This document shows positions 1-54,128 of a stretch of DNA of 54,128 bases, one piece after another. The notes below the pieces were generated by a model that was not told the origin of the DNA, searched no databases, and was given only the letters and a program-made list of their open reading frames with translations. The number at the start of each line of letters is the position of its first letter. Within the stretch, counting starts at the first letter, position 1. Made by a program: the position numbers and the translations under genes. The stretch is from positions 1 to 54,128 of the forward strand of contig MEGH01000028.1 in assembly GCA_001725415.1 (NCBI GenBank), written 5' to 3'. Origin of the DNA: Pseudonocardia sp. SCN 73-27. GTDB lineage: Bacteria; Actinomycetota; Actinomycetes; Mycobacteriales; Pseudonocardiaceae.

Positions 1-1
1 C

Positions 2-85
2 TGCGACGACAAGTACGGCAAGTGCGACGACAAGTGGGACGGCGGCTACGGCGGCAAGAACGACGACTGGTCCTACAACAGCTGA
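2..85 (+). CDS. 3' end of an Asp/Lys/Gly/Tyr-rich protein (partial)
   Basis: Only the last 27 codons before a TGA stop lie in the window; the 5' end is upstream. The tail is strongly hydrophilic, with two CDDK repeats (CDDKYGK and CDDKWDGG) followed by GGYGGKNDD and a terminal WSYNS. Regular Cys spacing with Asp/Lys suggests a low-complexity exported or metal-binding tail, but no family can be named. A strong hairpin follows 18 bases after the stop, which supports a real gene end here. Confidence 0.55.
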   Translation, partial: CDDKYGKCDDKWDGGYGGKNDDWSYNS

Positions 86-102
86 ATCCGATGACCACGC
101 GA

Positions 103-137
103 GATGCGCGTCCGGGCCGAGAGCCCGGGCGCGCATC
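103..137 (+). terminator. GC-rich intrinsic-type hairpin after the partial gene
   Basis: A 15-base arm (103-117, GATGCGCGTCCGGGC) pairs with 123-137 with a single mismatch and a 5-base loop. There is no clear T-tract, as is usual in actinobacteria. It lies between the rightward partial gene and the leftward gene ending at 175, so it may serve both. Confidence 0.6.
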
Positions 138-174
138 TGCGTGTCCGGATGTGCCCCGTGCACGTGGGCCCGGT

Positions 175-978
175 TCAGCCCTCGACGGGGGAGACCGCCA
201 CGACCTCGCCGCGCACCGTCGCGGTCAGCATGCCGCTCTGCCGGTGCTCGTTGCTGACGTAGATGCCGACGTGGTCGGCGGGCCGGGTCGGGAAGCCGAA
301 CAACATGTATGTCGACGTCGGGTCGCTGACCCGCAGCCGCTCCGGGGCCGTGGCCAGCAGCGTGCGCATCGCCGCGTCGTCGACGGTCGCGAGGTCGACG
401 AGTGGGCCGTCGAGCTTCCGGTTGCCCGTGAGGTCGCTCGCCGATGAACGCGGCGGGTACATCACCGAGCGGGTGTGCCGGGCGTCGTCGGGCTCCATGA
501 TCTCGATCCGCGCGTACGTCGGATAGACGGTCGCACCGACGACGACGGTCCCGCCGTGCTCCGACCGCAGCCACCCGAGCATCGCCTGCCAGCCTGCCGC
601 GCCGAAGAGGTCCGTCTGCGCGGAGGCCCCCGCGCCGGCGGTGCCGGGCACCGTCGAGTCTGCAGGTCGCGAGCTCGCGATGCCGCACATCGTCACGACG
701 AGACCGACGCACAGGACCACGGCGACGCCGACCAGATAGACCCGCGGCCCCGGACCGTTGCGCGGCGGAGGAGGCGTCGCGACCGGCGTCGATCTCTGCA
801 GGTCGGTGGTGAGGGCTGCGAGCTCGGCCAGCGTCGTCGCCGTCATCGCCGCCGAGATGCGCTCCCGGTGCTCGACGGTGTCGAGCTGCCCGTCGACCAG
901 CGCGTCGTCGAGGATCGCGCACGTCGCCGACCGGTCGGCGTCGCGCGCACGCGTCGCCCGGCGCGACACCCCGCTCAC
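175..978 (-). CDS. DUF1707-domain single-pass membrane protein
   Basis: 267 aa from a GTG start that overlaps the stop of the upstream DUF998 gene (GTGA at 975-978). Residues 6-60 match the DUF1707 pattern (RARDADR, then a helix ending TLAELAALTTDLQ). A Pro-rich stretch is followed by one transmembrane segment (VYLVGVAVVLCVGLVVTMCG) and an extracytoplasmic domain of about 160 residues that I do not recognise. DUF1707 proteins are common small actinobacterial membrane-associated proteins of unknown function. Coupling to the DUF998 gene suggests a two-gene membrane unit. The reading frame stays open upstream of this start, but that part overlaps the neighbour and is unlikely to be used. Confidence 0.7.
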   Translation of the reverse strand: MSGVSRRATRARDADRSATCAILDDALVDGQLDTVEHRERISAAMTATTLAELAALTTDLQRSTPVATPPPPRNGPGPRVYLVGVAVVLCVGLVVTMCGIASSRPADSTVPGTAGAGASAQTDLFGAAGWQAMLGWLRSEHGGTVVVGATVYPTYARIEIMEPDDARHTRSVMYPPRSSASDLTGNRKLDGPLVDLATVDDAAMRTLLATAPERLRVSDPTSTYMLFGFPTRPADHVGIYVSNEHRQSGMLTATVRGEVVAVSPVEG

Positions 979-1574
979 GACAGGCTCCGGCTGCGGTCGG
1001 GCAGGTTCGCGATTCCCACTGCCGCCACCGCGAGCATCCACAACGAACACCCGACCAGGTAGACGCGCTGCGCGACGCCGAACGCGCCGTGCAGGTCGGC
1101 CGCGAGCACCGCCACCACGGCGACGACGAGCCCCGCCGCCGCGAGCGGCGCCCACCGCCAGCGCGGTGACAGTGCCCGCACCGCGAGGACCGCGGCCAGG
1201 GGCAACGCGAAGAACGCGACGTTGCCCAGGACGTCGTGCACCAGCCCGGTCGATGTCGCCGCACCCGCCGAGTCGATCGGGAAGAACGCCTGCACCAGCT
1301 TCGCCGCGCCGAAGATCGCGAGCACGACCGCCGCCGGCCGCGTCTGGCTGCGCACCGCCCACGCCAGCGCCGATGCGCCGAGGCCGACGACCGCCGTCGC
1401 CACCCCGGCCGCCGCCCCGTACGCGCCCAACGCGTACTCGCTCGTCGGGCGCGTCAGCGGATCGACCTCCGGGCGCGCGATGTGGAACACCGCGAGGACG
1501 ACGAGATCGACGATCGCCGCGACGATCGTGACCACCAGGAAGGGCATCGTCGCAGCCCGGCGCGAAGGAGACAT
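975..1574 (-). CDS. DUF998 family integral membrane protein
   Basis: 199 aa with about six hydrophobic helices spread over its whole length (starting FLVVTIVAAIVDLVVLAVF) and the DUF998 hallmark PTSEYALGAYG between helices one and two. The product should sit in the cytoplasmic membrane. DUF998 members are distantly like eukaryotic Frag1/DRAM proteins and have no established bacterial function. It is first in a two-gene unit with the DUF1707 protein. The 186-base gap to the divergent gene at 1761 must hold both promoters; no operator-like repeat was recognised there. Confidence 0.75.
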   Translation of the reverse strand: MSPSRRAATMPFLVVTIVAAIVDLVVLAVFHIARPEVDPLTRPTSEYALGAYGAAAGVATAVVGLGASALAWAVRSQTRPAAVVLAIFGAAKLVQAFFPIDSAGAATSTGLVHDVLGNVAFFALPLAAVLAVRALSPRWRWAPLAAAGLVVAVVAVLAADLHGAFGVAQRVYLVGCSLWMLAVAAVGIANLPDRSRSLS

Positions 1575-1760
1575 ATCAGCCTTTCGAGACCGGCTGAGGA
1601 TATGCGCAGGTCCCTCGCGCGACGGCAGTGCGGTACCGGGCTCAGCCCTCGCCGCGCTCCACGTCGGGACCCGGGTCGACCGGGTGGCCGAGGAGCGGCT
1701 CGGGCAAAATGGGCGACATGTCCCCGATGAGTTCCGCGCTGGGATGCGGTCTCACCCGGT

Positions 1761-2429
1761 ATGAGCCCCGCATCTCCTGTCGCGCTGCCCCGTGACGTCG
1801 TCGACGCCGCGGTGTCCGCCGAGCGCCGCCGCCTCGCCGACCACGTCGCCGCCCTGACCGACACCCAGCTCGCGACCCGCTCGCTCTGTACCGAGTGGAC
1901 GGTCCGCGACGTCCTCGCCCACCTGACCACGACCACCCGGCTGTCGGTGCCGATGATCGCGGCGGCAGCGATCCGGGCCCGTGGCTCGTTCGACCGGATG
2001 GAGGTCGACCTCGCCGCCCGTCGCGCGGCGGCGTTCACCACCGACCAGCTCGTCGCGCAGCTGCGGGAGAGCGCGGAGTCGTCGCGGCGCTTCCCCGGCA
2101 GCGCCCCCATGGACCCGCTGATGGACCTCGTCATCCACGGCCAGGACATCTCGCGCCCGCTCGGCGTGCCCTACGGGTCGCCGCCGGCGGTCGTCACGGC
2201 GAGCCTCGACCACGTCGCCGGCAACAAGCTGATGGGCGGCCCGAAGCGGCTGGCGGGGGTGCGGCTGATGTCGACGGACTCGGCGTGGACCCGCGGCGAC
2301 GGCGCCGAGGTGCGGGGCGCGGACGTCGACCTCCTGCTCGTCGCCTCCGGGCGGGCGGCCGGGCTGGCGGGGCTGGAAGGACCGGGTGTCGAGGTCCTGG
2401 CCGCGCGGCTGGGGGTCACGCCGAGCTGA
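1761..2429 (+). CDS. Maleylpyruvate isomerase family (DinB-like) mycothiol-dependent-type protein
   Basis: 222 aa with the typical TIGR03083/DinB-fold pattern: an N-terminal four-helix region containing TEWTVRDVLAHLT, and the conserved MDLVIHGQDISRPLG where the metal-binding His lies. The C-terminal half resembles the SCP2-like/MDMPI C-terminal region. Family members are actinobacterial mycothiol S-transferases or isomerases, mostly with unknown substrates, so the activity cannot be assigned. The last 14 bases overlap the 3' end of the convergent GMC oxidoreductase gene. Confidence 0.8.
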   Translation: MSPASPVALPRDVVDAAVSAERRRLADHVAALTDTQLATRSLCTEWTVRDVLAHLTTTTRLSVPMIAAAAIRARGSFDRMEVDLAARRAAAFTTDQLVAQLRESAESSRRFPGSAPMDPLMDLVIHGQDISRPLGVPYGSPPAVVTASLDHVAGNKLMGGPKRLAGVRLMSTDSAWTRGDGAEVRGADVDLLLVASGRAAGLAGLEGPGVEVLAARLGVTPS

Positions 2430-4119
2430 GGTGGGCGCGGATGGCGTCGGAGGCGCGGTAGGCCAGCGCGCAGATCGTCGCGGTGGGGCCGGTGCCGGCG
2501 CTCTGCGGGAACGCCGAGCCGCCGACGACCCACACGTTCTCGGCCTCCCACATCCGCATCGTCGTGTCCACGGTGGACGTCGCCGGGTCGGCACCCATGA
2601 TCGCGCCGCCGGTGTTGTGGGTGCTCTGGTAGCGCGTCGTGTCGAAGTGGGACTCGAGGTCCGCGGGTTCACCGACGATCGTCGGCCCCATCTCGTGCAG
2701 GATCTCCGAGAGCCGCGCGCGCAGGAAGCCGTGCAGGGCACGTTCGTTGGGCTTCCAGTCGAAGGTGATGCGCGCCAACGGGTCGCCGAAGGCGTCGCGG
2801 TAGCCGGGGTCGAGGTCGATGGTGTGGTCGCGGTAGGGGAGCACCTCGCCGTGCCCGACACCGAGGACGACGCGGTCGTGCCACTGTCGCAGGGCGCGCG
2901 TGAACTCGTGGCCCCAGCGCGGCGTGCCGGGCGGCAGGATCGCGCCGCCGATCGGGCCGGTGACGTGTGCGGCCGACCAGAGCATTCCACCGCCGACGAA
3001 CCCGAGTCCGGTGTGGTCGACGTTGTCGGCGTTGAAGTCCGCGACGTACTCGGCGGCCCCGCCTGCGCCGATGTGACTCGCCATGCGGCGGTCGGCGAAG
3101 AAGGCAGCGCCCGTCGTCAGCAGGTTGTAGGAGTAGTTGGCGCCGACCGTGCCGCTGCCGGTCGTAGGGTCGTACGGCGTGCCGAGGCGGGAGAGCAGCA
3201 GGAGACGGACGTTGGTGAACGTGTACCCGGCGAGGACGACGACGCGTCCGCGCTGGTGGTGCACCTCGCCCGCGGCGTCGCGGTAGACGACGCCGTCGGC
3301 ACGGCCGTCGCGGTGGGTCACCCGGACGACCGTCGAGTCGCAGCGCAGGTCCATCCGGCCGGACCGGAACGCGACGGGCAGGACCGTCGCGAGTGCGTCG
3401 GCCTTCGCGCCGATCTCGCAGGGTGTGCCGATGCAGTAGCCGCAGCGCGTGCACGCGGGCCGGGAGATGCCGTCGGGATTGGTGTAGGGCAGGGGAAGTG
3501 TGCCGTTGGGGACGGGGAACGGGTGCAGGCCGAGTCGGCGGGCGGCGTCGGCGAACAGGGTCGGTCCGGGCGTCGGGGGCAGTGGCGGCATCGGGTACTC
3601 GCCTGTGCGCGGGCCCTCGAACGGGTTGGCGCCCGCCTTGCCGGAGACGCCCGCCATGAGCTCGAAACGGTCGTAGTCGGGGGCGAGGTCGTCGTAGGTG
3701 ATGCCCCAGTCGGCGAGGGTGGAGTCCGCCGGGATCGCGGCGGCGCCGTAGCGCTGCGTGAGTGCGGTGCGGGCGACGAAGTCGTGCGGCTGGAGTCGTT
3801 GCAGCACACCGCCGTAGAGCATGCTCGACCCGCCGACGCCCGTCCCCGGCGTCCACGCGCCGGCCTGGCGCAGCGGCAGCGCCTGCTCGGTGCGGTCGTG
3901 GCGCAGTGTCCAGGTGTCCGTGGCCGTGTCCTGGGTGTGGGTGAGCCGGCGCGGCAGCATCTCGTCGTGGCTGCCCGCGACGTCGGCCCGGTCGCGCCAC
4001 GGCCCGCGTTCGAGGACGACGACGTCGGCGCCCGCCTCGGTGAGCTCGGCGGCGAGGATGCCGCCGACCCAGCCGCAGCCGACGATCACGACGTCGGTCT
4101 CGGGGCGCTCACGCGTCAT
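2416..4119 (-). CDS. GMC-family oxidoreductase (gluconate/fructose dehydrogenase large-subunit type)
   Basis: 567 aa FAD enzyme. The N-terminus has the dinucleotide motif VVIVGCGWVGG (about residues 10-20) followed by VVVLERG; the C-terminus carries NTGGAIMGADP and VWVVGGSAFPQSAG of the GMC FAD/active-site region. A Cys cluster CTRCGYCIGTPC near residue 220 resembles the iron-sulfur motif of fructose/gluconate 2-dehydrogenase large subunits. It overlaps the gene for a subunit-3-like protein upstream (ATGA), supporting a heterodimer. No cytochrome c subunit gene is present, so the electron acceptor is unknown. It is last in the FAH-subunit 3-GMC operon, which has a TetR-type palindrome in front of its first gene. 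Confidence 0.85.
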   Translation of the reverse strand: MTRERPETDVVIVGCGWVGGILAAELTEAGADVVVLERGPWRDRADVAGSHDEMLPRRLTHTQDTATDTWTLRHDRTEQALPLRQAGAWTPGTGVGGSSMLYGGVLQRLQPHDFVARTALTQRYGAAAIPADSTLADWGITYDDLAPDYDRFELMAGVSGKAGANPFEGPRTGEYPMPPLPPTPGPTLFADAARRLGLHPFPVPNGTLPLPYTNPDGISRPACTRCGYCIGTPCEIGAKADALATVLPVAFRSGRMDLRCDSTVVRVTHRDGRADGVVYRDAAGEVHHQRGRVVVLAGYTFTNVRLLLLSRLGTPYDPTTGSGTVGANYSYNLLTTGAAFFADRRMASHIGAGGAAEYVADFNADNVDHTGLGFVGGGMLWSAAHVTGPIGGAILPPGTPRWGHEFTRALRQWHDRVVLGVGHGEVLPYRDHTIDLDPGYRDAFGDPLARITFDWKPNERALHGFLRARLSEILHEMGPTIVGEPADLESHFDTTRYQSTHNTGGAIMGADPATSTVDTTMRMWEAENVWVVGGSAFPQSAGTGPTATICALAYRASDAIRAHLSSA

Positions 4120-4538
4120 CGGGTGCCGCCGGCGTAGCCGATCCAGCGCCAGGCCGCGCCGTCCGCGTTACCACCGTGCCGCGGGTCGGCGAGGACACCT
4201 TCGAGGACGAGCGTGCAGACCAGCGCGAACGCGGCGCGGGCCATGTCGTCGCCGAGCCGGCCCGCCTCCAGCTCGATGATCCGGGCGGGGAGGTCGTCGT
4301 CGCCCAGCACCGTGAGGAGATGGTCGACGCCCTGCGCCGGTGTCTCCGGCCACTGCCAGCCGTGGCCGGCGTGCGCGGGCTGCACGAAAGGCGCTGCCGC
4401 GTAACGGTTCTCGCCGCGTCCGCGTGGGCCGTCGAGGGTGGCGCGGACATAGTCGACGGCACCGAGCTCGCTCGCGGACCCGAGGCCGTCGGTCGCCGGG
4501 AAGATCGTGTCGGCCAGGGCGGCCAGGGCGTCGGTCAT
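4116..4538 (-). CDS. Gluconate 2-dehydrogenase subunit 3-like protein
   Basis: 140 aa. Begins ALAALADTIFPATDGLGSASELGAVDYV, which matches the start of the mature gluconate 2-dehydrogenase subunit 3 family, followed by a helical body. Family members normally carry a Tat leader that exports them with the GMC subunit. This protein begins almost directly with the mature domain, so the complex is probably cytoplasmic. The start overlaps the FAH stop (ATGA 4535-4538) and the stop overlaps the GMC start, so the three genes are translationally coupled. Confidence 0.75.
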   Translation of the reverse strand: MTDALAALADTIFPATDGLGSASELGAVDYVRATLDGPRGRGENRYAAAPFVQPAHAGHGWQWPETPAQGVDHLLTVLGDDDLPARIIELEAGRLGDDMARAAFALVCTLVLEGVLADPRHGGNADGAAWRWIGYAGGTR

Positions 4539-5374
4539 CGTGGCGCCTCGACGGGGTTGCTCAACGTGCCGAGCCCCTCGACCTCCACGGTCACGACGTC
4601 GCCCGCCTGCAGGTAACGACCCGTCGCGAGCGCGACCCCGGCCGGGGTGCCGGTGCAGATCAGGTCGCCGGGCACGAGCGGGATGCGCCGCGACACGGCG
4701 GCGACGATCTCGGAGATCGTGAAGATCATGTTCGACGTGCGGTCGTCCTGGACGGGCGCTCCGTTGAGCGAGGTGGTGATCCGCAGGTCGGGGTCGCGGT
4801 CGAACTCGTCGGTGGTGACGAGGCACGGGCCGCAGGGCTTGAACGTCGGGTGCCGCTTGGCGTGGGCCAGCGCCTCGATGTCCCAGGGCTGCGACGCCAT
4901 GGCGCGCAACTGTTCGGTGCGTTCGGAGACGTCGTCGACGATCGTGAGGCCGGCGACTGCGTCCCACGCCGCGACGGGGTCCAGGTCGGCGGCAGCCCGG
5001 CCCATCACGACGGCGATCTCGCCCTCGTAGTCGACGCGGGCTGCCGCGTCGGCGGGGAGCCGGATCGGGGCGCCGGGATCGTCGATCTCGCCGCCGGGGG
5101 CGGGCAGGAACGTCGGCGCATCGGGGCGGGGCTGACCGGCCTCGACGACGTGGTCGGCGTAGACGAGCCCGTGCAGGATCACCTGGCCGGGGCGCTTCAC
5201 CGGCGAGCGCGGTAGCGCCTCGGTCAGCGGAACCCGTGAGCGGATGCGGGCCGTTGCCGGATCGGAGTCGCCGTCGAGCAGCAGCGCGCCGATGTCGGGG
5301 TGCGGGAGGTCGAGGACGGCGAGCTCGTCGCCGTCGAGCCGCGCGATGCCGGCGTCGATCCGATAGAGCCTCAT
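4535..5374 (-). CDS. Fumarylacetoacetate hydrolase (FAH) family protein
   Basis: 279 aa. The C-terminal two-thirds is a FAH domain with the metal-binding VDYEGEIAVVMG (EGE) motif, LTIVDDVSER, and the family signature VPGDLICTGTPAGVALA. FAH-fold enzymes hydrolyse or isomerise C-C bonds of acylpyruvate-like or 2-hydroxydienoate catabolites using Mg2+. The start chosen is ATG 5374, with GAGGGGG eight bases upstream; the frame remains open further upstream but loses family similarity. First gene of the FAH-subunit 3-GMC operon, with a TetR palindrome 28 bases before the start, which ties it to the regulon at 16.8-32 kb. Confidence 0.87.
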   Translation of the reverse strand: MRLYRIDAGIARLDGDELAVLDLPHPDIGALLLDGDSDPATARIRSRVPLTEALPRSPVKRPGQVILHGLVYADHVVEAGQPRPDAPTFLPAPGGEIDDPGAPIRLPADAAARVDYEGEIAVVMGRAAADLDPVAAWDAVAGLTIVDDVSERTEQLRAMASQPWDIEALAHAKRHPTFKPCGPCLVTTDEFDRDPDLRITTSLNGAPVQDDRTSNMIFTISEIVAAVSRRIPLVPGDLICTGTPAGVALATGRYLQAGDVVTVEVEGLGTLSNPVEAPR

Positions 5375-5401
5375 GCAGCCCCCTCGCGCGTGCACCCGAT
5401 G

Positions 5402-5419
5402 CGACCGACTGGTCGGTCG
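5402..5419. promoter_or_regulatory. TetR-type operator in front of the FAH/GMC operon
   Basis: Perfect palindrome CGACCGAC-TG-GTCGGTCG, 28 bases upstream of the FAH start. The same 8+2+8 element appears at 16770, 18950, 19099 and 30177, each before a transcription unit. Probably bound by one or both TetR paralogues of this window (inference). Confidence 0.75.
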
Positions 5420-5430
5420 GCTCTGGGAAT

Positions 5431-5819
5431 CTAGGCGCGCGGCGGCAGCGTCGGCAAGAGGTCGATCACGACGTCCAGGCGTCGAGGACCGCGCCCGCCC
5501 GGGCCCGCATCCGCGCCTCGTGCCTTCGGCAGGGAAGTCCCTGTCGACGGCGACGTCGGCGGTCGTCACGGCGTAGCCCGCCGGTCGGCTGAGGGGTCGG
5601 CCGTCGTGTACGCGCGGGCCTGACGACCGATGCGAGTTCGCGCGGCGACGACCAGAGGTCATTCGCGCGAGCGCAGGCACGCCGCCGTCGACGAACGCGC
5701 GCAGCAGCGCGAGCCGCGGATCGGTCTCGGTGACGGGGGAGTCGTTGTGCTGCAACGTGTACGCCGCGACGACGACAGCGCGCAACGGCCCGCTCGTAGA
5801 GCTCCATGTCGATCCCCAC
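5431..5819 (-). pseudogene. Probable frameshifted gene remnant between the hydrolase and FAH genes
   Basis: This 450-base gap holds no intact gene. On the minus strand it has coding-like base composition in several frames that alternate. A start MGIDMELYERAV (from 5819) gives way in another frame to AAYTLQHNDSPVTETDPRL then LALLRAFVDGGVPALAR, then ANDLWSSPRELASVV in the first frame again, later GYAVTTADVAVDRDFPAEG, and finally VVIDLLPTLPPRA before a TAG at 5431. Splicing the frames gives one plausible protein of about 125 aa with G/C third positions, so several indels seem to have destroyed a small gene. No family was recognised. The alternative is non-coding high-GC sequence with spurious open frames. 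Confidence 0.35.
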
Positions 5820-5825
5820 CCTCGC

Positions 5826-6995
5826 TCACAGGGTTGCTGCCAGCCAGGAGTAGACCGCGCCGGCCCAGAGCTGCTGGCCCAGGCCGGCGCAATGGCCGTC
5901 GGCGCCCTGGTCGGCGGTGAACCGGACGAGTTCGGTCGGCCCGGAGATGGCGTCGGCCAGACGCCGGCCGGAGCCGCCGGCGAAGTCGTGCTCGGCCTCG
6001 ACGATCAGCGTCGGGCAGCTGATGTCCCCGGCGAAGGAGAGCATGGAGAAGCGATGCAGCTCGGCGAAGTAGTCCTCGATCTCGGTGAGGCCGTGGGTCG
6101 CCATGCGGGCGCCGAAGAACTCGCGGCGGCGGGCGTTGAGCCGCATCTGCTGGCGGACGATCGGGGCCGCGACCCTGGCGATCGCACCCTCGGGCAGCCG
6201 GTCGGCCATCTCGGGCTGGGCGGGGTCGCAGACGAGCGCGGCGATGCGGTGCTCGAACGCGGCCGCGCGGGGGGCGAGGTAGCCGGCGAAGGACCGTCCG
6301 AACAGGACGACCCGGCTCACGTCGACCTCAGGGCGGGTGAGCAGCCAGTCGAGCACGGGGGTGAGGACGTTCTCCCAGTCGGGGCGGAAGAACCGCCGCT
6401 GCTCGATGAGGACGCCACCCTGGCCCGGGCCCTCGAAGACCAGGACGTTGTAGCCGCGGGCGAGTGCCGCCGGGACGTCGGCCCAGCCGTACTCGGCGGT
6501 CGAGTCGTATCCGCAGAGCATGACGATCGTCGGACGCGGGGTGCCGGAGGCGTCGGGGGCGAACACGTAGCCGCGCACCGTCGTGTCCTCGTAGGGGATG
6601 CGGACGGCCGCGGCGGGGTGGTCCATCAGGGCGGTGGCGGCGACGAAGTCGTCGACGTGGCGGCGGAAGCCGTCCTGGACGCGCGGGTCGTCGAGGTCGG
6701 ATCGCAGGAAGTACCAGCTCTGCCGGCGGTACTCGCTCGCGCGCAGCCAGGCGTCGCGGGCGCTGATCGGGTCGCCGGCCTTGGTGGCATCGGTCGCGGC
6801 CCGCTCGGCGGTCTCGGCGGCCTGCGCCCAGCTCGTGTGCCAGGCGTCGCGGTCGGGGTGGTGGACGCGGCGGGCGGCGGCCATGGCCTCGCCCAGGTCG
6901 GCGCCGTGGACGACCGCCATCGACAGTGTCCGGGCCAGCTGGCCGTCGTAGTCGGCGTCCTTGAAGTGGATCGGAGCCGGGTCGTCGCTACTCAT
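5826..6995 (-). CDS. Alpha/beta hydrolase, FrsA / dihydroxypseudooxynicotine-hydrolase-like
   Basis: 389 aa. An N-terminal helical cap region of about 130 residues is followed by an alpha/beta hydrolase core with oxyanion region VMLCGYD, nucleophile elbow LFGRSFAGY (Ser), EAEHDFAGG (Asp) and a C-terminal GADGHCAG (His), so the triad is complete. The long N-terminal helical part is typical of the 2,6-dihydroxypseudooxynicotine hydrolase/FrsA group, some of which cleave C-C bonds of diketones. The start was set at the second ATG (6995) because GGGGG stands eight bases before it and only touches the first ATG (7004). It overlaps the small upstream gene by eight bases. Confidence 0.85.
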   Translation of the reverse strand: MSSDDPAPIHFKDADYDGQLARTLSMAVVHGADLGEAMAAARRVHHPDRDAWHTSWAQAAETAERAATDATKAGDPISARDAWLRASEYRRQSWYFLRSDLDDPRVQDGFRRHVDDFVAATALMDHPAAAVRIPYEDTTVRGYVFAPDASGTPRPTIVMLCGYDSTAEYGWADVPAALARGYNVLVFEGPGQGGVLIEQRRFFRPDWENVLTPVLDWLLTRPEVDVSRVVLFGRSFAGYLAPRAAAFEHRIAALVCDPAQPEMADRLPEGAIARVAAPIVRQQMRLNARRREFFGARMATHGLTEIEDYFAELHRFSMLSFAGDISCPTLIVEAEHDFAGGSGRRLADAISGPTELVRFTADQGADGHCAGLGQQLWAGAVYSWLAATL

Positions 6996-7158
6996 CGTCG
7001 TCATCCCCCTGAAGGTTCGCGGTGGAGCTCAGCCGCTCCACCGACGCGAGGAACTCGAGGCGCCCGGAGAAGGCGACCGCGTCGGCCGAGCCGGGGGCGC
7101 GCACCGTTCCGGTGAGCCGCCCGTCCGCCTCGGCGGTGACGTCGACCAGGAGTTCCAT
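6988..7158 (-). CDS. Small conserved-looking hypothetical protein
   Basis: 56 aa (60 if the ATG at 7170 is used). Sequence begins MELLVDVTAEADGRLTGTVR and continues with FSGRLEFLASVERL before a very acidic end (GDDDDE). The pattern, a short beta-rich strand set with GRLTGTVR followed by an amphipathic helix, is one I associate with small actinobacterial proteins of unknown function. It is wedged between the MOSC and hydrolase genes with overlapping ends, so it is probably translated with them. Confidence 0.55.
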   Translation of the reverse strand: MELLVDVTAEADGRLTGTVRAPGSADAVAFSGRLEFLASVERLSSTANLQGDDDDE

Positions 7159-7162
7159 GGAG

Positions 7163-7885
7163 TCAAGCATGGCCGCCGGAGGTCGCGGGGGTCCCTGGGG
7201 CCGATCCCTGGTCGCGCGCGCCGTGCAGGCGCGGGGACTGGTCGTCGAGGTCCCCGTCGAGACGCCGGCGCAGGATGGCCGCCCACGAGTCGGGCAGCAC
7301 GTCGGGGGTGGCGAGCAGGCGGCGCGCGGCGGGCAGGTCGTCGCGGTCGATGTTCAGCACGCGATGCACGTCGGCTGCCGTGATCCCGTGCTCGGGCACC
7401 CGGACCGCCTCGACGACGTCGCCGGCGCCGATCCGGCCGGGCTGCAGCACGCGGGCGTAGAAGCCGGTGCGGCCGGTGTTCTGCACGCGGACGGCCATGT
7501 CGCGGATGCCGTGGTGGGCGGCGAGCTTGAAGCACGGGCGACGGGGCTGGGACACCTGCAGCACCGCCGTGCCGACGGAGTACACGGCCCCGATCACGGC
7601 GTCGGACTCGAGGACGCCCTCGACGGTGAGGTTCTCGCCGAACGCGGGCCGGTCGACGTCGTCGGCGAGGTGCTCCCAGGCCCTGTAGTGCTCGCTCGGG
7701 TAGAGCAGGACGGCCTTGTCGGGTCCGCCATGGTTCCTCCGGTCGGCCTGCTCGTCTCCGGTCAGCCCGAGCGTGCCCACCGCCACGGGGCCGCTCACCG
7801 GGACCTTCGCCATGGCGGAGGGCACGGCGCGCCCGTTCCAGTGCAACGGGTTCGCGTCACCGACGGACACGATCAGCACCCGCAT
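7163..7885 (-). CDS. MOSC-domain protein, YiiM-like
   Basis: 240 aa. Begins MRVLIVSVGDANPLHWNG; the MOSC hallmarks GDEQADRRNHGGPDKAVLLY, FGENLTVEG and the conserved Cys in QPRRPCFKLA are all present. MOSC proteins handle the molybdenum cofactor as sulfur carriers; the YiiM group reduces N-hydroxylated compounds in E. coli. The C-terminus resembles the 3-alpha domain. The start ATG 7885 has GGAGGAG eight bases upstream. The gene overlaps the end of the LuxR-type gene by 13 bases. Confidence 0.88.
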   Translation of the reverse strand: MRVLIVSVGDANPLHWNGRAVPSAMAKVPVSGPVAVGTLGLTGDEQADRRNHGGPDKAVLLYPSEHYRAWEHLADDVDRPAFGENLTVEGVLESDAVIGAVYSVGTAVLQVSQPRRPCFKLAAHHGIRDMAVRVQNTGRTGFYARVLQPGRIGAGDVVEAVRVPEHGITAADVHRVLNIDRDDLPAARRLLATPDVLPDSWAAILRRRLDGDLDDQSPRLHGARDQGSAPGTPATSGGHA

Positions 7886-8304
7886 CGCGCATCTCCTCCC
7901 ACCTGTCGGGCCTCCCCGAGGGCCGCCCGCAGCTCGCGGCGCGACCGGATGCCGAGTTTTCCGTACACGTTCCCGAGGTGGTACTCGACCGCCTTGTCGC
8001 TGACGTAGAGCTCCGCGGCGGCCTCGCCGTTGGTCATGCCGCGCACCACGAGTGCGACGACGTCGCGTTCGCGGTCGGTGAGGTCGGTGGGGGAGCGGCC
8101 CACGCCGCGGGGGGCGTGGATCCCGGCGGCCTCGAGGTCGGCCTCGACGCGGGCGACGAACGGGGCCGCGTTCCTCGACGGCTGCGCGCAGGAGGCCGAG
8201 CTGGGCGCACCGGGGGTGCCGGCCGCCGCGGCCTGCGCGCGCGCCCGGATCGCCGCCAGCTCCGACGCACGCCCGGCGAACGCGATGCCCGTCGCGACCG
8301 TCAT
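7873..8304 (-). CDS. Short LuxR-type HTH protein, apparently an internally deleted LAL regulator
   Basis: 143 aa. The last 65 residues are a canonical LuxR HTH (LTDRERDVVALVVRG, then YVSDKAVEYHLGNVYGKLG). The N-terminus IAFAGRASELAAIRARAQAAAAG looks like the first residues of the AAA_16 ATPase domain of a large ATP-binding LuxR (LAL) regulator (usually FVGRExEL, then the P-loop), but the Walker motifs and about 700 residues normally between the two ends are missing. It may be an active small HTH protein or a deletion relic. It heads the leftward LuxR-MOSC-small-hydrolase set. Confidence 0.65.
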   Translation of the reverse strand: MTVATGIAFAGRASELAAIRARAQAAAAGTPGAPSSASCAQPSRNAAPFVARVEADLEAAGIHAPRGVGRSPTDLTDRERDVVALVVRGMTNGEAAAELYVSDKAVEYHLGNVYGKLGIRSRRELRAALGEARQVGGDARCGC

Positions 8305-8428
8305 GCGTGATTCGTCCCCCCATGAACCCTTCGGTGATCCTCGCCGACCGAAGGCGCCACAGGCATCGGCCGGACGGGCGGTCACGCCACGCTGCCGATC
8401 CGGCGGACGTGGGCGACGCTGATCGACG

Positions 8429-9631
8429 ATGCCCCTCACCACCGCCCTCGACGAACGCGGGCTCCGCCGCGTCCTGGTCGTGCTCTGCCTGACCCAGATC
8501 GTCGGCTGGGGCGTCCTCTACTACGCGTTCCCGGTGCTGGCACCGTCGATCGCGGGGGACACGGGCTGGTCGGTCGCCACCGTGACCGCGGCGTTCTCGG
8601 GCGGGCTGGTGGTGTCGGCGCTCGTCGGGATCTGGACGGGCCGGCTGCTCGACCGCGTCGGGCCGCGGCCCGTCATGACCGCCGGATCGGTCCTCGCCGT
8701 GCCCGCGGTGGTCGGGGTCGCGTCCGCGCCGACGTTCCCGCTGTTCGTGGCCGCGTGGCTGGTGGCGGGCGTCGCGATGTCGGCGACGCTCTACCCGCCC
8801 GCGTTCGCGGCGCTGACCCGCTGGTGGGGGCCACGACGGGTCACCGCGCTCACCGCCGTCACGATGCTGGGCGGGCTCGCGGGAACGGTCTTCGCGCCGC
8901 TCTCGGCGACGCTGCTCGACGATTTCGGCTGGCGCCACACCTACCTCGTCCTCGCCGTGGTCCTCGCCGTGGTCACGATCCCGGCGCACGCGATCGGGCT
9001 GCGCGGACCGTGGCCACCAGCGGCACGCAGCGAGTCGTCGATCATCGGCGCCCCGGCTGCGATCGCCCGCAGCCGACCGTTCGTGCTGATCGTCGTCGCC
9101 GTCGCGCTCGGCACGTTCACGTCGTTCGCCGTGCTGGTCAACCAGGTGCCGCTGCTCATCGAGCGCGGCCTCTCCACCCACGCCGCCGCCTGGGCGCTCG
9201 GGCTCGCCGGGATCGCGCAGCTCGTCGGACGGCTCGGCTACCGACGCATGACCGGCCGTCTCACCCCGCGCACCAAGGCCGTCGTCGTCCTCGTCGCCGC
9301 CGCCGCGACCACCGCCCTGCTCGGGCTCGTTCCCGGGCCCGCCGCGCTGCTGTTCGGGGCGTCGCTGCTGATGGGCGTCAGCCGGGGGATCGTGACGCTG
9401 CTGCAGGCCACCGCCGTCAGTGACCGCTGGGGTGCCGCCCACTACGGCCGGCTCAACGGGATCGTCTCGGCGCCGGTGACCGTCGCGACCGCCCTCGCCC
9501 CCTGGGCCGGCGCCGCGCTCGCAGGCGTGTTCGGCGGCTATCCGCCGGTGTTCGTGCTGCTCGCGGGCTGTGCGGTGCTGGGTGCGGTCCTGGCGCTGGG
9601 GACGTCGACACCGGATCCGGACCGGGCATAA
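8429..9631 (+). CDS. Major facilitator superfamily transporter
   Basis: 400 aa with twelve predicted hydrophobic helices. The MFS loop 2-3 motif is present as GIWTGRLLDRVGPRPVM and its C-half counterpart as GYRRMTGRLTPRTKAVV. The layout (a YYAFPVLAPSI first helix, a W-rich helix 4) resembles the monocarboxylate/oxalate-formate-like actinobacterial MFS group; the substrate cannot be predicted. Transcribed alone, divergent from the LuxR-MOSC unit across 124 bases. A perfect stem-loop directly follows the stop. Confidence 0.87.
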   Translation: MPLTTALDERGLRRVLVVLCLTQIVGWGVLYYAFPVLAPSIAGDTGWSVATVTAAFSGGLVVSALVGIWTGRLLDRVGPRPVMTAGSVLAVPAVVGVASAPTFPLFVAAWLVAGVAMSATLYPPAFAALTRWWGPRRVTALTAVTMLGGLAGTVFAPLSATLLDDFGWRHTYLVLAVVLAVVTIPAHAIGLRGPWPPAARSESSIIGAPAAIARSRPFVLIVVAVALGTFTSFAVLVNQVPLLIERGLSTHAAAWALGLAGIAQLVGRLGYRRMTGRLTPRTKAVVVLVAAAATTALLGLVPGPAALLFGASLLMGVSRGIVTLLQATAVSDRWGAAHYGRLNGIVSAPVTVATALAPWAGAALAGVFGGYPPVFVLLAGCAVLGAVLALGTSTPDPDRA

Positions 9632-9651
9632 CGCTCGCGTCGTCGCGAGCG
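9632..9651 (+). terminator. Stem-loop terminator of the MFS gene
   Basis: CGCTCGCG-TCGT-CGCGAGCG, a perfect 8-bp stem with a 4-base loop starting at the base after the MFS stop codon, followed by a weakly T-containing stretch. Confidence 0.7.
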
Positions 9652-9732
9652 ATTGATCAGTCACGATCGACACCGAGCCCCGCCACCGGTCCGGCGCGCG
9701 ACGCCGGCCGCCCCGCACACCTGGAGCGACCC

Positions 9733-10263
9733 ATGTCCGTGTCCCGCCGTGCCCGCCTCGCCCTGCCCCTGGTCGCCGCCGCGCTGGCGTTCGCCGTCAC
9801 CGCGTGCGGTGGATCCACCCCCGGCACCGGCTCCGCCAGTGATCTCGAGGCCGCGAAGGCGACCGCGAGCGAGCTCATCGGCAGCGGCGGCGCCCCTGTC
9901 GACGCCTGCGCCCTGCTGAAGCCGGCCGACGTGCAGGCGATCATCGGCACCACCGTCGAGGGCAAGCCCGACACCGCCCCGGGCGACGCCGGCGGCTGCA
10001 CCTGGGAGAACCAGGAGAACTACTACTCGGTGACGGTCAGCGTCGGCGGCTCCGGAACCGCCCCGGGCGGCACCCTGCCCGCCGCCCAGCCCGAGCGCGG
10101 CACCGTCACCCCGATGTCGGGCGGCATGCGCGGGCTTTCCGGGGGGATCGTGCAGTTCGTCGCCGACGAGCGGCTCTGCGAGGTCCAGGTCGCCACCAAC
10201 AGCGGCGCGCAGGACCAGCAGAAGGCCGCAGGCGTCGCGAACAAGGTCAGGGCCGCGCTCTGA
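9733..10263 (+). CDS. Lipoprotein, DUF3558-like
   Basis: 176 aa. A lipoprotein signal peptide (RRARLALPLVAAALAFAVTAC, lipobox VTAC with Cys about residue 25) is followed by a Gly/Ser/Thr linker and a domain with CALLKPADVQAIIG, a mid-domain GGCTWEN and a late RLCEVQV. The paired cysteines and this order are typical of actinobacterial DUF3558-type sensor-like lipoproteins. Expected to be anchored on the outer face of the membrane. Stands alone between two hairpins; function unknown. Confidence 0.72.
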   Translation: MSVSRRARLALPLVAAALAFAVTACGGSTPGTGSASDLEAAKATASELIGSGGAPVDACALLKPADVQAIIGTTVEGKPDTAPGDAGGCTWENQENYYSVTVSVGGSGTAPGGTLPAAQPERGTVTPMSGGMRGLSGGIVQFVADERLCEVQVATNSGAQDQQKAAGVANKVRAAL

Positions 10264-10365
10264 CGCCGGGCACCGCCACCAGCCTCACGGCTGCCGCGAC
10301 CAGGAACAGCAGGCGCGTCAGGTGGGCCATGGCCCCGACCCGCCCCGATTCGCGTCGTCGCCTCT

Positions 10366-10383
10366 CGAAGCGTCGGCGCTTCG
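10366..10383. terminator. Small perfect hairpin upstream of the CocE-type hydrolase
   Basis: CGAAGCG-TCGG-CGCTTCG, a 7-bp stem, 103 bases after the lipoprotein stop and 38 bases before the next start. It could end lipoprotein transcripts or lie in the leader of the hydrolase mRNA. Confidence 0.4.
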
Positions 10384-10421
10384 GCTAGCGTCGGCCGGGG
10401 AGAGCCATGGGGAGGCGACGC

Positions 10422-12098
10422 ATGACGACGACGGCCGTGACCGAGCCGGTGGCCGAGCGACCCGGGCGTGGAGCGCGGATCGCCGACCAACTGATCGACC
10501 GGGTCTGGAAGCTGCCACCCGGCGGCGACTACACCGCCACCTACGGCCTGCGCGCCCCGATGCGCGACGGCGTCGAGCTGCTCGGTGACCTCTACCGCCC
10601 CGCCGGTGGCGCGCCGCTGGGCACGATCCTCATCCGCGGCCCGTACGGGCGCAGCCAGCTGGTCAGCCTGGCGTTCGCCCGCGTCTACGCGGCCCGCGGC
10701 TGGCAGGTGCTGCTGCAGAGCGTGCGCGGGACGTTCGGCTCCGGCGGGGTCTTCGAGCCGATGCGCCGCGAGATCGAAGACGGTCACGACACCGCCGCGT
10801 GGATGCGCGACCAGCCGTGGTTCACCGGCAGCTACGCGACGCTCGGCCCGTCCTACCTGGGGTTCACGCAGTGGGCGCAGCTCATGGACCCGCCGCCCGA
10901 GCTCGCCGCGTCGGTGGTCATCGTCGGGCCGCACGACTTCAACCGGTCCGCCCACGGCATCGGCTCGTTCTCCCTCGCCGACTTCCTCGGCTGGAGCGAC
11001 ATGGTCGCCCACCAGGAGGAGGCGGGCATCCTGCAACGCCTGCTCCGCGAACGCTCGACCCAACGCCGGCAGCGCGCCGCGATGGACGGCATCCCGCTCG
11101 TCGCGTCGGGCGAGGCGCTGCTCGCCGGCCAGGCGCCCTGGTACCGCGACTGGGCGTCGAGGCCCGACGCGAGCGACCCCTTCTGGGAGCCCATGCAGCT
11201 CTCCGCCGCGCTCGACCGCGTCCGGACCCCGGTGCTGCTCATCGGCGGCTGGCAGGACATCTTCATCCGCCAGACCCTCGACCAGTGGGCCCACCTGCAC
11301 GAACGGGGCCTCGACGTCGCGATGACCGTCGGCCCGTGGACCCACACCGACGCGGCCGTGAAGGGTGGCGGGCGGGTCACCAAGGAAGCACTCGACTTCC
11401 TCGGCGCCCGGATGGCCGGCCGGCCCGAAGGCCGCCCGACGCCCGTGCGCGTCTACGTCACCGGTGCCGACGCCGGGTGGCGCGGCTCGGCCGACTGGCC
11501 ACCGCCCACCACGCCGCAGGACCTGTACATCGAGCCCGGCCGCGGTCTCGCGGCGACGCCCTCCACCCGGCCCGCCGCGCCCGTCATCTTCACCTACGAC
11601 CCCACCGACCCCACCCCGGCCCTCGGCGGGCCGCTGCTCGACGGCAACACCGCAGGCGTCGTCGACAACGGGCCGTTGGAGGCACGCGCCGACGTCGTGA
11701 CCTTCACCGGTGAGCGGCTGGCCGAGACGCTGGAGGTTGCCGGGACGATCGTCGTCGAGCTCGCGCACTCCAGCGACAACCCGCACGCCGACCTCTTCGT
11801 CCGCGTCTGCGACGTCGACGAGCGCGGCCGGTCGTTCAACGTCACCGACGGTTTCGTCCGGCTCACCGACGCCGACCGCGACCAGGTCGTGCGCGTCGAG
11901 CTGGCCGGCACCGCCCACCGCTTCGGCCCCGGGCACCGGGTGCGGCTGCAGATCTCCGGCGGTGCCCACCCGAGGCTGGCCCGCAACCTGGGCTCCGGCG
12001 AGCCCGCCGCCACCGGCGCGACCCTGCGCCCATCGACGAGAACCCTCCCCGTCGACGGCCGCTCCCGCGTTGTGCTGCCGGTGGTGGCCCCCAGCTGA
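10422..12098 (+). CDS. CocE/NonD family hydrolase (X-Pro dipeptidyl-peptidase S15 type)
   Basis: 558 aa. An alpha/beta hydrolase core with LRAPMRDGVELLGDLYRP at the N-terminus, GSYATLGPSYLGFTQW (nucleophile Ser in the GxSYxG elbow), GGWQDIF (Asp) and GPWTHTD (His) is followed by a C-terminal jelly-roll domain (CDVDERGRSFNVTDG, HRVRLQISGG), the layout of cocaine esterase and related amide/ester hydrolases. Length is typical. The start at 10422 is preceded by GGGGAGG six bases upstream; an earlier in-frame GTG lacks this. Substrate unknown; no signal peptide, so cytoplasmic. Confidence 0.88.
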   Translation: MTTTAVTEPVAERPGRGARIADQLIDRVWKLPPGGDYTATYGLRAPMRDGVELLGDLYRPAGGAPLGTILIRGPYGRSQLVSLAFARVYAARGWQVLLQSVRGTFGSGGVFEPMRREIEDGHDTAAWMRDQPWFTGSYATLGPSYLGFTQWAQLMDPPPELAASVVIVGPHDFNRSAHGIGSFSLADFLGWSDMVAHQEEAGILQRLLRERSTQRRQRAAMDGIPLVASGEALLAGQAPWYRDWASRPDASDPFWEPMQLSAALDRVRTPVLLIGGWQDIFIRQTLDQWAHLHERGLDVAMTVGPWTHTDAAVKGGGRVTKEALDFLGARMAGRPEGRPTPVRVYVTGADAGWRGSADWPPPTTPQDLYIEPGRGLAATPSTRPAAPVIFTYDPTDPTPALGGPLLDGNTAGVVDNGPLEARADVVTFTGERLAETLEVAGTIVVELAHSSDNPHADLFVRVCDVDERGRSFNVTDGFVRLTDADRDQVVRVELAGTAHRFGPGHRVRLQISGGAHPRLARNLGSGEPAATGATLRPSTRTLPVDGRSRVVLPVVAPS

Positions 12099-12408
12099 AG
12101 ACGAAGCACATAGCTGGGGCGAATGCGGGCGCGCGCGTGCTGGTAGCGACGACGTCGTCCTTGTCGTTCTCGATCGTGCAGGTGACTGCTGTACCGCCCT
12201 TTGTCGATGATGACGAACGCTCAAGCTCGGTCGCGCGTCATCGCCCCACTTCGCTGCATCGACGACGAGCCGCAAGGAGATCGTGCGGGTGCGGGCAGAT
12301 CGGTACAGCGAGCCGGTGACGGCCGTCGAGAACTCCAGGAGCCGGTCGGTGCTGCCCACCGGGTCGCCGACGAACGTCACCCGCCACCTCGGGTCGGTCC
12401 GGCCGGCC
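12099..12408. other. 310-base gap with a relic of a DyP peroxidase gene
   Basis: No intact gene. The first 200 bases show no repeat or promoter I could recognise. The right third (12312-12380) is a near-identical copy of part of the DyP gene at 14.4 kb, annotated separately. Confidence 0.6.
12312..12380 (-). pseudogene. Fragment of a DyP-type peroxidase gene (3' portion)
   Basis: Bases 12312-12375 match 14401-14464 in the intact DyP gene with three differences in 64. On the minus strand it reads TFVGDPVGSTDRLLEFSTAV, the equivalent of FVGEPVGSTDRLLEFSTAV in the intact enzyme, and then diverges into unrelated residues (SLYRSARTRT). It begins just beyond the stop of the neighbouring lipoprotein gene. 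It is the footprint of a partial duplication or of a second, mostly lost, DyP gene. Confidence 0.85.
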
Positions 12409-13692
12409 TCAGCTCCCGTTGGGTGGGATCGGGGGCGCGTCGTTCGGCACGATCACCGCGGCGACCTTGCGCCAGATGTAGTCCGCGGAGTTCTTGGGCT
12501 GGGCATCGGGGGTGGCGAAGGCCTCGGGCTCGAAGGTCGTGGCCACGGCGATGGCCACCTTCTGCCCGGGCAGGTAGGCGTAGGCGCCCGCGTACCCACC
12601 GAAGAGCGGGTTCTGGAGCAGCCAGTCGCCCGAGGAGATGATGCCGAGCCCGTACGCGTAGTCGGTCGAGTTCGGGAAGCACGTCACGCAGCCGTCGACC
12701 TTGGTGGTCCTGCCGATCAGGTCCTTCGTGGTCATCGCCCGGTAGGACTCGGGTGAGAGCAGGGTGCCGGTGCCGATCGCGACGGCCGTGGCCTCGGCGT
12801 CGCGGATGTCGGTCGTCTGGATCGCGCCCCGGGTGAGCGTCCAGGACGGGTTCCAGTACGTGGACTCCTCGGAGAACGGGGTGCCGTCCGGGACGTGCAG
12901 CGCCAGCCGGCGCTCCGAGGTGAAGGCGTGCAGGACGGGCTCCGGAACGGCCGGGGTGCCGGGGTCGGTGGTGTTCGACAGGCCGAGGGGACGCAGCACC
13001 TTGTCCTCCAGGAGCCGGTCGACCGGGGTGCCGGTGATCTTCTCGAGAGCGAGGCCGAGGATCACGTAGTTCGTGTGGGAGTAGTTCCAGTTGGTACCCG
13101 GCTCGTAGAGCAGCGGGTGCTTGGCGGAGATCGCGATCAGGTCCTCGGGCGTCCACGTCCGGAACGGGTCGGTGTACTGCTGTGCGGCCAGCTCGTCGGT
13201 GTTCACGTAGTCGACATAGCCCGACGTCATCTGGGCCAGCTGGCCGAGGGTGACCCGGTCGCTCCAGGGCACGTCGGGCAGCCACCTCGATACGCGGTCG
13301 TCGAGGGACACGACCTTCTCGTCGACGAGCTGCAGCAGCAGCGTGGCGACGTAGGGGATGGCCATGGCGCCGTTGCGGAAGTGCATGTCCGTCGTGGCGG
13401 GGACCCCGGTCATCGACTCGCCCCACGCCTTGGTGACGACCTCCTGCCCGTCGACGGTGACGCGCAGGATCACCGCGCGGACGTGCTCGCTCGCCATGAC
13501 CTGTTCCACCACGGCCTCGGCAGCGGCGACCGTCGCGGCGTCGACGGTCTTCGCGGGCGCTGCGGCCCCGTCTCCCGGCCCGGCACATGCTGCGCAGAGG
13601 GTGAGGGCGACGAGGCCGAGTGCAGCGCGCATCCGCGCCGGTCGCCGTCGTGGCCTGGGTGCCTCGCTGGTGTCGAGAGGTGCGTTCGGCAT
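12409..13692 (-). CDS. Serine-hydrolase (class C beta-lactamase/PBP fold) lipoprotein with lost SxxK
   Basis: 427 aa. A lipoprotein signal (LVALTLCAACAG) precedes a beta-lactamase/EstB-like domain. The fold markers are clear: RVTLGQLAQMTSGYVDY, PGTNWNYSHTNYVILG (the YxN region), DRLLEDKVLRPLGLSNT. But the position of the catalytic Ser-x-x-Lys motif (normally FRIGSVTK) reads FRNGAMAI, so both nucleophile Ser and general-base Lys are absent, and the C-terminal HxG motif is GGYAGAY. Canonical hydrolysis is therefore unlikely; binding or sensing of peptidoglycan or drug-like ligands is possible. Faces a MarR gene across a perfect operator palindrome. Confidence 0.82.
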   Translation of the reverse strand: MPNAPLDTSEAPRPRRRPARMRAALGLVALTLCAACAGPGDGAAAPAKTVDAATVAAAEAVVEQVMASEHVRAVILRVTVDGQEVVTKAWGESMTGVPATTDMHFRNGAMAIPYVATLLLQLVDEKVVSLDDRVSRWLPDVPWSDRVTLGQLAQMTSGYVDYVNTDELAAQQYTDPFRTWTPEDLIAISAKHPLLYEPGTNWNYSHTNYVILGLALEKITGTPVDRLLEDKVLRPLGLSNTTDPGTPAVPEPVLHAFTSERRLALHVPDGTPFSEESTYWNPSWTLTRGAIQTTDIRDAEATAVAIGTGTLLSPESYRAMTTKDLIGRTTKVDGCVTCFPNSTDYAYGLGIISSGDWLLQNPLFGGYAGAYAYLPGQKVAIAVATTFEPEAFATPDAQPKNSADYIWRKVAAVIVPNDAPPIPPNGS

Positions 13693-13717
13693 GACTGCAA
13701 CTTTGCACTCCATCTCC

Positions 13718-13741
13718 AGTTTGACAAGTACTTGTCAAACT
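13718..13741. promoter_or_regulatory. Perfect 24-bp palindrome, likely MarR operator
   Basis: AGTTTGACAAGT-ACTTGTCAAACT, two perfect 12-base halves, located between the divergent lipoprotein (start 13692) and MarR (start 13785) genes. Size and symmetry fit a MarR dimer, and the AT-rich core is unusual for this genome. Expected to control both genes (inference). Confidence 0.75.
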
Positions 13742-13784
13742 GACTGATTCGGTCAAATCAGCTGGGACGCTACGATCGACGGTC

Positions 13785-14234
13785 ATGGTCAGGGAGATGG
13801 AGGAGCTCTACTACGAGCTGTTCGAGGCCGCCGGCCAGGGACGACGGGTGGGCGAGGAGATCGCTGCCGGTCAGGGCCAGACACAGTCACGATGGCAGAC
13901 GATGTGGACGATCGAGGCGAGCACGGCGCTCACCGTTCCCCAGATCGCCCGGCGCCTCGGCATGTCCCGGCAGAACGAGCAGCGGATCGTCACCGAGCTC
14001 GTCGACGAGGGGCTCGCGGAGCTCGTCGCCAACCCCGATCACAAGACCTCGCCGCTCGTCAGGCTGACCGCGAAGGGTGCCCGCGTGCTCGACGCCATCA
14101 ACGCCGCGGCCGACGACAGCCATCAGGCGATCATCGCGTCGTTCCCGCCCGCCCGGGTCGAGCAGCTCCGTCAGCTGCTCCGCGACCTCACCGCCGCGAC
14201 CAGCCAGGCCCACGGCACGACCGCACCCGGCTGA
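13785..14234 (+). CDS. MarR family transcriptional regulator
   Basis: 149 aa. Winged-helix core with LTVPQIARRLGMSRQNEQRIVTEL (recognition helix) and wing VANPDHKTSPLVRLTAKG, flanked by dimerisation helices. Length is typical. MarR proteins usually repress a neighbouring divergent gene and release it on binding small, often phenolic, ligands. Here the neighbour is the serine-hydrolase-fold lipoprotein, with a perfect palindrome between them. Convergent with the DyP gene on the other side. Confidence 0.9.
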   Translation: MVREMEELYYELFEAAGQGRRVGEEIAAGQGQTQSRWQTMWTIEASTALTVPQIARRLGMSRQNEQRIVTELVDEGLAELVANPDHKTSPLVRLTAKGARVLDAINAAADDSHQAIIASFPPARVEQLRQLLRDLTAATSQAHGTTAPG

Positions 14235-14271
14235 CCGCGACTGACACGGAACGGCGCCGTCCCGCAACGGG

Positions 14272-15282
14272 TCAGCGCGCGGTGCGCAGGTCGCCGATCC
14301 CGAGGTCGCTCCTCGCGGGTGTCGCCTCCTCGGCCGCGGCGTCGGTGCGGGCGGGGGGCGGGTCGTCGAGCATCGCCGCGGGCGGCACGAAGAACAGGCC
14401 GCCGGTGACGGCGGTCGAGAACTCCAGGAGCCGGTCGGTGCTGCCCACGGGCTCGCCGACGAACATCCGGCGCAGCATGCGTTCCGGGACGTCGGGGTCG
14501 GCGGCGTAGCCGATGAAGTAGGTGCCGTACTCGCCGCGGGCGATGGAGCCGAAGGGCATGTTGTCGCGCAGGATCTCCCGCTCGGTGCCGTCCTGCTCGA
14601 CGATCGTGGTCAGGGCGACGTGCGAGTCCGGCGGCTGCGTCGCCTCGTCGAGCTCGACGTTGTCGAGCTGCCGGCGCCCGACGGCGCGCTCCTGGGCTTC
14701 GACGGACTGCGCCTGCCAGCCGGTGAGGTCGTGCAGGTACTTCTGCGTCATGACGTAGGAGCCGCCGGCGAAGTCGGGGTCCTCGTCGCCGATCAGCACG
14801 GCCGCGGCGGCGTCGTCGCCCACGGGGTTCTCGGTGCCGTCGACGAACCCCAGCAGGTCGCGGCGGTCGAAGTAGCGGAAGCCGTGCACCTCGTCGACGA
14901 CCTCGACGGCGCCGCCGATCCGGTCGTGGATCAGCCGGGCGAGGTCGAAGCAGGGGTAGAGGCGCTGCGCGCGGACGTGCAGGAACAGGTCGCCGGGTGT
15001 CGACGGCGCGTGGTGCCGCGCGCCCGTGACCTCGACGAACGGGTGCAACGCGGTGGGGCGGGGGCCGTCGAAGGTGCGGTCCCACAGGTCGGATCCGATG
15101 CCGAGGACGCAGGTCAGGCCTTCGTCGGGGAGCCGGAAGCCGACGGAGCGGACGAGGCCGCCCAGCTCGGGCAGCAGGTCGCGGACGGTCTGCTCGCCCC
15201 CTTCGGCCACGGTCAGGGTGAGGAACACCGCGCTCTCGGTGAGCGGCGTGAGCACCGCCTGCGGCTGGGGGTCCACCGGCAC
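14272..15282 (-). CDS. Dye-decolorizing peroxidase (DyP) with encapsulin-cargo-like C-terminal peptide
   Basis: 336 aa from a GTG with GGAGG six bases upstream. Heme peroxidase of the DyP family: the distal catalytic motif GFVDGTENP, HVALTTIV, ILRDNMPFG (distal Arg) and GTYFIGYAADP are intact. After the domain an Ala/Pro-rich linker of about 25 residues leads to SDLGIGDLRTAR, which matches the (S)LGIGSL-type cargo-loading peptide by which DyPs are packed inside encapsulin shells. No encapsulin gene is in the window; it would have to be elsewhere. Part of this gene is duplicated at 12312-12380. Confidence 0.9.
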   Translation of the reverse strand: MPVDPQPQAVLTPLTESAVFLTLTVAEGGEQTVRDLLPELGGLVRSVGFRLPDEGLTCVLGIGSDLWDRTFDGPRPTALHPFVEVTGARHHAPSTPGDLFLHVRAQRLYPCFDLARLIHDRIGGAVEVVDEVHGFRYFDRRDLLGFVDGTENPVGDDAAAAVLIGDEDPDFAGGSYVMTQKYLHDLTGWQAQSVEAQERAVGRRQLDNVELDEATQPPDSHVALTTIVEQDGTEREILRDNMPFGSIARGEYGTYFIGYAADPDVPERMLRRMFVGEPVGSTDRLLEFSTAVTGGLFFVPPAAMLDDPPPARTDAAAEEATPARSDLGIGDLRTAR

Positions 15283-15355
15283 CGTGCGCCTCCGATCGTC
15301 GGACGGCCGGGCCCGCCCCGGCGACCGCGGCTGATCATGCCGCTGCACGGTGACG

Positions 15356-15419
15356 CCGTCGAGACCGACACCAGCGCTGCCCGCCGGTCGGGAGACAGCA
15401 CTCCTGTCGGTCTCGGCGG
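15356..15419 (-). terminator. Hairpin at the 3' end of ku
   Basis: Fifteen-base arms (15356-15370 and 15405-15419, one mismatch) enclosing 34 bases, two bases beyond the ku stop codon. Probably terminates ku transcription and separates it from the DyP promoter. Confidence 0.55.
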
Positions 15420-15421
15420 GG

Positions 15422-16396
15422 TCAGGATGCCTTGCGCACCGCGGCGGCGAGCTCGTCGCGGCTCATCGAGGAGCGACCGCGGATGTCGAGCTCCTTGGCC
15501 AGCGCGGTGAGCTCGGACCTGGTGGCGCCGTCGAGGTCCGGTGCCTTGTCCGCCTTCTTCTGAGAGGTCTTCTTCTTCGCCGGGGCCTTCTTCGCGGAAG
15601 ACTTGCCGGCGCTCGGCTTGCGCCCCCGTGCCTGTTCGACGCTGCGTTCCAGCGCCGCGAGCAGGTCGGACATCTCCGTCGCGTCCGGCGGCTCGGCCTC
15701 GACGACGGTCTCGTTGCCGGCCTTCTTGTCGTCGATCAGCTTCTCGACGCGGTCGCGGTAGGTGTCGCGGTACTGCGTGGGGTCCCAGTCGGTGCTCATG
15801 GAGTCGATCAGGCTCGTCGCCATCTGCAGCTCCTTGCCCTTGATCTGGATGCGGCCGGGGACGTCGAGGTCGCCCGGGTCGCGGACCTCGTCGGCGAAGA
15901 ACATCGTCTGTAGCAGGAGGAGGTCGCCGTCGGGGCGCACCGCGGCCAAATATTCCTTGCCCCGCATCACGAACGTGCCGATCCCCGCACGCCCGGTCTC
16001 CTCCATGGCACGGCGCAGCAGCGCGTACGGGCGGGCGTACTGCTCCTCGGTGGGGGCGAGCCGGTAGGTGCGGTGGTACCAGATCGGGTCGATGTCGGAG
16101 AGCTCGACGAAGTCACTGATCTCGAGGTTGCGCGACCGGCCGGGCGCGATGTCGGCCAGCTCGTCCTGCTCGATGACGACGTGTTCGCCGTCGCCGATGT
16201 CGGCGCCCTTGACGATGTCGTCGTACTCGACCTCGTCGCCGGTGCGTTCGTTGACGCGCTTGTTGCGGACGCGGTCGGAGGTGCCGCGTTCGAACTGGTG
16301 GAACGAGACGGTGTGGTCGCCCGTCGCCGTGTGCAGGCCGACGGGGATCGACACCAGCCCGAACGTGATCGAGCCCGTCCAGATCGCGCGCGCCAT
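15422..16396 (-). CDS. ku: Bacterial non-homologous end-joining protein Ku
   Basis: 324 aa. Starts MARAIWTGSITFGLVSIPVG, the invariant start of bacterial Ku, and runs through the beta-barrel core (RGKEYLAAVRPDGDLLLLQTM) as a homodimeric ring that binds DNA ends and recruits LigD. The C-terminus has a Lys-rich tail (KKAPAKKKTSQKKADK) followed by a small helical domain (LDGATRSELTALAKELDIRG) like a Rho-N/SAP DNA-binding module; such extended tails occur in some actinobacterial Ku proteins. No ligD gene is adjacent. Confidence 0.96.
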   Translation of the reverse strand: MARAIWTGSITFGLVSIPVGLHTATGDHTVSFHQFERGTSDRVRNKRVNERTGDEVEYDDIVKGADIGDGEHVVIEQDELADIAPGRSRNLEISDFVELSDIDPIWYHRTYRLAPTEEQYARPYALLRRAMEETGRAGIGTFVMRGKEYLAAVRPDGDLLLLQTMFFADEVRDPGDLDVPGRIQIKGKELQMATSLIDSMSTDWDPTQYRDTYRDRVEKLIDDKKAGNETVVEAEPPDATEMSDLLAALERSVEQARGRKPSAGKSSAKKAPAKKKTSQKKADKAPDLDGATRSELTALAKELDIRGRSSMSRDELAAAVRKAS

Positions 16397-16847
16397 GACC
16401 GGTCCTCCTCCGTGGCCGTTCCGTCCGCATCGGACGTACCCGCAACGGGACCCGTTCCACACGTGGGCCGTACCGTGCCGCAGGCGAGTCCGCACGGCAC
16501 GAGGAGCAGGACGCGATGACGCTGGAGAACTGGGCCGCGCCGATGCCCGAGGTCCCGCTGTCCGTGGCGGCGGCTGACCGGCCGCCGCCGCCCGGGCTGA
16601 CCCGTTCGGTCGCACTGGCGTGGCGCGCGCGGGTGCGGGACTCTGTCGGCGCCATCCGCTGGGCGTGGTGCTGCTCGCCCATCGTCCTGGTGCGTGCGGT
16701 GCGCGGGAAGCCATGGCGCGCAACGCCTGGGCCGATGCGGTGGCCGGTTGGCACAGAAAGACCTCGCGCCGACCGACCGGACGGTCGTGTCGTGGTCTAC
16801 TCTCGCGGCTCCGAGAGACCATCGCGGGTGAAGTTGAGGAGGGGACC
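16397..16847. other. 451-base gap between ku and the TetR gene
   Basis: Holds the ku promoter and, at 16770-16787, a TetR operator. A rightward open frame from ATG 16516 (preceded by GAGGAGCAG; starts MTLENWAAPMPEVPLSV) stays open into the TetR gene but looks unlike any family and loses coding character after about 60 codons. It could be a relic of a gene once next to ku. I do not call it a gene. Confidence 0.45.
16770..16787. promoter_or_regulatory. TetR-type operator upstream of the first TetR gene
   Basis: CGACCGAC-CG-GACGGTCG, one mismatch from a perfect palindrome and of the same consensus as the other four sites. It lies 60 bases before the TetR start, consistent with autoregulation. 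Confidence 0.65.
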
Positions 16848-17474
16848 ATGAAAGCGGCGCCCCAGGGGACCGCACGGCGTGACGAGATCGTCGCCGCCGC
16901 GGCCCGGCTGTTCGACGAACGCGGCTACCACACCACCTCGATGGACGACATCGCCGCGGCGGTCGGCATCAAGAAGCCGACGCTCTACCACCACGTGCAG
17001 AGCAAGACCCAGATCGTCATCTGGATCCACGACGAGCTCGTCCACGACCTGACCGACCGGCTCGAGCAGCGCGTCGCCGACAAGCTCCCGCGCGCCGAGA
17101 TCCTGCTGCGGATCATGGACGACATCCTCGGACTGCTCGAGACCCGCCCCGGGCACCTGCGGGTCTACTTCGAGCACCACCGCGAGATCCCCGGCGAGGA
17201 GGGGCGCGTCGCCCGCGAGATGCGCGACCGCTACACCGAGACCGTGCGAAAGATCATCGAGGAGGGTGCGGCGGCGGGAGAGTTCCGCGTCGAGAACCCA
17301 GGTCTGACGACGTTCGCCTTCTTCGGCATGTGCAACTGGGCCTACCAGTGGTACCGCCCGGGGGGCCGGCTCACGCACCAGTCGATCGCCCGCTACTTCT
17401 GGCAGATCTTCATGACGGGCATCGCCACCGGCCCCGAGGTCCTCGAGGGCCACGCCGCCAGCCTCGACGCCTGA
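16848..17474 (+). CDS. TetR family regulator (paralogue 1)
   Basis: 208 aa. N-terminal HTH: RRDEIVAAAARLFDERGYHT then MDDIAAAVGIKKPTLYHHV. The C-terminal ligand domain (LRVYFEHHREIP, FFGMCNWAYQWYRPGG) resembles the KstR2-like group, which in known cases senses acyl-CoA intermediates. GGAGGGG stands just upstream of the ATG. The HTH is almost identical to that of the second TetR at 29523, so both should read the same operator. Convergent with the crotonase pair across a long hairpin. Confidence 0.92.
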   Translation: MKAAPQGTARRDEIVAAAARLFDERGYHTTSMDDIAAAVGIKKPTLYHHVQSKTQIVIWIHDELVHDLTDRLEQRVADKLPRAEILLRIMDDILGLLETRPGHLRVYFEHHREIPGEEGRVAREMRDRYTETVRKIIEEGAAAGEFRVENPGLTTFAFFGMCNWAYQWYRPGGRLTHQSIARYFWQIFMTGIATGPEVLEGHAASLDA

Positions 17475-17516
17475 CCCCGCCCGTCAGGGAGGGGTCTCGA
17501 GGGGCGGACCCGAATC

Positions 17517-17570
17517 GAGCGCAACCACACTGCTGTTCCGGCCGCGAAAGACTGCAGTGTGGTTGCGCTC
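17517..17570. terminator. Bidirectional hairpin, member of a dispersed repeat family
   Basis: Twenty-base arms (17517-17536 GAGCGCAACCACACTGCTGT and 17551-17570) with one mismatch and a 14-base loop, between convergent genes. The right arm contains CAGTGTGGTTGCGCTCG, nearly identical to CAGTGAGGTTGCGCCCG in the repeats at 47.2 kb, so it is also a repeat element. Confidence 0.75.
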
Positions 17571-17576
17571 GGTTCC

Positions 17577-18227
17577 TCAGGGCCCGCCGACGGGGAGGAC
17601 CGCGCGGGCGGACGTCATCACGGCGGTCACCGCGTCCCGGTCCAGGGCGGCGATGCCCGCGGCGATCTCCAGGGCCCTGGCGGTCACCGTGCCCGGCTCG
17701 GCGAGCCGGCTGACCAGTCCGATGCGGTGGGCCTCGGCGCCGGTGATGCGCCGGCCGGTGAGGAGCATGTCGCGGGCCGGGGCCTGGCCGAGAGCGCGGA
17801 CGATCCGGTGGATGGCGCCACCCCCGGCGAGGATGCCCAGGGTCGCCTCGGGCAGGCCGAGCCGGACGTCGGGGGAGACGACGCGGATGTCGCAGGAGAG
17901 TGCGAGCTCGAGGCCACCACCGAGGCACGCGCCGTCGATCGCGGCGATCGTCGGGACGCCGACATGGTCGAACGCGCCATAGACCTCCTGACACAGTTCC
18001 ACATAGGACACTTGGTCGTCGAGGTCGGCCCGGGCCATGTAGGGGATGTCGCCACCGGCGGCGAAGATGCGCGGCACCGCGCTGCTGACGACGACGGCGC
18101 GGGTGCGCGTGGGAACGCCCGCGAGTGCCTCTCCCAGGCGTTCGAGGAAGGGCCGGTCGAAGGCGTTGACGGGTGGGGCGTCCATGACGATCCGGGCGAC
18201 GTCGCCGTGCTGTTCGACGCGGATCAT
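17577..18227 (-). CDS. Enoyl-CoA hydratase/isomerase (crotonase) family protein
   Basis: 216 aa. Crotonase core with the oxyanion-hole motif IAAIDGACLGGGLELALSCD and LGLPEATLGILAGGGAIHRI, where the Glu of LPE matches the catalytic Glu164 position of rat hydratase. The second usual Glu is not obvious. Short for the family because the C-terminal helical trimerisation tail is abbreviated. Starts inside the stop of the partner crotonase (ATGA 18224-18227). The pair lies under a TetR palindrome and so belongs to the ABC-transporter/BVMO regulon; a CoA-thioester catabolic role is inferred. Confidence 0.85.
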   Translation of the reverse strand: MIRVEQHGDVARIVMDAPPVNAFDRPFLERLGEALAGVPTRTRAVVVSSAVPRIFAAGGDIPYMARADLDDQVSYVELCQEVYGAFDHVGVPTIAAIDGACLGGGLELALSCDIRVVSPDVRLGLPEATLGILAGGGAIHRIVRALGQAPARDMLLTGRRITGAEAHRIGLVSRLAEPGTVTARALEIAAGIAALDRDAVTAVMTSARAVLPVGGP

Positions 18228-18898
18228 GTGAACCTGGGGGTCCGCTTCTCGGCGAAGGCGGAGAGGCCTTCCTGGGCGTTGGCGCCGTCGCGGACGGTGC
18301 GCCACGAGGAGAGTTCCGCGGTGAGGCCGTCGGCGTAGGAGTCCTCTGAGGCGCCGAGGGCGAGGCGCTTGGTGGCGGCGAGGGCTTCGGGGGAGAGGGC
18401 GGCGATGGTCGTCGCCAGCTCGAGGGCGTCCGTCGAGGCCGATGTGGACAGCCGGGTGACGAGCCCCCAGGCGAGGGCGTCGTCGGCGGCGACGGGTCGG
18501 CCGGTCAGGAGCATGTCGCGGGCGACGCCCTGCCCGGTGGTGCGGACGAGCCGCGCGACGGTGCCGCCGGCGGGCAGCGTTGCGGCGTTCGGCGCTGCTG
18601 CGGCGACGACGACGTCGACAGGGGCGACGCGGACGTCGCAGCACAGCGCGAGGTCGAGGGACGGACCGCTGCAGTGGGCCCCGAGGAGGGCGACGGTGGG
18701 CAACGGCAGGGCTTCGACGGCCGCCAGGCCGCGCTGCGACCCGGTCGGGTCGGGGGCGGAGCCGGGGAGCCGGAGCAGGACCGCGCGGATGTCTGCGGAC
18801 AGCGCCGACAGGGCCGTGACCAGCGCGTCCAGGGAGGAGTCCCCGATCTCGACGACGGCGACGGCGCCCTCGCGAGCAACGGTGGGAGCGGAGGACAT
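18224..18898 (-). CDS. Degenerate crotonase-like protein
   Basis: 224 aa. Shows the crotonase outline (ADIRAVLLRLPG, LDLALCCDVRV, ARDMLLTGRPVAADDALAWG, LSAFAEKRTPRF) but the oxyanion-hole loop that normally reads NGxxxGGG is LGAHCSGPS, and the catalytic LPE segment is replaced by ATLPAGGTV. It may be a non-catalytic partner of the crotonase encoded downstream with which it is translationally coupled. The start ATG 18898 follows GGAAGGA; an in-frame GTG at 18916 is possible. A TetR operator lies about 50 bases upstream. Confidence 0.75.
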   Translation of the reverse strand: MSSAPTVAREGAVAVVEIGDSSLDALVTALSALSADIRAVLLRLPGSAPDPTGSQRGLAAVEALPLPTVALLGAHCSGPSLDLALCCDVRVAPVDVVVAAAAPNAATLPAGGTVARLVRTTGQGVARDMLLTGRPVAADDALAWGLVTRLSTSASTDALELATTIAALSPEALAATKRLALGASEDSYADGLTAELSSWRTVRDGANAQEGLSAFAEKRTPRFT

Positions 18899-18949
18899 CT
18901 GATCCTTCCCGGGCACGGGCTGAGCGCGAACTGGGCACGAACGGAGGTG

Positions 18950-18965
18950 GACCGACCGGTCGGTC
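18950..18965. promoter_or_regulatory. TetR-type operator upstream of the crotonase pair
   Basis: GACCGAC-CG-GTCGGTC, perfect 7-base arms, in the divergent region between the crotonases (leftward) and the transporter operon (rightward). About 150 bases from the related site at 19099, so each promoter has its own copy. Confidence 0.75.
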
Positions 18966-19098
18966 GAGAGGGTGTCCCGACGCCGCGTGCGGTGTCAAGG
19001 GCGGTCGGCGTGGGGTGCCGGAAGGGCTGTGTAACAGGGTCGAAACGCGACCTTGACGGTTTTCTGTGACTGCCCCTACAGTTTCGGGCCACGGCACC

Positions 19099-19116
19099 CG
19101 ACCGACCAGTCGGTCG
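19099..19116. promoter_or_regulatory. TetR-type operator upstream of the ABC-transporter operon
   Basis: CGACCGAC-CA-GTCGGTCG, perfect palindrome, 27 bases before the start of the substrate-binding protein gene. Same consensus as the sites at 5402, 16770, 18950 and 30177. Confidence 0.78.
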
Positions 19117-19143
19117 TGCTCTTCCTACCCCCGGAGGACGGTA

Positions 19144-20307
19144 ATGACGCGGTGGAGAAACCGACTGGGCGTCGCGGTGGTGGCCGCGACGGCACTGGTG
19201 CTGACGGCCTGTGGCGGCGGCGGTTCGTCGTCGGGAACCGGTGGGTCCGGGGCCGACAAGCAGACGCTCGAGTTCGCCGTCGTCGCCGAGATCACCGGTA
19301 AGTACGCGCCCTACGGCCTGCAGCTGCAGGCGGGCGTGAACGAGGCGGTCAAGGACCTCAACGCCTCGGGCGACTACCCGTTCACCATCCAGCCGAAGTT
19401 CTACGACTGCCAGTCCGAGCAGGCGATCTGCGTCTCCAAGACACGCGACGCGGTCACCAGCGACAAGATGCCGCTGGTCATGGGCCCGGTCGTCAGCCTC
19501 GACATCCTCCCGGCCGCCGAGGTCACGCAGCGGGCCAACACCCCGCACGCGGTGTTCGCGGTGCTCCCCGACATCACCGACAAGTACACGAACACGTTCC
19601 GCTGGAGCGCGCAGAACGACGTCAACAACAAGACGGTCGTCGACTTCGTGAAGGCGAAGCTGCAGCCGGGCGAGACGGTCGCGATCGTCCACGCCAACAC
19701 CGACTTCGGCAACGGCGGCGCGAAGCAGCAGGCCGACGGCCTGGCCGCGGCCGGCATCACGCCGGTCGCCAACATCGGCCACGACCCGTCGCAGGCGGAC
19801 TACACGCCGGTGATGGTCGAGCTGAACGCCAAGAAGCCCAAGTACATCCTGCTGTCGGACTCCGACCCGGCCGACGTCGCGAAGCTGTTGCGCCAGTCGC
19901 GGGAGAACGGCGTGACCGGGCAGTGGGTCGGCGCGGACGCCTCGGGTGCCATCCAGCTCGCCGGTGACGACGCCAAGGGCTACATGATCGTGTCGCCGTG
20001 GTTCCCGAACAACGCGACCGACCCGAACTCGGTCGAGCTGTCGAAGCGCTTCGTCGCGGCCGGCATCAAGGACCCGGGCTGGATCGCGGCCATGGCCTAC
20101 GACGCGACCAAGGGCGTCGCCGAGTCGGCGAAGGCCAAGGGCCTCACCGCCGCCGACATCACCGCGGGCATGGAGTCGCTGACGGACATGCCGGGCAAGG
20201 CGGTCAAGTCGTGGACGTTCACCAAGGACAACCGCCGCGGCCTGACCACCTCGACCATCGGTCAGTGGGACGGCACCGGCTTCACGACGGCGTGGCCGCA
20301 GGGCTGA
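19144..20307 (+). CDS. ABC transporter substrate-binding lipoprotein (LivK/HAAT type)
   Basis: 387 aa. Lipoprotein signal (VVAATALVLTAC, Cys about residue 22) and Gly/Ser linker, then a type I periplasmic-binding fold (LEFAVVAEITGKYAPYGLQ, two lobes, IVSPWFPN near the hinge). LivK-type proteins capture branched amino acids, amides, aromatic acids or other carboxylates outside the membrane. The start follows GGAGGAC. First of the co-directional catabolic operon; a strong hairpin separates it from the permeases, as expected when the binding protein is made in excess. Confidence 0.9.
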   Translation: MTRWRNRLGVAVVAATALVLTACGGGGSSSGTGGSGADKQTLEFAVVAEITGKYAPYGLQLQAGVNEAVKDLNASGDYPFTIQPKFYDCQSEQAICVSKTRDAVTSDKMPLVMGPVVSLDILPAAEVTQRANTPHAVFAVLPDITDKYTNTFRWSAQNDVNNKTVVDFVKAKLQPGETVAIVHANTDFGNGGAKQQADGLAAAGITPVANIGHDPSQADYTPVMVELNAKKPKYILLSDSDPADVAKLLRQSRENGVTGQWVGADASGAIQLAGDDAKGYMIVSPWFPNNATDPNSVELSKRFVAAGIKDPGWIAAMAYDATKGVAESAKAKGLTAADITAGMESLTDMPGKAVKSWTFTKDNRRGLTTSTIGQWDGTGFTTAWPQG

Positions 20308-20338
20308 CCCGACCGGCTCGACACTGAAGGACCGACGA

Positions 20339-20369
20339 GGACGGCCGCGGGCACTGCCCGCGGCCGTCC
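20339..20369 (+). terminator. Strong intra-operon hairpin after the binding-protein gene
   Basis: A perfect 13-bp stem (GGACGGCCGCGGG / CCCGCGGCCGTCC) with a 5-base loop, between the binding-protein stop and the permease start, with no T-tract. Likely a 3' stabiliser or partial terminator that lowers expression of the downstream genes. Confidence 0.75.
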
Positions 20370-20386
20370 GACCGGGAGGCGGAGCG

Positions 20387-21445
20387 GTGAGCACCCCCAG
20401 TACGACCCCGGCCACGCCGGACACCAGGCCCGACGGGCCACCCGACGACGACCCGCAGCCGCCGTCGTTCACCGCGGAGCGCCACGTCGCCCCGCGGTGG
20501 GTGCGCTGGGGTGTGCCGGTGGCGCTCGCGATCGTCGCGATACTGCTGCCGTTCGTCGGCATCGACAGCGCCCAGCAGTTCCTGTTGGCCTACATGGCGA
20601 TCATCGCGTTGCTCGCGGTGTCGCTGCACTTCCTGATGGGTATCGCCGGCCTGTTCAGCCTCGGGCAGGCGGCCTTCTTCGGCGTCGGCGCCTACGTCGG
20701 CGTCGTGCTCATGGACAAGCTCGGCTGGGACGGCGCGATCGCGCTGCCGCTGGTCGCGGTGGCGGGTGCTCTCGTCGGGCTGCTGATGGCCGTCGCGACG
20801 TTGCGCGCGTCGGACCTCTACCTCGCGCTGACGACGCTGGCGTTCGGGTTCGTCGGCGAGAACGTCGTGCGCAACATCGACTATCTCGGTGGGGCGCAAG
20901 GGCTCGCGGGTTTCGACCTGCACTTCTTCGGGCTGACCCTCGACGATCCGCTGCTGATCTACTGGATCGGCCTGGGCTGCCTGATCCTGTTCGGCGTCAT
21001 GATCACGAGCATGCGCCGCAGCAAGCTGGGGCGTGCGCTCATGGCGGGCCGCGAGGGGCCGATCGCGGCGCGCAGCATCGGCGTCGACACCGGGCGGTAC
21101 CGCTTCCTGGCGTTCGGGCTGTCGGGTGCGTTCGCGGCGATCGCGGGCTCGCTCTACACCGCCTACGCCTATGTGCTCGACCCGTCGGTGTTCAGCCTCG
21201 GTCTGACGACGACGGTGCTGACCATCGCGATCGTCGGCGGCCTGCGCTCGCTGCCCGGGGTGCTCGTCGCGGCGGTCGTGCTGACCTGGTTCCGCAGCGC
21301 CGTCGACGGCGAGGCGATCTCCGAGTACGTGCTGCTGATCTACGCGGCGCTGGTCGTCGTGACCCTGCTGTTCCTGCCCCAGGGCATCGGCGGCGCGATG
21401 TCCACCCTGTTCCGACGACTGGCGAACCGGAAGGGGCGCTCGTGA
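20387..21445 (+). CDS. Branched-chain-amino-acid-type ABC permease (LivM family)
   Basis: 352 aa from a GTG start with GGGAGGCGGAG upstream. A hydrophilic N-terminal tail of about 40 residues precedes some ten membrane helices, with the LivM signatures GIAGLFSLGQAAFFGVGAY and the EAA-like loop GREGPIAARSIGVDTGRYRFLAFGLSGAFAAIAGSLY. Forms the translocation pore with the LivH-type partner encoded at 22921. Stop overlaps the next start (GTGA). Confidence 0.92.
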   Translation: MSTPSTTPATPDTRPDGPPDDDPQPPSFTAERHVAPRWVRWGVPVALAIVAILLPFVGIDSAQQFLLAYMAIIALLAVSLHFLMGIAGLFSLGQAAFFGVGAYVGVVLMDKLGWDGAIALPLVAVAGALVGLLMAVATLRASDLYLALTTLAFGFVGENVVRNIDYLGGAQGLAGFDLHFFGLTLDDPLLIYWIGLGCLILFGVMITSMRRSKLGRALMAGREGPIAARSIGVDTGRYRFLAFGLSGAFAAIAGSLYTAYAYVLDPSVFSLGLTTTVLTIAIVGGLRSLPGVLVAAVVLTWFRSAVDGEAISEYVLLIYAALVVVTLLFLPQGIGGAMSTLFRRLANRKGRS

Positions 21446-22212
21446 ACGAGCCACTCCTGCGTGCGCAGGGCCTGACCCGACGGTTCGGCGGTCTCGTCGC
21501 CGTCGACTCGGTGTCGATCGACGTCGCCGACGGCGAGGTCCACGGCCTGATCGGCCCCAACGGGGCCGGGAAGACCACGCTGGTCAACATGCTCACGGGC
21601 GTCGACCGGATCGACGACGGCACAGTGCACTTCGCCGGCGAGGAGACGACGGGGCTGCCGTCGCACAAGCTGGCCTCGCGCGGCATCGCACGGTCGTTCC
21701 AGACCTCGCAGCTGTTCGAGGACGAGGACGTGCTGGCCAACGTCATGGCCGGCCGGCACCGCCACCTGGGCTACCGCTTCCCGAACAACGTGCTGTTCAC
21801 CCCGCGGACGTCGCGGGAGGAGAAGGCCAGCCTCGTGCGCTGCGCGGAGCTGCTGGAGATGCTGAAGCTCGCCGACGTCGCGCACCGCCACGTCGGTGAG
21901 CTGTCCTACGGGCGGCGCCGGCTGGTCGAGATCGCCCGGGCGCTGGCCACCGAGCCGCGGCTGCTGGTGCTCGACGAGCCGGCCGCCGGCCTGTCGGGCG
22001 CCGACGTCGACCTGCTGGAGGGCGTGCTGCGCGACCTGTCGGCGGCGGCGTACACGATCCTGATCATCGAGCACAACATCGGGCTGGTCATGGGCATCTG
22101 CGACCGGGTCACCGTGCTGGCCGAGGGCGCGGTCCTCGCGCAGGGCCCGCCCGCGGAGGTCCGGGTCATGCCCGAGGTGATCACCGCCTACCTGGGCAGG
22201 AGCGCCGCATGA
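21442..22212 (+). CDS. ABC transporter ATPase (LivG type)
   Basis: 256 aa. Walker A GPNGAGKTT, Walker B LLVLDEP, and an ABC signature written LSYGRRRLVEIA rather than the usual LSYGQQR. The LivG-type loop GIARSFQTSQLFED and the C-terminal VTVLAEGAVLAQGPPAEV are typical. Powers uptake together with the LivF-type ATPase whose gene overlaps by ATGA. Confidence 0.93.
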   Translation: MNEPLLRAQGLTRRFGGLVAVDSVSIDVADGEVHGLIGPNGAGKTTLVNMLTGVDRIDDGTVHFAGEETTGLPSHKLASRGIARSFQTSQLFEDEDVLANVMAGRHRHLGYRFPNNVLFTPRTSREEKASLVRCAELLEMLKLADVAHRHVGELSYGRRRLVEIARALATEPRLLVLDEPAAGLSGADVDLLEGVLRDLSAAAYTILIIEHNIGLVMGICDRVTVLAEGAVLAQGPPAEVRVMPEVITAYLGRSAA

Positions 22213-22916
22213 GGCTCGACGTCGAGAACCTGTCGGTCGGCTACGGCGACGTCTCGGTCGTCCGCGGCGTCGACCTGCACGTCGAGGTCGGCGAGGCGGT
22301 GTGCCTGGTCGGACCCAACGGGGCCGGGAAGACGACGACGCTGCGCGGCATCATGGGGCTGACGAAGCCGACGTCCGGGGCGGTCCGCTGGGACGGCACC
22401 GACCACGCGTCGAAGGCAGCCTGGTCACGGGCCCACGCCGGGATCGCGCTCGTGCCCGAGGGCCGGCACGTGTTCGGCCCCTTGACGGTCGTGGAGAACC
22501 TCGAGGTCGCGGTGCGGGCCGTCGGTGGCAAGCGGGTCGGCGCGCGCATCGACGCTGCGATGGATCGCTTCCCGCGGCTCCGGGAGCGTCGCAGCCAGCT
22601 CGCCGGGCTGCTGTCGGGTGGTGAGCAGCAGATGCTCGCGATCGCCCGCGCGCTCGTGCAGGAGCCGCGGCTGCTCGTCATCGACGAGATGTCGCTCGGG
22701 CTGGCGCCGGTGATCTACGAGCAGGTCGGCGAGGCCGTGCGCGGCCTGGTGTCCGACGGGCTCGGGGTGCTGATGGTCGAGCAGAACGCCGCGCTCGCGA
22801 TGTCGCTGTGCAGCAGGGGATACCTGATGGCGGGCGGGGAGATCCTGCTCGGCGGCACGGTCGAGGAGATGTCGCACGAGGACGCGGTCGCCCACCTCTA
22901 CTTCGGGGCGGTGTGA
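22209..22916 (+). CDS. ABC transporter ATPase (LivF type)
   Basis: 235 aa. Walker A GPNGAGKTTTLRGIMGL, the LivF-typical GIALVPEGRHVFGPLTVVENL, signature LLSGGEQQMLAIARAL, Walker B LLVIDEMSLGLAP. Length is typical. Translationally coupled to the LivG-type gene; four bases separate it from the LivH-type permease gene. Confidence 0.94.
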   Translation: MRLDVENLSVGYGDVSVVRGVDLHVEVGEAVCLVGPNGAGKTTTLRGIMGLTKPTSGAVRWDGTDHASKAAWSRAHAGIALVPEGRHVFGPLTVVENLEVAVRAVGGKRVGARIDAAMDRFPRLRERRSQLAGLLSGGEQQMLAIARALVQEPRLLVIDEMSLGLAPVIYEQVGEAVRGLVSDGLGVLMVEQNAALAMSLCSRGYLMAGGEILLGGTVEEMSHEDAVAHLYFGAV

Positions 22917-22920
22917 GGGT

Positions 22921-23787
22921 ATGGACAAGCTTCTCCAGCTGATCGTCGCCGGTCTGGTCACCGGCTCGATCTACGGTCTGATCGCCACCGGCTACGCCGT
23001 CATCTACACGGCGACCGGCTTCGTCAACTTCGCGTTGGGTGCACAGGCCATGCTCGGCGGGTACCTGGCCTACGTGTACTTCCCGGGCCTGCCGCAGTCG
23101 CTGCGCATCGTGATCGCGCTGGTCGTGGGCGCGCTGGTGTCGGTGGTGTCGTGGCACCTGCTCTACAAGTGGGCCGCGAAACGGGCGATGCTCGCCGCGG
23201 TGATCATGTCGTTCGCGTTGGCGATCGTCTTCGAGGAGATCATCAGACTCTCGGCGGGCGGGGTCAACGTGCCGGCCCCCTCGCCGTTCGGGCGCACCGT
23301 CTTCCAGCTCGGGGCCGTGTCGATCTCGGCGCACCAGCTCGCCGTCGTGGTCGTGTCGGCCGTCCTGTTCACCGGTCTGGTGCTGGTGCTGGGCAGCAAG
23401 CGGGGCGCGGCGGTCCGCGCGATGTTCTCCGACGCCGAGACGGCCGAGGTGCTCGGCATCCGCACCGCCCGGCTGACGACGATCCTGTTCGCGGTGTCGG
23501 GCGTGTTCGCCGCGGTCGCCGGCATCTTCGCGGCGCCGCTGCTGACGCTGTCGCCCTACATGGGGCTCAACCTCGCGCTGATCGGCTTCGTCGGCGCGAT
23601 CCTCGGTGGCCTCGGCCGGATCGGTACGGCGATCGCCGGCTCGATCGTGCTCGGGCTGCTGGAGGCGTTCTTCGCCGGCTACGTGTCGGCGGACTTCCGC
23701 ACCGCCCTGGTCTACGCGGTGTTCGTCCTGGTCCTCGTGATCCGCCCGGCCGGGCTGCTCGGCCGGGTGGCGAAGGTGAAGGTATGA
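22921..23787 (+). CDS. Branched-chain-amino-acid-type ABC permease (LivH family)
   Basis: 288 aa, eight or more membrane helices. Opening LIVAGLVTGSIYGLIATGYAVIY and GFVNFALGAQAMLGGYLAY are LivH hallmarks; the EAA loop reads RAMFSDAETAEVLGIRT. The gene order binding protein-LivM-LivG-LivF-LivH is a complete transporter. Its stop overlaps the crotonase start. Confidence 0.93.
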   Translation: MDKLLQLIVAGLVTGSIYGLIATGYAVIYTATGFVNFALGAQAMLGGYLAYVYFPGLPQSLRIVIALVVGALVSVVSWHLLYKWAAKRAMLAAVIMSFALAIVFEEIIRLSAGGVNVPAPSPFGRTVFQLGAVSISAHQLAVVVVSAVLFTGLVLVLGSKRGAAVRAMFSDAETAEVLGIRTARLTTILFAVSGVFAAVAGIFAAPLLTLSPYMGLNLALIGFVGAILGGLGRIGTAIAGSIVLGLLEAFFAGYVSADFRTALVYAVFVLVLVIRPAGLLGRVAKVKV

Positions 23788-24599
23788 CGCAGACGTACGA
23801 GACGATCTCCGTCGAGCGCGACGGGGCGGTCGCCCGCATCACCCTCGACCGCCCCGACAAGCTCAACGCTCTCGACCCGGTGATGCTCGAGGAGCTCCTC
23901 GACGCCGTGGGTGGGCTCGGCGCCGACGACGACGTCGCCGCCCTCGTCCTGACCGGGCGCGGGCGGCTCTTCTCCGCGGGTGTCGACCTGTCGACGCCGT
24001 TCTTCATGGAGGCCCTCGACGAGAAGCAGTCGTCGACGGTGTTCTCCGGCAAGCGGCTGCTCGACTGGCAGCACCGCATCATCGCCGGGCTGTACGAGCT
24101 GCCGTTCCCGACGATCGCCGCGGTCAACGGCGACGCCGTCGGCGGTGGCGGGTTCGGCCTGGCGATGGCCTGCGACATGCGGCTCGCGGTGCGCGGGGCC
24201 CGGTTCTGGATGGTGCCGGGGACGCTCGCGGTGGTGCAGGACTTCGGCCTGTCGTGGCTCACGCAGAAGGCGATCGGGCCGTCGCGGACGCTGCAGATGG
24301 CGTTGCTGGGCAAGCCCGTCCTCGCCGAGGTGGGGGAGGGCTGGGGCCTGGTCAACGAGGTCCACGACGGTGTCGAGGCCCTTCGGAAGAGGGTCGACGA
24401 GGTCGTCGCACAGCTCAACACCATGGGCCCGGACGCGATCCGGATGCTCAAGCTCGTCATCCGCAACGGCGCGACGAGCCCGTTGCGCGAGCAGCTCGCG
24501 ATGGAGGCCGTCTCCAACGGTCTGACGTTCCAGTCCGCGGAGTTCGCGGCACGCAAGGCGGCCTACATGGACGGGCTCCGTAAGAAGGGCTCCCGGTGA
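23784..24599 (+). CDS. Enoyl-CoA hydratase/isomerase family protein (PaaG-like pattern)
   Basis: 271 aa crotonase. Oxyanion-hole segment IAAVNGDAVGGGGFGLAMACD is intact. The second active-site segment is VVQDFGLSWLTQKAIG, like the PDxGxSxxL signature of PaaG-type ring isomerases and enoyl-CoA isomerases rather than the LPE motif of classical hydratases. Overlaps both neighbours (start within the LivH stop, stop within the MDR start), so it is tightly coupled to import and the next redox step. Confidence 0.87.
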   Translation: MTQTYETISVERDGAVARITLDRPDKLNALDPVMLEELLDAVGGLGADDDVAALVLTGRGRLFSAGVDLSTPFFMEALDEKQSSTVFSGKRLLDWQHRIIAGLYELPFPTIAAVNGDAVGGGGFGLAMACDMRLAVRGARFWMVPGTLAVVQDFGLSWLTQKAIGPSRTLQMALLGKPVLAEVGEGWGLVNEVHDGVEALRKRVDEVVAQLNTMGPDAIRMLKLVIRNGATSPLREQLAMEAVSNGLTFQSAEFAARKAAYMDGLRKKGSR

Positions 24600-25648
24600 C
24601 TCTCCCACGGACCATGCGGGCGGCCCGGCTCCGCGAGATCGACGGCGCCGTCCGGCTCGTCGTCGACGAGGTCGACGTGCCGACCCCCGGCCCCGGCGAG
24701 GTGCTGATCCGGGTCCGGGCGTGCGGGCTCAACCAGGTCGACCTGCTCACCCGCGACGGCAAGACCCCCGCCGACGTCCCGTTGCCGCACGTCTCGGGCA
24801 CCGAGGTCGCGGGCGACGTCGCCGCCGTCGGCGAGGGCGTCAGGAAGTGGCGCGGCGGCGAGCGTGTGGTCGTCGATCCCGTGCTGAGCTGCGGGGAGTG
24901 CGCGTTCTGCCGCGTCGGACGCGACAACATGTGCCTGCGTGGACGCATCTACGGCGTCCAGACCCACGGCGGGTACGCCGAGTACGCGATCGCCCCGGCC
25001 GCGCAGTTGCTCCCGCTGCCCGACCACATGGACCACTCCACCGCCGCGGCCGTCGCGGTCACCGGCCCGACGGCCTGGCACATGCTGCGCCGCCGTGCCG
25101 ACGTCCGCGTCGGCGAGGACGTCCTGGTCATCGCCGCGGGTGCCGGGATCGGCGTACTCGCCGTGCAGATCGCCCGGCTCGCGGGCGCGCGCGTCATCGC
25201 GACCGCGGGCAGCCCCGACAAGATGTCGCGCGCCGTCGACCTGGGCGCCGACCACGTCGTCAACCACCGCGACCCCGAGTGGGCCGATCAGGTCCGGACG
25301 TGGACCGGCGGGCGCGGCGTCGACCTGGTGTTCGAGCACGTCGGTGCGGCGACCTGGGAGGGCAGCCTGCACGCCATGGCCCGCGGCGGGCGCCTGGTCA
25401 CCTCGGGCGGGCACTCGGGCTTCACCGTCTCGCTCGACCTGTGGCACCTGTTCGTCAAGGAGCACACCGTCATCGGGTCGTTCGCGGGGTCGCGCCAGGA
25501 CCTCGTCGACGTCCTCGACCTGGTGGGGCGCGGGGAGATCCGGCCCGTCGTGCAGGACACCGTCGGCCTCGACGGAATTGAAGGGGCGCAACGACTTCTG
25601 GAGGACCGCGGCGTGTTCGGCAAGCTGTTGCTGGACCCGACGCGCTAG
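24596..25648 (+). CDS. Zinc-type medium-chain dehydrogenase/reductase
   Basis: 350 aa from a GTG start. GroES-like domain with CGLNQVDLLTRDG and the structural zinc loop CGECAFCRVGRDNMC, then a Rossmann domain with GAGAGIGVLAVQIARLAGA. The catalytic zinc Cys position reads Asn (CGLNQVD), as in quinone-oxidoreductase-like members, so it may act as an enoyl or quinone reductase rather than a zinc alcohol dehydrogenase. Sits between a crotonase and an MmgE/PrpD gene in the catabolic operon. Confidence 0.87.
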   Translation: MTLPRTMRAARLREIDGAVRLVVDEVDVPTPGPGEVLIRVRACGLNQVDLLTRDGKTPADVPLPHVSGTEVAGDVAAVGEGVRKWRGGERVVVDPVLSCGECAFCRVGRDNMCLRGRIYGVQTHGGYAEYAIAPAAQLLPLPDHMDHSTAAAVAVTGPTAWHMLRRRADVRVGEDVLVIAAGAGIGVLAVQIARLAGARVIATAGSPDKMSRAVDLGADHVVNHRDPEWADQVRTWTGGRGVDLVFEHVGAATWEGSLHAMARGGRLVTSGGHSGFTVSLDLWHLFVKEHTVIGSFAGSRQDLVDVLDLVGRGEIRPVVQDTVGLDGIEGAQRLLEDRGVFGKLLLDPTR

Positions 25649-25662
25649 ATCGGGGGATCTGG

Positions 25663-27000
25663 ATGAGCACGATTTCCGAGCGGGTCGCGGACTTCACCAG
25701 CGGCCTCACCACCGACGCGCTGCCTGCCGACGTCGTCGAGAAGATCCGGGTGACGCTGCTGCACAACCTGGCCGTCGCGCTGGCCGACGACGTCGTCACC
25801 GGGGTGTCGTTCCGCTACGCCGACGCCGTGGGCGACGGGACCGGCGCGCGGCTGTTCCGCACCGGCGCCGCCGTCGCACCCGACACCGCGGCGTTCGTCA
25901 ACGCGACGATGATCCACGCCCGCGCCCAGGACGACGTCTACTTCCCGGGGCTCACCCACGTCGGTGCGACGCTGACCCCGGCCGTGCTGGCGCTGGGGGA
26001 GGAGCTCGACGCCTCCGGCGAGGAGCTGATCGCCGCGCTCGCCGCCGGGTACGAGACCGCGGGCGCGCTGTCGCAGGGCTTCGCGCCCCGCACCACTCCG
26101 CGTGGGTTCCGCGCGACCGGCGTCTACGGCGTCCTCGGTGCCGCCGCGGGCGCCGCTCGGCTGCTGGGGCTCGACGCCGCGACCACCACGAATGCGATCG
26201 GCATCGCGACGAGCCTCGCCGGTGGCACCAACCAGACGTGGGTCGCGGGCAGTCAGGAGTGGCTGTTCCAGGTCGGCTTCTGCGCGCGCAACGGCCTGCT
26301 CGCCGCCCGACTCGCCGCGGCCGGTGGGACCGGTGCACCCGACGCCTTCGAAGGGTCCCAAGGCTTCTACCGCGCCCTGCTCGGCGAGGAGACCGACCTC
26401 GCCGCCGTCGCGACCGACCTCGGATCGTCGTGGCGGGTCCGCGAGGTGACCTACAAGCCGCTGCCGGTGTGCGCGATCCTGCAGTCGCCGGTCACCGACG
26501 TCCTCGGCCTGCGCGACAAGCACGAGCTGACCCCCGAGCTGGTCGGCGCCGCCCGGCTCACGCTCTCGCCCGGCGAGGCCGCCTACCCCGGAACCGACTC
26601 CGTCGGCCCCTTCCGCGGCGCCGGCGACGCGCTGATGAGCGCTCAGTTCTGCCTGGCCGTCGCGCTGGAGAAGGGCACCGTCACCGCTTCGGACCTGCTG
26701 CGCACCGACGACTCCGCACTGCTCGACCTGGCCCGGCGGATCGAGATCGTCCCCGACCCCGCGATGGAGTCGCGGTCGTTCAAGCTCGAGATCGACCTGC
26801 GTGACGGCGGCCGCGTCGAGCACGTCAGCGAGGACGGCGCCGCCGACTTCAACTGGGACCGCGCCGCGCTGCTCGCCCAGATCCAGGTGATGGCGGGCGA
26901 GCTGCCGTCGCCGGACGTCGTCCAGGGCCTCGTCGACACCGTGCTCGACGTCGAGAACCGGTCGGTGCGCGACGTCGTGTCGGCGACGGTGACGCGATGA
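25663..27000 (+). CDS. MmgE/PrpD family protein (2-methylcitrate-dehydratase-like)
   Basis: 445 aa. The MmgE/PrpD fold is shown by an all-helical N-terminal region containing GRALFRTG-like and MIHARAQDDVYFPGLTHVGATLTPAVLAL elements, GVYGVLGAAAGAARLLGLDA, and a C-terminal lid. Family enzymes dehydrate methylcitrate, isomerise itaconate or aconitate, or act on uncharacterised catabolites. The HARAQDD element replaces the usual HxLDFDD, so a substrate other than methylcitrate is likely. No prpB or prpC gene is nearby. Overlaps the MaoC-like gene by ATGA. Confidence 0.87.
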   Translation: MSTISERVADFTSGLTTDALPADVVEKIRVTLLHNLAVALADDVVTGVSFRYADAVGDGTGARLFRTGAAVAPDTAAFVNATMIHARAQDDVYFPGLTHVGATLTPAVLALGEELDASGEELIAALAAGYETAGALSQGFAPRTTPRGFRATGVYGVLGAAAGAARLLGLDAATTTNAIGIATSLAGGTNQTWVAGSQEWLFQVGFCARNGLLAARLAAAGGTGAPDAFEGSQGFYRALLGEETDLAAVATDLGSSWRVREVTYKPLPVCAILQSPVTDVLGLRDKHELTPELVGAARLTLSPGEAAYPGTDSVGPFRGAGDALMSAQFCLAVALEKGTVTASDLLRTDDSALLDLARRIEIVPDPAMESRSFKLEIDLRDGGRVEHVSEDGAADFNWDRAALLAQIQVMAGELPSPDVVQGLVDTVLDVENRSVRDVVSATVTR

Positions 27001-27503
27001 CGGCCGCCATCGACGAGGCGTACGAGAGGGCGCTCGCGGGCGTCGGCAAGGTCCAGGAGATCCGGATCGGCGTTCTCGACGAGCGTGCACTGCAACGGTT
27101 CTCCCTGGTCGTCGGGCACACCGACGCGGCACATCAGGACCCGGCCGCGGCCGCCGAGCTCGGGTACGACGGGCTGCTCGCCGCACCGCTGTACCTGTCC
27201 GCGGTGCTCGGCTGGGACACCGGGCCCGCCGAGTCGGACCTGCTCGCCGACGGCAACTCCACGACCCCGCTCGGCGACGTCGACGTCGCCGGGCTGCGGC
27301 TCATGGGCGGCGGCCAGGACCTGACGTTCCACGAGCCCGTCGTCGCCGGGCTCGACGTCACGATGCACGCGGAGGTCACGGCGGTGACGCGCAAGGAGGG
27401 CCGGTCAGGCCCGCTGCTGGTGCTGGAGGTCCACCGGCGCTACGTCGACGCCGGCGACGGGCGGCTGCTCGTCGAGTGCCACGAGAGCTTCCTCGCCCGA
27501 TGA
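26997..27503 (+). CDS. MaoC-like hydratase, FAS1-dehydratase N-terminal type
   Basis: 168 aa hot-dog-fold protein. The pattern RFSLVVGHTDAAHQDPAAAAELGYDGLLAAPLYLS and later EPVVAGLDVTMHAEVTAV matches the N-terminal FAS1_DH half of split MaoC hydratases. In two-gene systems one subunit binds the acyl-CoA and the other carries the catalytic Asp/His. It overlaps the next gene, which carries the other half, so a heterodimeric enoyl-CoA hydratase is inferred. Confidence 0.83.
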   Translation: MTAAIDEAYERALAGVGKVQEIRIGVLDERALQRFSLVVGHTDAAHQDPAAAAELGYDGLLAAPLYLSAVLGWDTGPAESDLLADGNSTTPLGDVDVAGLRLMGGGQDLTFHEPVVAGLDVTMHAEVTAVTRKEGRSGPLLVLEVHRRYVDAGDGRLLVECHESFLAR

Positions 27504-27925
27504 GCGGCACCTACCCCGAAGCGGGCGACGTGAAGGTCGGGGACACCGTCGGCGAGCTCGTCGTCACCCCCACCGAGATCACCCTGTTCCGGTTCAGCGC
27601 CCTGACGTGGAACCCGCACCGCATCCACTTCGACACCCCCTACGCCGCCACCGAGGGCTACCCGGGCCCGCTCGTGCACGCACACCTGCACGGCTCCTAC
27701 CTGGCCCGGCTCGTCGTCGGGTGGGCGGGGCCGCGGGCGCGGCTCACCCGTTTCCGCTGGCAGAACCGCCAGTACGCGATCCCCGGCGACGAGCTGCGCG
27801 TCACCGGGACCGTCACCGCGGTGAACGGGCGGCTCGTCGACTGCGAGCTGGCCGAGACCAACCAGCGCGGCGAGACGTGCGCTCCGGGCTGGGCGACGGT
27901 AGAGCTACCGGAGAAGAACTCGTGA
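27500..27925 (+). CDS. MaoC-like hydratase, catalytic-half type
   Basis: 141 aa. The hydratase-2 region is RFSALTWNPHRIHFDTPYAA, with Asn/His near the family's catalytic Asp/His positions, followed by GPLVHAHLHGSYLARL. Start ATG 27500 overlaps the stop of the FAS1_DH-like gene. Together they should hydrate an enoyl-CoA in the same pathway as the adjacent ligase. Confidence 0.85.
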   Translation: MSGTYPEAGDVKVGDTVGELVVTPTEITLFRFSALTWNPHRIHFDTPYAATEGYPGPLVHAHLHGSYLARLVVGWAGPRARLTRFRWQNRQYAIPGDELRVTGTVTAVNGRLVDCELAETNQRGETCAPGWATVELPEKNS

Positions 27926-27965
27926 CCCCACCGCGACTCGTGCCGACACGGCGAGGAGAAGACCC

Positions 27966-29513
27966 GTGCACGACCTGATCGGCGACCGGACCCTGCGCGA
28001 CCTGCTCGACGAGCGCACGGCCCGCAACCCGGAGAAGCCCTGGATCGTCTACGAGGACGCCGAGGGCACCGTCACCGAGTACAGCTACCTCGAGATGTCG
28101 CGGCGCGTCGACGAGCTCGCCGCCGGGCTCGCGGCACTCGGCGTCGGCAAGGGCGACCGGGTGACGATCCACCTGCGCAACAGCCCCGAGGTCATCGAGG
28201 CCTGGTTCGCCCTTGCGACGCTGGGCGCGGTGTTCGTGCCGTCGAACGTCGCCAACACGGCGGGGGAGATCCAGCACGTCGTCTCCTACTCGGAGTCGGT
28301 CGCGGTGATCACCCAGCCGCTGTTCGCCGACGTCGTCGCGGCCGCGGTCGCCGACTGCCCGTCGGTGCGCCACACCCTGATGGCGCGCACCGGTTCCGCG
28401 CCCGAGGGCACCCTGCTGCTCGACGAGCAACGTCTCGCCGGCGCCACCCCTCCCGACAACGGCGTCACCTCCGACGACGTCGTCGAGATGATCTTCACGT
28501 CCGGCACGACGGCCCGGCCCAAGGGTGTGCTGCTCACCCACGCCAACGCGCTGCACTCCGGCGAGCGCTCGTCGCGGGCGCTGCTGCTCGACTCCTCCGA
28601 GCGCTGCCTGACGTCGCTGCCGGTGTTCCACGTCAACGCCCAGTCGCTGACGGTGCTGTCGTCGCTGACCGTCGGCGGCACCGCGATCGTGTTGGAGGAG
28701 TACCGGGCCACCCGGTTCTGGGACCAGGTCCGCGCCCACAGGGCCACGCAGATCAGCCTCGTCGCGATGCAGGCCCGCACCCTCCTCGCCCAGCCGCCGC
28801 GCGACACCGCCGAGCACGACGTCCGCCGTGTCTTCTACGCCCTCAACATCACCGTCGACGAGCGCGACACGTTCGAGAAGCGCTACGGCGTCGAACTCGT
28901 CAACGGATACGGGCTGTCCGAGGCGATGACGCTCGTGACCGTCGCGCCGGTGTTCGGGCCCAAGCGCTGGCCGTCGATCGGGGTGCCGCTGCACGACCGG
29001 GTCGTCAAGCTCGTCGACGCCGAGGGCAACGAGGTCCCGCGCGGCGAGGTCGGCGAGATCGTCGTGCAGGGCCGGCCCGGCCGCACGCTGATGCTCGGCT
29101 ACCACAACGACCCGGAGGCGACGGCCCGCACGCTCGTCGACGGCTGGCTGCACACCGGCGACAACGCCTACGTCGACGAGAAGGGCTACTTCTACTTCTT
29201 CGACCGCGGCAAGGACATGATCAAGCGCGCGGGCGAGAACGTGTCGACGGTCGAGGTCGAGTCGGTGCTGCTCGACCACCCGGAGATCGTCGAGGCTGCC
29301 GTGATCGGCGTCGTCGACCCGATCCGCGACGAGGCCGTCAAGGCGTTCGTCGCGCTCGCCGCGGGCAGCACGCTCACCGTCGAGGCGATCCAGGAGCACT
29401 GCGCCACACGGCTCGCCAAGTTCAAGGTGCCGACGATCGTCGACATCCGCGAGGAGCTGCCCAAGACCTCGATCGGCAAGATCGAGAAGAAGCTCTTGCG
29501 CGGCGAGGGGTAG
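27966..29513 (+). CDS. Acyl-CoA synthetase / acid-CoA ligase (AMP-forming)
   Basis: 515 aa from GTG. ANL-superfamily motifs are complete: P-loop MIFTSGTTARPKGV, NGYGLSEAMT, the hinge DGWLHTGDNAYVDEKGYFYFFDRGKDMIKRAGENV and the C-terminal catalytic Lys in KTSIGKIEKK. It activates a carboxylic acid to its CoA ester through an acyl-AMP. The closest look is to carnitine/crotonobetaine or medium-chain ligases. It should prime the imported substrate for the crotonase and MaoC steps encoded upstream. Confidence 0.92.
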   Translation: MHDLIGDRTLRDLLDERTARNPEKPWIVYEDAEGTVTEYSYLEMSRRVDELAAGLAALGVGKGDRVTIHLRNSPEVIEAWFALATLGAVFVPSNVANTAGEIQHVVSYSESVAVITQPLFADVVAAAVADCPSVRHTLMARTGSAPEGTLLLDEQRLAGATPPDNGVTSDDVVEMIFTSGTTARPKGVLLTHANALHSGERSSRALLLDSSERCLTSLPVFHVNAQSLTVLSSLTVGGTAIVLEEYRATRFWDQVRAHRATQISLVAMQARTLLAQPPRDTAEHDVRRVFYALNITVDERDTFEKRYGVELVNGYGLSEAMTLVTVAPVFGPKRWPSIGVPLHDRVVKLVDAEGNEVPRGEVGEIVVQGRPGRTLMLGYHNDPEATARTLVDGWLHTGDNAYVDEKGYFYFFDRGKDMIKRAGENVSTVEVESVLLDHPEIVEAAVIGVVDPIRDEAVKAFVALAAGSTLTVEAIQEHCATRLAKFKVPTIVDIREELPKTSIGKIEKKLLRGEG

Positions 29514-29522
29514 GGCCGACGC

Positions 29523-30119
29523 GTGGACGGGGGGTCGTCGCGGCACCGGGAGATCGTGCAGGCGGCCGCGCGGCTGTTCGACGAGCGCGGCTACCACCAC
29601 ACCTCGATGGACGACATCGCCACGGCGGTGGGGATCAAGAAGCCGACCCTCTACCACCACGTCCCCAGCAAGGGCCGCATCCTCGTCTGGATCCACGACG
29701 ACCTCGCCGACCGGCTGCTGGGCCGGCTGCGGGACCGGCTCGGCTCCGGCGCACCGCCCGCGGCGATCCTGCTGGGCGTGCTCGAGGACCATCTCGAGCT
29801 GCTCGACCGCGAGCCGTCCAACCTGCGCTGCTACTACGAGCACCGCCGCGAGCTGCCGCCCGAGGACCAGGCCAACTCGCGGGCCCGCCGCGACGAGTAC
29901 TTCGCCGCGACGCTGAAGGTCGTCGAGGACGGCGGGGCCCGCGGCGACTTCGCGGTCACCGACCCCCGGCTGACGACGCTGGCGTTCTTCGGCATCTGCA
30001 ACTGGTCGTACCAGTGGTACCGGCCGGGCGGCGTGATGTCGGCGCACGCGATCGCCGTCAGCTTCTGGCAGTGCTTCCTGTCCGGGATCGCGGCGACCTG
30101 TACTGGTCCTGCTCCCTGA
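29523..30119 (+). CDS. TetR family regulator (paralogue 2)
   Basis: 198 aa from GTG. The HTH (EIVQAAARLFDERGYHHTSM, then GIKKPTLYHHVPSK) and ligand domain (LRCYYEHRRELP, FFGICNWSYQWYRPGG) closely parallel the TetR at 16848, so the two are paralogues. As last gene of the transporter-ligase operon, 10 bases after the ligase, it would rise with its targets. Two regulators sharing one operator may sense different CoA intermediates. Confidence 0.92.
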   Translation: MDGGSSRHREIVQAAARLFDERGYHHTSMDDIATAVGIKKPTLYHHVPSKGRILVWIHDDLADRLLGRLRDRLGSGAPPAAILLGVLEDHLELLDREPSNLRCYYEHRRELPPEDQANSRARRDEYFAATLKVVEDGGARGDFAVTDPRLTTLAFFGICNWSYQWYRPGGVMSAHAIAVSFWQCFLSGIAATCTGPAP

Positions 30120-30176
30120 GAGGTACATCTCCCTCGGTGCGGTCCCACCTGGGGGTATGTTGTCGTCGTCATGACC

Positions 30177-30194
30177 CGACCGACTAGTCGGTCG
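30177..30194. promoter_or_regulatory. TetR-type operator upstream of the Baeyer-Villiger monooxygenase
   Basis: CGACCGAC-TA-GTCGGTCG, perfect palindrome, 20 bases before the monooxygenase start and just ahead of its ribosome binding site (GGAGGGG). At this position it would block initiation. Confidence 0.78.
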
Positions 30195-30214
30195 AGTACT
30201 TGGAGGGGAACCCG

Positions 30215-32179
30215 ATGCCCGACGCCCACCGCGCCACCGGCCCCGTGGGGCTGCCCACCGTCACCGCCGACGACGTGGCCCTGCGCGACGCCCTCGTCGC
30301 GGGCAACATCCCCACGCTGCTGCTCGTGCTGCGCACGCTCACCGGCGACCCCCGTTGGTTCGAGCCGCCCTTCCGGCCCTCGCGCACCATCGCGATGAAC
30401 GACAACGACACCGGCGGCCTGCCCGACGACATCCAGCAGGAGATCCGCGACGCCGTCCTCGACGTGCTGCGCGACCTGCGCGACGGCACCGGGGTGCTCG
30501 CCCCGCCGCCGCTCGACGGCGAGCTGATCGCGATGCTCAGCGAGTCGCTGGGGGAGCAGGTCCCGGCCGAGTACGCCGAGTCGATGGCCGAGGACGCCGG
30601 CTTCGTCCCCTCCGACGTCTTCGACGGCCCGCCGCTCGGTGCCGACCTGACCGTCGTGATCATCGGCGCCGGCATCTCCGGCATCTGCGCCGGCACCGCG
30701 CTGCGCCGCCTCGGCGTGGACGTGACGATCCTCGAACGCAACGACGACGTCGGCGGCACCTGGCTCGACAACGACTACCCGGGCGCGGGCGTCGACACCC
30801 CGAGCCACCTCTACGCGTTCTCCTTCGCGCCGTGGGCGAGCTGGACCCGCTACTACGCCAAGCAGCCCGAGATCCTCGACTACCTGCGCCGCGTGGCCGA
30901 CCAGGAGGGCCTGCGGTCGGTCATCCGGTTCGGTACGGAGGTGCTGGGGGCGTCGTGGGATGCGGCGTCGTCGGTATGGCGGGTTCGTGTGCTCTCCGGT
31001 GGGGTCGAGTCGGAGATCGTGTCCGACGTGCTCGTCAGCTCCGTCGGCCAGCTCAACCGGCCCGTGATCCCCGCGCTGCCCGGGCTCGACACGTTCCCCG
31101 GGCCCGCCTTCCACACCGCCGAGTGGGACCACTCCGTCGACCTCGCCGGCAAGCGCGTCGGCGTCGTCGGTACCGGGGCGTCGGCGATGCAGGTCGTGCC
31201 GACGATCGCCGAGCAGGCCGGGTCCGTCGTCGTCTTCCAGCGGTCGCCGCAGTGGGTGGCGCCCAACGGGAACTACCTGCGCGAGGTCGACCCCCGCACC
31301 CAGCTGCTGTTCGAGCAGGTCCCGTACTACCGGCCCTGGTACCGGCTGCGGCTCATGTGGATGTTCCAGGACAAGCTGCACCCGACGCTGCAGCGCGACC
31401 CGTCCTGGCCCGACGCCGACCGCTCGATCAACGCGATCAACGACAAGCACCGCGAGTTCTTCACCCGCTACCTGCGCGAGCAGCTCGGCGACCGCGACGA
31501 CCTCGTCGCGAAGTCGCTGCCCGACTACCCGCCCTACGGCAAGCGGATGCTGCTCGACTGCGACTGGTTCTCCACCCTGCGCCGCGACGACGTCTCACTC
31601 GTCACCTCCGGCGTCGCCGCGATCGACGGCGCCACCGTGGTCACCGACGACGGCGGCCGCCACGACGTCGACGTCCTCGTCTTCGCGACGGGCTTCTCCG
31701 CCCGGAAGATGCTGCACCCCTTGGACATCCGCGGTAGGTCGGGGGAGTCGCTGCGCGAGCGCTGGGGTGACGACGACGCCTGGGCGCACCTGGGCATCGA
31801 GATCCCCGACTTCCCCAACCTGTTCCTGATGTACGGGCCCAACACCAACCTCGGCCACGGCGGCTCGACGATGTTCCACGCCGAGTGCCAGGTGCACTAC
31901 ATGGTCGAGCTGCTGCGCGAGATGGTCGCGGCCGACGTCGCCGCCGTCGAGGTGCGCCAGGAGGTGTGCGACGACTACGTCGCCCGCGTCGACGCCGCCC
32001 ACGAGAACATGATCTGGACTCACCCCGGGATGAGCACCTGGTACCGCAACGCCGCGGGCCGGGTCGTCACCAACAGCCCCTGGAAGCTGCTGGACTACTG
32101 GACGATGACGCGACGCCCCTCCCTCGACGAGCACCTGGTGACGCCGGCACGTCAGAGCTCGTCGAAGGGTGTGGCGTAG
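30215..32179 (+). CDS. Flavin-containing Baeyer-Villiger monooxygenase, HAPMO-like
   Basis: 654 aa. An N-terminal domain of about 140 residues, absent from small BVMOs but present in 4-hydroxyacetophenone monooxygenase, precedes the FAD Rossmann motif VVIIGAGISGICAGTALRRLG, the BVMO fingerprint FPGPAFHTAEWDHS (FxGxxxHxxxW) and the NADPH motif GVVGTGASAMQVVP. BVMOs insert oxygen next to a ketone to give an ester or lactone using NADPH and O2. The N-terminal extension suggests an aryl ketone or bulky cyclic ketone. It is controlled by the same palindrome as the transporter operon. Its last 28 bases overlap the convergent GNAT gene. Confidence 0.93.
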   Translation: MPDAHRATGPVGLPTVTADDVALRDALVAGNIPTLLLVLRTLTGDPRWFEPPFRPSRTIAMNDNDTGGLPDDIQQEIRDAVLDVLRDLRDGTGVLAPPPLDGELIAMLSESLGEQVPAEYAESMAEDAGFVPSDVFDGPPLGADLTVVIIGAGISGICAGTALRRLGVDVTILERNDDVGGTWLDNDYPGAGVDTPSHLYAFSFAPWASWTRYYAKQPEILDYLRRVADQEGLRSVIRFGTEVLGASWDAASSVWRVRVLSGGVESEIVSDVLVSSVGQLNRPVIPALPGLDTFPGPAFHTAEWDHSVDLAGKRVGVVGTGASAMQVVPTIAEQAGSVVVFQRSPQWVAPNGNYLREVDPRTQLLFEQVPYYRPWYRLRLMWMFQDKLHPTLQRDPSWPDADRSINAINDKHREFFTRYLREQLGDRDDLVAKSLPDYPPYGKRMLLDCDWFSTLRRDDVSLVTSGVAAIDGATVVTDDGGRHDVDVLVFATGFSARKMLHPLDIRGRSGESLRERWGDDDAWAHLGIEIPDFPNLFLMYGPNTNLGHGGSTMFHAECQVHYMVELLREMVAADVAAVEVRQEVCDDYVARVDAAHENMIWTHPGMSTWYRNAAGRVVTNSPWKLLDYWTMTRRPSLDEHLVTPARQSSSKGVA

Positions 32180-32673
32180 CGGAACGCGCCCCGCGGGGCG
32201 TCGCCGTCGAGGGCCAGGACCTGGAAGTGGACGCCCCACATCGGGTCCGGCGCCTCGATACCGGCGGTGCGCGAGTCGACGAACCCGAAGCGCCCGTAGA
32301 AGTTCGGGTCGCCGAGCAGCCCGATCAGTCGTTCGTCGCGGTCGCGCGCAACCGCGACGGCGGCGTTGACGAGCGCGCTCCCGATCCCGGTGTTCTGCGC
32401 GTCGGGGAGCACGCCGATCGGCCCGAGCCCCAGCGCCTGCTGCCCGCCGACGTCGGCGCGCGTGCAGATCACGTGCCCCACGACCCGGCCGCCCTCCTCG
32501 GCGACCAGCGACAGCTCCGGCAGGTACCAGGGGCCCTCGCGGAGACGGTCGGTCAGGCCGGCCTCGACCGCCTCGCGCTCGTCGTCGGGTCGCCCGTCGG
32601 CATCGGCGAAGGCGATCAGGTGGACGTCGCGCACGGCGTCGTAATCGGCGGGGGTCTCGGGGCGGATGCGCAC
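32152..32673 (-). CDS. GNAT family N-acetyltransferase
   Basis: 173 aa from a GTG start. Acetyl-CoA-binding motif A is LGPIGVLPDAQNTGIGSALV, followed by LIGLLGDPNFYGRFGF and PDPMWGVHFQVLAL, the pattern of the YhbS-like GNAT group. Substrate unknown. It overlaps the 3' end of the monooxygenase gene on the other strand and is probably independent of it. Confidence 0.9.
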   Translation of the reverse strand: MRIRPETPADYDAVRDVHLIAFADADGRPDDEREAVEAGLTDRLREGPWYLPELSLVAEEGGRVVGHVICTRADVGGQQALGLGPIGVLPDAQNTGIGSALVNAAVAVARDRDERLIGLLGDPNFYGRFGFVDSRTAGIEAPDPMWGVHFQVLALDGDAPRGAFRYATPFDEL

Positions 32674-32755
32674 GTGTGGATGGTCGCCCGGTCCTGCCGG
32701 GGTGTCGACCGGAATACGCGCCCTCCCGCCCGGCGCCGGGCGCACCGGGCCGGTC

Positions 32756-32795
32756 GTGAGCGGCAATGGTCGCCATAGCGACCATTGCCGCTCAC
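32756..32795. repeat. Dispersed 40-base palindromic element (copy 1)
   Basis: GTGAGCGGCAATGGTCGC-CATA-GCGACCATTGCCGCTCAC, a perfect 18-bp stem. The same element recurs at 46192-46231 and as one arm at 35752-35771. Here it lies six bases beyond the alcohol dehydrogenase stop and may end its transcript. Confidence 0.88.
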
Positions 32796-32801
32796 AGGGT
32801 C

Positions 32802-33845
32802 CTACGGGGTGATGACCACCTTCAGCGCCTGGTTGGCGGCGGCGTTCTTGAACACGTCGTAGGCCTCGTCGATCTGGCCGAACGTGAACCGGTGGGTGCC
32901 CATCTTCTCCGCCGGGATGCGGCCGCTCGCCACCATCTTCAGCAGCGTCGGGATCGACACCGTGTCGACGAGCCCCATCGTCAGCGTGACGTTGCTGATC
33001 CACATGTCCTGCATCGGGATCTCCACGGGCGTCCCGTGCACGCCGACGTTGGCGATCGTGCCGCCGGGCCGGACCAGCGAGGCCGCGGTCAGCAGCGTCT
33101 CCGGGTAGCCGACGGCCTCGATCGCGACGTCGACGCCCAGACCGTCGGTCAGCGCGGTGACGTCGCCGACCGTGCCGGGGCCGACCTCGACGGCGTCGGT
33201 GGCGCCGAACTCCAGGGCCTTCTCCAGCCGGAACTTGTTGGAGTCGATCGCGATCACGCGCGACGCGCCCCAGAGGCCCGTCGTCAGGACCGCCGACAGG
33301 CCGACGGCGCCGGCGCCGACCACCGCGACCGTGTCGCCCGGGCGGACCCGGCCGGCGAGGACGCCGACCTCGTAGCCGGTGGGCAGCGAGTCGGCGAGGA
33401 AGATCGCCTGCTCGTCGGTCACGGTCTCGGGCACCTTGTACAGGGAGGTGTCGGCGTAGGGGACGCGGACGAACTCGGCCTGGGTGCCGTCGATGAGGTG
33501 GCCGAAGATCCAGCCGATCCCGCCGACCGTCTGGCAGTGCGACGGCATCCCGCGCTGGCAGTATTCGCAGCGACCGCACTTGGTGATGGCGGGGACCAGG
33601 ACGCGGTCGCCGACGGCGAACCCGCTGACCGCCTCGCCGACGGCCGTGATCGTGCCGACGGCCTCGTGGCCGAGGATTCGCCCGTCGGTCACGGCGGGCA
33701 CGTCGCCCTGCAGGATGTGCAGGTCGGTGCCGCAGATCGTGGTCGTGTCGACGCGGACGACGACGTCGGTGGGGTCCTGCACCGCCGCGTCGGGGACGTC
33801 CTCCCAGGCCTTGTCGTCGGGGCCGTGGTAGACCAGTGCCTTCAT
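32802..33845 (-). CDS. Zinc-dependent alcohol dehydrogenase (MDR)
   Basis: 347 aa. Catalytic zinc motif CGTDLHILQGD with GHEAVGTI, structural zinc loop CGRCEYCQRGMPSHC, and Rossmann GAGAVGLSAV. The stretch GTQAEFVRVPYADTSLYKVP is typical of NAD-dependent secondary/short-alcohol dehydrogenases. It resembles the ADH inside the BMC operon at 38378 (same VRVP[FY]ADT segment), so the two may act on the same alcohol/aldehyde pair on either side of the shell. Transcribed on its own from a region holding TGTCCC-N5-GGGACC (33921-33937), a looser form of the BMC operator. Confidence 0.9.
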   Translation of the reverse strand: MKALVYHGPDDKAWEDVPDAAVQDPTDVVVRVDTTTICGTDLHILQGDVPAVTDGRILGHEAVGTITAVGEAVSGFAVGDRVLVPAITKCGRCEYCQRGMPSHCQTVGGIGWIFGHLIDGTQAEFVRVPYADTSLYKVPETVTDEQAIFLADSLPTGYEVGVLAGRVRPGDTVAVVGAGAVGLSAVLTTGLWGASRVIAIDSNKFRLEKALEFGATDAVEVGPGTVGDVTALTDGLGVDVAIEAVGYPETLLTAASLVRPGGTIANVGVHGTPVEIPMQDMWISNVTLTMGLVDTVSIPTLLKMVASGRIPAEKMGTHRFTFGQIDEAYDVFKNAAANQALKVVITP

Positions 33846-33993
33846 CTGCTCACTCCGTCGGTCGCAGGGGTCGCCGTGGGCGTCGGCGTCACCGACGCTA
33901 GTGACGCGGCACACTGATCGATGTCCCGTTCTGGGACCATCTCCGCGTCCGCGCGGGGGGCTCCGGACAGCGAGTGACCCGGGACCGGGACAG

Positions 33994-35685
33994 TCAGCCG
34001 ATGTAGGAGATCCCGAACGCGTCGATCTTGCGGTACAGCGACGAGCGCGCGATACCGAGCATCTCGGCGGCCTTGTAGCGGTTGCCGCGGGCCTCGTACA
34101 GCGCCTGGATGATCACGTCGCACTGCGCGGCCTCGAGCATCGACATCCGCGGCGCCCGGTGCGCGAAGCACGACGGCGGCAGGTCGGGCGCCTGGATGAC
34201 CCCGACCGGCTTGCGGGCGACGACGTAGCGCAGCACGTCCTCCAGCTCACGGACGTTGCCCGGCCACGCGTAGCCCTCCAGCACCCGCACGACCTGCAGG
34301 CTCAACGTCAGCGACCGCCCGCCCGCGAGCCCGTGCAGGATCGACAGCGCGATGTCGCCCAGCTCGTCGGCGCGGTAGCGCAGCGCCGGCACCCGGACCG
34401 TCTCGTGGAAGTGCCGCAGCAAGAGACCGTAGGGACGCGTGGCGTCGACCGACGCGGTGTCGATGCACCCCGCCACCACCAGCGGGTCCGGCATCGCCAC
34501 CAGCGTGCGCAGCGACTCGTCGAGACGCCGCGCGGCGACGGGGGACAGCAGGTTCATCTGGCGCAGGACGAGCAGGCGCGGGCGGTCGCCGAGCTCGCGG
34601 GCGACCCGGTCGAGCGGATCGGGGCCGCCCGTCGAGTCGCCGATCCGGGAGCAGTCGACGACGTGCACCATCGCTGACGGGTGCGCCCGCCGGAACTGCC
34701 CCACCGCGAGGGTCTGCTTGCCGACGCCCGCCTCCCCGATCAGCAGCTGGTGCCGTCGGCGCCCGACCGCGGCCGCGACCTCGTGCCGCGCCCGCAGGTA
34801 GGGGCTCAGCAGCTCGCGGTTCGCGCGCATCCGGGCCTCGGCGTGCAACCGTGCGGAGTGGTCGCCGCCGCGCAGGTCGGCGGCGTAGTCGCGACGCGTC
34901 GTCGGGGCGACGTGCGAGCCCTGGCGGCGGACGGCCTCGGGGACGCTCGCGCGGGTCGCGTGGTCGATGGGCCCGCCCGCGACGACGCAGCCGACGACGA
35001 CCCCGCCGTCGACGACCGGTTCCACGGCGAGACCTGCGCAGTGCCCGGACGGCAGGTCGACGTGCCGGTCGCCGGTGTCGGCCTCACCCAGGACCGCGGC
35101 GGCGAGAACGAGGTCGGCGAGCAGCCCCGCGAGCGCGGTCGTCGTGTCGGTGGCGTGAGCGACATGGCTCAGCACGACGACCGCGTCCGGGGGCGCCCCG
35201 TCGTCGCGGTGGACCATCGCAGCGGCCTCGGACAGCCAGGTCAGCTCGGGATGCAGGTGCTCGGGCCCGTCGACCCGTACGACGGCCGCGGCACCGGGGA
35301 GCAGCGCTGCGGCCGTCGTGCCGACGTCGGTCTCCGTGTAGCGGAAGCCCGGCGTGAACAGCACGCCGTCGAGCAGGGCCGCCAGCGCGGGATCGCCGTC
35401 GTGGCGGACCCGGACGACGCCGTCGTGGTCGACCAGCGCCACCGAGCACCGGGGGCGCGGGGTGAGGGCGAAGAACGTGCCGAACACCTCGTCGGCCTCC
35501 GCGACCGCCGAGCGGCCGGGCTCGTGCCCGACGTAGCAGGCCTCGACGGAGTCGAGCCGCACACCCGCGTCGACCGTGCGCAGCCACGACGCCAGGACCT
35601 CGGGCCGCACGGCTCCGGACGCGGGGTCGATGCGACCCGTGCGCCGGAACCGCTGGGCGGCCGCCTCGACGCCGGTGGGGTCCAC
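33994..35685 (-). CDS. GAF/AAA/Fis transcriptional activator (AcoR-like, sigma-54-independent type)
   Basis: 563 aa. Residues 1-290 form a GAF-like sensor (FRYTETDVGTTAAALLPG is typical of AcoR); then a reduced AAA region with Walker A IGEAGVGKQT and a C-terminal Fis HTH (RGNRYKAAEMLGIARSSLYRKI). The GAFTGA sigma-54 contact loop is missing and Walker B is degenerate, as in actinobacterial AcoR/MimR-type activators. The WPGNVRELEDVLRYV segment is intact. It lies between the ADH and the first BMC-H gene and is a good candidate for recognising the paired inverted repeats in this locus. GTG start chosen; translation could begin slightly upstream. Confidence 0.87.
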   Translation of the reverse strand: MDPTGVEAAAQRFRRTGRIDPASGAVRPEVLASWLRTVDAGVRLDSVEACYVGHEPGRSAVAEADEVFGTFFALTPRPRCSVALVDHDGVVRVRHDGDPALAALLDGVLFTPGFRYTETDVGTTAAALLPGAAAVVRVDGPEHLHPELTWLSEAAAMVHRDDGAPPDAVVVLSHVAHATDTTTALAGLLADLVLAAAVLGEADTGDRHVDLPSGHCAGLAVEPVVDGGVVVGCVVAGGPIDHATRASVPEAVRRQGSHVAPTTRRDYAADLRGGDHSARLHAEARMRANRELLSPYLRARHEVAAAVGRRRHQLLIGEAGVGKQTLAVGQFRRAHPSAMVHVVDCSRIGDSTGGPDPLDRVARELGDRPRLLVLRQMNLLSPVAARRLDESLRTLVAMPDPLVVAGCIDTASVDATRPYGLLLRHFHETVRVPALRYRADELGDIALSILHGLAGGRSLTLSLQVVRVLEGYAWPGNVRELEDVLRYVVARKPVGVIQAPDLPPSCFAHRAPRMSMLEAAQCDVIIQALYEARGNRYKAAEMLGIARSSLYRKIDAFGISYIG

Positions 35686-35751
35686 CTGCCCAGGCTATGG
35701 CCGCGAGCACCCTGATCCGGCGGACTGTCGCAGGTTGCGACGGACCGGGTC

Positions 35752-35771
35752 GTGAGCGGTGATGGTCGCCA
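35752..35771 (+). repeat. Single arm of the dispersed palindromic element
   Basis: GTGAGCGGTGATGGTCGCCA matches one arm of the elements at 32756 and 46192 with two changes; the second arm is absent. It abuts the paired operators of the BMC-H gene. Confidence 0.6.
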
Positions 35772-35773
35772 CA

Positions 35774-35826
35774 GGTTCTCCGGGGCGGACAACGACCGGG
35801 TACCGGCTTGTCCCAGTGGGACAGCG
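35774..35826 (+). promoter_or_regulatory. Two inverted repeats, 32 bp apart, upstream of the solo BMC-H gene
   Basis: Site 1 at 35774-35794: GGTTCTCC-N5-GGACAACG. Site 2 at 35806-35826: GCTTGTCC-N5-GGACAGCG. Both fit CGTTRTCC-N5-GGAYARCG, the motif also found before the BMC operon and the dikinase-like operon. The spacing is three helical turns, so a regulator could bind both on one DNA face. The BMC-H start is 54 bases downstream. Confidence 0.75.
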
Positions 35827-35879
35827 TCGCCCTGGAGCGCCGGAGCTACCGTCGGAGGTCGGCGGCGGAGGGAGCCACG

Positions 35880-36173
35880 ATGGCGGGCAGCGGTGCGCTC
35901 GGAATGATCGAGACCCGGGGTCTGGTCGGCGCGATCGAGGCGGCGGACGCGATGGTGAAAGCTGCGAACGTCGAGATCGAGGGCTACCGGACGCTGCGCA
36001 ACGGCCAGGTGTCGGTGCTCGTGCGCGGCGACGTGGGCGCGGTCAAGGCCGCGGTCGACGCCGGTGCCGCGGCGGCCGCCCGGGTCGGGGAGCCCTGCAG
36101 CGCGCACGTCATCCCGCGCCCGCACGGCGACACCGAGGTCGTCATCGGCCAGTCGGTCGTCCCGCTCGGCTGA
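35880..36173 (+). CDS. BMC-H shell protein (hexameric, Pfam00936) 1
   Basis: 97 aa, one BMC domain: [56 protein letters not shown]. Hexamers of such proteins tile BMC facets. The pore-lining loop, EIGGG in the second BMC-H here, reads TLRNG, placing an Arg near the pore and suggesting different permeability. ATG 35880 follows CGGAGGGAG. Transcribed alone and convergent to the pucR-type gene, ten bases from its end. Confidence 0.96.
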
Positions 36174-36183
36174 CGCTCCCGGG

Positions 36184-38361
36184 TCAGCCCGGGTCGGCGC
36201 CGTCGTCACCCGCCGTCTGGTTGACCTGCAGCAGCCGCAGCGCGAAGTCGGCGCGCATCCGGTCCTCGTGCCGGCTCAGGTCCAGCCCGGTCAGCTGGCG
36301 GATGCGTTCCAGCCGGTACCGCAACGTCTTGTGGTGGACGAACAGCCGCTCGGCGGCGACCCGCTGCGAGCAGTCGGCGTCGAAGAACGCGCGCAACGTC
36401 CGGATGAGGGCGCCGTCGTTGTCGCGGTCGTAGGCGACCAGCGGACCGGTGACGTCGTCGATGAACGTCTGCAGGTCGGGGTCGTCGCCGGAGCCGAGCA
36501 GCAGCCGGACGATGCCCAGCTCCTCGTAGAGGAACGCGTTCTCCCCGCCGAGCCGCCGCGCCGCCGACAGGGCGGTGCGGGCCTCGTTCAAGGCGCCGGG
36601 CAGGTCGACGACGTCGTGGTGCTCGCGGCTGATGCCCCAGGTCATGCGCAGGTCGGGCCACTCCGTGCGGACGGCCGCGGAGAAGGCGTTGACCAGGTCG
36701 CGGGCCTCGCTGCGGCCGAGGTCGGAGGCGATCGCGACGAGCAGGTCCCCGCGCAGACTCGCGAGGCCCAGCCCGCGGCCGTCGTCGAGGGTGCGGACGG
36801 TGCGCAGCACCTGCCGGCGCAACCGTTCGGTGCCGGAGGTGTCCCAGCCGTGCTCGGCGGCGAGCTCCTCGACGTTCTCGATTCGCCCGTGGACGACGCG
36901 CAGCGCCCCGGTGAGCGCGAGCCCCAGCTGCTGGGCGCGGGTGCGGGCGGCGAGCCGGTGCTCGACGGGGCCCTGCAGCAGGTCCCACAGCACCTGTTCG
37001 ATGGCCTCGGCGCGGGCGCGGCTGGCCGCGCGTTCGCGCAGCAGCGCGAGCGAGCAGGCCATGGCGACCTGCCCGGCGGTGGCCTCCATCATCTCGTCGG
37101 AGCCGCCGCCGGGGAGCAGTACGACGTGCCCGACCTGGTCGCCGTCGGCGTAGACGGGCCGCACCCAGCTGCGGTCGGCGACCGCACGGCGCCGTCGCGT
37201 CGGACGCCCGACGGTCGCGGGCAGCGACGACACGAGGCGGCGGCCGCTGTGGGAGGCGAGGAGGGTGCCGTCGGGTCCGTAGACGCCGATCTCGCAGTCG
37301 AGCTCGGCGGCGACGGTGCGCGCGATCGAGGGCAGGCCGCCGCCTTCGACGACCGTCGTGAGCAGGTCGTGCTGCAGCCGTGAGCTGCGGTCGAGTACCG
37401 ACACCTGGTGCTGCAGGGCGTCGCGGGCGCGTTCGGCGTCGGCCCGGGCGGCTGCCTGTTCGTCGTGGAGGCGGGCGTTGTCGATCGCGACGGTCGCGAA
37501 GTCGGCGAGGGTGACCATGCGGCGGACGTCGCGGTCGGTGAAGGTCGACCGCCGGCGCCGCCACACCTCCAGGACGCCGACGAACTCGCCCTGCAGCCGC
37601 ATCGGCACGGCCAGCGCCGACCGGGTCTCCTCCTTCTCGGCCAGCGACATGAAGTCGTTGCTGATCGTCTCGTCGTCGAGGTAGGAGTCGATCTTCGACG
37701 GCTCGCCGGTGAGGAACACGAGCCCGGCGACGCCCTGACCCCGGTGCATCCGCAGCCGGGCGGTCTCGGCGACCCGGTTGCCGACGCACGCGCGCATCCG
37801 CACGACGTCGTCCTCGCGGAGCATGACGCCGCAGATGTCGGAGTCGAGCAGCCGGAGGGTGCGTTCGGCGATGGTGTGCAGGGCCTGGTCGACGTCGCGC
37901 GCGGTCAGCAGCTGGGCGACGACCTCCCGCACGGCCTCGGCCTCGGCGTCGGAGTCCTCGACGCGGCTGCCGGCCGACCGCCCGGCCACGGCGAGGGACA
38001 GCCACACGCAGGTCTGGCGGAGGAGCCCCCGGGTGCCGGCGTCGACGTCGAGGTCCGGGTCCCAGCAGAGCGCGACGGTGGTGCCGGGTGGTGCGACGAG
38101 CCCGCGGCGGTCGGCGCGCCGGGCGGGTGGTCCGGCCGGGGGCAGCCCGGCCAGCCCGGTTCCGGCGCCGGCGAGGGCGCGCCAGCCGTCGTCGGCCCAG
38201 GCGGCGACGGTGACGGGGGTGCCGATGAGCAGCGACGCGTGGGCGGCGACGTCGCCGGCGGCTCCCGCGATGTCGGTGGGTGCCGACTCCAGCAGGGCGG
38301 CGAGGCCGGGCCGGCCCGCGGTCCGGGGGGCCCGGAGCTGCCGGGATTCGGCGGATGTCAT
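36184..38361 (-). CDS. PucR/CdaR-family regulator with GAF domain
   Basis: 725 aa. A variable N-terminal region is followed by a GAF domain (about 130-290; LRLLDSDICGVMLREDDVVRM and RSALAVPMRLQGEFVGVLEV), a central GGDEF-like CdaR region, and the C-terminal HTH_30 (RVAAERLFVHHKTLRYRLERI, then LTGLDLSRHEDRMRADFALRL). PucR-type activators respond to catabolic metabolites. It is the last gene of the BMC operon, 16 bases after the ADH, so a role in controlling this BMC is likely. It competes with the GAF/AAA/Fis protein as reader of the paired repeats. Confidence 0.9.
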   Translation of the reverse strand: MTSAESRQLRAPRTAGRPGLAALLESAPTDIAGAAGDVAAHASLLIGTPVTVAAWADDGWRALAGAGTGLAGLPPAGPPARRADRRGLVAPPGTTVALCWDPDLDVDAGTRGLLRQTCVWLSLAVAGRSAGSRVEDSDAEAEAVREVVAQLLTARDVDQALHTIAERTLRLLDSDICGVMLREDDVVRMRACVGNRVAETARLRMHRGQGVAGLVFLTGEPSKIDSYLDDETISNDFMSLAEKEETRSALAVPMRLQGEFVGVLEVWRRRRSTFTDRDVRRMVTLADFATVAIDNARLHDEQAAARADAERARDALQHQVSVLDRSSRLQHDLLTTVVEGGGLPSIARTVAAELDCEIGVYGPDGTLLASHSGRRLVSSLPATVGRPTRRRRAVADRSWVRPVYADGDQVGHVVLLPGGGSDEMMEATAGQVAMACSLALLRERAASRARAEAIEQVLWDLLQGPVEHRLAARTRAQQLGLALTGALRVVHGRIENVEELAAEHGWDTSGTERLRRQVLRTVRTLDDGRGLGLASLRGDLLVAIASDLGRSEARDLVNAFSAAVRTEWPDLRMTWGISREHHDVVDLPGALNEARTALSAARRLGGENAFLYEELGIVRLLLGSGDDPDLQTFIDDVTGPLVAYDRDNDGALIRTLRAFFDADCSQRVAAERLFVHHKTLRYRLERIRQLTGLDLSRHEDRMRADFALRLLQVNQTAGDDGADPG

Positions 38362-38377
38362 GTCACCCCCGGCCCGG

Positions 38378-39412
38378 TCAGGTCGCGATCAGCGTTTTGA
38401 GCGTACGTCGCTGCGCCATCGCCCGATACGCGTCGGGGACGTCGTCGAGCCCGACGGTCCCGCTCGCGACGACCGTCGGGTCCAGGACGCCGGATGCCAC
38501 GAGGGCGACGAGGGCCTCGCCGTCGCGCATGAGGTCGCCGATAGCGAAGCGCAGCGTGAGCTCGTCGGCGAAGGCCCTGGCGACGGGGAGCGCGAACTCA
38601 GCGCCGGTGTGGACGCCGACCGAGACGATCGAGCCGCGACGTCTGACCAGCGAGAACGCGGTGTCGAGCCCGCGGGGGCCGCCGACCGCGTCGATCACCG
38701 CGTCGGCGCCGCGGCCGTCGGTCAGGCCCGTGACGACGTCGGCCGCCTCCGACGGGTCGGCGACGACCGCGCCCTCCCCGCAGGCCAGCGCGCGTCGCTC
38801 GGCGACGGGTTCGACGAGCACGACCGTCCCGGCACCACATGCCTGGGCGGTCAGGCTGGTCAGCTGTCCGACCGGCCCGCCCCCGACGACGACGACGGTG
38901 TCGCCGGGGGTCAGCCCGGCGCGGCGGACCGCGGCGAAGCCGGTGGCGAGGGTGTCGCCGAGGAACACCGCGGCGTCGAGCCCGATCCCGGCCGGTACCG
39001 GGCGCAGCACGGTGTCGGCGAACGGGACGCGCACCAGCTCGGCCTGGCTCCCGGCCAGCGGGGGGCCGTAGGCGGCGCCGGTACCGAAGAAGCGCCGGTG
39101 CGGGCACTCCCAGTGGTCGCCGCGCCGGCACCACCAGCACGTCCCGCACGCGGTGAAGTCGGCACCGACGACGAGGTCCCCGACGGCGTGCCCGCGCACC
39201 GCGGGCCCGGTCTCGACGACCTCGCCGACGAACTCGTGCCCCATCACGCTGCCGCGGGGGAGGTGCTCGCCGTGGGCGACGGCGTGCAGGTCGGTGCCGC
39301 ACACCGCTGCCCGCCGGACGCGGACGACGGCGTCGGCGGGGTCGTCGAGCAGCGGTTCGGCGACCGACTCGACGCTCACCTCGCCGTTGCCGGTGTAGAG
39401 GACGGCCTTCAT
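38378..39412 (-). CDS. Zinc-dependent alcohol dehydrogenase of the BMC operon
   Basis: 344 aa MDR enzyme. Catalytic zinc CGTDLHAVAHGE and GHEFVGEV, structural zinc CGTCWWCRRGDHWEC, Rossmann VVVVGGGPVGQL. The start overlaps the stop of the lactate/malate-type dehydrogenase (ATGA). In metabolosomes an ADH reoxidises NADH made by the aldehyde dehydrogenase, giving an alcohol by-product; alternatively it produces the aldehyde from an alcohol substrate. No clear encapsulation peptide at either end. Confidence 0.9.
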   Translation of the reverse strand: MKAVLYTGNGEVSVESVAEPLLDDPADAVVRVRRAAVCGTDLHAVAHGEHLPRGSVMGHEFVGEVVETGPAVRGHAVGDLVVGADFTACGTCWWCRRGDHWECPHRRFFGTGAAYGPPLAGSQAELVRVPFADTVLRPVPAGIGLDAAVFLGDTLATGFAAVRRAGLTPGDTVVVVGGGPVGQLTSLTAQACGAGTVVLVEPVAERRALACGEGAVVADPSEAADVVTGLTDGRGADAVIDAVGGPRGLDTAFSLVRRRGSIVSVGVHTGAEFALPVARAFADELTLRFAIGDLMRDGEALVALVASGVLDPTVVASGTVGLDDVPDAYRAMAQRRTLKTLIAT

Positions 39413-40671
39413 GTCGGTGCCAGCGCGCCGAGGCGTTCCCGGATCCGGTCGGCGGCCTCCCGCAGCGCGGCCAGCTCGGCGGGTCGCAGGTCGAGCTCGA
39501 CGATGCCCTGGACGCCGCGACGGCCCAGCCGGGCGGGCAGCCCCACGTAGACGTCGCGGATGCCGTAGCTGCCGTCGGCGAGCACCGCGGCGGGCATGAC
39601 CTCGCCGCGGTCGGCGACCATCGCGAGCACCATCCGCGCCGCCGACGTCCCGGGCGCCATGAACGCGCTGCCCGACCGCAGCAGCCCCACGACCTCCGCG
39701 CCGGAGCCGCGGGCGCGGTCGACGGCGGCGTCGAGGTCGGCGGGCCCGACCCGCTCCAGTATCGGCCGTCCACCCGCCGTGGCCTGAGACAACGGGATCA
39801 CCATCTCCTCGCCGTGGCTGCCCAGCGCGAACGCGGCGACACCGTCCGCGGGCCCGGCACCGGCGAGCGACGCGAGCGCCTGGAACCGCGCGGTGTCGAG
39901 CACCCCCGCCATCCCGACGACCCGCTGCGACGGGAACCCCGACGACGTCCACGCGTGCTGGGTCATCTCGTCGAGCGGGTTGGTGACGACGACGATCACC
40001 GCGTCCGGCGACGTCCGCGCCAGCCGGGACGCGACGTCTCCGACGATCGCGGCGTTCGTCGCGATGAGGTCGGAGCGGCTCATCCCGGGCGTGCGGGGCT
40101 TGCCGGCGGTGAGGACGACGTAGTCGGCGCGGCCCGCCTCCTCGATCGTCCCGACGCCCCGGATGCGGGTGGTGAACCCGCTCAGCGCGGCGGTGTGGGT
40201 GAGGTCGAGCGCGATGCCGGCGGCGCGCCCCTCGTCGATGTCGACGAGCACGACCTCGTCGAACACGTCGGCGTCGGCCAGCCGCATCGCGGCGATCATG
40301 CCGACGTTCCCGGCACCGACGACGACCACGCGCCCGACCCTTTCCGCGTGTCCGGGGACGCGCGCCGACGACCGGGCGACCGGTGCGCCCCGGCGGTACA
40401 GCGCCCCGGACGGCGGGCCGACCCGTCGCGGCGCGTTGCCGAGCCGGGCCGACACCGCGGCGGGGTCGGGGAGCGAACGTGTCGGAGCGGGGACCGGCGG
40501 CAGCGACACCACGGCAGGAGCGGGCGCGGGGGTGCCGACCACGATCTCCACCCCCAGCTCACGGGCCCGTTCCCGGGCCAGCGGGGTGACGACGTCGCGC
40601 GTCCCGACGTGCACGACCCCGGCCCCGCCGGAGACGACCTCGTCGACGGCCGCCGCACCCCACACCGTCAT
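39409..40671 (-). CDS. Lactate/malate dehydrogenase-family enzyme with BMC-type N-terminal extension
   Basis: 420 aa, about 110 longer than standard LDH/MDH. The catalytic part starts VGRVVVVGAGNVGMIAAMRLADADVFDEVVLVD, with LTAGKPRTPGMSR (substrate-loop Arg), VVTNPLDEMTQHAW and LGSHGEEMV (catalytic His). Before it lie a small module (VVHVGTRDVVTPLARERARE, then LGVEIVVG) and a Pro/Ala-rich linker. TPxARxxARExGVEI motifs recur in enzymes of BMC loci such as EutT/EutQ-like proteins, so this is probably a targeting or assembly module. It could recycle NADH in the lumen. Start ATG overlaps the BMC-T stop (ATGA). Confidence 0.88.
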   Translation of the reverse strand: MTVWGAAAVDEVVSGGAGVVHVGTRDVVTPLARERARELGVEIVVGTPAPAPAVVSLPPVPAPTRSLPDPAAVSARLGNAPRRVGPPSGALYRRGAPVARSSARVPGHAERVGRVVVVGAGNVGMIAAMRLADADVFDEVVLVDIDEGRAAGIALDLTHTAALSGFTTRIRGVGTIEEAGRADYVVLTAGKPRTPGMSRSDLIATNAAIVGDVASRLARTSPDAVIVVVTNPLDEMTQHAWTSSGFPSQRVVGMAGVLDTARFQALASLAGAGPADGVAAFALGSHGEEMVIPLSQATAGGRPILERVGPADLDAAVDRARGSGAEVVGLLRSGSAFMAPGTSAARMVLAMVADRGEVMPAAVLADGSYGIRDVYVGLPARLGRRGVQGIVELDLRPAELAALREAADRIRERLGALAPT

Positions 40672-41309
40672 CGCCTGTCCTCCCGGCCGTGCATGTCCTG
40701 CAGCGCGGCGACGGCCGCGTCGCGGGCCGTCTGCACATCGCTCTCGCTGCCCGACAGGAACATCCGGCCGAACCGGCCCACCGCCCGCAGCTCGATCACC
40801 GTGATCGACGCGGCCTTCTCCGCCTCGTTGGCGGCGACGGAGATGTAGGCGGCCGGCGCGACCTCCATGACGAACAGGCTCTGCCCCGGCATGAGCATGG
40901 ATCCCTTGCGCCACTTGTTGAGCAGCTGCGCCTGATAGGGATGGACGTTGGTGATGAACTGCGTCGAGGCGATGGTCGGCTTGATGCGGTCGGCCTCGGT
41001 GAGCCCCAGCTCGTCGAGCACCGCCTGCCCGGAGGCCAGCACCTCGGCCTGCTGCTCGGAGTGGATCTCCAGCAGCCCGAACTCACGCTCGATGATCTGC
41101 AACGCCGGGCGCACCCCGGCGGCCTTCAACGCGATGTCGGCGGCGCGGAACACCTCGTTGCCGGGCGCCATCTCGATGTAGAGCTCGGCCATCCCGGCGA
41201 GGGGGACGTCGCCGGGGCTGGTGGCGGCGATGTGGGCCGCGCACTGCGGCTGCATGCGGTCGACGAAGGCGTAGGTGCGCAGCGTCGGCGCCGGGTTCGA
41301 AGTGCTCAC
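40668..41309 (-). CDS. BMC-T shell protein (tandem BMC domains, trimeric)
   Basis: 213 aa from GTG. Two BMC domains in tandem: LRTYAFVDRMQPQCAAHIA to LQIIEREFGLLEIHS, and PGQSLFVMEVAPAAYISVAANEAEKAA to GRMFLSGSESDVQTARDAAV. Trimers act as pseudo-hexamers with larger, often gated pores for bulky substrates or cofactors. Start overlaps the EutJ-like stop (GTGA 41306-41309). Confidence 0.92.
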   Translation of the reverse strand: MSTSNPAPTLRTYAFVDRMQPQCAAHIAATSPGDVPLAGMAELYIEMAPGNEVFRAADIALKAAGVRPALQIIEREFGLLEIHSEQQAEVLASGQAVLDELGLTEADRIKPTIASTQFITNVHPYQAQLLNKWRKGSMLMPGQSLFVMEVAPAAYISVAANEAEKAASITVIELRAVGRFGRMFLSGSESDVQTARDAAVAALQDMHGREDRR

Positions 41310-42118
41310 GGGGCCGACCTCGCGATCCCGACCGGGGTGATCAGCAGCGCGTGCGGGTACGTCACGACGGTTCGCTCCAGGTAGCCGGCCAGCACGTCGC
41401 CCGCGCCGGGGATCATCAGTGCGCCGCCCGCGAGGTGCAGCGGCAGGTCCTCGTGCCCGACGGTCAGCGCGCGCACGTTCTCCGCGATCCGCTGCAGGCC
41501 GGGCACGAGCACGGGCAGGGCCTCGCGCGGGTTCGCACGCTTGTAGGGCTCGGCCTCCTCCAGCGGGACGCGCAACGCGCCCGCGAGGACGAGGTCGAGG
41601 TGGTGCCCGCCGCCGGCGCGGTCGTCGAGACGCACGAGCTCGCCGTCGCGGTAGACGCCGACACCCGTCGACCCACCGCCCACGTCGACGACGACGCCGT
41701 GCCGCACGTCGAGGGTCCGCTGGGCGGCGGCGACCTCGTCGACGAGTGCGACCTCGTCGAAACCCGCTGCCTCGCAGACGAACGTGCAGGCGCGGGCGTC
41801 GGCGACGGGGATGCACGGGGGATAGGCGGTGGCGGCCGCGCTCAACGAGACGCCGAGCGCGTCCTGAGCCGCGTCGCGCAGTCCCCGGACCGTGGCCACC
41901 GCCCGCGCGAAGTCGACCACGACACCGTCGGCCAGCGCGCCCGACGGGCGGCTGTCGACCCACACCGGCCGGCCGCCCGCCAGCACGACGACCACGCAGC
42001 CGGCGGTGCCGAGGTCGACCCCGACCTGCAGCGGCCCGGCACCGACGTCGCCGGGGACCCCGCCCTCGGCGACCTCGGCCGCGTCGTCGAGAAGGCGGTG
42101 CACGGTGTCCACGAGCAT
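41306..42118 (-). CDS. EutJ-like actin/Hsp70-fold ATPase
   Basis: 270 aa. Phosphate loops VGVDLGTAGCVVVVLAGG and VVVDVGGGSTGVGVYRDGE with GGALMIPG near the C-terminus are the actin/Hsp70 ATPase pattern of EutJ. EutJ proteins are BMC-associated chaperone-like factors of unresolved function, commonly next to acylating aldehyde dehydrogenases, as here. Abuts the aldehyde dehydrogenase gene without a gap. Confidence 0.88.
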   Translation of the reverse strand: MLVDTVHRLLDDAAEVAEGGVPGDVGAGPLQVGVDLGTAGCVVVVLAGGRPVWVDSRPSGALADGVVVDFARAVATVRGLRDAAQDALGVSLSAAATAYPPCIPVADARACTFVCEAAGFDEVALVDEVAAAQRTLDVRHGVVVDVGGGSTGVGVYRDGELVRLDDRAGGGHHLDLVLAGALRVPLEEAEPYKRANPREALPVLVPGLQRIAENVRALTVGHEDLPLHLAGGALMIPGAGDVLAGYLERTVVTYPHALLITPVGIARSAP

Positions 42119-43507
42119 CTACAGCTCCACCGGGTCGTAGACCGTCCGCCACGGCCGCACCTCGTGCGCGATCCGCTTGATGTTGATCAGGTGCAGCGGC
42201 GTCACGTTGTCCGAGCAGATCGAACCGCTCCACGTGCCCGTCCCGAGCTGGAACGAGGGGTCGACCTCCGTCGAGAACCCCATGCCGCCGAACAACGCCG
42301 GGGTGTTGACGACGATCCGCCCCGCCGGCAGCGCCCCGAACGGCGCGATCTCCTCCGGGTCCGACGCGTGTACCGCCGTGGTGTGCCCCTCGCCGTCGAG
42401 GGCGAGGATCTCACGGCACCGACGAAGGCCCGCAGCGGGATCGGCCACCTGGTAGACCGACAGGACCGGCCCGAGGATCTCCCGCGACAGCGGGGTGTCC
42501 GCGCCGACGGTGTCGAGCTTGCAGGCCAGCACCCGCGTCGTCGACGGGACACCGAACCCGGCCAGCTCGGCCAGCTTGATCGCGGTCTGCCCCACCGAGT
42601 CCGGCCGCAGCGCGCCGCGCTCGTCGAACAGCACCCGCACCAGCGCCGTCTGCTGCGGGGCGTTCATCCAGTAGGCACCCCGGGCCTCGAACGCAGCCAG
42701 GAACGCGGGCGCGATCTCGTCGACGACGACCACCGACTGCTCGGCGACGCACGCCGTCCCGTTGTCGAAGGACTTCGAGGTGATGATCATCTCGGCGGCC
42801 TCGGCCGCGTCGGGCACGCTGGCGCCGACGTAGGCGGGCACGTTGCCGGCGCCGACCGCGATCGTCGGCTTCCCGCTGGAGTACGCGGCCCGCACCATCC
42901 CGGGCCCGCCCGTCGCCAGGACGAGCGCGATCTCCCTGCGGCTCATCAGTTCGGCGGTCGCGGGCAGGGTCGGGTTCTCCAGGCAGGAGATCAGCCCCTC
43001 GGGCGCGCCCGCCTTCCGTGCCGCCTCGGCCATGACCTCCGCGGCGCGCAGGGTGCAGCGGGCGGCACGGGGATGCGGCGCGAGCACGATCGCGTTGCCC
43101 GACTTCACCGCGGCCAGGCACTTGAACAGCGCCGTCGACGTCGGGTTGGTGACCGGGATGATGCCCGCGATGACGCCCATCGGGCAGCCGACGGCCGTCA
43201 CCCGGGCCTCGTCGTCGACCCACAGGACCCCGACCGCGCGACGCTCCAGCATCCAGCGCGCCACGAACCCCGTGTTGTAGCGGTTCTTGTGGATCTTGTG
43301 CTCGTAGACGCCGTACCCGGTCTCGTCGACGGCGAGCCGGGCCAGTTCTTCTGCTGCGGCGGTCCCGGCCAGGGCCATGGCCCGAACCCAGGCGTCGAGG
43401 GTGTCCTGGTCGGTGCCCTCGAGCTGCTCGAACGCGCGCCGCGCGGCGCGGGCCTTGACGCGGACGTCCGCGAGGCCGGCCAGGTCGGCGTCCAGTGCTG
43501 CGGTCAT
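42119..43507 (-). CDS. CoA-acylating aldehyde dehydrogenase (PduP/EutE/AdhE type), BMC core enzyme
   Basis: 462 aa. Family motifs: GVIAGIIPVTNPTSTALFKCL, AIVLAPHPRA, LATGGPGMVRAAYSSGKP, the catalytic Cys in SFDNGTACVAEQS, and MGFSTEVDPSFQLGTGTWSG. Converts an aldehyde, NAD+ and CoA to acyl-CoA and NADH inside the shell. The first 25 residues form an amphipathic helix (LADVRVKARAARRAFEQL) that could help packaging. It shows that the compartment handles an aldehyde; which one is not evident from sequence. Confidence 0.95.
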   Translation of the reverse strand: MTAALDADLAGLADVRVKARAARRAFEQLEGTDQDTLDAWVRAMALAGTAAAEELARLAVDETGYGVYEHKIHKNRYNTGFVARWMLERRAVGVLWVDDEARVTAVGCPMGVIAGIIPVTNPTSTALFKCLAAVKSGNAIVLAPHPRAARCTLRAAEVMAEAARKAGAPEGLISCLENPTLPATAELMSRREIALVLATGGPGMVRAAYSSGKPTIAVGAGNVPAYVGASVPDAAEAAEMIITSKSFDNGTACVAEQSVVVVDEIAPAFLAAFEARGAYWMNAPQQTALVRVLFDERGALRPDSVGQTAIKLAELAGFGVPSTTRVLACKLDTVGADTPLSREILGPVLSVYQVADPAAGLRRCREILALDGEGHTTAVHASDPEEIAPFGALPAGRIVVNTPALFGGMGFSTEVDPSFQLGTGTWSGSICSDNVTPLHLINIKRIAHEVRPWRTVYDPVEL

Positions 43508-43589
43508 CTCCCACCTCGGGGTCGGACGGAACTGAGGGCACGGCGGCCCGCGGGACGCCGGTCCGGCGACCCGCTGTCGAGGCGCCGGG

Positions 43590-43922
43590 TCAGCCCTTCG
43601 GGCGGGTGAGGACGGCGAGGATGCCCTCGGTCTCGCCGTGCGGGCGGGGGATGACGTGCACCGACACGACCTCGCCGGCCTTGCCCGCGGCGACCGCGCC
43701 GGCGTCGGTCGCGGCCTTCACGGCGCCGACGTCGCCCCGCACCATGACCGTCACCAGGCCGCCGCCGATCTCGCGGTGCCCGACGATCTGAACGTTCGCG
43801 GCCTTCACCATGGCGTCGGCGGCCTCGATGGCGCCGACCAGGCCCTTCGTCTCGATCAGGCCCAACGCCCCCTGCTGCTGCGTCACTGGTGCGGCAGGGG
43901 TTCCCGCGGGGGTGGTGGCCAT
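43590..43922 (-). CDS. BMC-H shell protein 2
   Basis: 110 aa. [36 protein letters not shown] (pore), [33 protein letters not shown] short N-terminal Thr/Pro/Gln-rich extension of 15 residues precedes the domain. Start ATG 43922 chosen because GGAGG lies just upstream; an ATG at 43934 would add four residues. Second gene of the BMC operon and presumably the main facet tile. Confidence 0.96.
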
Positions 43923-43958
43923 GTCGTCCTCCATGTCGGTGGTGCTCGTCGTTGCAGC

Positions 43959-44252
43959 TCAGGCCTTGCGGTAGCGGACGGTGTCCGAGCGGATCACGGT
44001 GTCGGCGATGGCGACGACCGCGCGATCGGTCGGGACGTCGGCACCGGCGGCCACCCGTGCGGCGCCGCCCGTCGCGACCAGGACCACCTCGCCCACCCCG
44101 GCGCCGACGACGTCGACGGCCACGTAGGCCGCCCCGCTCGTCTCCTCCGGGTCGTCGTCCTCGGCGTCCTGCACCAGCAGCAGGGTGAACCGCGCGAGTC
44201 CGGGGTCCTTCACCGTCGAGACGACCTGGCCGAGCACCTTGGCCAGCTGCAT
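43959..44252 (-). CDS. BMC-P shell vertex protein (EutN/CcmL family)
   Basis: 97 aa. Starts MQLAKVLGQVVSTVKDPGL, then FTLLLVQD and VAVDVVGAGVGEVVLVATGGAAR, the standard EutN/CcmL beta-barrel pentamer pattern that caps BMC vertices. First gene of the eight-gene leftward BMC operon (BMC-P, BMC-H, AldDH, EutJ, BMC-T, LDH/MDH, ADH, PucR). Confidence 0.95.
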   Translation of the reverse strand: MQLAKVLGQVVSTVKDPGLARFTLLLVQDAEDDDPEETSGAAYVAVDVVGAGVGEVVLVATGGAARVAAGADVPTDRAVVAIADTVIRSDTVRYRKA

Positions 44253-44332
44253 GCCCGGTCACCCCCGTCGGTCGGCGGGCCGCACCGAGCGGCTCCGCTG
44301 GCCGAACGGTAGGGCGGCCCGCGACGGCGCTG

Positions 44333-44385
44333 CGTTATCCCGGACGGACAACGTCTCCGGGTGCCGTTGTCCCCGGACGCACTGG
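44333..44385. promoter_or_regulatory. Paired inverted repeats between the BMC operon and the DUF7064-like gene
   Basis: Site 1 at 44333-44353 is nearly ideal: CGTTATCC-N5-GGACAACG. Site 2 at 44365-44385 has an ideal left half (CGTTGTCC) and a poor right half; the offset is again 32 bp. It lies 81 bases upstream of the BMC-P start and 63 bases upstream of the divergent start at 44448, so it may serve both operons. Confidence 0.72.
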
Positions 44386-44447
44386 CCGCGGCACCCGGAC
44401 CGGCCAGACTGGACGGACACGACGCCCCCGTGCCAGGAGGTTCACCG

Positions 44448-45449
44448 GTGATCCGCCCCGAGGACGCGCAGTTCCACGCCCCCACCAGCGACGACCCCCT
44501 GTGGGCCGAGACCAACTACTTCGGCCTCTACGCCGGCCAGGACACCGACCGGCCCATGAACATCGGCGTCTACGGCCTGTTCCGCGAGCCGCTCGGCGTC
44601 GTCGGGTCGACGGTGTCGGTCAACAGCCGCCGCGTCACGATGCCGTGGGCCGCCGACTACTGGGACGCCTGGGAGCACCTCGTGGCCCCGGCGAGCCTGC
44701 TGGACTATTCGCTGGCCAACGGCCTGCACGTCGTCTGCTCCGAGCCCAACGAGGTCTGGGACGTCGACTACTCCGACGCCGCCGCCGACCTCGAGCTGCA
44801 CTTCCGCTACACCGCGCTCATGGAGCCCTACGACATCAACGACCCGACACAGGACCCCAAGGCCGCCGGCCGGGACATGGACAAGACCTGGGGTCACGCC
44901 TACGCCGGGCACTTCGACCAGACCGGGCACTTCGAGGGCGAGATCCGGTTGCGCGGCAGGACCACCCCGATCGACTGCGTGTCCACGATGGACCACAGCT
45001 GGGGTGTCCGTGCCGAGCGTCAGACGTCGCGGCTGAGCTGGATGCACGCCCACGTCGGCCCCGACCTCGCCCTGCACGCGCTGTTCGACTTCGACACCGC
45101 GAACGGCCCCGACGGCCCCTCCCCGCTCACGATGACCCACGGCTACGTCCTCGACAACGGCGTCGTCCGCGGCCTCGCGTCCGGCTCGGGGGAGACGACC
45201 CGGTCCGGGCTCTACCCCGAGCACGTCGAGATCAGCGTCTCCGACGCCGAGGGCCGCACCTGGGAGGCCGTCGGCGACGCGTTGACGACGTTCCCCTGGC
45301 AGTCCCAGCCCGGCGTCGTCGGCCACAACGCCCTGCTGCGCTGGACCCTCGACGGCCGCACCGCCCACGGCGAGTGCATGGACTTCGTCGGCATGGGGGA
45401 GCTGGGCCGCGTCTACGACCGCGTGCACGCCGCCGCGGCGGGCGTGTGA
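44448..45449 (+). CDS. CrtC/AttH-like lipocalin-fold protein (DUF7064/7065-like)
   Basis: 333 aa from GTG with CAGGAGG eight bases upstream. Contains NIGVYGLFREPLGVV, LELHFRYTALMEPYDIND, GHFEGEIRLRGR followed by CVSTMDHSWGVRAERQTSRLSWMHA, a pattern I associate with two-domain beta-barrel proteins related to hydroxyneurosporene hydratase/AttH that occur in terpene, steroid and aromatic catabolic loci. Enzymatic role uncertain. First of a three-gene rightward set with a HAD and a tyrosine phosphatase, divergent from the BMC operon across the paired repeats. Confidence 0.65.
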   Translation: MIRPEDAQFHAPTSDDPLWAETNYFGLYAGQDTDRPMNIGVYGLFREPLGVVGSTVSVNSRRVTMPWAADYWDAWEHLVAPASLLDYSLANGLHVVCSEPNEVWDVDYSDAAADLELHFRYTALMEPYDINDPTQDPKAAGRDMDKTWGHAYAGHFDQTGHFEGEIRLRGRTTPIDCVSTMDHSWGVRAERQTSRLSWMHAHVGPDLALHALFDFDTANGPDGPSPLTMTHGYVLDNGVVRGLASGSGETTRSGLYPEHVEISVSDAEGRTWEAVGDALTTFPWQSQPGVVGHNALLRWTLDGRTAHGECMDFVGMGELGRVYDRVHAAAAGV

Positions 45450-45456
45450 GTCCACG

Positions 45457-46383
45457 GTGAGCGCCCCGCCGGTGCAGGCGGTGATCTTCGACCTCGACGG
45501 CACCCTGGTGCAGACGCGCATCGCGTCGTGGGAGGTGTTCGAGAAGGTCAACCGGCGCCACGACCTCGGTGTCGACGAGCCCGAGCGCTACTTCGACCTG
45601 TTCCGCGGCAACATCTACGACTCGATCGCGAAGCTGTGCCGCGACGAGGCGCACGCCGCGCTCGTCCGCGACGAGTTCCTGCACCTGCTGCGCACCGAGT
45701 ACACCCCGCCGCTCGTGCCCGGTGTCGCCGACGTGGTGCGCCGCCTCGCCGGCTCCTCCACGCTGGCGGTCATGTCGTCCAACGCCATGCAGGTGCTGCG
45801 GCGGGTGCTCACCGCCAACGACCTGGCGTTCTGCTTCGCGCACGTCTTCGGTGGCGACGTCACCCCCGACAAGCGCACCGCCATGCGCACCTTCCTCGCC
45901 GACCCCGGCAGCGGCTTCGGCCGCCGCTGCGCCGCCGACTACGACGAGGCCGGCGTCCGCCCCTTGCCCGACCCCGCCGCGACCGTGCTGGTCACCGACA
46001 CCGCCGGCGACGTCCGCGACGGGCTGGAGGTCGGCATCCGCGTCGTCGGGGTGGCGTGGGGGATGCACAGCGTCGAGGAGCTGGCCGAGGCGGGCGCCGA
46101 GTTCGTCGCGCTCTGGCCGCAGGAGATCACCGCACACCTGTTGGGCGACAGCGCCTCCGAGCCCGCAACGGGCGCCTGCGCACGAGAGCCTGTGAGCGGC
46201 AACGGTCGCCATGGCGACCATTGCCGCTCACGAGGGACGGACGAGCGCGCCCGTGCGGCCGAGGTGCGCCGGTCGCGTCGCCGGGCCGCGGCGCCGCTCA
46301 CCCCTGCTGCCGCTCCACCTGCCGCCGCGTCCTCCGCCGCCGCCGAGCTCCTCGACGCCGTCCGGCGGGTGGTGCGCCGATGA
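45457..46383 (+). CDS. HAD-superfamily hydrolase with a repeat-bearing C-terminal tail
   Basis: 308 aa from GTG. Motif I VIFDLDGTLVQ, motif II LAVMSSNAMQVL, Lys in DVTPDKRTAM, motif IV VLVTDTAGDVRDG: a PGPase-like phosphatase complete by about residue 235. The last 70 residues are foreign to the family, Arg/Ala-rich, and encoded partly by a 40-base palindromic repeat (46192-46231), as if an insertion displaced the original stop. In a locus with a dikinase-like phosphoryl system, a phosphate-ester hydrolase is a plausible pathway or repair enzyme. Confidence 0.85.
   Translation: MSAPPVQAVIFDLDGTLVQTRIASWEVFEKVNRRHDLGVDEPERYFDLFRGNIYDSIAKLCRDEAHAALVRDEFLHLLRTEYTPPLVPGVADVVRRLAGSSTLAVMSSNAMQVLRRVLTANDLAFCFAHVFGGDVTPDKRTAMRTFLADPGSGFGRRCAADYDEAGVRPLPDPAATVLVTDTAGDVRDGLEVGIRVVGVAWGMHSVEELAEAGAEFVALWPQEITAHLLGDSASEPATGACAREPVSGNGRHGDHCRSRGTDERARAAEVRRSRRRAAAPLTPAAAPPAAASSAAAELLDAVRRVVRR
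46192..46231. repeat. Dispersed 40-base palindromic element (copy 2), inside a coding region
   Basis: GTGAGCGGCAACGGTCGCC-AT-GGCGACCATTGCCGCTCAC, 19-base arms with one mismatch; over 90% identical to 32756-32795. It lies within the C-terminal codons of the HAD gene, just after the conserved domain. Confidence 0.88.
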
Positions 46384-47117
46384 CCTCGTCCCCAGCGGGG
46401 AGCGGGCTCGACGGCGCCTTCAACTTCCGCGACCTCGGCGGCCTGCGCGCCGGCTCCGGCTCCCTCGTGAGGCGAGGTGTGTTGTTCCGCAGCGACACCC
46501 TCCAGGCCCGCACCCCGGCCGACGTCGCCCACCTCACCGAACGCCTGCGCCTCGAGCTGATCGTCGACCTGCGGATCGGCCCTGAAGCCGTCTCGGAGGG
46601 GCGCGGCCCCATGGCCGAGGTGCCCGTCAGCTACCTCAACGCCCCGCTGCGCGACCTCCCCGTCTCCGACCTGCCACCCCACGAGCAGAGCCTGCGGTTC
46701 TACATCGAGCACCTCGAGTCGCCGACCTCGGTGCTGTCCACGGTCGTGCGCATCGTCGCCGCCATGGCCGGGCGCCCGGTGCTGCTGCACTGCGCCGCGG
46801 GCAAGGACCGGACCGGACTCGTCGTCGCCCTGCTCCTGCGCCTGCTCGGTGTCGACGACGAGGACATCGTCGCCGACTACCTGCGCTCGGGGCTCAACAT
46901 GCCGCGCATCAAGGAACGGTTCCTCGGCTGGCCGCGCTACCGCGACCACATGGCGACGGTGCCCGGCGAGGTCTACGACGCGCTGGAGTACACGATCCGC
47001 GGCTTCCTCGCCGAGCTCGACGCCCGCTTCGCCGGCGCCCGCGACTGGGCCCACGAACGCGGCATCGCCGACGCCGACCTCGACCGCCTCCGCGCCGGCC
47101 TGCTCACCGAATCCTGA
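46380..47117 (+). CDS. Protein-tyrosine phosphatase-like phosphatase (PtpB-like)
   Basis: 245 aa. N-terminal GAFNFRDLGGLRAGSG and RSDTLQART, and the active-site loop VLLHCAAGKDRTGLVVALLL (HCxxGKDRTG with nucleophile Cys and Lys/Asp as in mycobacterial PtpB-type lipid/tyrosine phosphatases). Overlaps the HAD stop (ATGA). Two phosphatases in tandem facing a dikinase-like operon suggests phosphate-ester chemistry, but the substrate is unknown. Confidence 0.88.
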   Translation: MTSSPAGSGLDGAFNFRDLGGLRAGSGSLVRRGVLFRSDTLQARTPADVAHLTERLRLELIVDLRIGPEAVSEGRGPMAEVPVSYLNAPLRDLPVSDLPPHEQSLRFYIEHLESPTSVLSTVVRIVAAMAGRPVLLHCAAGKDRTGLVVALLLRLLGVDDEDIVADYLRSGLNMPRIKERFLGWPRYRDHMATVPGEVYDALEYTIRGFLAELDARFAGARDWAHERGIADADLDRLRAGLLTES

Positions 47118-47180
47118 CGACCCCCGCGAGGGTGTGCCCCCGGCCGGCGGACCCTCCACCCGCGCGCGACCGCACCGTCG

Positions 47181-47342
47181 TGATTCGGGCTGGGGCCGAC
47201 AGTGAGGTTGCGCCCGAGAAGAGGTCCAGCTGCGGTGCGTCACTGCGCGCCACGGGTGGACCCGGCCGCGGCGGCCAGGGCCCGCGCGCAACCTCGCTGT
47301 CCTGATCTGGGCGCCGGACGACAGGGATGTTGCGCCCGGTTC
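47181..47342. repeat. Intergenic cluster of related GTTGCGCCCG elements
   Basis: Two imperfect 40-base direct repeats (47181-47220 and 47303-47342; cores ACAGTGAGGTTGCGCCCG and ACAGGGATGTTGCGCCCG) plus one inverted copy, GCGCAACCTCGCTGT at 47286-47300, which pairs with 47199-47213 with one mismatch. The core matches the hairpin at 17517-17570. They fill the gap between the convergent phosphatase and dikinase-like genes and could act as terminators. Confidence 0.7.
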
Positions 47343-47378
47343 GCACGTCCCGCCGTAGGGCGTCATCTCGGCACGGGG

Positions 47379-49817
47379 CTACCGCAGGGCGGCCTTGCCC
47401 AGGGCCAGGCGCATGGGGCGGACCTCGCCGGCATCGACGGCGAAGCGTCGGAAGCCCAGATCGTAGAGCTGCGCGACCATCCGCTCCGAGACGCGCCCCG
47501 ACAGCCGCATCCCGACCCGGCACCCCGCGTCCTGCGCCGCGGCGACCCGGGCCAGCAGGTCCTCGACGGCCGGATCGAGTTCCACCCGCGGGTCACAGGA
47601 GAGCATGCCGCGGCGGAGGTAGTCGTCGAGCGGTTCGGCGGTGAGCAGGTGCCGGGCGGGGATGCCGAAGACCGAAGCCTGCAACGTTCGGACCTCCACC
47701 CACAGCACGTCGCCTGCGGCCGCGATCTCCTTGGCCGCGAAGGCCGCCCGCGGCCCGGTGAGATACGCGCCCACCCCGACCGACGAGCCCTGCCCGAGCT
47801 CGCGCAACGCGGCGGCCTCGGCGGCATCGGTGACGTGCCGGACGGCGAGGTGCACCCGCGACGAGCCGGCGGCGCGTTCCAGCCCGCGCAGCTGCGCCTC
47901 GACGAGCGCGGGCCGCCCGAGCGGGACGGTCAGCTCGGGGTGCCGGGTCGTGACGGCGGTCTGCTGCAGCAGCTCGCGGGCCTCGTCGGCGACGAGGTCG
48001 ATCGAGCGGACCCCGATCTCGACGTCGCCCGCGGCCGCGAGCAGTCCCGCGAACTCGGCCGCGACGAGGTCGGCGACCCCGTCGAGAGCTGTGCCCCCGT
48101 CGTCGGCGAGCAGATGCGTGACCAGCCCGTCGAGGTGCCCGGTCGCGACGAGGACGTCGTCGACCGCCGTGACCAGCCCGGACGCGCCGGCTTCCCGGGC
48201 CACCGCGACGTCGGCGGGCAACGTCACCCGCGCGAGGACCTCGGCGCCGTCGGTGGCCATGGCCAGCAGGTCGCCGAGGGCCCCGGTGGCGGCGGCGGGC
48301 GTCGACACCGCGAACCGGCCGGCGAACAGCTCGCCGGTCGCGCCGTCGAGGGAGACCTGGTCGCCCTCGTGCAGGGTCCGGCCGTCGACGGAGAGGGTGC
48401 GGGCGGTCTCGTCGACGCGCAGCGCCCCCGCGCCGACGACGCAGGTCGTCCCCAGCGCCCGGGCGACGACGGCGGCGTGGCTGGTCGAGCCGCCGGTGGC
48501 GGTGACGATGCCCTGGGCGGCGATCATGCCGTGCAGGTCGGCGGGGCTGGTGACGGTCCGAGCCAGCACGACGTCGTCGCCCGCGGCGGCGCGTTCGCCC
48601 GCCCGGTCGGGGTCGAGCACGAGCACGCCGCTGACCTGGCCGGGACAGGCGCCGATGCCCGTCGTCAGCAACCGCCCTCCGGTGCGGGCGGCCGCGACGT
48701 CGCTGTCGGCGAACCCGGGCCGCTGCACCTGCCGCACCTGCTCGACGGTGACCCCGCGCAGCGCGGCGGCGGGCGTCGCCAGTCCTTCGGTGACGAGGTC
48801 GGCGGCGATGCGGACGGCGGCCTCGGGGGTGCGCTTGGCGCTGCGCACCTGCAGCAGGTAGAGCGTCGCGCGTTCGACGGTGAACTCGATGTCCAGGACG
48901 TCGCCCTGGGCGCGTTCGAGTCCGTCGCAGGTCGTGCGCAGCTCGGCGAGCACGTCCGGGGCAAGGGCCTCGGCGACAGGGTCGGGGGTGCGGGTTCCGG
49001 CGACCACGTCCTCGCCCTGGCTGTGCGCGAGGTACTCGCCGAAGAGGCCGGGTTCGCCGGTGACCGGGTTGCGGGTGAACACGACGCCGGAGCCGGAGTC
49101 GTCGGACAGGTTGCCGAAGACCATGGACTGGACGACGACGGCGGTGCCGAGGTCGTGCGCGATCCCGTGGTGCTCGCGGTAGACACGGGCGCGGCGGGTG
49201 TTCCACGAGCGGAACACGGCCTCGATCGCGCCGATCAGCTGTGCGTGGGGGTCGCGGGGGACGGACTCGTCGGTCAGCGCCTCTTCGCACGCCGCCCAGA
49301 CCCGGTCGTACACGGCACCCGGGTCGTCGCCCGGGTCGACGGCGTCGACGAGGGTGTCGATCCCCGAACCGGGGTCGAGCGCGTCGAGCACGGTCTCGGC
49401 GTACATGGCGTGGAAGCGGGCGACGACGTCGGCCATGAACCGGCTGTCGCCGGTGACCTCGGCGAGCGCGACGGCGGCCGACCGGTCGAGGCCGAGGTTG
49501 AGGATCGTGTCCATCATCCCGGGCATCGAGATCGGCGCACCGGAGCGGACAGACAGCAGCAGCGGGACCGGGCCACCGCCGAACGTCTTGCCCGCCTTGG
49601 CCTCCAGCGCCGCGAGCCGGGAACTGACCTCGTCGACGAGCCCGTCCGGGAGGGCGGAGTCGCCGAGATACGCGCGGCACGCATCGGTCCCGATCACGTA
49701 CCCGGGCGGCACCCGCAGACCCTGGCGCGTCATCCGTGCGAGGCCGGAGCCCTTGCCGCCCAGCCGGTCCACGTCGTCCGGGTCGGCCTCGTCGAACGTG
49801 ACGGTGAAGGCGGTCAT
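47379..49817 (-). CDS. Pyruvate-phosphate-dikinase-like protein with degenerate PEP/pyruvate domain
   Basis: 812 aa (true PPDK is about 880). The ATP-grasp part is highly PPDK-like: LGGKGSGLARM, SVRSGAPISMPGMMDTILNLG, VVVQSMVFGNLSDDSGSG and GVVFTRNPVTGE. The phosphohistidine swivel is intact (TGGSTSHAAVVARALGTTCVVG). The C-terminal barrel is not: where PPDK has GIGLCRTEHMF it reads SGLVTAVDD, FGTNDLTQ is replaced by VEVRTLQAS, and the catalytic CGEHGG is VGMRLSGRV. The protein should take phosphate from ATP onto His but cannot make PEP in the usual way, so another acceptor is implied. Last gene of the four-gene operon; its start overlaps the 206-aa gene (ATGA). Confidence 0.88.
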   Translation of the reverse strand: MTAFTVTFDEADPDDVDRLGGKGSGLARMTRQGLRVPPGYVIGTDACRAYLGDSALPDGLVDEVSSRLAALEAKAGKTFGGGPVPLLLSVRSGAPISMPGMMDTILNLGLDRSAAVALAEVTGDSRFMADVVARFHAMYAETVLDALDPGSGIDTLVDAVDPGDDPGAVYDRVWAACEEALTDESVPRDPHAQLIGAIEAVFRSWNTRRARVYREHHGIAHDLGTAVVVQSMVFGNLSDDSGSGVVFTRNPVTGEPGLFGEYLAHSQGEDVVAGTRTPDPVAEALAPDVLAELRTTCDGLERAQGDVLDIEFTVERATLYLLQVRSAKRTPEAAVRIAADLVTEGLATPAAALRGVTVEQVRQVQRPGFADSDVAAARTGGRLLTTGIGACPGQVSGVLVLDPDRAGERAAAGDDVVLARTVTSPADLHGMIAAQGIVTATGGSTSHAAVVARALGTTCVVGAGALRVDETARTLSVDGRTLHEGDQVSLDGATGELFAGRFAVSTPAAATGALGDLLAMATDGAEVLARVTLPADVAVAREAGASGLVTAVDDVLVATGHLDGLVTHLLADDGGTALDGVADLVAAEFAGLLAAAGDVEIGVRSIDLVADEARELLQQTAVTTRHPELTVPLGRPALVEAQLRGLERAAGSSRVHLAVRHVTDAAEAAALRELGQGSSVGVGAYLTGPRAAFAAKEIAAAGDVLWVEVRTLQASVFGIPARHLLTAEPLDDYLRRGMLSCDPRVELDPAVEDLLARVAAAQDAGCRVGMRLSGRVSERMVAQLYDLGFRRFAVDAGEVRPMRLALGKAALR

Positions 49818-50434
49818 TCGGTGCGTTCCCGGCCGAGGGTGCGCAGCAGGTCCTCGTGGAACTCGAACCACACGTTGTGGACCGAGTCGAGCGTCGGCGA
49901 CGACACGTACTCGTGCTCGCCCCGGTCGATCCGGTCGACGGCGGCCGCGAAGCGCGCGGGGTAGGTGCCGAACCGCGCGTCGTGCCCCGCCAGTGCCTCG
50001 AGCAGCGGGCCGAGCCGGGCGATCAGCTTGTCCAGCCGTGCGATGACCTTGTCGTCGTACTCGGAGTCGGAGTGGTCGTTGGCGACCTTGCGGCCCCCGA
50101 CGTCGATCTGCTGCCACGACGACATCGTCGTCAGGAACTGGGAGTTGACGGTCTCGAAACGGTCGACGAGCCCGCCGATCTCCGCGTCCTCGCGTACCGC
50201 GGCGTACCGGACGCCGGCGGCCGTGGCGAGTGCGGGTTCGGCACCGTCGGTCGGCAGCGCCGCGCCCCCGGCGACGACGACCAGGCCCTGTGCGGCGAGC
50301 CGGTCGAACGTGGCCTCGACGTCGGCCTGCGCGACCCCGCAGGCCGCGGCGACGACCTGCGCGGTGGCCATCTTCTTCAGTGCGACGACGTTGAGGACGT
50401 CGTAGTCGGTCTTGTCGGACACGGTCGCGCTCAT
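49814..50434 (-). CDS. 206-aa protein of the dikinase-like operon, winged-helix-like N-terminus
   Basis: 206 aa. Residues 8-55 look like a small winged helix (YDVLNVVALKKMATAQVVAA, then VEATFDRLAAQGLVVV); the rest is helical with KVIARLDKLIARLGPLLEAL and a conserved-looking end, YVSSPTLDSVHNVWFEFHED. I do not recognise the family. The gene is coupled to the dikinase-like gene by overlap, so the product is probably a small subunit or regulator of the phosphoryl-transfer complex, comparable in position only to the third subunit of phenylphosphate synthase. Confidence 0.7.
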   Translation of the reverse strand: MSATVSDKTDYDVLNVVALKKMATAQVVAAACGVAQADVEATFDRLAAQGLVVVAGGAALPTDGAEPALATAAGVRYAAVREDAEIGGLVDRFETVNSQFLTTMSSWQQIDVGGRKVANDHSDSEYDDKVIARLDKLIARLGPLLEALAGHDARFGTYPARFAAAVDRIDRGEHEYVSSPTLDSVHNVWFEFHEDLLRTLGRERTE

Positions 50435-50521
50435 GGATGCCCTCTCACAGCAGGACGGGCGGCGCGGCGGGGGGATGAACATCCGCCAGGTCTATCCGCC
50501 GCGCCGCCCGTCGGGAACGGA

Positions 50522-51955
50522 CTACAGCCAGCGGCCCTTGGAGTTGCGCAGGCTCGCGCCGTCCGGGAAGGGCAGGTAGCCGGCGCCCGAGAAGATCTTG
50601 GAAGGCACCGTCTCCTGGGCGAAGCCGCGCTTGGTGATGTCGTAGTAGTAGTTCGCGACGCGCTGGTCGATCTCCCACAGGTCGTAGTCGCGGCAGGCCT
50701 TGTCGTAGGTCCCGGCCAGCCGCAGGTGCGGGAGGATCATGTCGATGTAGTAGACGTACTGGCCGTTCCAGATGAGGTCGCGACGGCACATCTTCGACGT
50801 CTTCGTGTAGAGCTTCAGCGTCGCCTGCTGGACGCGGCCGAGGTGGTCGCCGAGGTTGTCGATCTTGATCGGGTACACCTCGCCCATCGGGGTGTTCCAC
50901 TTCTCGCGGGCGAACACCGCGCCCCCGACGATGGCCTCGATGTAGTTCTTGGGCCGGGTGAACGTCGTGGAGATGTCGTTGACCCGGATCTCGTCCAGGG
51001 CCATCTTCTCCGGGTCGATCTCCAGGGCGAGGGTGTAGCAGTGCGGCAGGCCCGCGTCCTCGCAGACGTCGCTCCAGTGGAAGACCTCCTCGTTGACGAA
51101 GAGGTCGCGCAGGATCAGCAGGTTGCCGTTGGCCAGCTCGTAGGGCCCGGTGTCACCGAGGCCGAGACGGCAGTCGTAGTGGTCGAGGAACGACAGCAGC
51201 TCGGCGGCGGCGTTGAACTGGGTGAACGCCGAGTGCTTCGCGCTACCGTGCTCGATCGGCTCGAGCTGCCCGACGAGCTGGTCGAGGAAGTCCTGCTCGT
51301 GGATGCGGCAGCGGTAGCGGTCCTGCGAGTTGAGGATGTAGCCGTCCTGGCGCTTGCCCCACAGCACACGCTGCATGAACTTGAGGATCTCGTTGGACTC
51401 GCCGACGTAGTCGCCCGGTCCGATCGCCTCCAGGGCGAGCAGGCCGCAGCGGCCCATGCCGAAGCCGACGGCGCCGATGCACCAGTCGTGCACCGCGTTG
51501 ACCTTCGTGCCGATCTCACGACGCGCGGTCGCGCCGATGTCCATGATCCCCTGGCCGCCGCCGACCTCCTCGGTGGTCATGCGCAGGATCTCGGGCCACC
51601 GGTAGAACTCGTGCATGAAGGCCAGGATCTCGTACTCCTGGCGGGGGATCATGCCGCTGACGCCCTCGGTGGCGCGCATGACGAGCACGTCCCAGATGTT
51701 CCAGGCGAGGTAGTTGTTGAGGTCGTTGAGCTCGTCGATGGTGAACTCGTCGCGCAGCACGTCGTCCTTGGACACCTTCTCCAGGACCTTGCTCTTGGCG
51801 CGCGACTTCATCATCTTGTCGCCCTTGATCCCGTCGGTGACGGGCTCCATGCCGACGAAGTTGCCGGTGTAGGTGAGCGACTGGAACCGGATGCCGTCGT
51901 CGCCCTCCTCGTACCGCTGCTTGTAGCTCGCCCGCTTGCCCTCGGTGGTCGTCAT
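50522..51955 (-). CDS. 477-aa protein of unrecognised family, putative acceptor subunit of the dikinase-like system
   Basis: 477 aa, soluble, unusually rich in aromatic and charged residues for this genome (YKQRYEEGDDG, MHEFYRWPEILRM, VNEEVFHWSDVCEDAGL, MILPHLRLAGTYDKACRDYD, YYYDITKRGF). No P-loop, swivel His motif, Rossmann fingerprint or signal peptide was found. Conserved-looking His/Asp/Glu/Cys clusters (HDWCIGAVGFGMGRCGLLAL, CRIHEQDFLDQL) could form an active site. ATG 51955 follows GAGGGAGGGG. It lies between the swivel protein and the 206-aa gene; 14 bases separate it from the swivel gene. Substrate binding and phosphoryl acceptance is my inference. Confidence 0.75.
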   Translation of the reverse strand: MTTTEGKRASYKQRYEEGDDGIRFQSLTYTGNFVGMEPVTDGIKGDKMMKSRAKSKVLEKVSKDDVLRDEFTIDELNDLNNYLAWNIWDVLVMRATEGVSGMIPRQEYEILAFMHEFYRWPEILRMTTEEVGGGQGIMDIGATARREIGTKVNAVHDWCIGAVGFGMGRCGLLALEAIGPGDYVGESNEILKFMQRVLWGKRQDGYILNSQDRYRCRIHEQDFLDQLVGQLEPIEHGSAKHSAFTQFNAAAELLSFLDHYDCRLGLGDTGPYELANGNLLILRDLFVNEEVFHWSDVCEDAGLPHCYTLALEIDPEKMALDEIRVNDISTTFTRPKNYIEAIVGGAVFAREKWNTPMGEVYPIKIDNLGDHLGRVQQATLKLYTKTSKMCRRDLIWNGQYVYYIDMILPHLRLAGTYDKACRDYDLWEIDQRVANYYYDITKRGFAQETVPSKIFSGAGYLPFPDGASLRNSKGRWL

Positions 51956-51969
51956 CGTCTGCCCCTCCC

Positions 51970-52389
51970 TCAGTCGTTCGCCACGACGCGGCCGACCTCG
52001 TGGTCGGTACAGTCCAGCCGTACGTTGCGCCCGTCGAGGGCCTTCGCGATCTCGTCGAAGTGCGACGGGTCGGTGTTGCCGACGACGTAGCGCGAGTCGC
52101 TGGAGGTCAGGTACGCGGTCATCACGCACGGGGTCTGGAACTCGCGGGACAGGATGCCCAGGTGGGATTCCGGGGCCCCGGACATCGTGATGACGCCGAT
52201 GGCGCCCATGCTCAGGGCCGGCGCGAGGAACGTCGTGGTGCCGCCCTGGACCAGCAGGATGTGCTCGGCGAGCTTCCCCGACTGGATCAGGCTGATGACG
52301 TCGGCCGGGGACTCCAGGTACTTCACCGTTCCGCTGGGGGATTTTCCGGTGTCGAAGACGTTGTAGCCCTCGGCCAGCACGTCGGCCAT
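51970..52389 (-). CDS. Free-standing PEP-utiliser mobile (phosphohistidine swivel) domain protein
   Basis: 139 aa. The family's mobile-domain core GAIGVITMSGAPESHLGILSR, followed by EFQTPCVMT, places a His where PEP synthases and PPDK carry the phosphorylated His (usually GGxTSHAAIVAR). In PEP synthase this domain is fused between ATP-grasp and PEP-binding parts; here it is a separate protein, as in split systems such as phenylphosphate synthase. First gene of the four-gene leftward operon, with AAGGAGG before the start and paired inverted repeats upstream. Confidence 0.85.
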   Translation of the reverse strand: MADVLAEGYNVFDTGKSPSGTVKYLESPADVISLIQSGKLAEHILLVQGGTTTFLAPALSMGAIGVITMSGAPESHLGILSREFQTPCVMTAYLTSSDSRYVVGNTDPSHFDEIAKALDGRNVRLDCTDHEVGRVVAND

Positions 52390-52513
52390 GGATGTTCCTC
52401 CTTGAACTGGTGGGTCGCCCCGGCAATGCCGCCCGCAGGTGAGCGTGCGGGGCCGCGCCTGTGGCCACGCGGGGAGTTGCCTCCGTCACAGTGCCGTGGA
52501 TCACCAGCGTCGC

Positions 52514-52566
52514 CGATGGACCGCGCGGATAGAACTGTCCGAGGGCGTTGTCCGGCCCGGATAGCG
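52514..52566 (-). promoter_or_regulatory. Paired inverted repeats upstream of the dikinase-like operon
   Basis: Site 1 at 52546-52566: CGTTGTCC-N5-GGATAGCG (near-ideal). Site 2 at 52514-52534, offset by 32 bp, keeps mainly the right half (GGATAG). The same arrangement occurs before the solo BMC-H gene and the BMC operon. Site 1 is 157 bases upstream of the swivel-protein start. Confidence 0.68.
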
Positions 52567-52681
52567 GAACGTCGCGGCCCGACCGCAGGTGGCGACGGGC
52601 GCGCGTCGCCCACCGACCACGGCGGGACGACCCGGACGGACCCGCACCCGAGGCACAGGTCCGCCCGCACAGCAGCGCCGA

Positions 52682-52700
52682 GCCCGACGTGGTGTCGGGC
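52682..52700 (-). terminator. Hairpin downstream of adoK
   Basis: GCCCGAC-GTGGT-GTCGGGC, a perfect 7-bp stem beginning 18 bases after the adenosine kinase stop codon on the minus strand. Confidence 0.6.
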
Positions 52701-52718
52701 CCGGCGGGGGATCGTGCG

Positions 52719-53714
52719 TTACGGGGCCAGGGCGGCCGTCAGGACGGGTTCGATCTCGTCGGCGGCTTCGGCGCCGTGGGCGTCGCGCAGGCGGGCCAGG
52801 TCCTGCACCGGTGAGAGGGTCCACTCCTGGGCGCCGTCGGTCTCCAGCACCAGTGTCGCGATCAGGGTGCCGAGCTGCGCGGCCCGCTCGACCGGGAGCC
52901 CGCCGTCGACACCGGCGAGGAACCCGGCGCGGAAGCCGTCGCCGACCCCGGTGGGGTCCTTGATCGTCCGGGCGGGAACGACGGGCAGGGACAGGTCGGT
53001 CCCGTCGCTGCCGACGAGCCGGACCCCCTTGTCGGACAGCGTCGTGACGCGCAGGCCGACGCGGGAGGTGATCTCGTCGGCGTCCCAGCCGGTCTTGCGG
53101 GTGAGCAGCTCCCACTCGTACTCGTTGCTGAACAGGTACCGCGCGCCGTCGACGAGCGAGCGGCACTGGTCGCCGTCCAGGCGGGGGAGCTGTTGGGAGG
53201 GGTCGGCGGCGAACGCCAGTCCCAGGGCCCGGGCCTCTTCGGTCTCGGCGACCATCGCGTCGGGGTCGCTGGCCCCGACGAGCAGCAGCTCGATGCCGTA
53301 GCGGTCGACGATCGGGGTCAGCGCGATGTTCTTCGCCTCGGTCATCGCGCCGGGGTAGAAGGACGCGAGCTGGCACTGGTCGTCGTCGGTGGTGCAGGTG
53401 AAACGGGGGGTGTTCGCCGAGTCGACGACGAGCACCGCCCCGGTCTCGACGCCGTGCCGGTCGAGCCAGGAGCGGAAGTCGTCGAAGTCGGAGCCGACCG
53501 CCCCGACCAGTACCGGGCGCTGGCCGAGCACCCCCATCCCGAACGCGATGTTCGCGCCGACGCCGCCGCGGTGCACGACCAGGTCGTCGACGAGGAAGCT
53601 CAGCGAGATCCGGTCGAGCCGCTCGGCGACGAGCTGGTCGGCGAAGCGGCCGGGGAAGTGCATGAGGTGGTCGGTCGCGATGGAACCGGCGACGGCGGTC
53701 GTCCCGACAGGCAT
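52719..53714 (-). CDS. adoK: Adenosine kinase (PfkB/ribokinase family, mycobacterial AdoK type)
   Basis: 331 aa. Near-continuous similarity to mycobacterial AdoK as I remember it: GSIATDHLMHFPGRFADQLV, LSFLVDDLVVHRGGVGANIAF, PRFTCTTD and ASFYPGAM, LAFAADPSQQL, and the PfkB signature DPTGVGDGFRAGFLAG with the catalytic Asp. It phosphorylates adenosine to AMP with ATP, salvaging the adenosine released from S-adenosylhomocysteine. Its stop-side hairpin separates it from the dikinase-like operon. Its start touches the metK stop, fitting a SAM-cycle operon. Confidence 0.92.
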   Translation of the reverse strand: MPVGTTAVAGSIATDHLMHFPGRFADQLVAERLDRISLSFLVDDLVVHRGGVGANIAFGMGVLGQRPVLVGAVGSDFDDFRSWLDRHGVETGAVLVVDSANTPRFTCTTDDDQCQLASFYPGAMTEAKNIALTPIVDRYGIELLLVGASDPDAMVAETEEARALGLAFAADPSQQLPRLDGDQCRSLVDGARYLFSNEYEWELLTRKTGWDADEITSRVGLRVTTLSDKGVRLVGSDGTDLSLPVVPARTIKDPTGVGDGFRAGFLAGVDGGLPVERAAQLGTLIATLVLETDGAQEWTLSPVQDLARLRDAHGAEAADEIEPVLTAALAP

Positions 53715-54128
53715 CAGGCTGTGGCGGGAGCGGCGTCGGCGGACAGGCCTGCGGCCTGGCGCAGGGCGTCGGCACGGTCGGTGCGCTCCCAGGGCAGGTC
53801 GACGTCGGTGCGCCCGAAGTGCCCGTAGGCCGAGGTGGGGGAGTAGATGGGGGCGTGCAGGCCCAGGTAGTCGCGGAACGCGGCGGGGCGCAGGTCGAAG
53901 TGCTCGGCGACGAGCTTCTCGATGTTGGTCCGCGAGACGCGCTCGGTGCCGAAGGTGTCGACGAGCACGGACACCGGCCGGGCCACGCCGATCGCGTAGG
54001 CGACCTGGACCTCGGCGCGCTGCGCGAGCCCGGCGGCCACGATGTTCTTCGCGACGTAGCGGGCGGCGTAGGCGGCGGAGCGGTCGACCTTCGACGGGTC
54101 CTTGCCGGAGAAGGCGCCGCCGCCGTGG
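53714..54128 (-). CDS. metK: S-adenosylmethionine synthetase, C-terminal part (partial)
   Basis: About 137 C-terminal residues; the 5' part lies beyond the window. Starts in [20 protein letters not shown], the invariant MetK C-terminal motif, then [27 protein letters not shown] and a terminal [13 protein letters not shown]. MetK joins ATP and methionine to form SAM. Adjacent adoK closes the methyl cycle by salvaging adenosine. Confidence 0.97.

Follow-up and report, generated by a model that had tools for sequence, protein, structure and literature searches.

A MIC1-type BMC locus joined to a dikinase-like operon in Pseudonocardia, with possible activation of a small tertiary allylic alcohol

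Among catalogued BMC loci, the closest described counterpart of the locus considered here is MIC1 (Metabolosome with Incomplete Core 1), which was published without a signature enzyme; its section in that census does not mention a dikinase, and the main text contains neither the word "dikinase" nor the word "phosphoenolpyruvate" (Axen et al., 2014; PMC4207490). With regard to phosphoryl transfer, HpeHI, CreHI and PpsAB are described as catabolic systems that combine an ATP-grasp component, a swivel phosphohistidine and an acceptor-binding part, the acceptor domain of the HpeHI type being related to a rifampin-binding domain (PMC12167813). In Sterolibacterium, a tertiary alcohol is activated by a 25-hydroxysteroid kinase as its phosphate ester, from which phosphate is then lost through the action of 25-phosphosteroid lyase (PMC8449060, PMC7411048; PDB 9G2I, 9FZN, 9G4C). 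The transfer potential of such a tertiary steroid phosphate ester is given as slightly above that of the ATP beta,gamma bond (PMC8449060), and a phosphohistidine dikinase could therefore suit a reaction of this kind. Linalool isomerase and linalool dehydratase-isomerase perform a 1,3-transposition of a tertiary allylic to a primary alcohol, and Methylibium PM1 is thought to use 2-methyl-3-buten-2-ol (MBO) via prenol (PMC4791888).

Gene content and linkage of the two halves

The window, that is, the whole stretch of 54,128 nucleotides analysed (contig MEGH01000028.1 of the soil actinobacterium Pseudonocardia sp. SCN 73-27), was confirmed to hold the BMC and dikinase gene set as first described (Table 1). 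Pfam scans of 20 ORFs in and around the locus (with five genes upstream of 32.2 kb covered in a further scan) recovered every member of the shell set named in the original prediction, namely two BMC-H, a BMC-T and a BMC-P protein with an acylating aldehyde dehydrogenase (ALDH), EutJ, an alcohol dehydrogenase (ADH) and an LDH/MDH-type enzyme, and the four-gene operon with a dikinase-like protein and a free swivel was found in the order swivel-p477-p200-PPDK-like. The GC frame plot agrees with the frames of these four genes. Genome-wide there are four PF00936 matches, three at the locus and one on a different contig. The N-terminal extension of the LDH/MDH-type enzyme recurs in its relatives, as 24 of 25 long tblastn rows, among which are the window copy and some loci that overlap, start at or before query residue 20.

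Table 1. Features of the locus, with positions in the window
Feature	Position	Strand	Evidence
BMC-H shell protein 1	35880..36173	+	PF00936 E 9e-29; 65-83% homologues at several related loci
PucR-family regulator (GAF + HTH_30)	36184..38361	-	Pfam; homologues adjoin many related loci
Zn-dependent alcohol dehydrogenase (ADH2)	38378..39412	-	PF08240/PF00107; syntenic in relatives
LDH/MDH-type dehydrogenase	39409..40671	-	PF00056/PF02866, PRK06223; N-terminal extension of ~115 residues
BMC-T shell protein	40668..41309	-	PF00936; orthologues 70-97% identical
EutJ / MreB-like protein	41306..42118	-	PF14450, PF06723 (FtsA/MreB match)
CoA-acylating aldehyde dehydrogenase, predicted prenal dehydrogenase	42119..43507	-	PF00171; motif FDNGTACVAEQ
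BMC-H shell protein 2	43590..43922	-	PF00936
BMC-P shell protein	43959..44252	-	PF03319
DUF7064/7065 (Rv3169-like), predicted phosphate lyase/isomerase	44361..45449	+	start possibly further in
HAD-family phosphatase	45457..46383	+	PF13419
Y_phosphatase3, tyrosine-phosphatase-family	46380..47117	+	PF13350 E 4e-49; not found in many related loci
PPDK-like dikinase	47379..49817	-	PPDK match residues ~6-609; PEP/pyruvate domain degenerate
p200, accessory protein	49814..50434	-	MarR_2 E 7e-4, under cut-off; syntenic
p477, predicted alcohol-binding/acceptor subunit	50522..51955	-	no known family
Free phosphohistidine swivel protein	51970..52389	-	weak match to PEP-utilising swivel domains

The gap between the BMC and dikinase halves is filled by the plus-strand DUF7064/7065, HAD and Y_phosphatase3 genes, which were absent from the earlier description. 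A 475-aa minus-strand ORF in this region (45939-47366) lacks support as a gene, as the frame plot favours the plus-strand HAD and phosphatase genes there.

The absence of a classical BMC signature enzyme, as originally claimed, was borne out among the 20 ORFs scanned, which gave no match to the diol dehydratase, ethanolamine lyase, glycyl-radical enzyme or PduL families and included no signature enzyme proper to the PDU, EUT, GRM or RMM types. As to the suggestion that BMC catalogues may list such a locus, the shell part, assigned by gene content, matches a known type, MIC1. Common to both are an AldDH with BMC shell genes, an LDH/MDH-Pfam dehydrogenase, a Zn-binding dehydrogenase, and a hydrolase, a phosphatase and an MreB-like protein (here HAD, Y_phosphatase3 and EutJ with its MreB/FtsA match); MIC1 is described without a phosphotransacylase, and likewise no PduL/PTA family was matched among the 20 ORFs scanned. 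The window locus differs from the MIC1 description, as given in its section of the census, in that a dikinase operon is linked to the BMC genes (Axen et al., 2014; PMC4207490). This link is real, because p477 and BMC-T orthologues share the same 13 genomes out of 249 of the family and, in Bradyrhizobium, the same 5 out of 195; in these genomes the two lie 6–11 kb apart. The lack of co-occurrence that had been named as a refuting outcome was not observed. The gene set is also present in Actinobacteria, Alpha- and Betaproteobacteria, an Eremiobacterota MAG and Acidimicrobiia, and thus recurs across lineages beyond chance. In three relatives, the dikinase operon is present with no shell genes nearby, and there it is accompanied by ADH, acyl-CoA ligase and NAD-ALDH genes.

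A proposed route from tertiary alcohol to prenal

From the gene content, co-occurrence, motifs, fold similarity and neighbouring genes observed, we infer the following reactions and the identity of their substrate. A small tertiary alcohol of plant origin is probably activated by an ATP-powered enzyme set, from which the organelle would receive the toxic aldehyde prenal. The PPDK-like protein would use ATP, probably together with Pi, to phosphorylate a swivel histidine, and the free swivel protein would pass the phosphoryl group to p477, the putative binder of the alcohol, to yield a tertiary phosphate ester. The DUF7064 protein may then ionise this ester to a rearranged primary allylic isomer (prenyl phosphate or prenol), with the HAD phosphatase possibly stripping leftover phosphate. 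Prenol could be oxidised to prenal by an alcohol dehydrogenase; within the shell, the acylating ALDH would turn prenal into 3-methylcrotonyl-CoA, NADH would be recycled by the LDH/MDH-type or the Zn-ADH enzyme, and methylcrotonyl-CoA carboxylase (MCC) and the leucine route may provide the last stage. We lean towards a MIC1-type metabolosome in which ATP would be spent, as the signature chemistry, on activating a small tertiary allylic alcohol, most likely MBO. The broader claim is evenly poised; it holds that a dikinase acts on a small aliphatic tertiary alcohol, that phosphoryl transfer feeds a BMC, and that the missing enzyme for the conversion of MBO to prenol is encoded here. The substrate is suggested by the Ala-Cys motif of the ALDH, the MCC-type neighbours and the fold of the DUF7064 protein.

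The DUF7064 protein (27 sequences aligned of those at hand) has the fold of 25-phosphosteroid lyase, an enzyme that acts on phosphates of tertiary alcohols; no sequence homology between the two was detected, the lyase being absent from the results of a PDB profile search up to E 10. The chemistry proposed here is likewise ATP-dependent formation of a tertiary phosphate ester followed by loss of phosphate, although the Sterolibacterium system differs in its steroid substrate and its ADP-yielding kinase, and a BMC does not figure in its description (PMC8449060, PMC7411048). The proposed 1,3-transposition resembles that of the linalool isomerases, which are, however, other proteins, and for which the relevant portion of the source makes no mention of ATP use (PMC4791888).

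In Rhodococcus and Nocardia, MCC-type genes lie next to the BMC locus; in Endobacter, they lie next to the dikinase operon. The Endobacter carboxylase beta subunit scores 762 bits against Pseudomonas MCC-beta and 447 bits against geranyl-CoA carboxylase beta, a comparison on which entry at the level of geranyl-CoA was rejected. The same Endobacter run also holds SCOT, thiolase, MaoC and HpcH/HpaI lyase genes; acetone activation would suit the SCOT and thiolase, but the MCC-type alpha and beta subunits, MaoC and HpcH/HpaI lyase fit 3-methylcrotonyl-CoA better. As this evidence reaches the C5 level and not the choice of starting alcohol, another tertiary or branched C5 alcohol (e.g., tert-amyl alcohol products or isoprenol) might serve as the dikinase substrate and enter through the same prenal/3-methylcrotonyl-CoA step. 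Methylibium PM1, with its presumed use of MBO via prenol, carries the BMC locus and, close to two Rieske genes (presumably mdpJK), a second dikinase set. Both speak for MBO, and the position of the second set would also be in keeping with such another alcohol; the PM1 p477 remnant corresponds to the N-terminal part (query residues 14-109) and is preceded by a swivel remnant. However, where ADH/ligase/ALDH and dikinase genes form a run in Endobacter, Methylocella and Xanthobacter, no oxygenase gene was seen among them, so that the starting compound should already be as oxidised as prenol, which is true of MBO, and a different C5 alcohol appears unlikely.

The phosphoryl-transfer proteins and the aldehyde dehydrogenase

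The window operon shares with HpeHI, CreHI and PpsAB an ATP-grasp component, a swivel phosphohistidine and, by prediction, an acceptor-binding part and a catabolic role; it differs in that its ATP part is PPDK-derived with a swivel of its own and its second swivel is a free protein (PMC12167813). In this free protein, His76 in SGAPESHLGILSREF is invariant (17/17 aligned sequences of those at hand). The N-terminus of p200 has weak winged-helix similarity. With a mean column identity of 80% across the 35 sequences aligned of those at hand, p477 is well conserved; neither Pfam nor NCBIfam gave a match for it, the PDB gave no significant one by sequence or profile, and its AF2 model (pLDDT 80.7) has no significant fold match in the PDB. 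The shared architecture with two-component small-molecule dikinases would allow the substrate to be a phenol, enol or ketone, as for phenylphosphate synthase, CreHI and HpeHI, with the aldehyde formed later. However, p477 could not be related to any acceptor domain whose structure is known, no aromatic ring-cleavage enzyme or P450 was seen by eye (partial sequence) in the neighbour families common to at least four loci, and the DUF7064 fold and MCC linkage indicate a branched aliphatic alcohol, which together render such a substrate improbable. The earlier interpretation, in which ATP-driven phosphorylation of an alcohol, enol or ketone feeds the BMC with an aldehyde, is supported overall: the alcohol fits the ALDH motif, MCC neighbours, DUF7064 fold and HAD gene, whereas a phenol, enol or ketone is a less likely acceptor than a tertiary allylic alcohol.

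The window ALDH is predicted to be a prenal dehydrogenase. The title of Becher 2018 ties an Ala before the catalytic Cys to CoA-acylating prenal dehydrogenase (cf. PMC6300920), and the window enzyme, likewise acylating, has this residue. Ala precedes the Cys in all 43 distinct orthologues that cover the motif (a count that omits L034, L037, L040, L053 and L056, whose rows do not span it, and loci with no ALDH in the fetched part); the corresponding residue is Ile or Val in 6/6 comparison plasmid ALDH genes, hand-picked from weaker hits, and Ile in the five PDB relatives displayed of 15 hits. The closest relatives of the enzyme are nevertheless acetylating acetaldehyde dehydrogenases (PDB 5J78; TIGR02518, 465 bits, under the cut-off of 620), and this, together with the three relatives that have the operon without nearby shell genes, would accord with a BMC that handles acetaldehyde in an EUT-like manner while the dikinase operon only happens to lie nearby and serves another function. 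However, orthologues of the two halves co-occur completely in two lineages, the DUF7064 and HAD genes remain with the dikinase genes where the BMC is missing, though here they lie between both halves, and acetaldehyde as the BMC aldehyde was rejected on the Ala that stands where comparison enzymes have Ile or Val; this explanation is accordingly held to be slightly more improbable still.

The PPDK-like protein retains the PPDK N-terminal ATP domain and swivel, the His of the latter being conserved in 53/53 aligned sequences (short or stop-containing copies left out). Such retained motifs could befit an ordinary PPDK that supplies gluconeogenesis with PEP while the cells grow on the BMC substrate, but this is the least probable explanation and was rejected, given that the protein scores 557 bits against NCBIfam TIGR01828 (cut-off 843.45), that the PEP-utilizers_C domain was undetected by Pfam scan in four of five proteins, the window protein included, and gave a weak partial match over cut-off in one of the four orthologues scanned, and that the gene usually adjoins those of p477 and the second swivel protein.

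Implications for MIC1 and for MBO in soil

If activation of MBO by the dikinase operon is true, MIC1, unassigned in the 2014 census, gains a defined substrate and a set of signature enzymes that can be put to the test, with prenal, a reactive C5 enal, proposed as a BMC intermediate. The enzymes of MBO-to-prenol isomerisation were called uncharacterised in 2016 (PMC4791888), and the locus offers candidate genes for this step. Some pines emit MBO, which bark beetles also use as a pheromone (PMC7728719); a soil sink for this biogenic volatile is therefore possible, and the locus could name the genes behind it.

Pairing of the shell locus with the dikinase operon

Pfam and NCBIfam scans, together with a GC frame plot, bore out the gene list of the original prediction for contig 28 (bases 1-54128 of a 6.95 Mb genome). 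Three extra plus-strand genes, absent from that list, separate the shell part from the dikinase operon; they encode a DUF7064/7065 protein, a phosphatase of the HAD family and a member of the tyrosine-phosphatase family. Among named organisms, the p477 gene has its closest relatives in Pseudonocardia, headed by P. dioxanivorans CB1190 at 95% identity. The shell locus agrees on every feature tested with Metabolosome with Incomplete Core 1 (MIC1; Axen et al. 2014), a type mentioned in the available part of the 2021 BMC catalogue. Among 249 Pseudonocardiaceae genomes, the source genome included, 13 carry p477 with at least 79% identity, and these 13 are also the ones with a BMC-T of at least 83%, always on the same contig and about 9-11 kb away; in four other genomes p477 is represented only by distant paralogues (33-41%), and one further genome has a 55% BMC-T alone. 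In Bradyrhizobium, both orthologues occur in the same 5 of 195 genomes, 6-9 kb apart, and two other genomes hold only 39-41% BMC-T copies. Hypergeometric P values for this co-occurrence, which ignore genome relatedness, are 6e-22 and 4e-10, respectively. The pairing of the BMC locus with the dikinase operon, as originally proposed, is thus real, and the context gives good support to phosphoryl transfer as its signature chemistry.

Of the 55 loci that a search with p477 yielded in named genomes, 46 contain one or more shell genes. Four of the remaining nine end at or near p477 (L011, L012, L024, L055), in two the BMC locus lies on a different contig (L041 with L097; L052 with L096), and three, from Methylocella (L036), Xanthobacter (L042) and Endobacter (L045), show no shell gene within the flanks fetched. 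A search of the genomes of these last three found no close acylating aldehyde dehydrogenase (ALDH), with none in two and a 36% homologue in Methylocella.

Several further features were observed (see table). The Rhodococcus pRB98 LDH/MDH-type enzyme starts without the N-terminal extension of its window counterpart, and its gene is immediately preceded by a small hypothetical one. The downstream PfkB kinase, SAM synthetase and MTHFR-family genes, partly common to a few Pseudonocardia beside the related locus (also L013, which has a formyl-transferase/ACT gene, and L047), look like a separate C1 module. Judged by eye, the ORFs beside the second BMC locus of the source genome resemble genes for the two RuBisCO subunits, large and small, and for other carboxysome proteins, and this locus looks like an alpha-carboxysome. 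In the Eremiobacterota MAG, neither p200 nor a PPDK-like gene lies within the fetched stretch of the 210-kb contig, and the ATP component must be supplied from elsewhere or have been lost.

Coordinates of features in the window and in fetched related loci (L numbers)
Feature	Coordinates	Strand	Content
LDH/MDH-type enzyme	window 39409-40671		conserved N-terminal extension of ~115 residues
Downstream genes	window 52719-54128; L005:1-4553		PfkB kinase, SAM synthetase, MTHFR-family
Second BMC locus, source genome contig 6	L006:4778-9865		BMC-H
BMC locus, Eremiobacterota MAG	L044:10001-11800		swivel, p477
Natural fusion, Rhodococcus opacus B4 plasmid pROB02	L104:7470-9848		swivel + p477-like + p200-like, 793 aa
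Second diverged set, PM1	L099:40079-47131; L102:13446-22314		DUF7064, p477, swivel, p200, PPDK-like, phosphatase

Proteins of the dikinase operon

Residues ~6-609 of the PPDK-like protein match pyruvate phosphate dikinase (415 bits to 9PZL), and TIGR01828 spans residues 8-609 with a score of 557 bits, below its equivalog cut-off of 843. Pfam scans detected no PEP-binding domain in this protein or in three of four other orthologues scanned, the fourth giving a weak match. Across 53 aligned PPDK-like proteins, the window's included, none lacks the swivel histidine, and the N-terminal domain retains its SMPGMMDT stretch. A second swivel domain, this one free-standing, makes up the 139-aa protein, its histidine invariant in 17 of 17 aligned sequences. 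Strongly conserved (80% mean column identity, n=35), p477 matches no Pfam or NCBIfam model and no PDB entry significantly, and its AlphaFold2 model (mean pLDDT 80.7, pTM 0.85) has no significant fold match in the PDB. We infer that ATP handling and phosphoryl transfer here work independently of pyruvate, with p477 as the acceptor protein. The closest characterised kinases, HpeHI, CreHI and PpsAB, have a similar architecture, but their acceptor part bears no recognisable relation to p477 (PMC12167813, available part). 

Neighbours of the pROB02 fusion are P450, ALDH, ADH, phosphatase and Rv3169-family genes. Distant p477 paralogues (~24-39% identity) also occur in same-genus genomes (L074, L075, G023, G025, G029, G031, G032), several clustered in twos or threes and some with swivel genes, and would form a wider unnamed family.

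Carboxylase neighbours and the BMC aldehyde

The Endobacter operon also includes genes for a biotin-dependent carboxylase, alpha and beta subunits alike. For alpha, the best PDB matches are methylcrotonoyl-CoA carboxylase (MCC) alpha subunits. For beta, the top match is an unnamed carboxyl transferase (9YX0, 772 bits), followed by 9TPS (763), Pseudomonas MCC-beta 3U9R (762), AccD1 (761) and mitochondrial MCC-beta 8J4Z (735), with geranyl-CoA carboxylase beta at 447 and other propionyl-CoA carboxylases at 259 or less; beta lies in the MCC group, although the label of 9TPS, propionyl-CoA carboxylase beta, calls for caution. BioB, a MaoC-type hydratase, an HpcH/HpaI lyase, SCOT subunits and, by eye, the start of a thiolase follow, a set that would provide a route from 3-methylcrotonyl-CoA to acetyl-CoA. 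MCC-type genes directly adjoin shell genes in two BMC-bearing loci: Rhodococcus oxybenzonivorans plasmid pRB98 (beta, 68% to Endobacter and with no NCBIfam model above cut-off, alpha and MaoC) and Nocardia jiangxiensis L098 (beta, 66%, alpha and SCOT). None were seen in the fetched flanks of other loci, many of which end inside BMC genes.

The acylating ALDH falls in the acetaldehyde dehydrogenase/AdhE group, and its active-site sequence is FDNGTACVAEQ in all 48 rows, representing 43 distinct genes as some loci overlap. Ile or Val precedes the Cys in six comparison genes, hand-picked from weaker plasmid hits, and Ser in the distant Methylocella homologue L093 (35%). Of 15 PDB hits, the five displayed have Ile; two of these five are presumably the same E. 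coli enzyme. Becher et al. 2018, as cited in PMC7176365 and PMC6300920, state in their title that Ala before the catalytic Cys sets the unique substrate specificity of a bacterial CoA-acylating prenal dehydrogenase, which converts prenal to 3-methylcrotonyl-CoA (PMC6300920, available part). The ALDH motif and the carboxylase linkage independently agree on a C5 aldehyde, prenal, which is probably the aldehyde of the BMC.

Relatives without shell genes and the starting alcohol

L036, L042 and L045 share the order ADH, acyl-CoA ligase, NAD-dependent ALDH, DUF7064, HAD, swivel, p477, p200, PPDK-like, PucR, with the MCC-type and further genes of Endobacter inserted between ALDH and DUF7064. The Methylocella and Xanthobacter ADH, ligase and ALDH are 60-80% identical to those of Endobacter. 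A 31-kb stretch of Paraburkholderia plasmid (L103) holds DUF7064, HAD, dikinase, ADH, ALDH and ligase genes and no shell genes. From these gene sets, a route from aldehyde via acid to acyl-CoA can therefore replace the acylating ALDH, and DUF7064 and HAD belong to the dikinase unit. However, BMC-bearing L029, L034, L035, L056 and L100 contain homologues of ligase and/or ALDH and ADH as well, and L009, L014 and L059 a homologue of the ligase only, which counts against plain substitution.

A plasmid of Methylibium petroleiphilum PM1 carries a related shell locus (BMC-T 72%; ALDH 63-65%, again with Ala before Cys). The dikinase operon at this locus is damaged, retaining only a remnant of the swivel gene and the N-terminal part of p477 and lacking p200, which counts against a simple story. 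A second, diverged set lies ~22 kb away (DUF7064 46%, p477 32%, swivel 34%, p200 34%) and adjoins what is read as a hydroxyisobutyryl-CoA mutase cluster. A Rieske oxygenase/reductase pair, which we take to be mdpJK, is flanked by another PPDK-like gene (43%) together with a phosphatase gene (33%). PM1 thus retains a full set of diverged parts within an apparent tertiary-alcohol gene region, possibly a related tertiary-alcohol activation system. According to the available part of PMC4791888, mineralisation of 2-methyl-3-buten-2-ol (MBO) may run via isomerisation to prenol in PM1, Aquincola tertiaricarbonis L108 and Pseudomonas putida MB-1, by enzymes there called uncharacterised. MBO is our best guess for the starting alcohol, and a somewhat favoured one.
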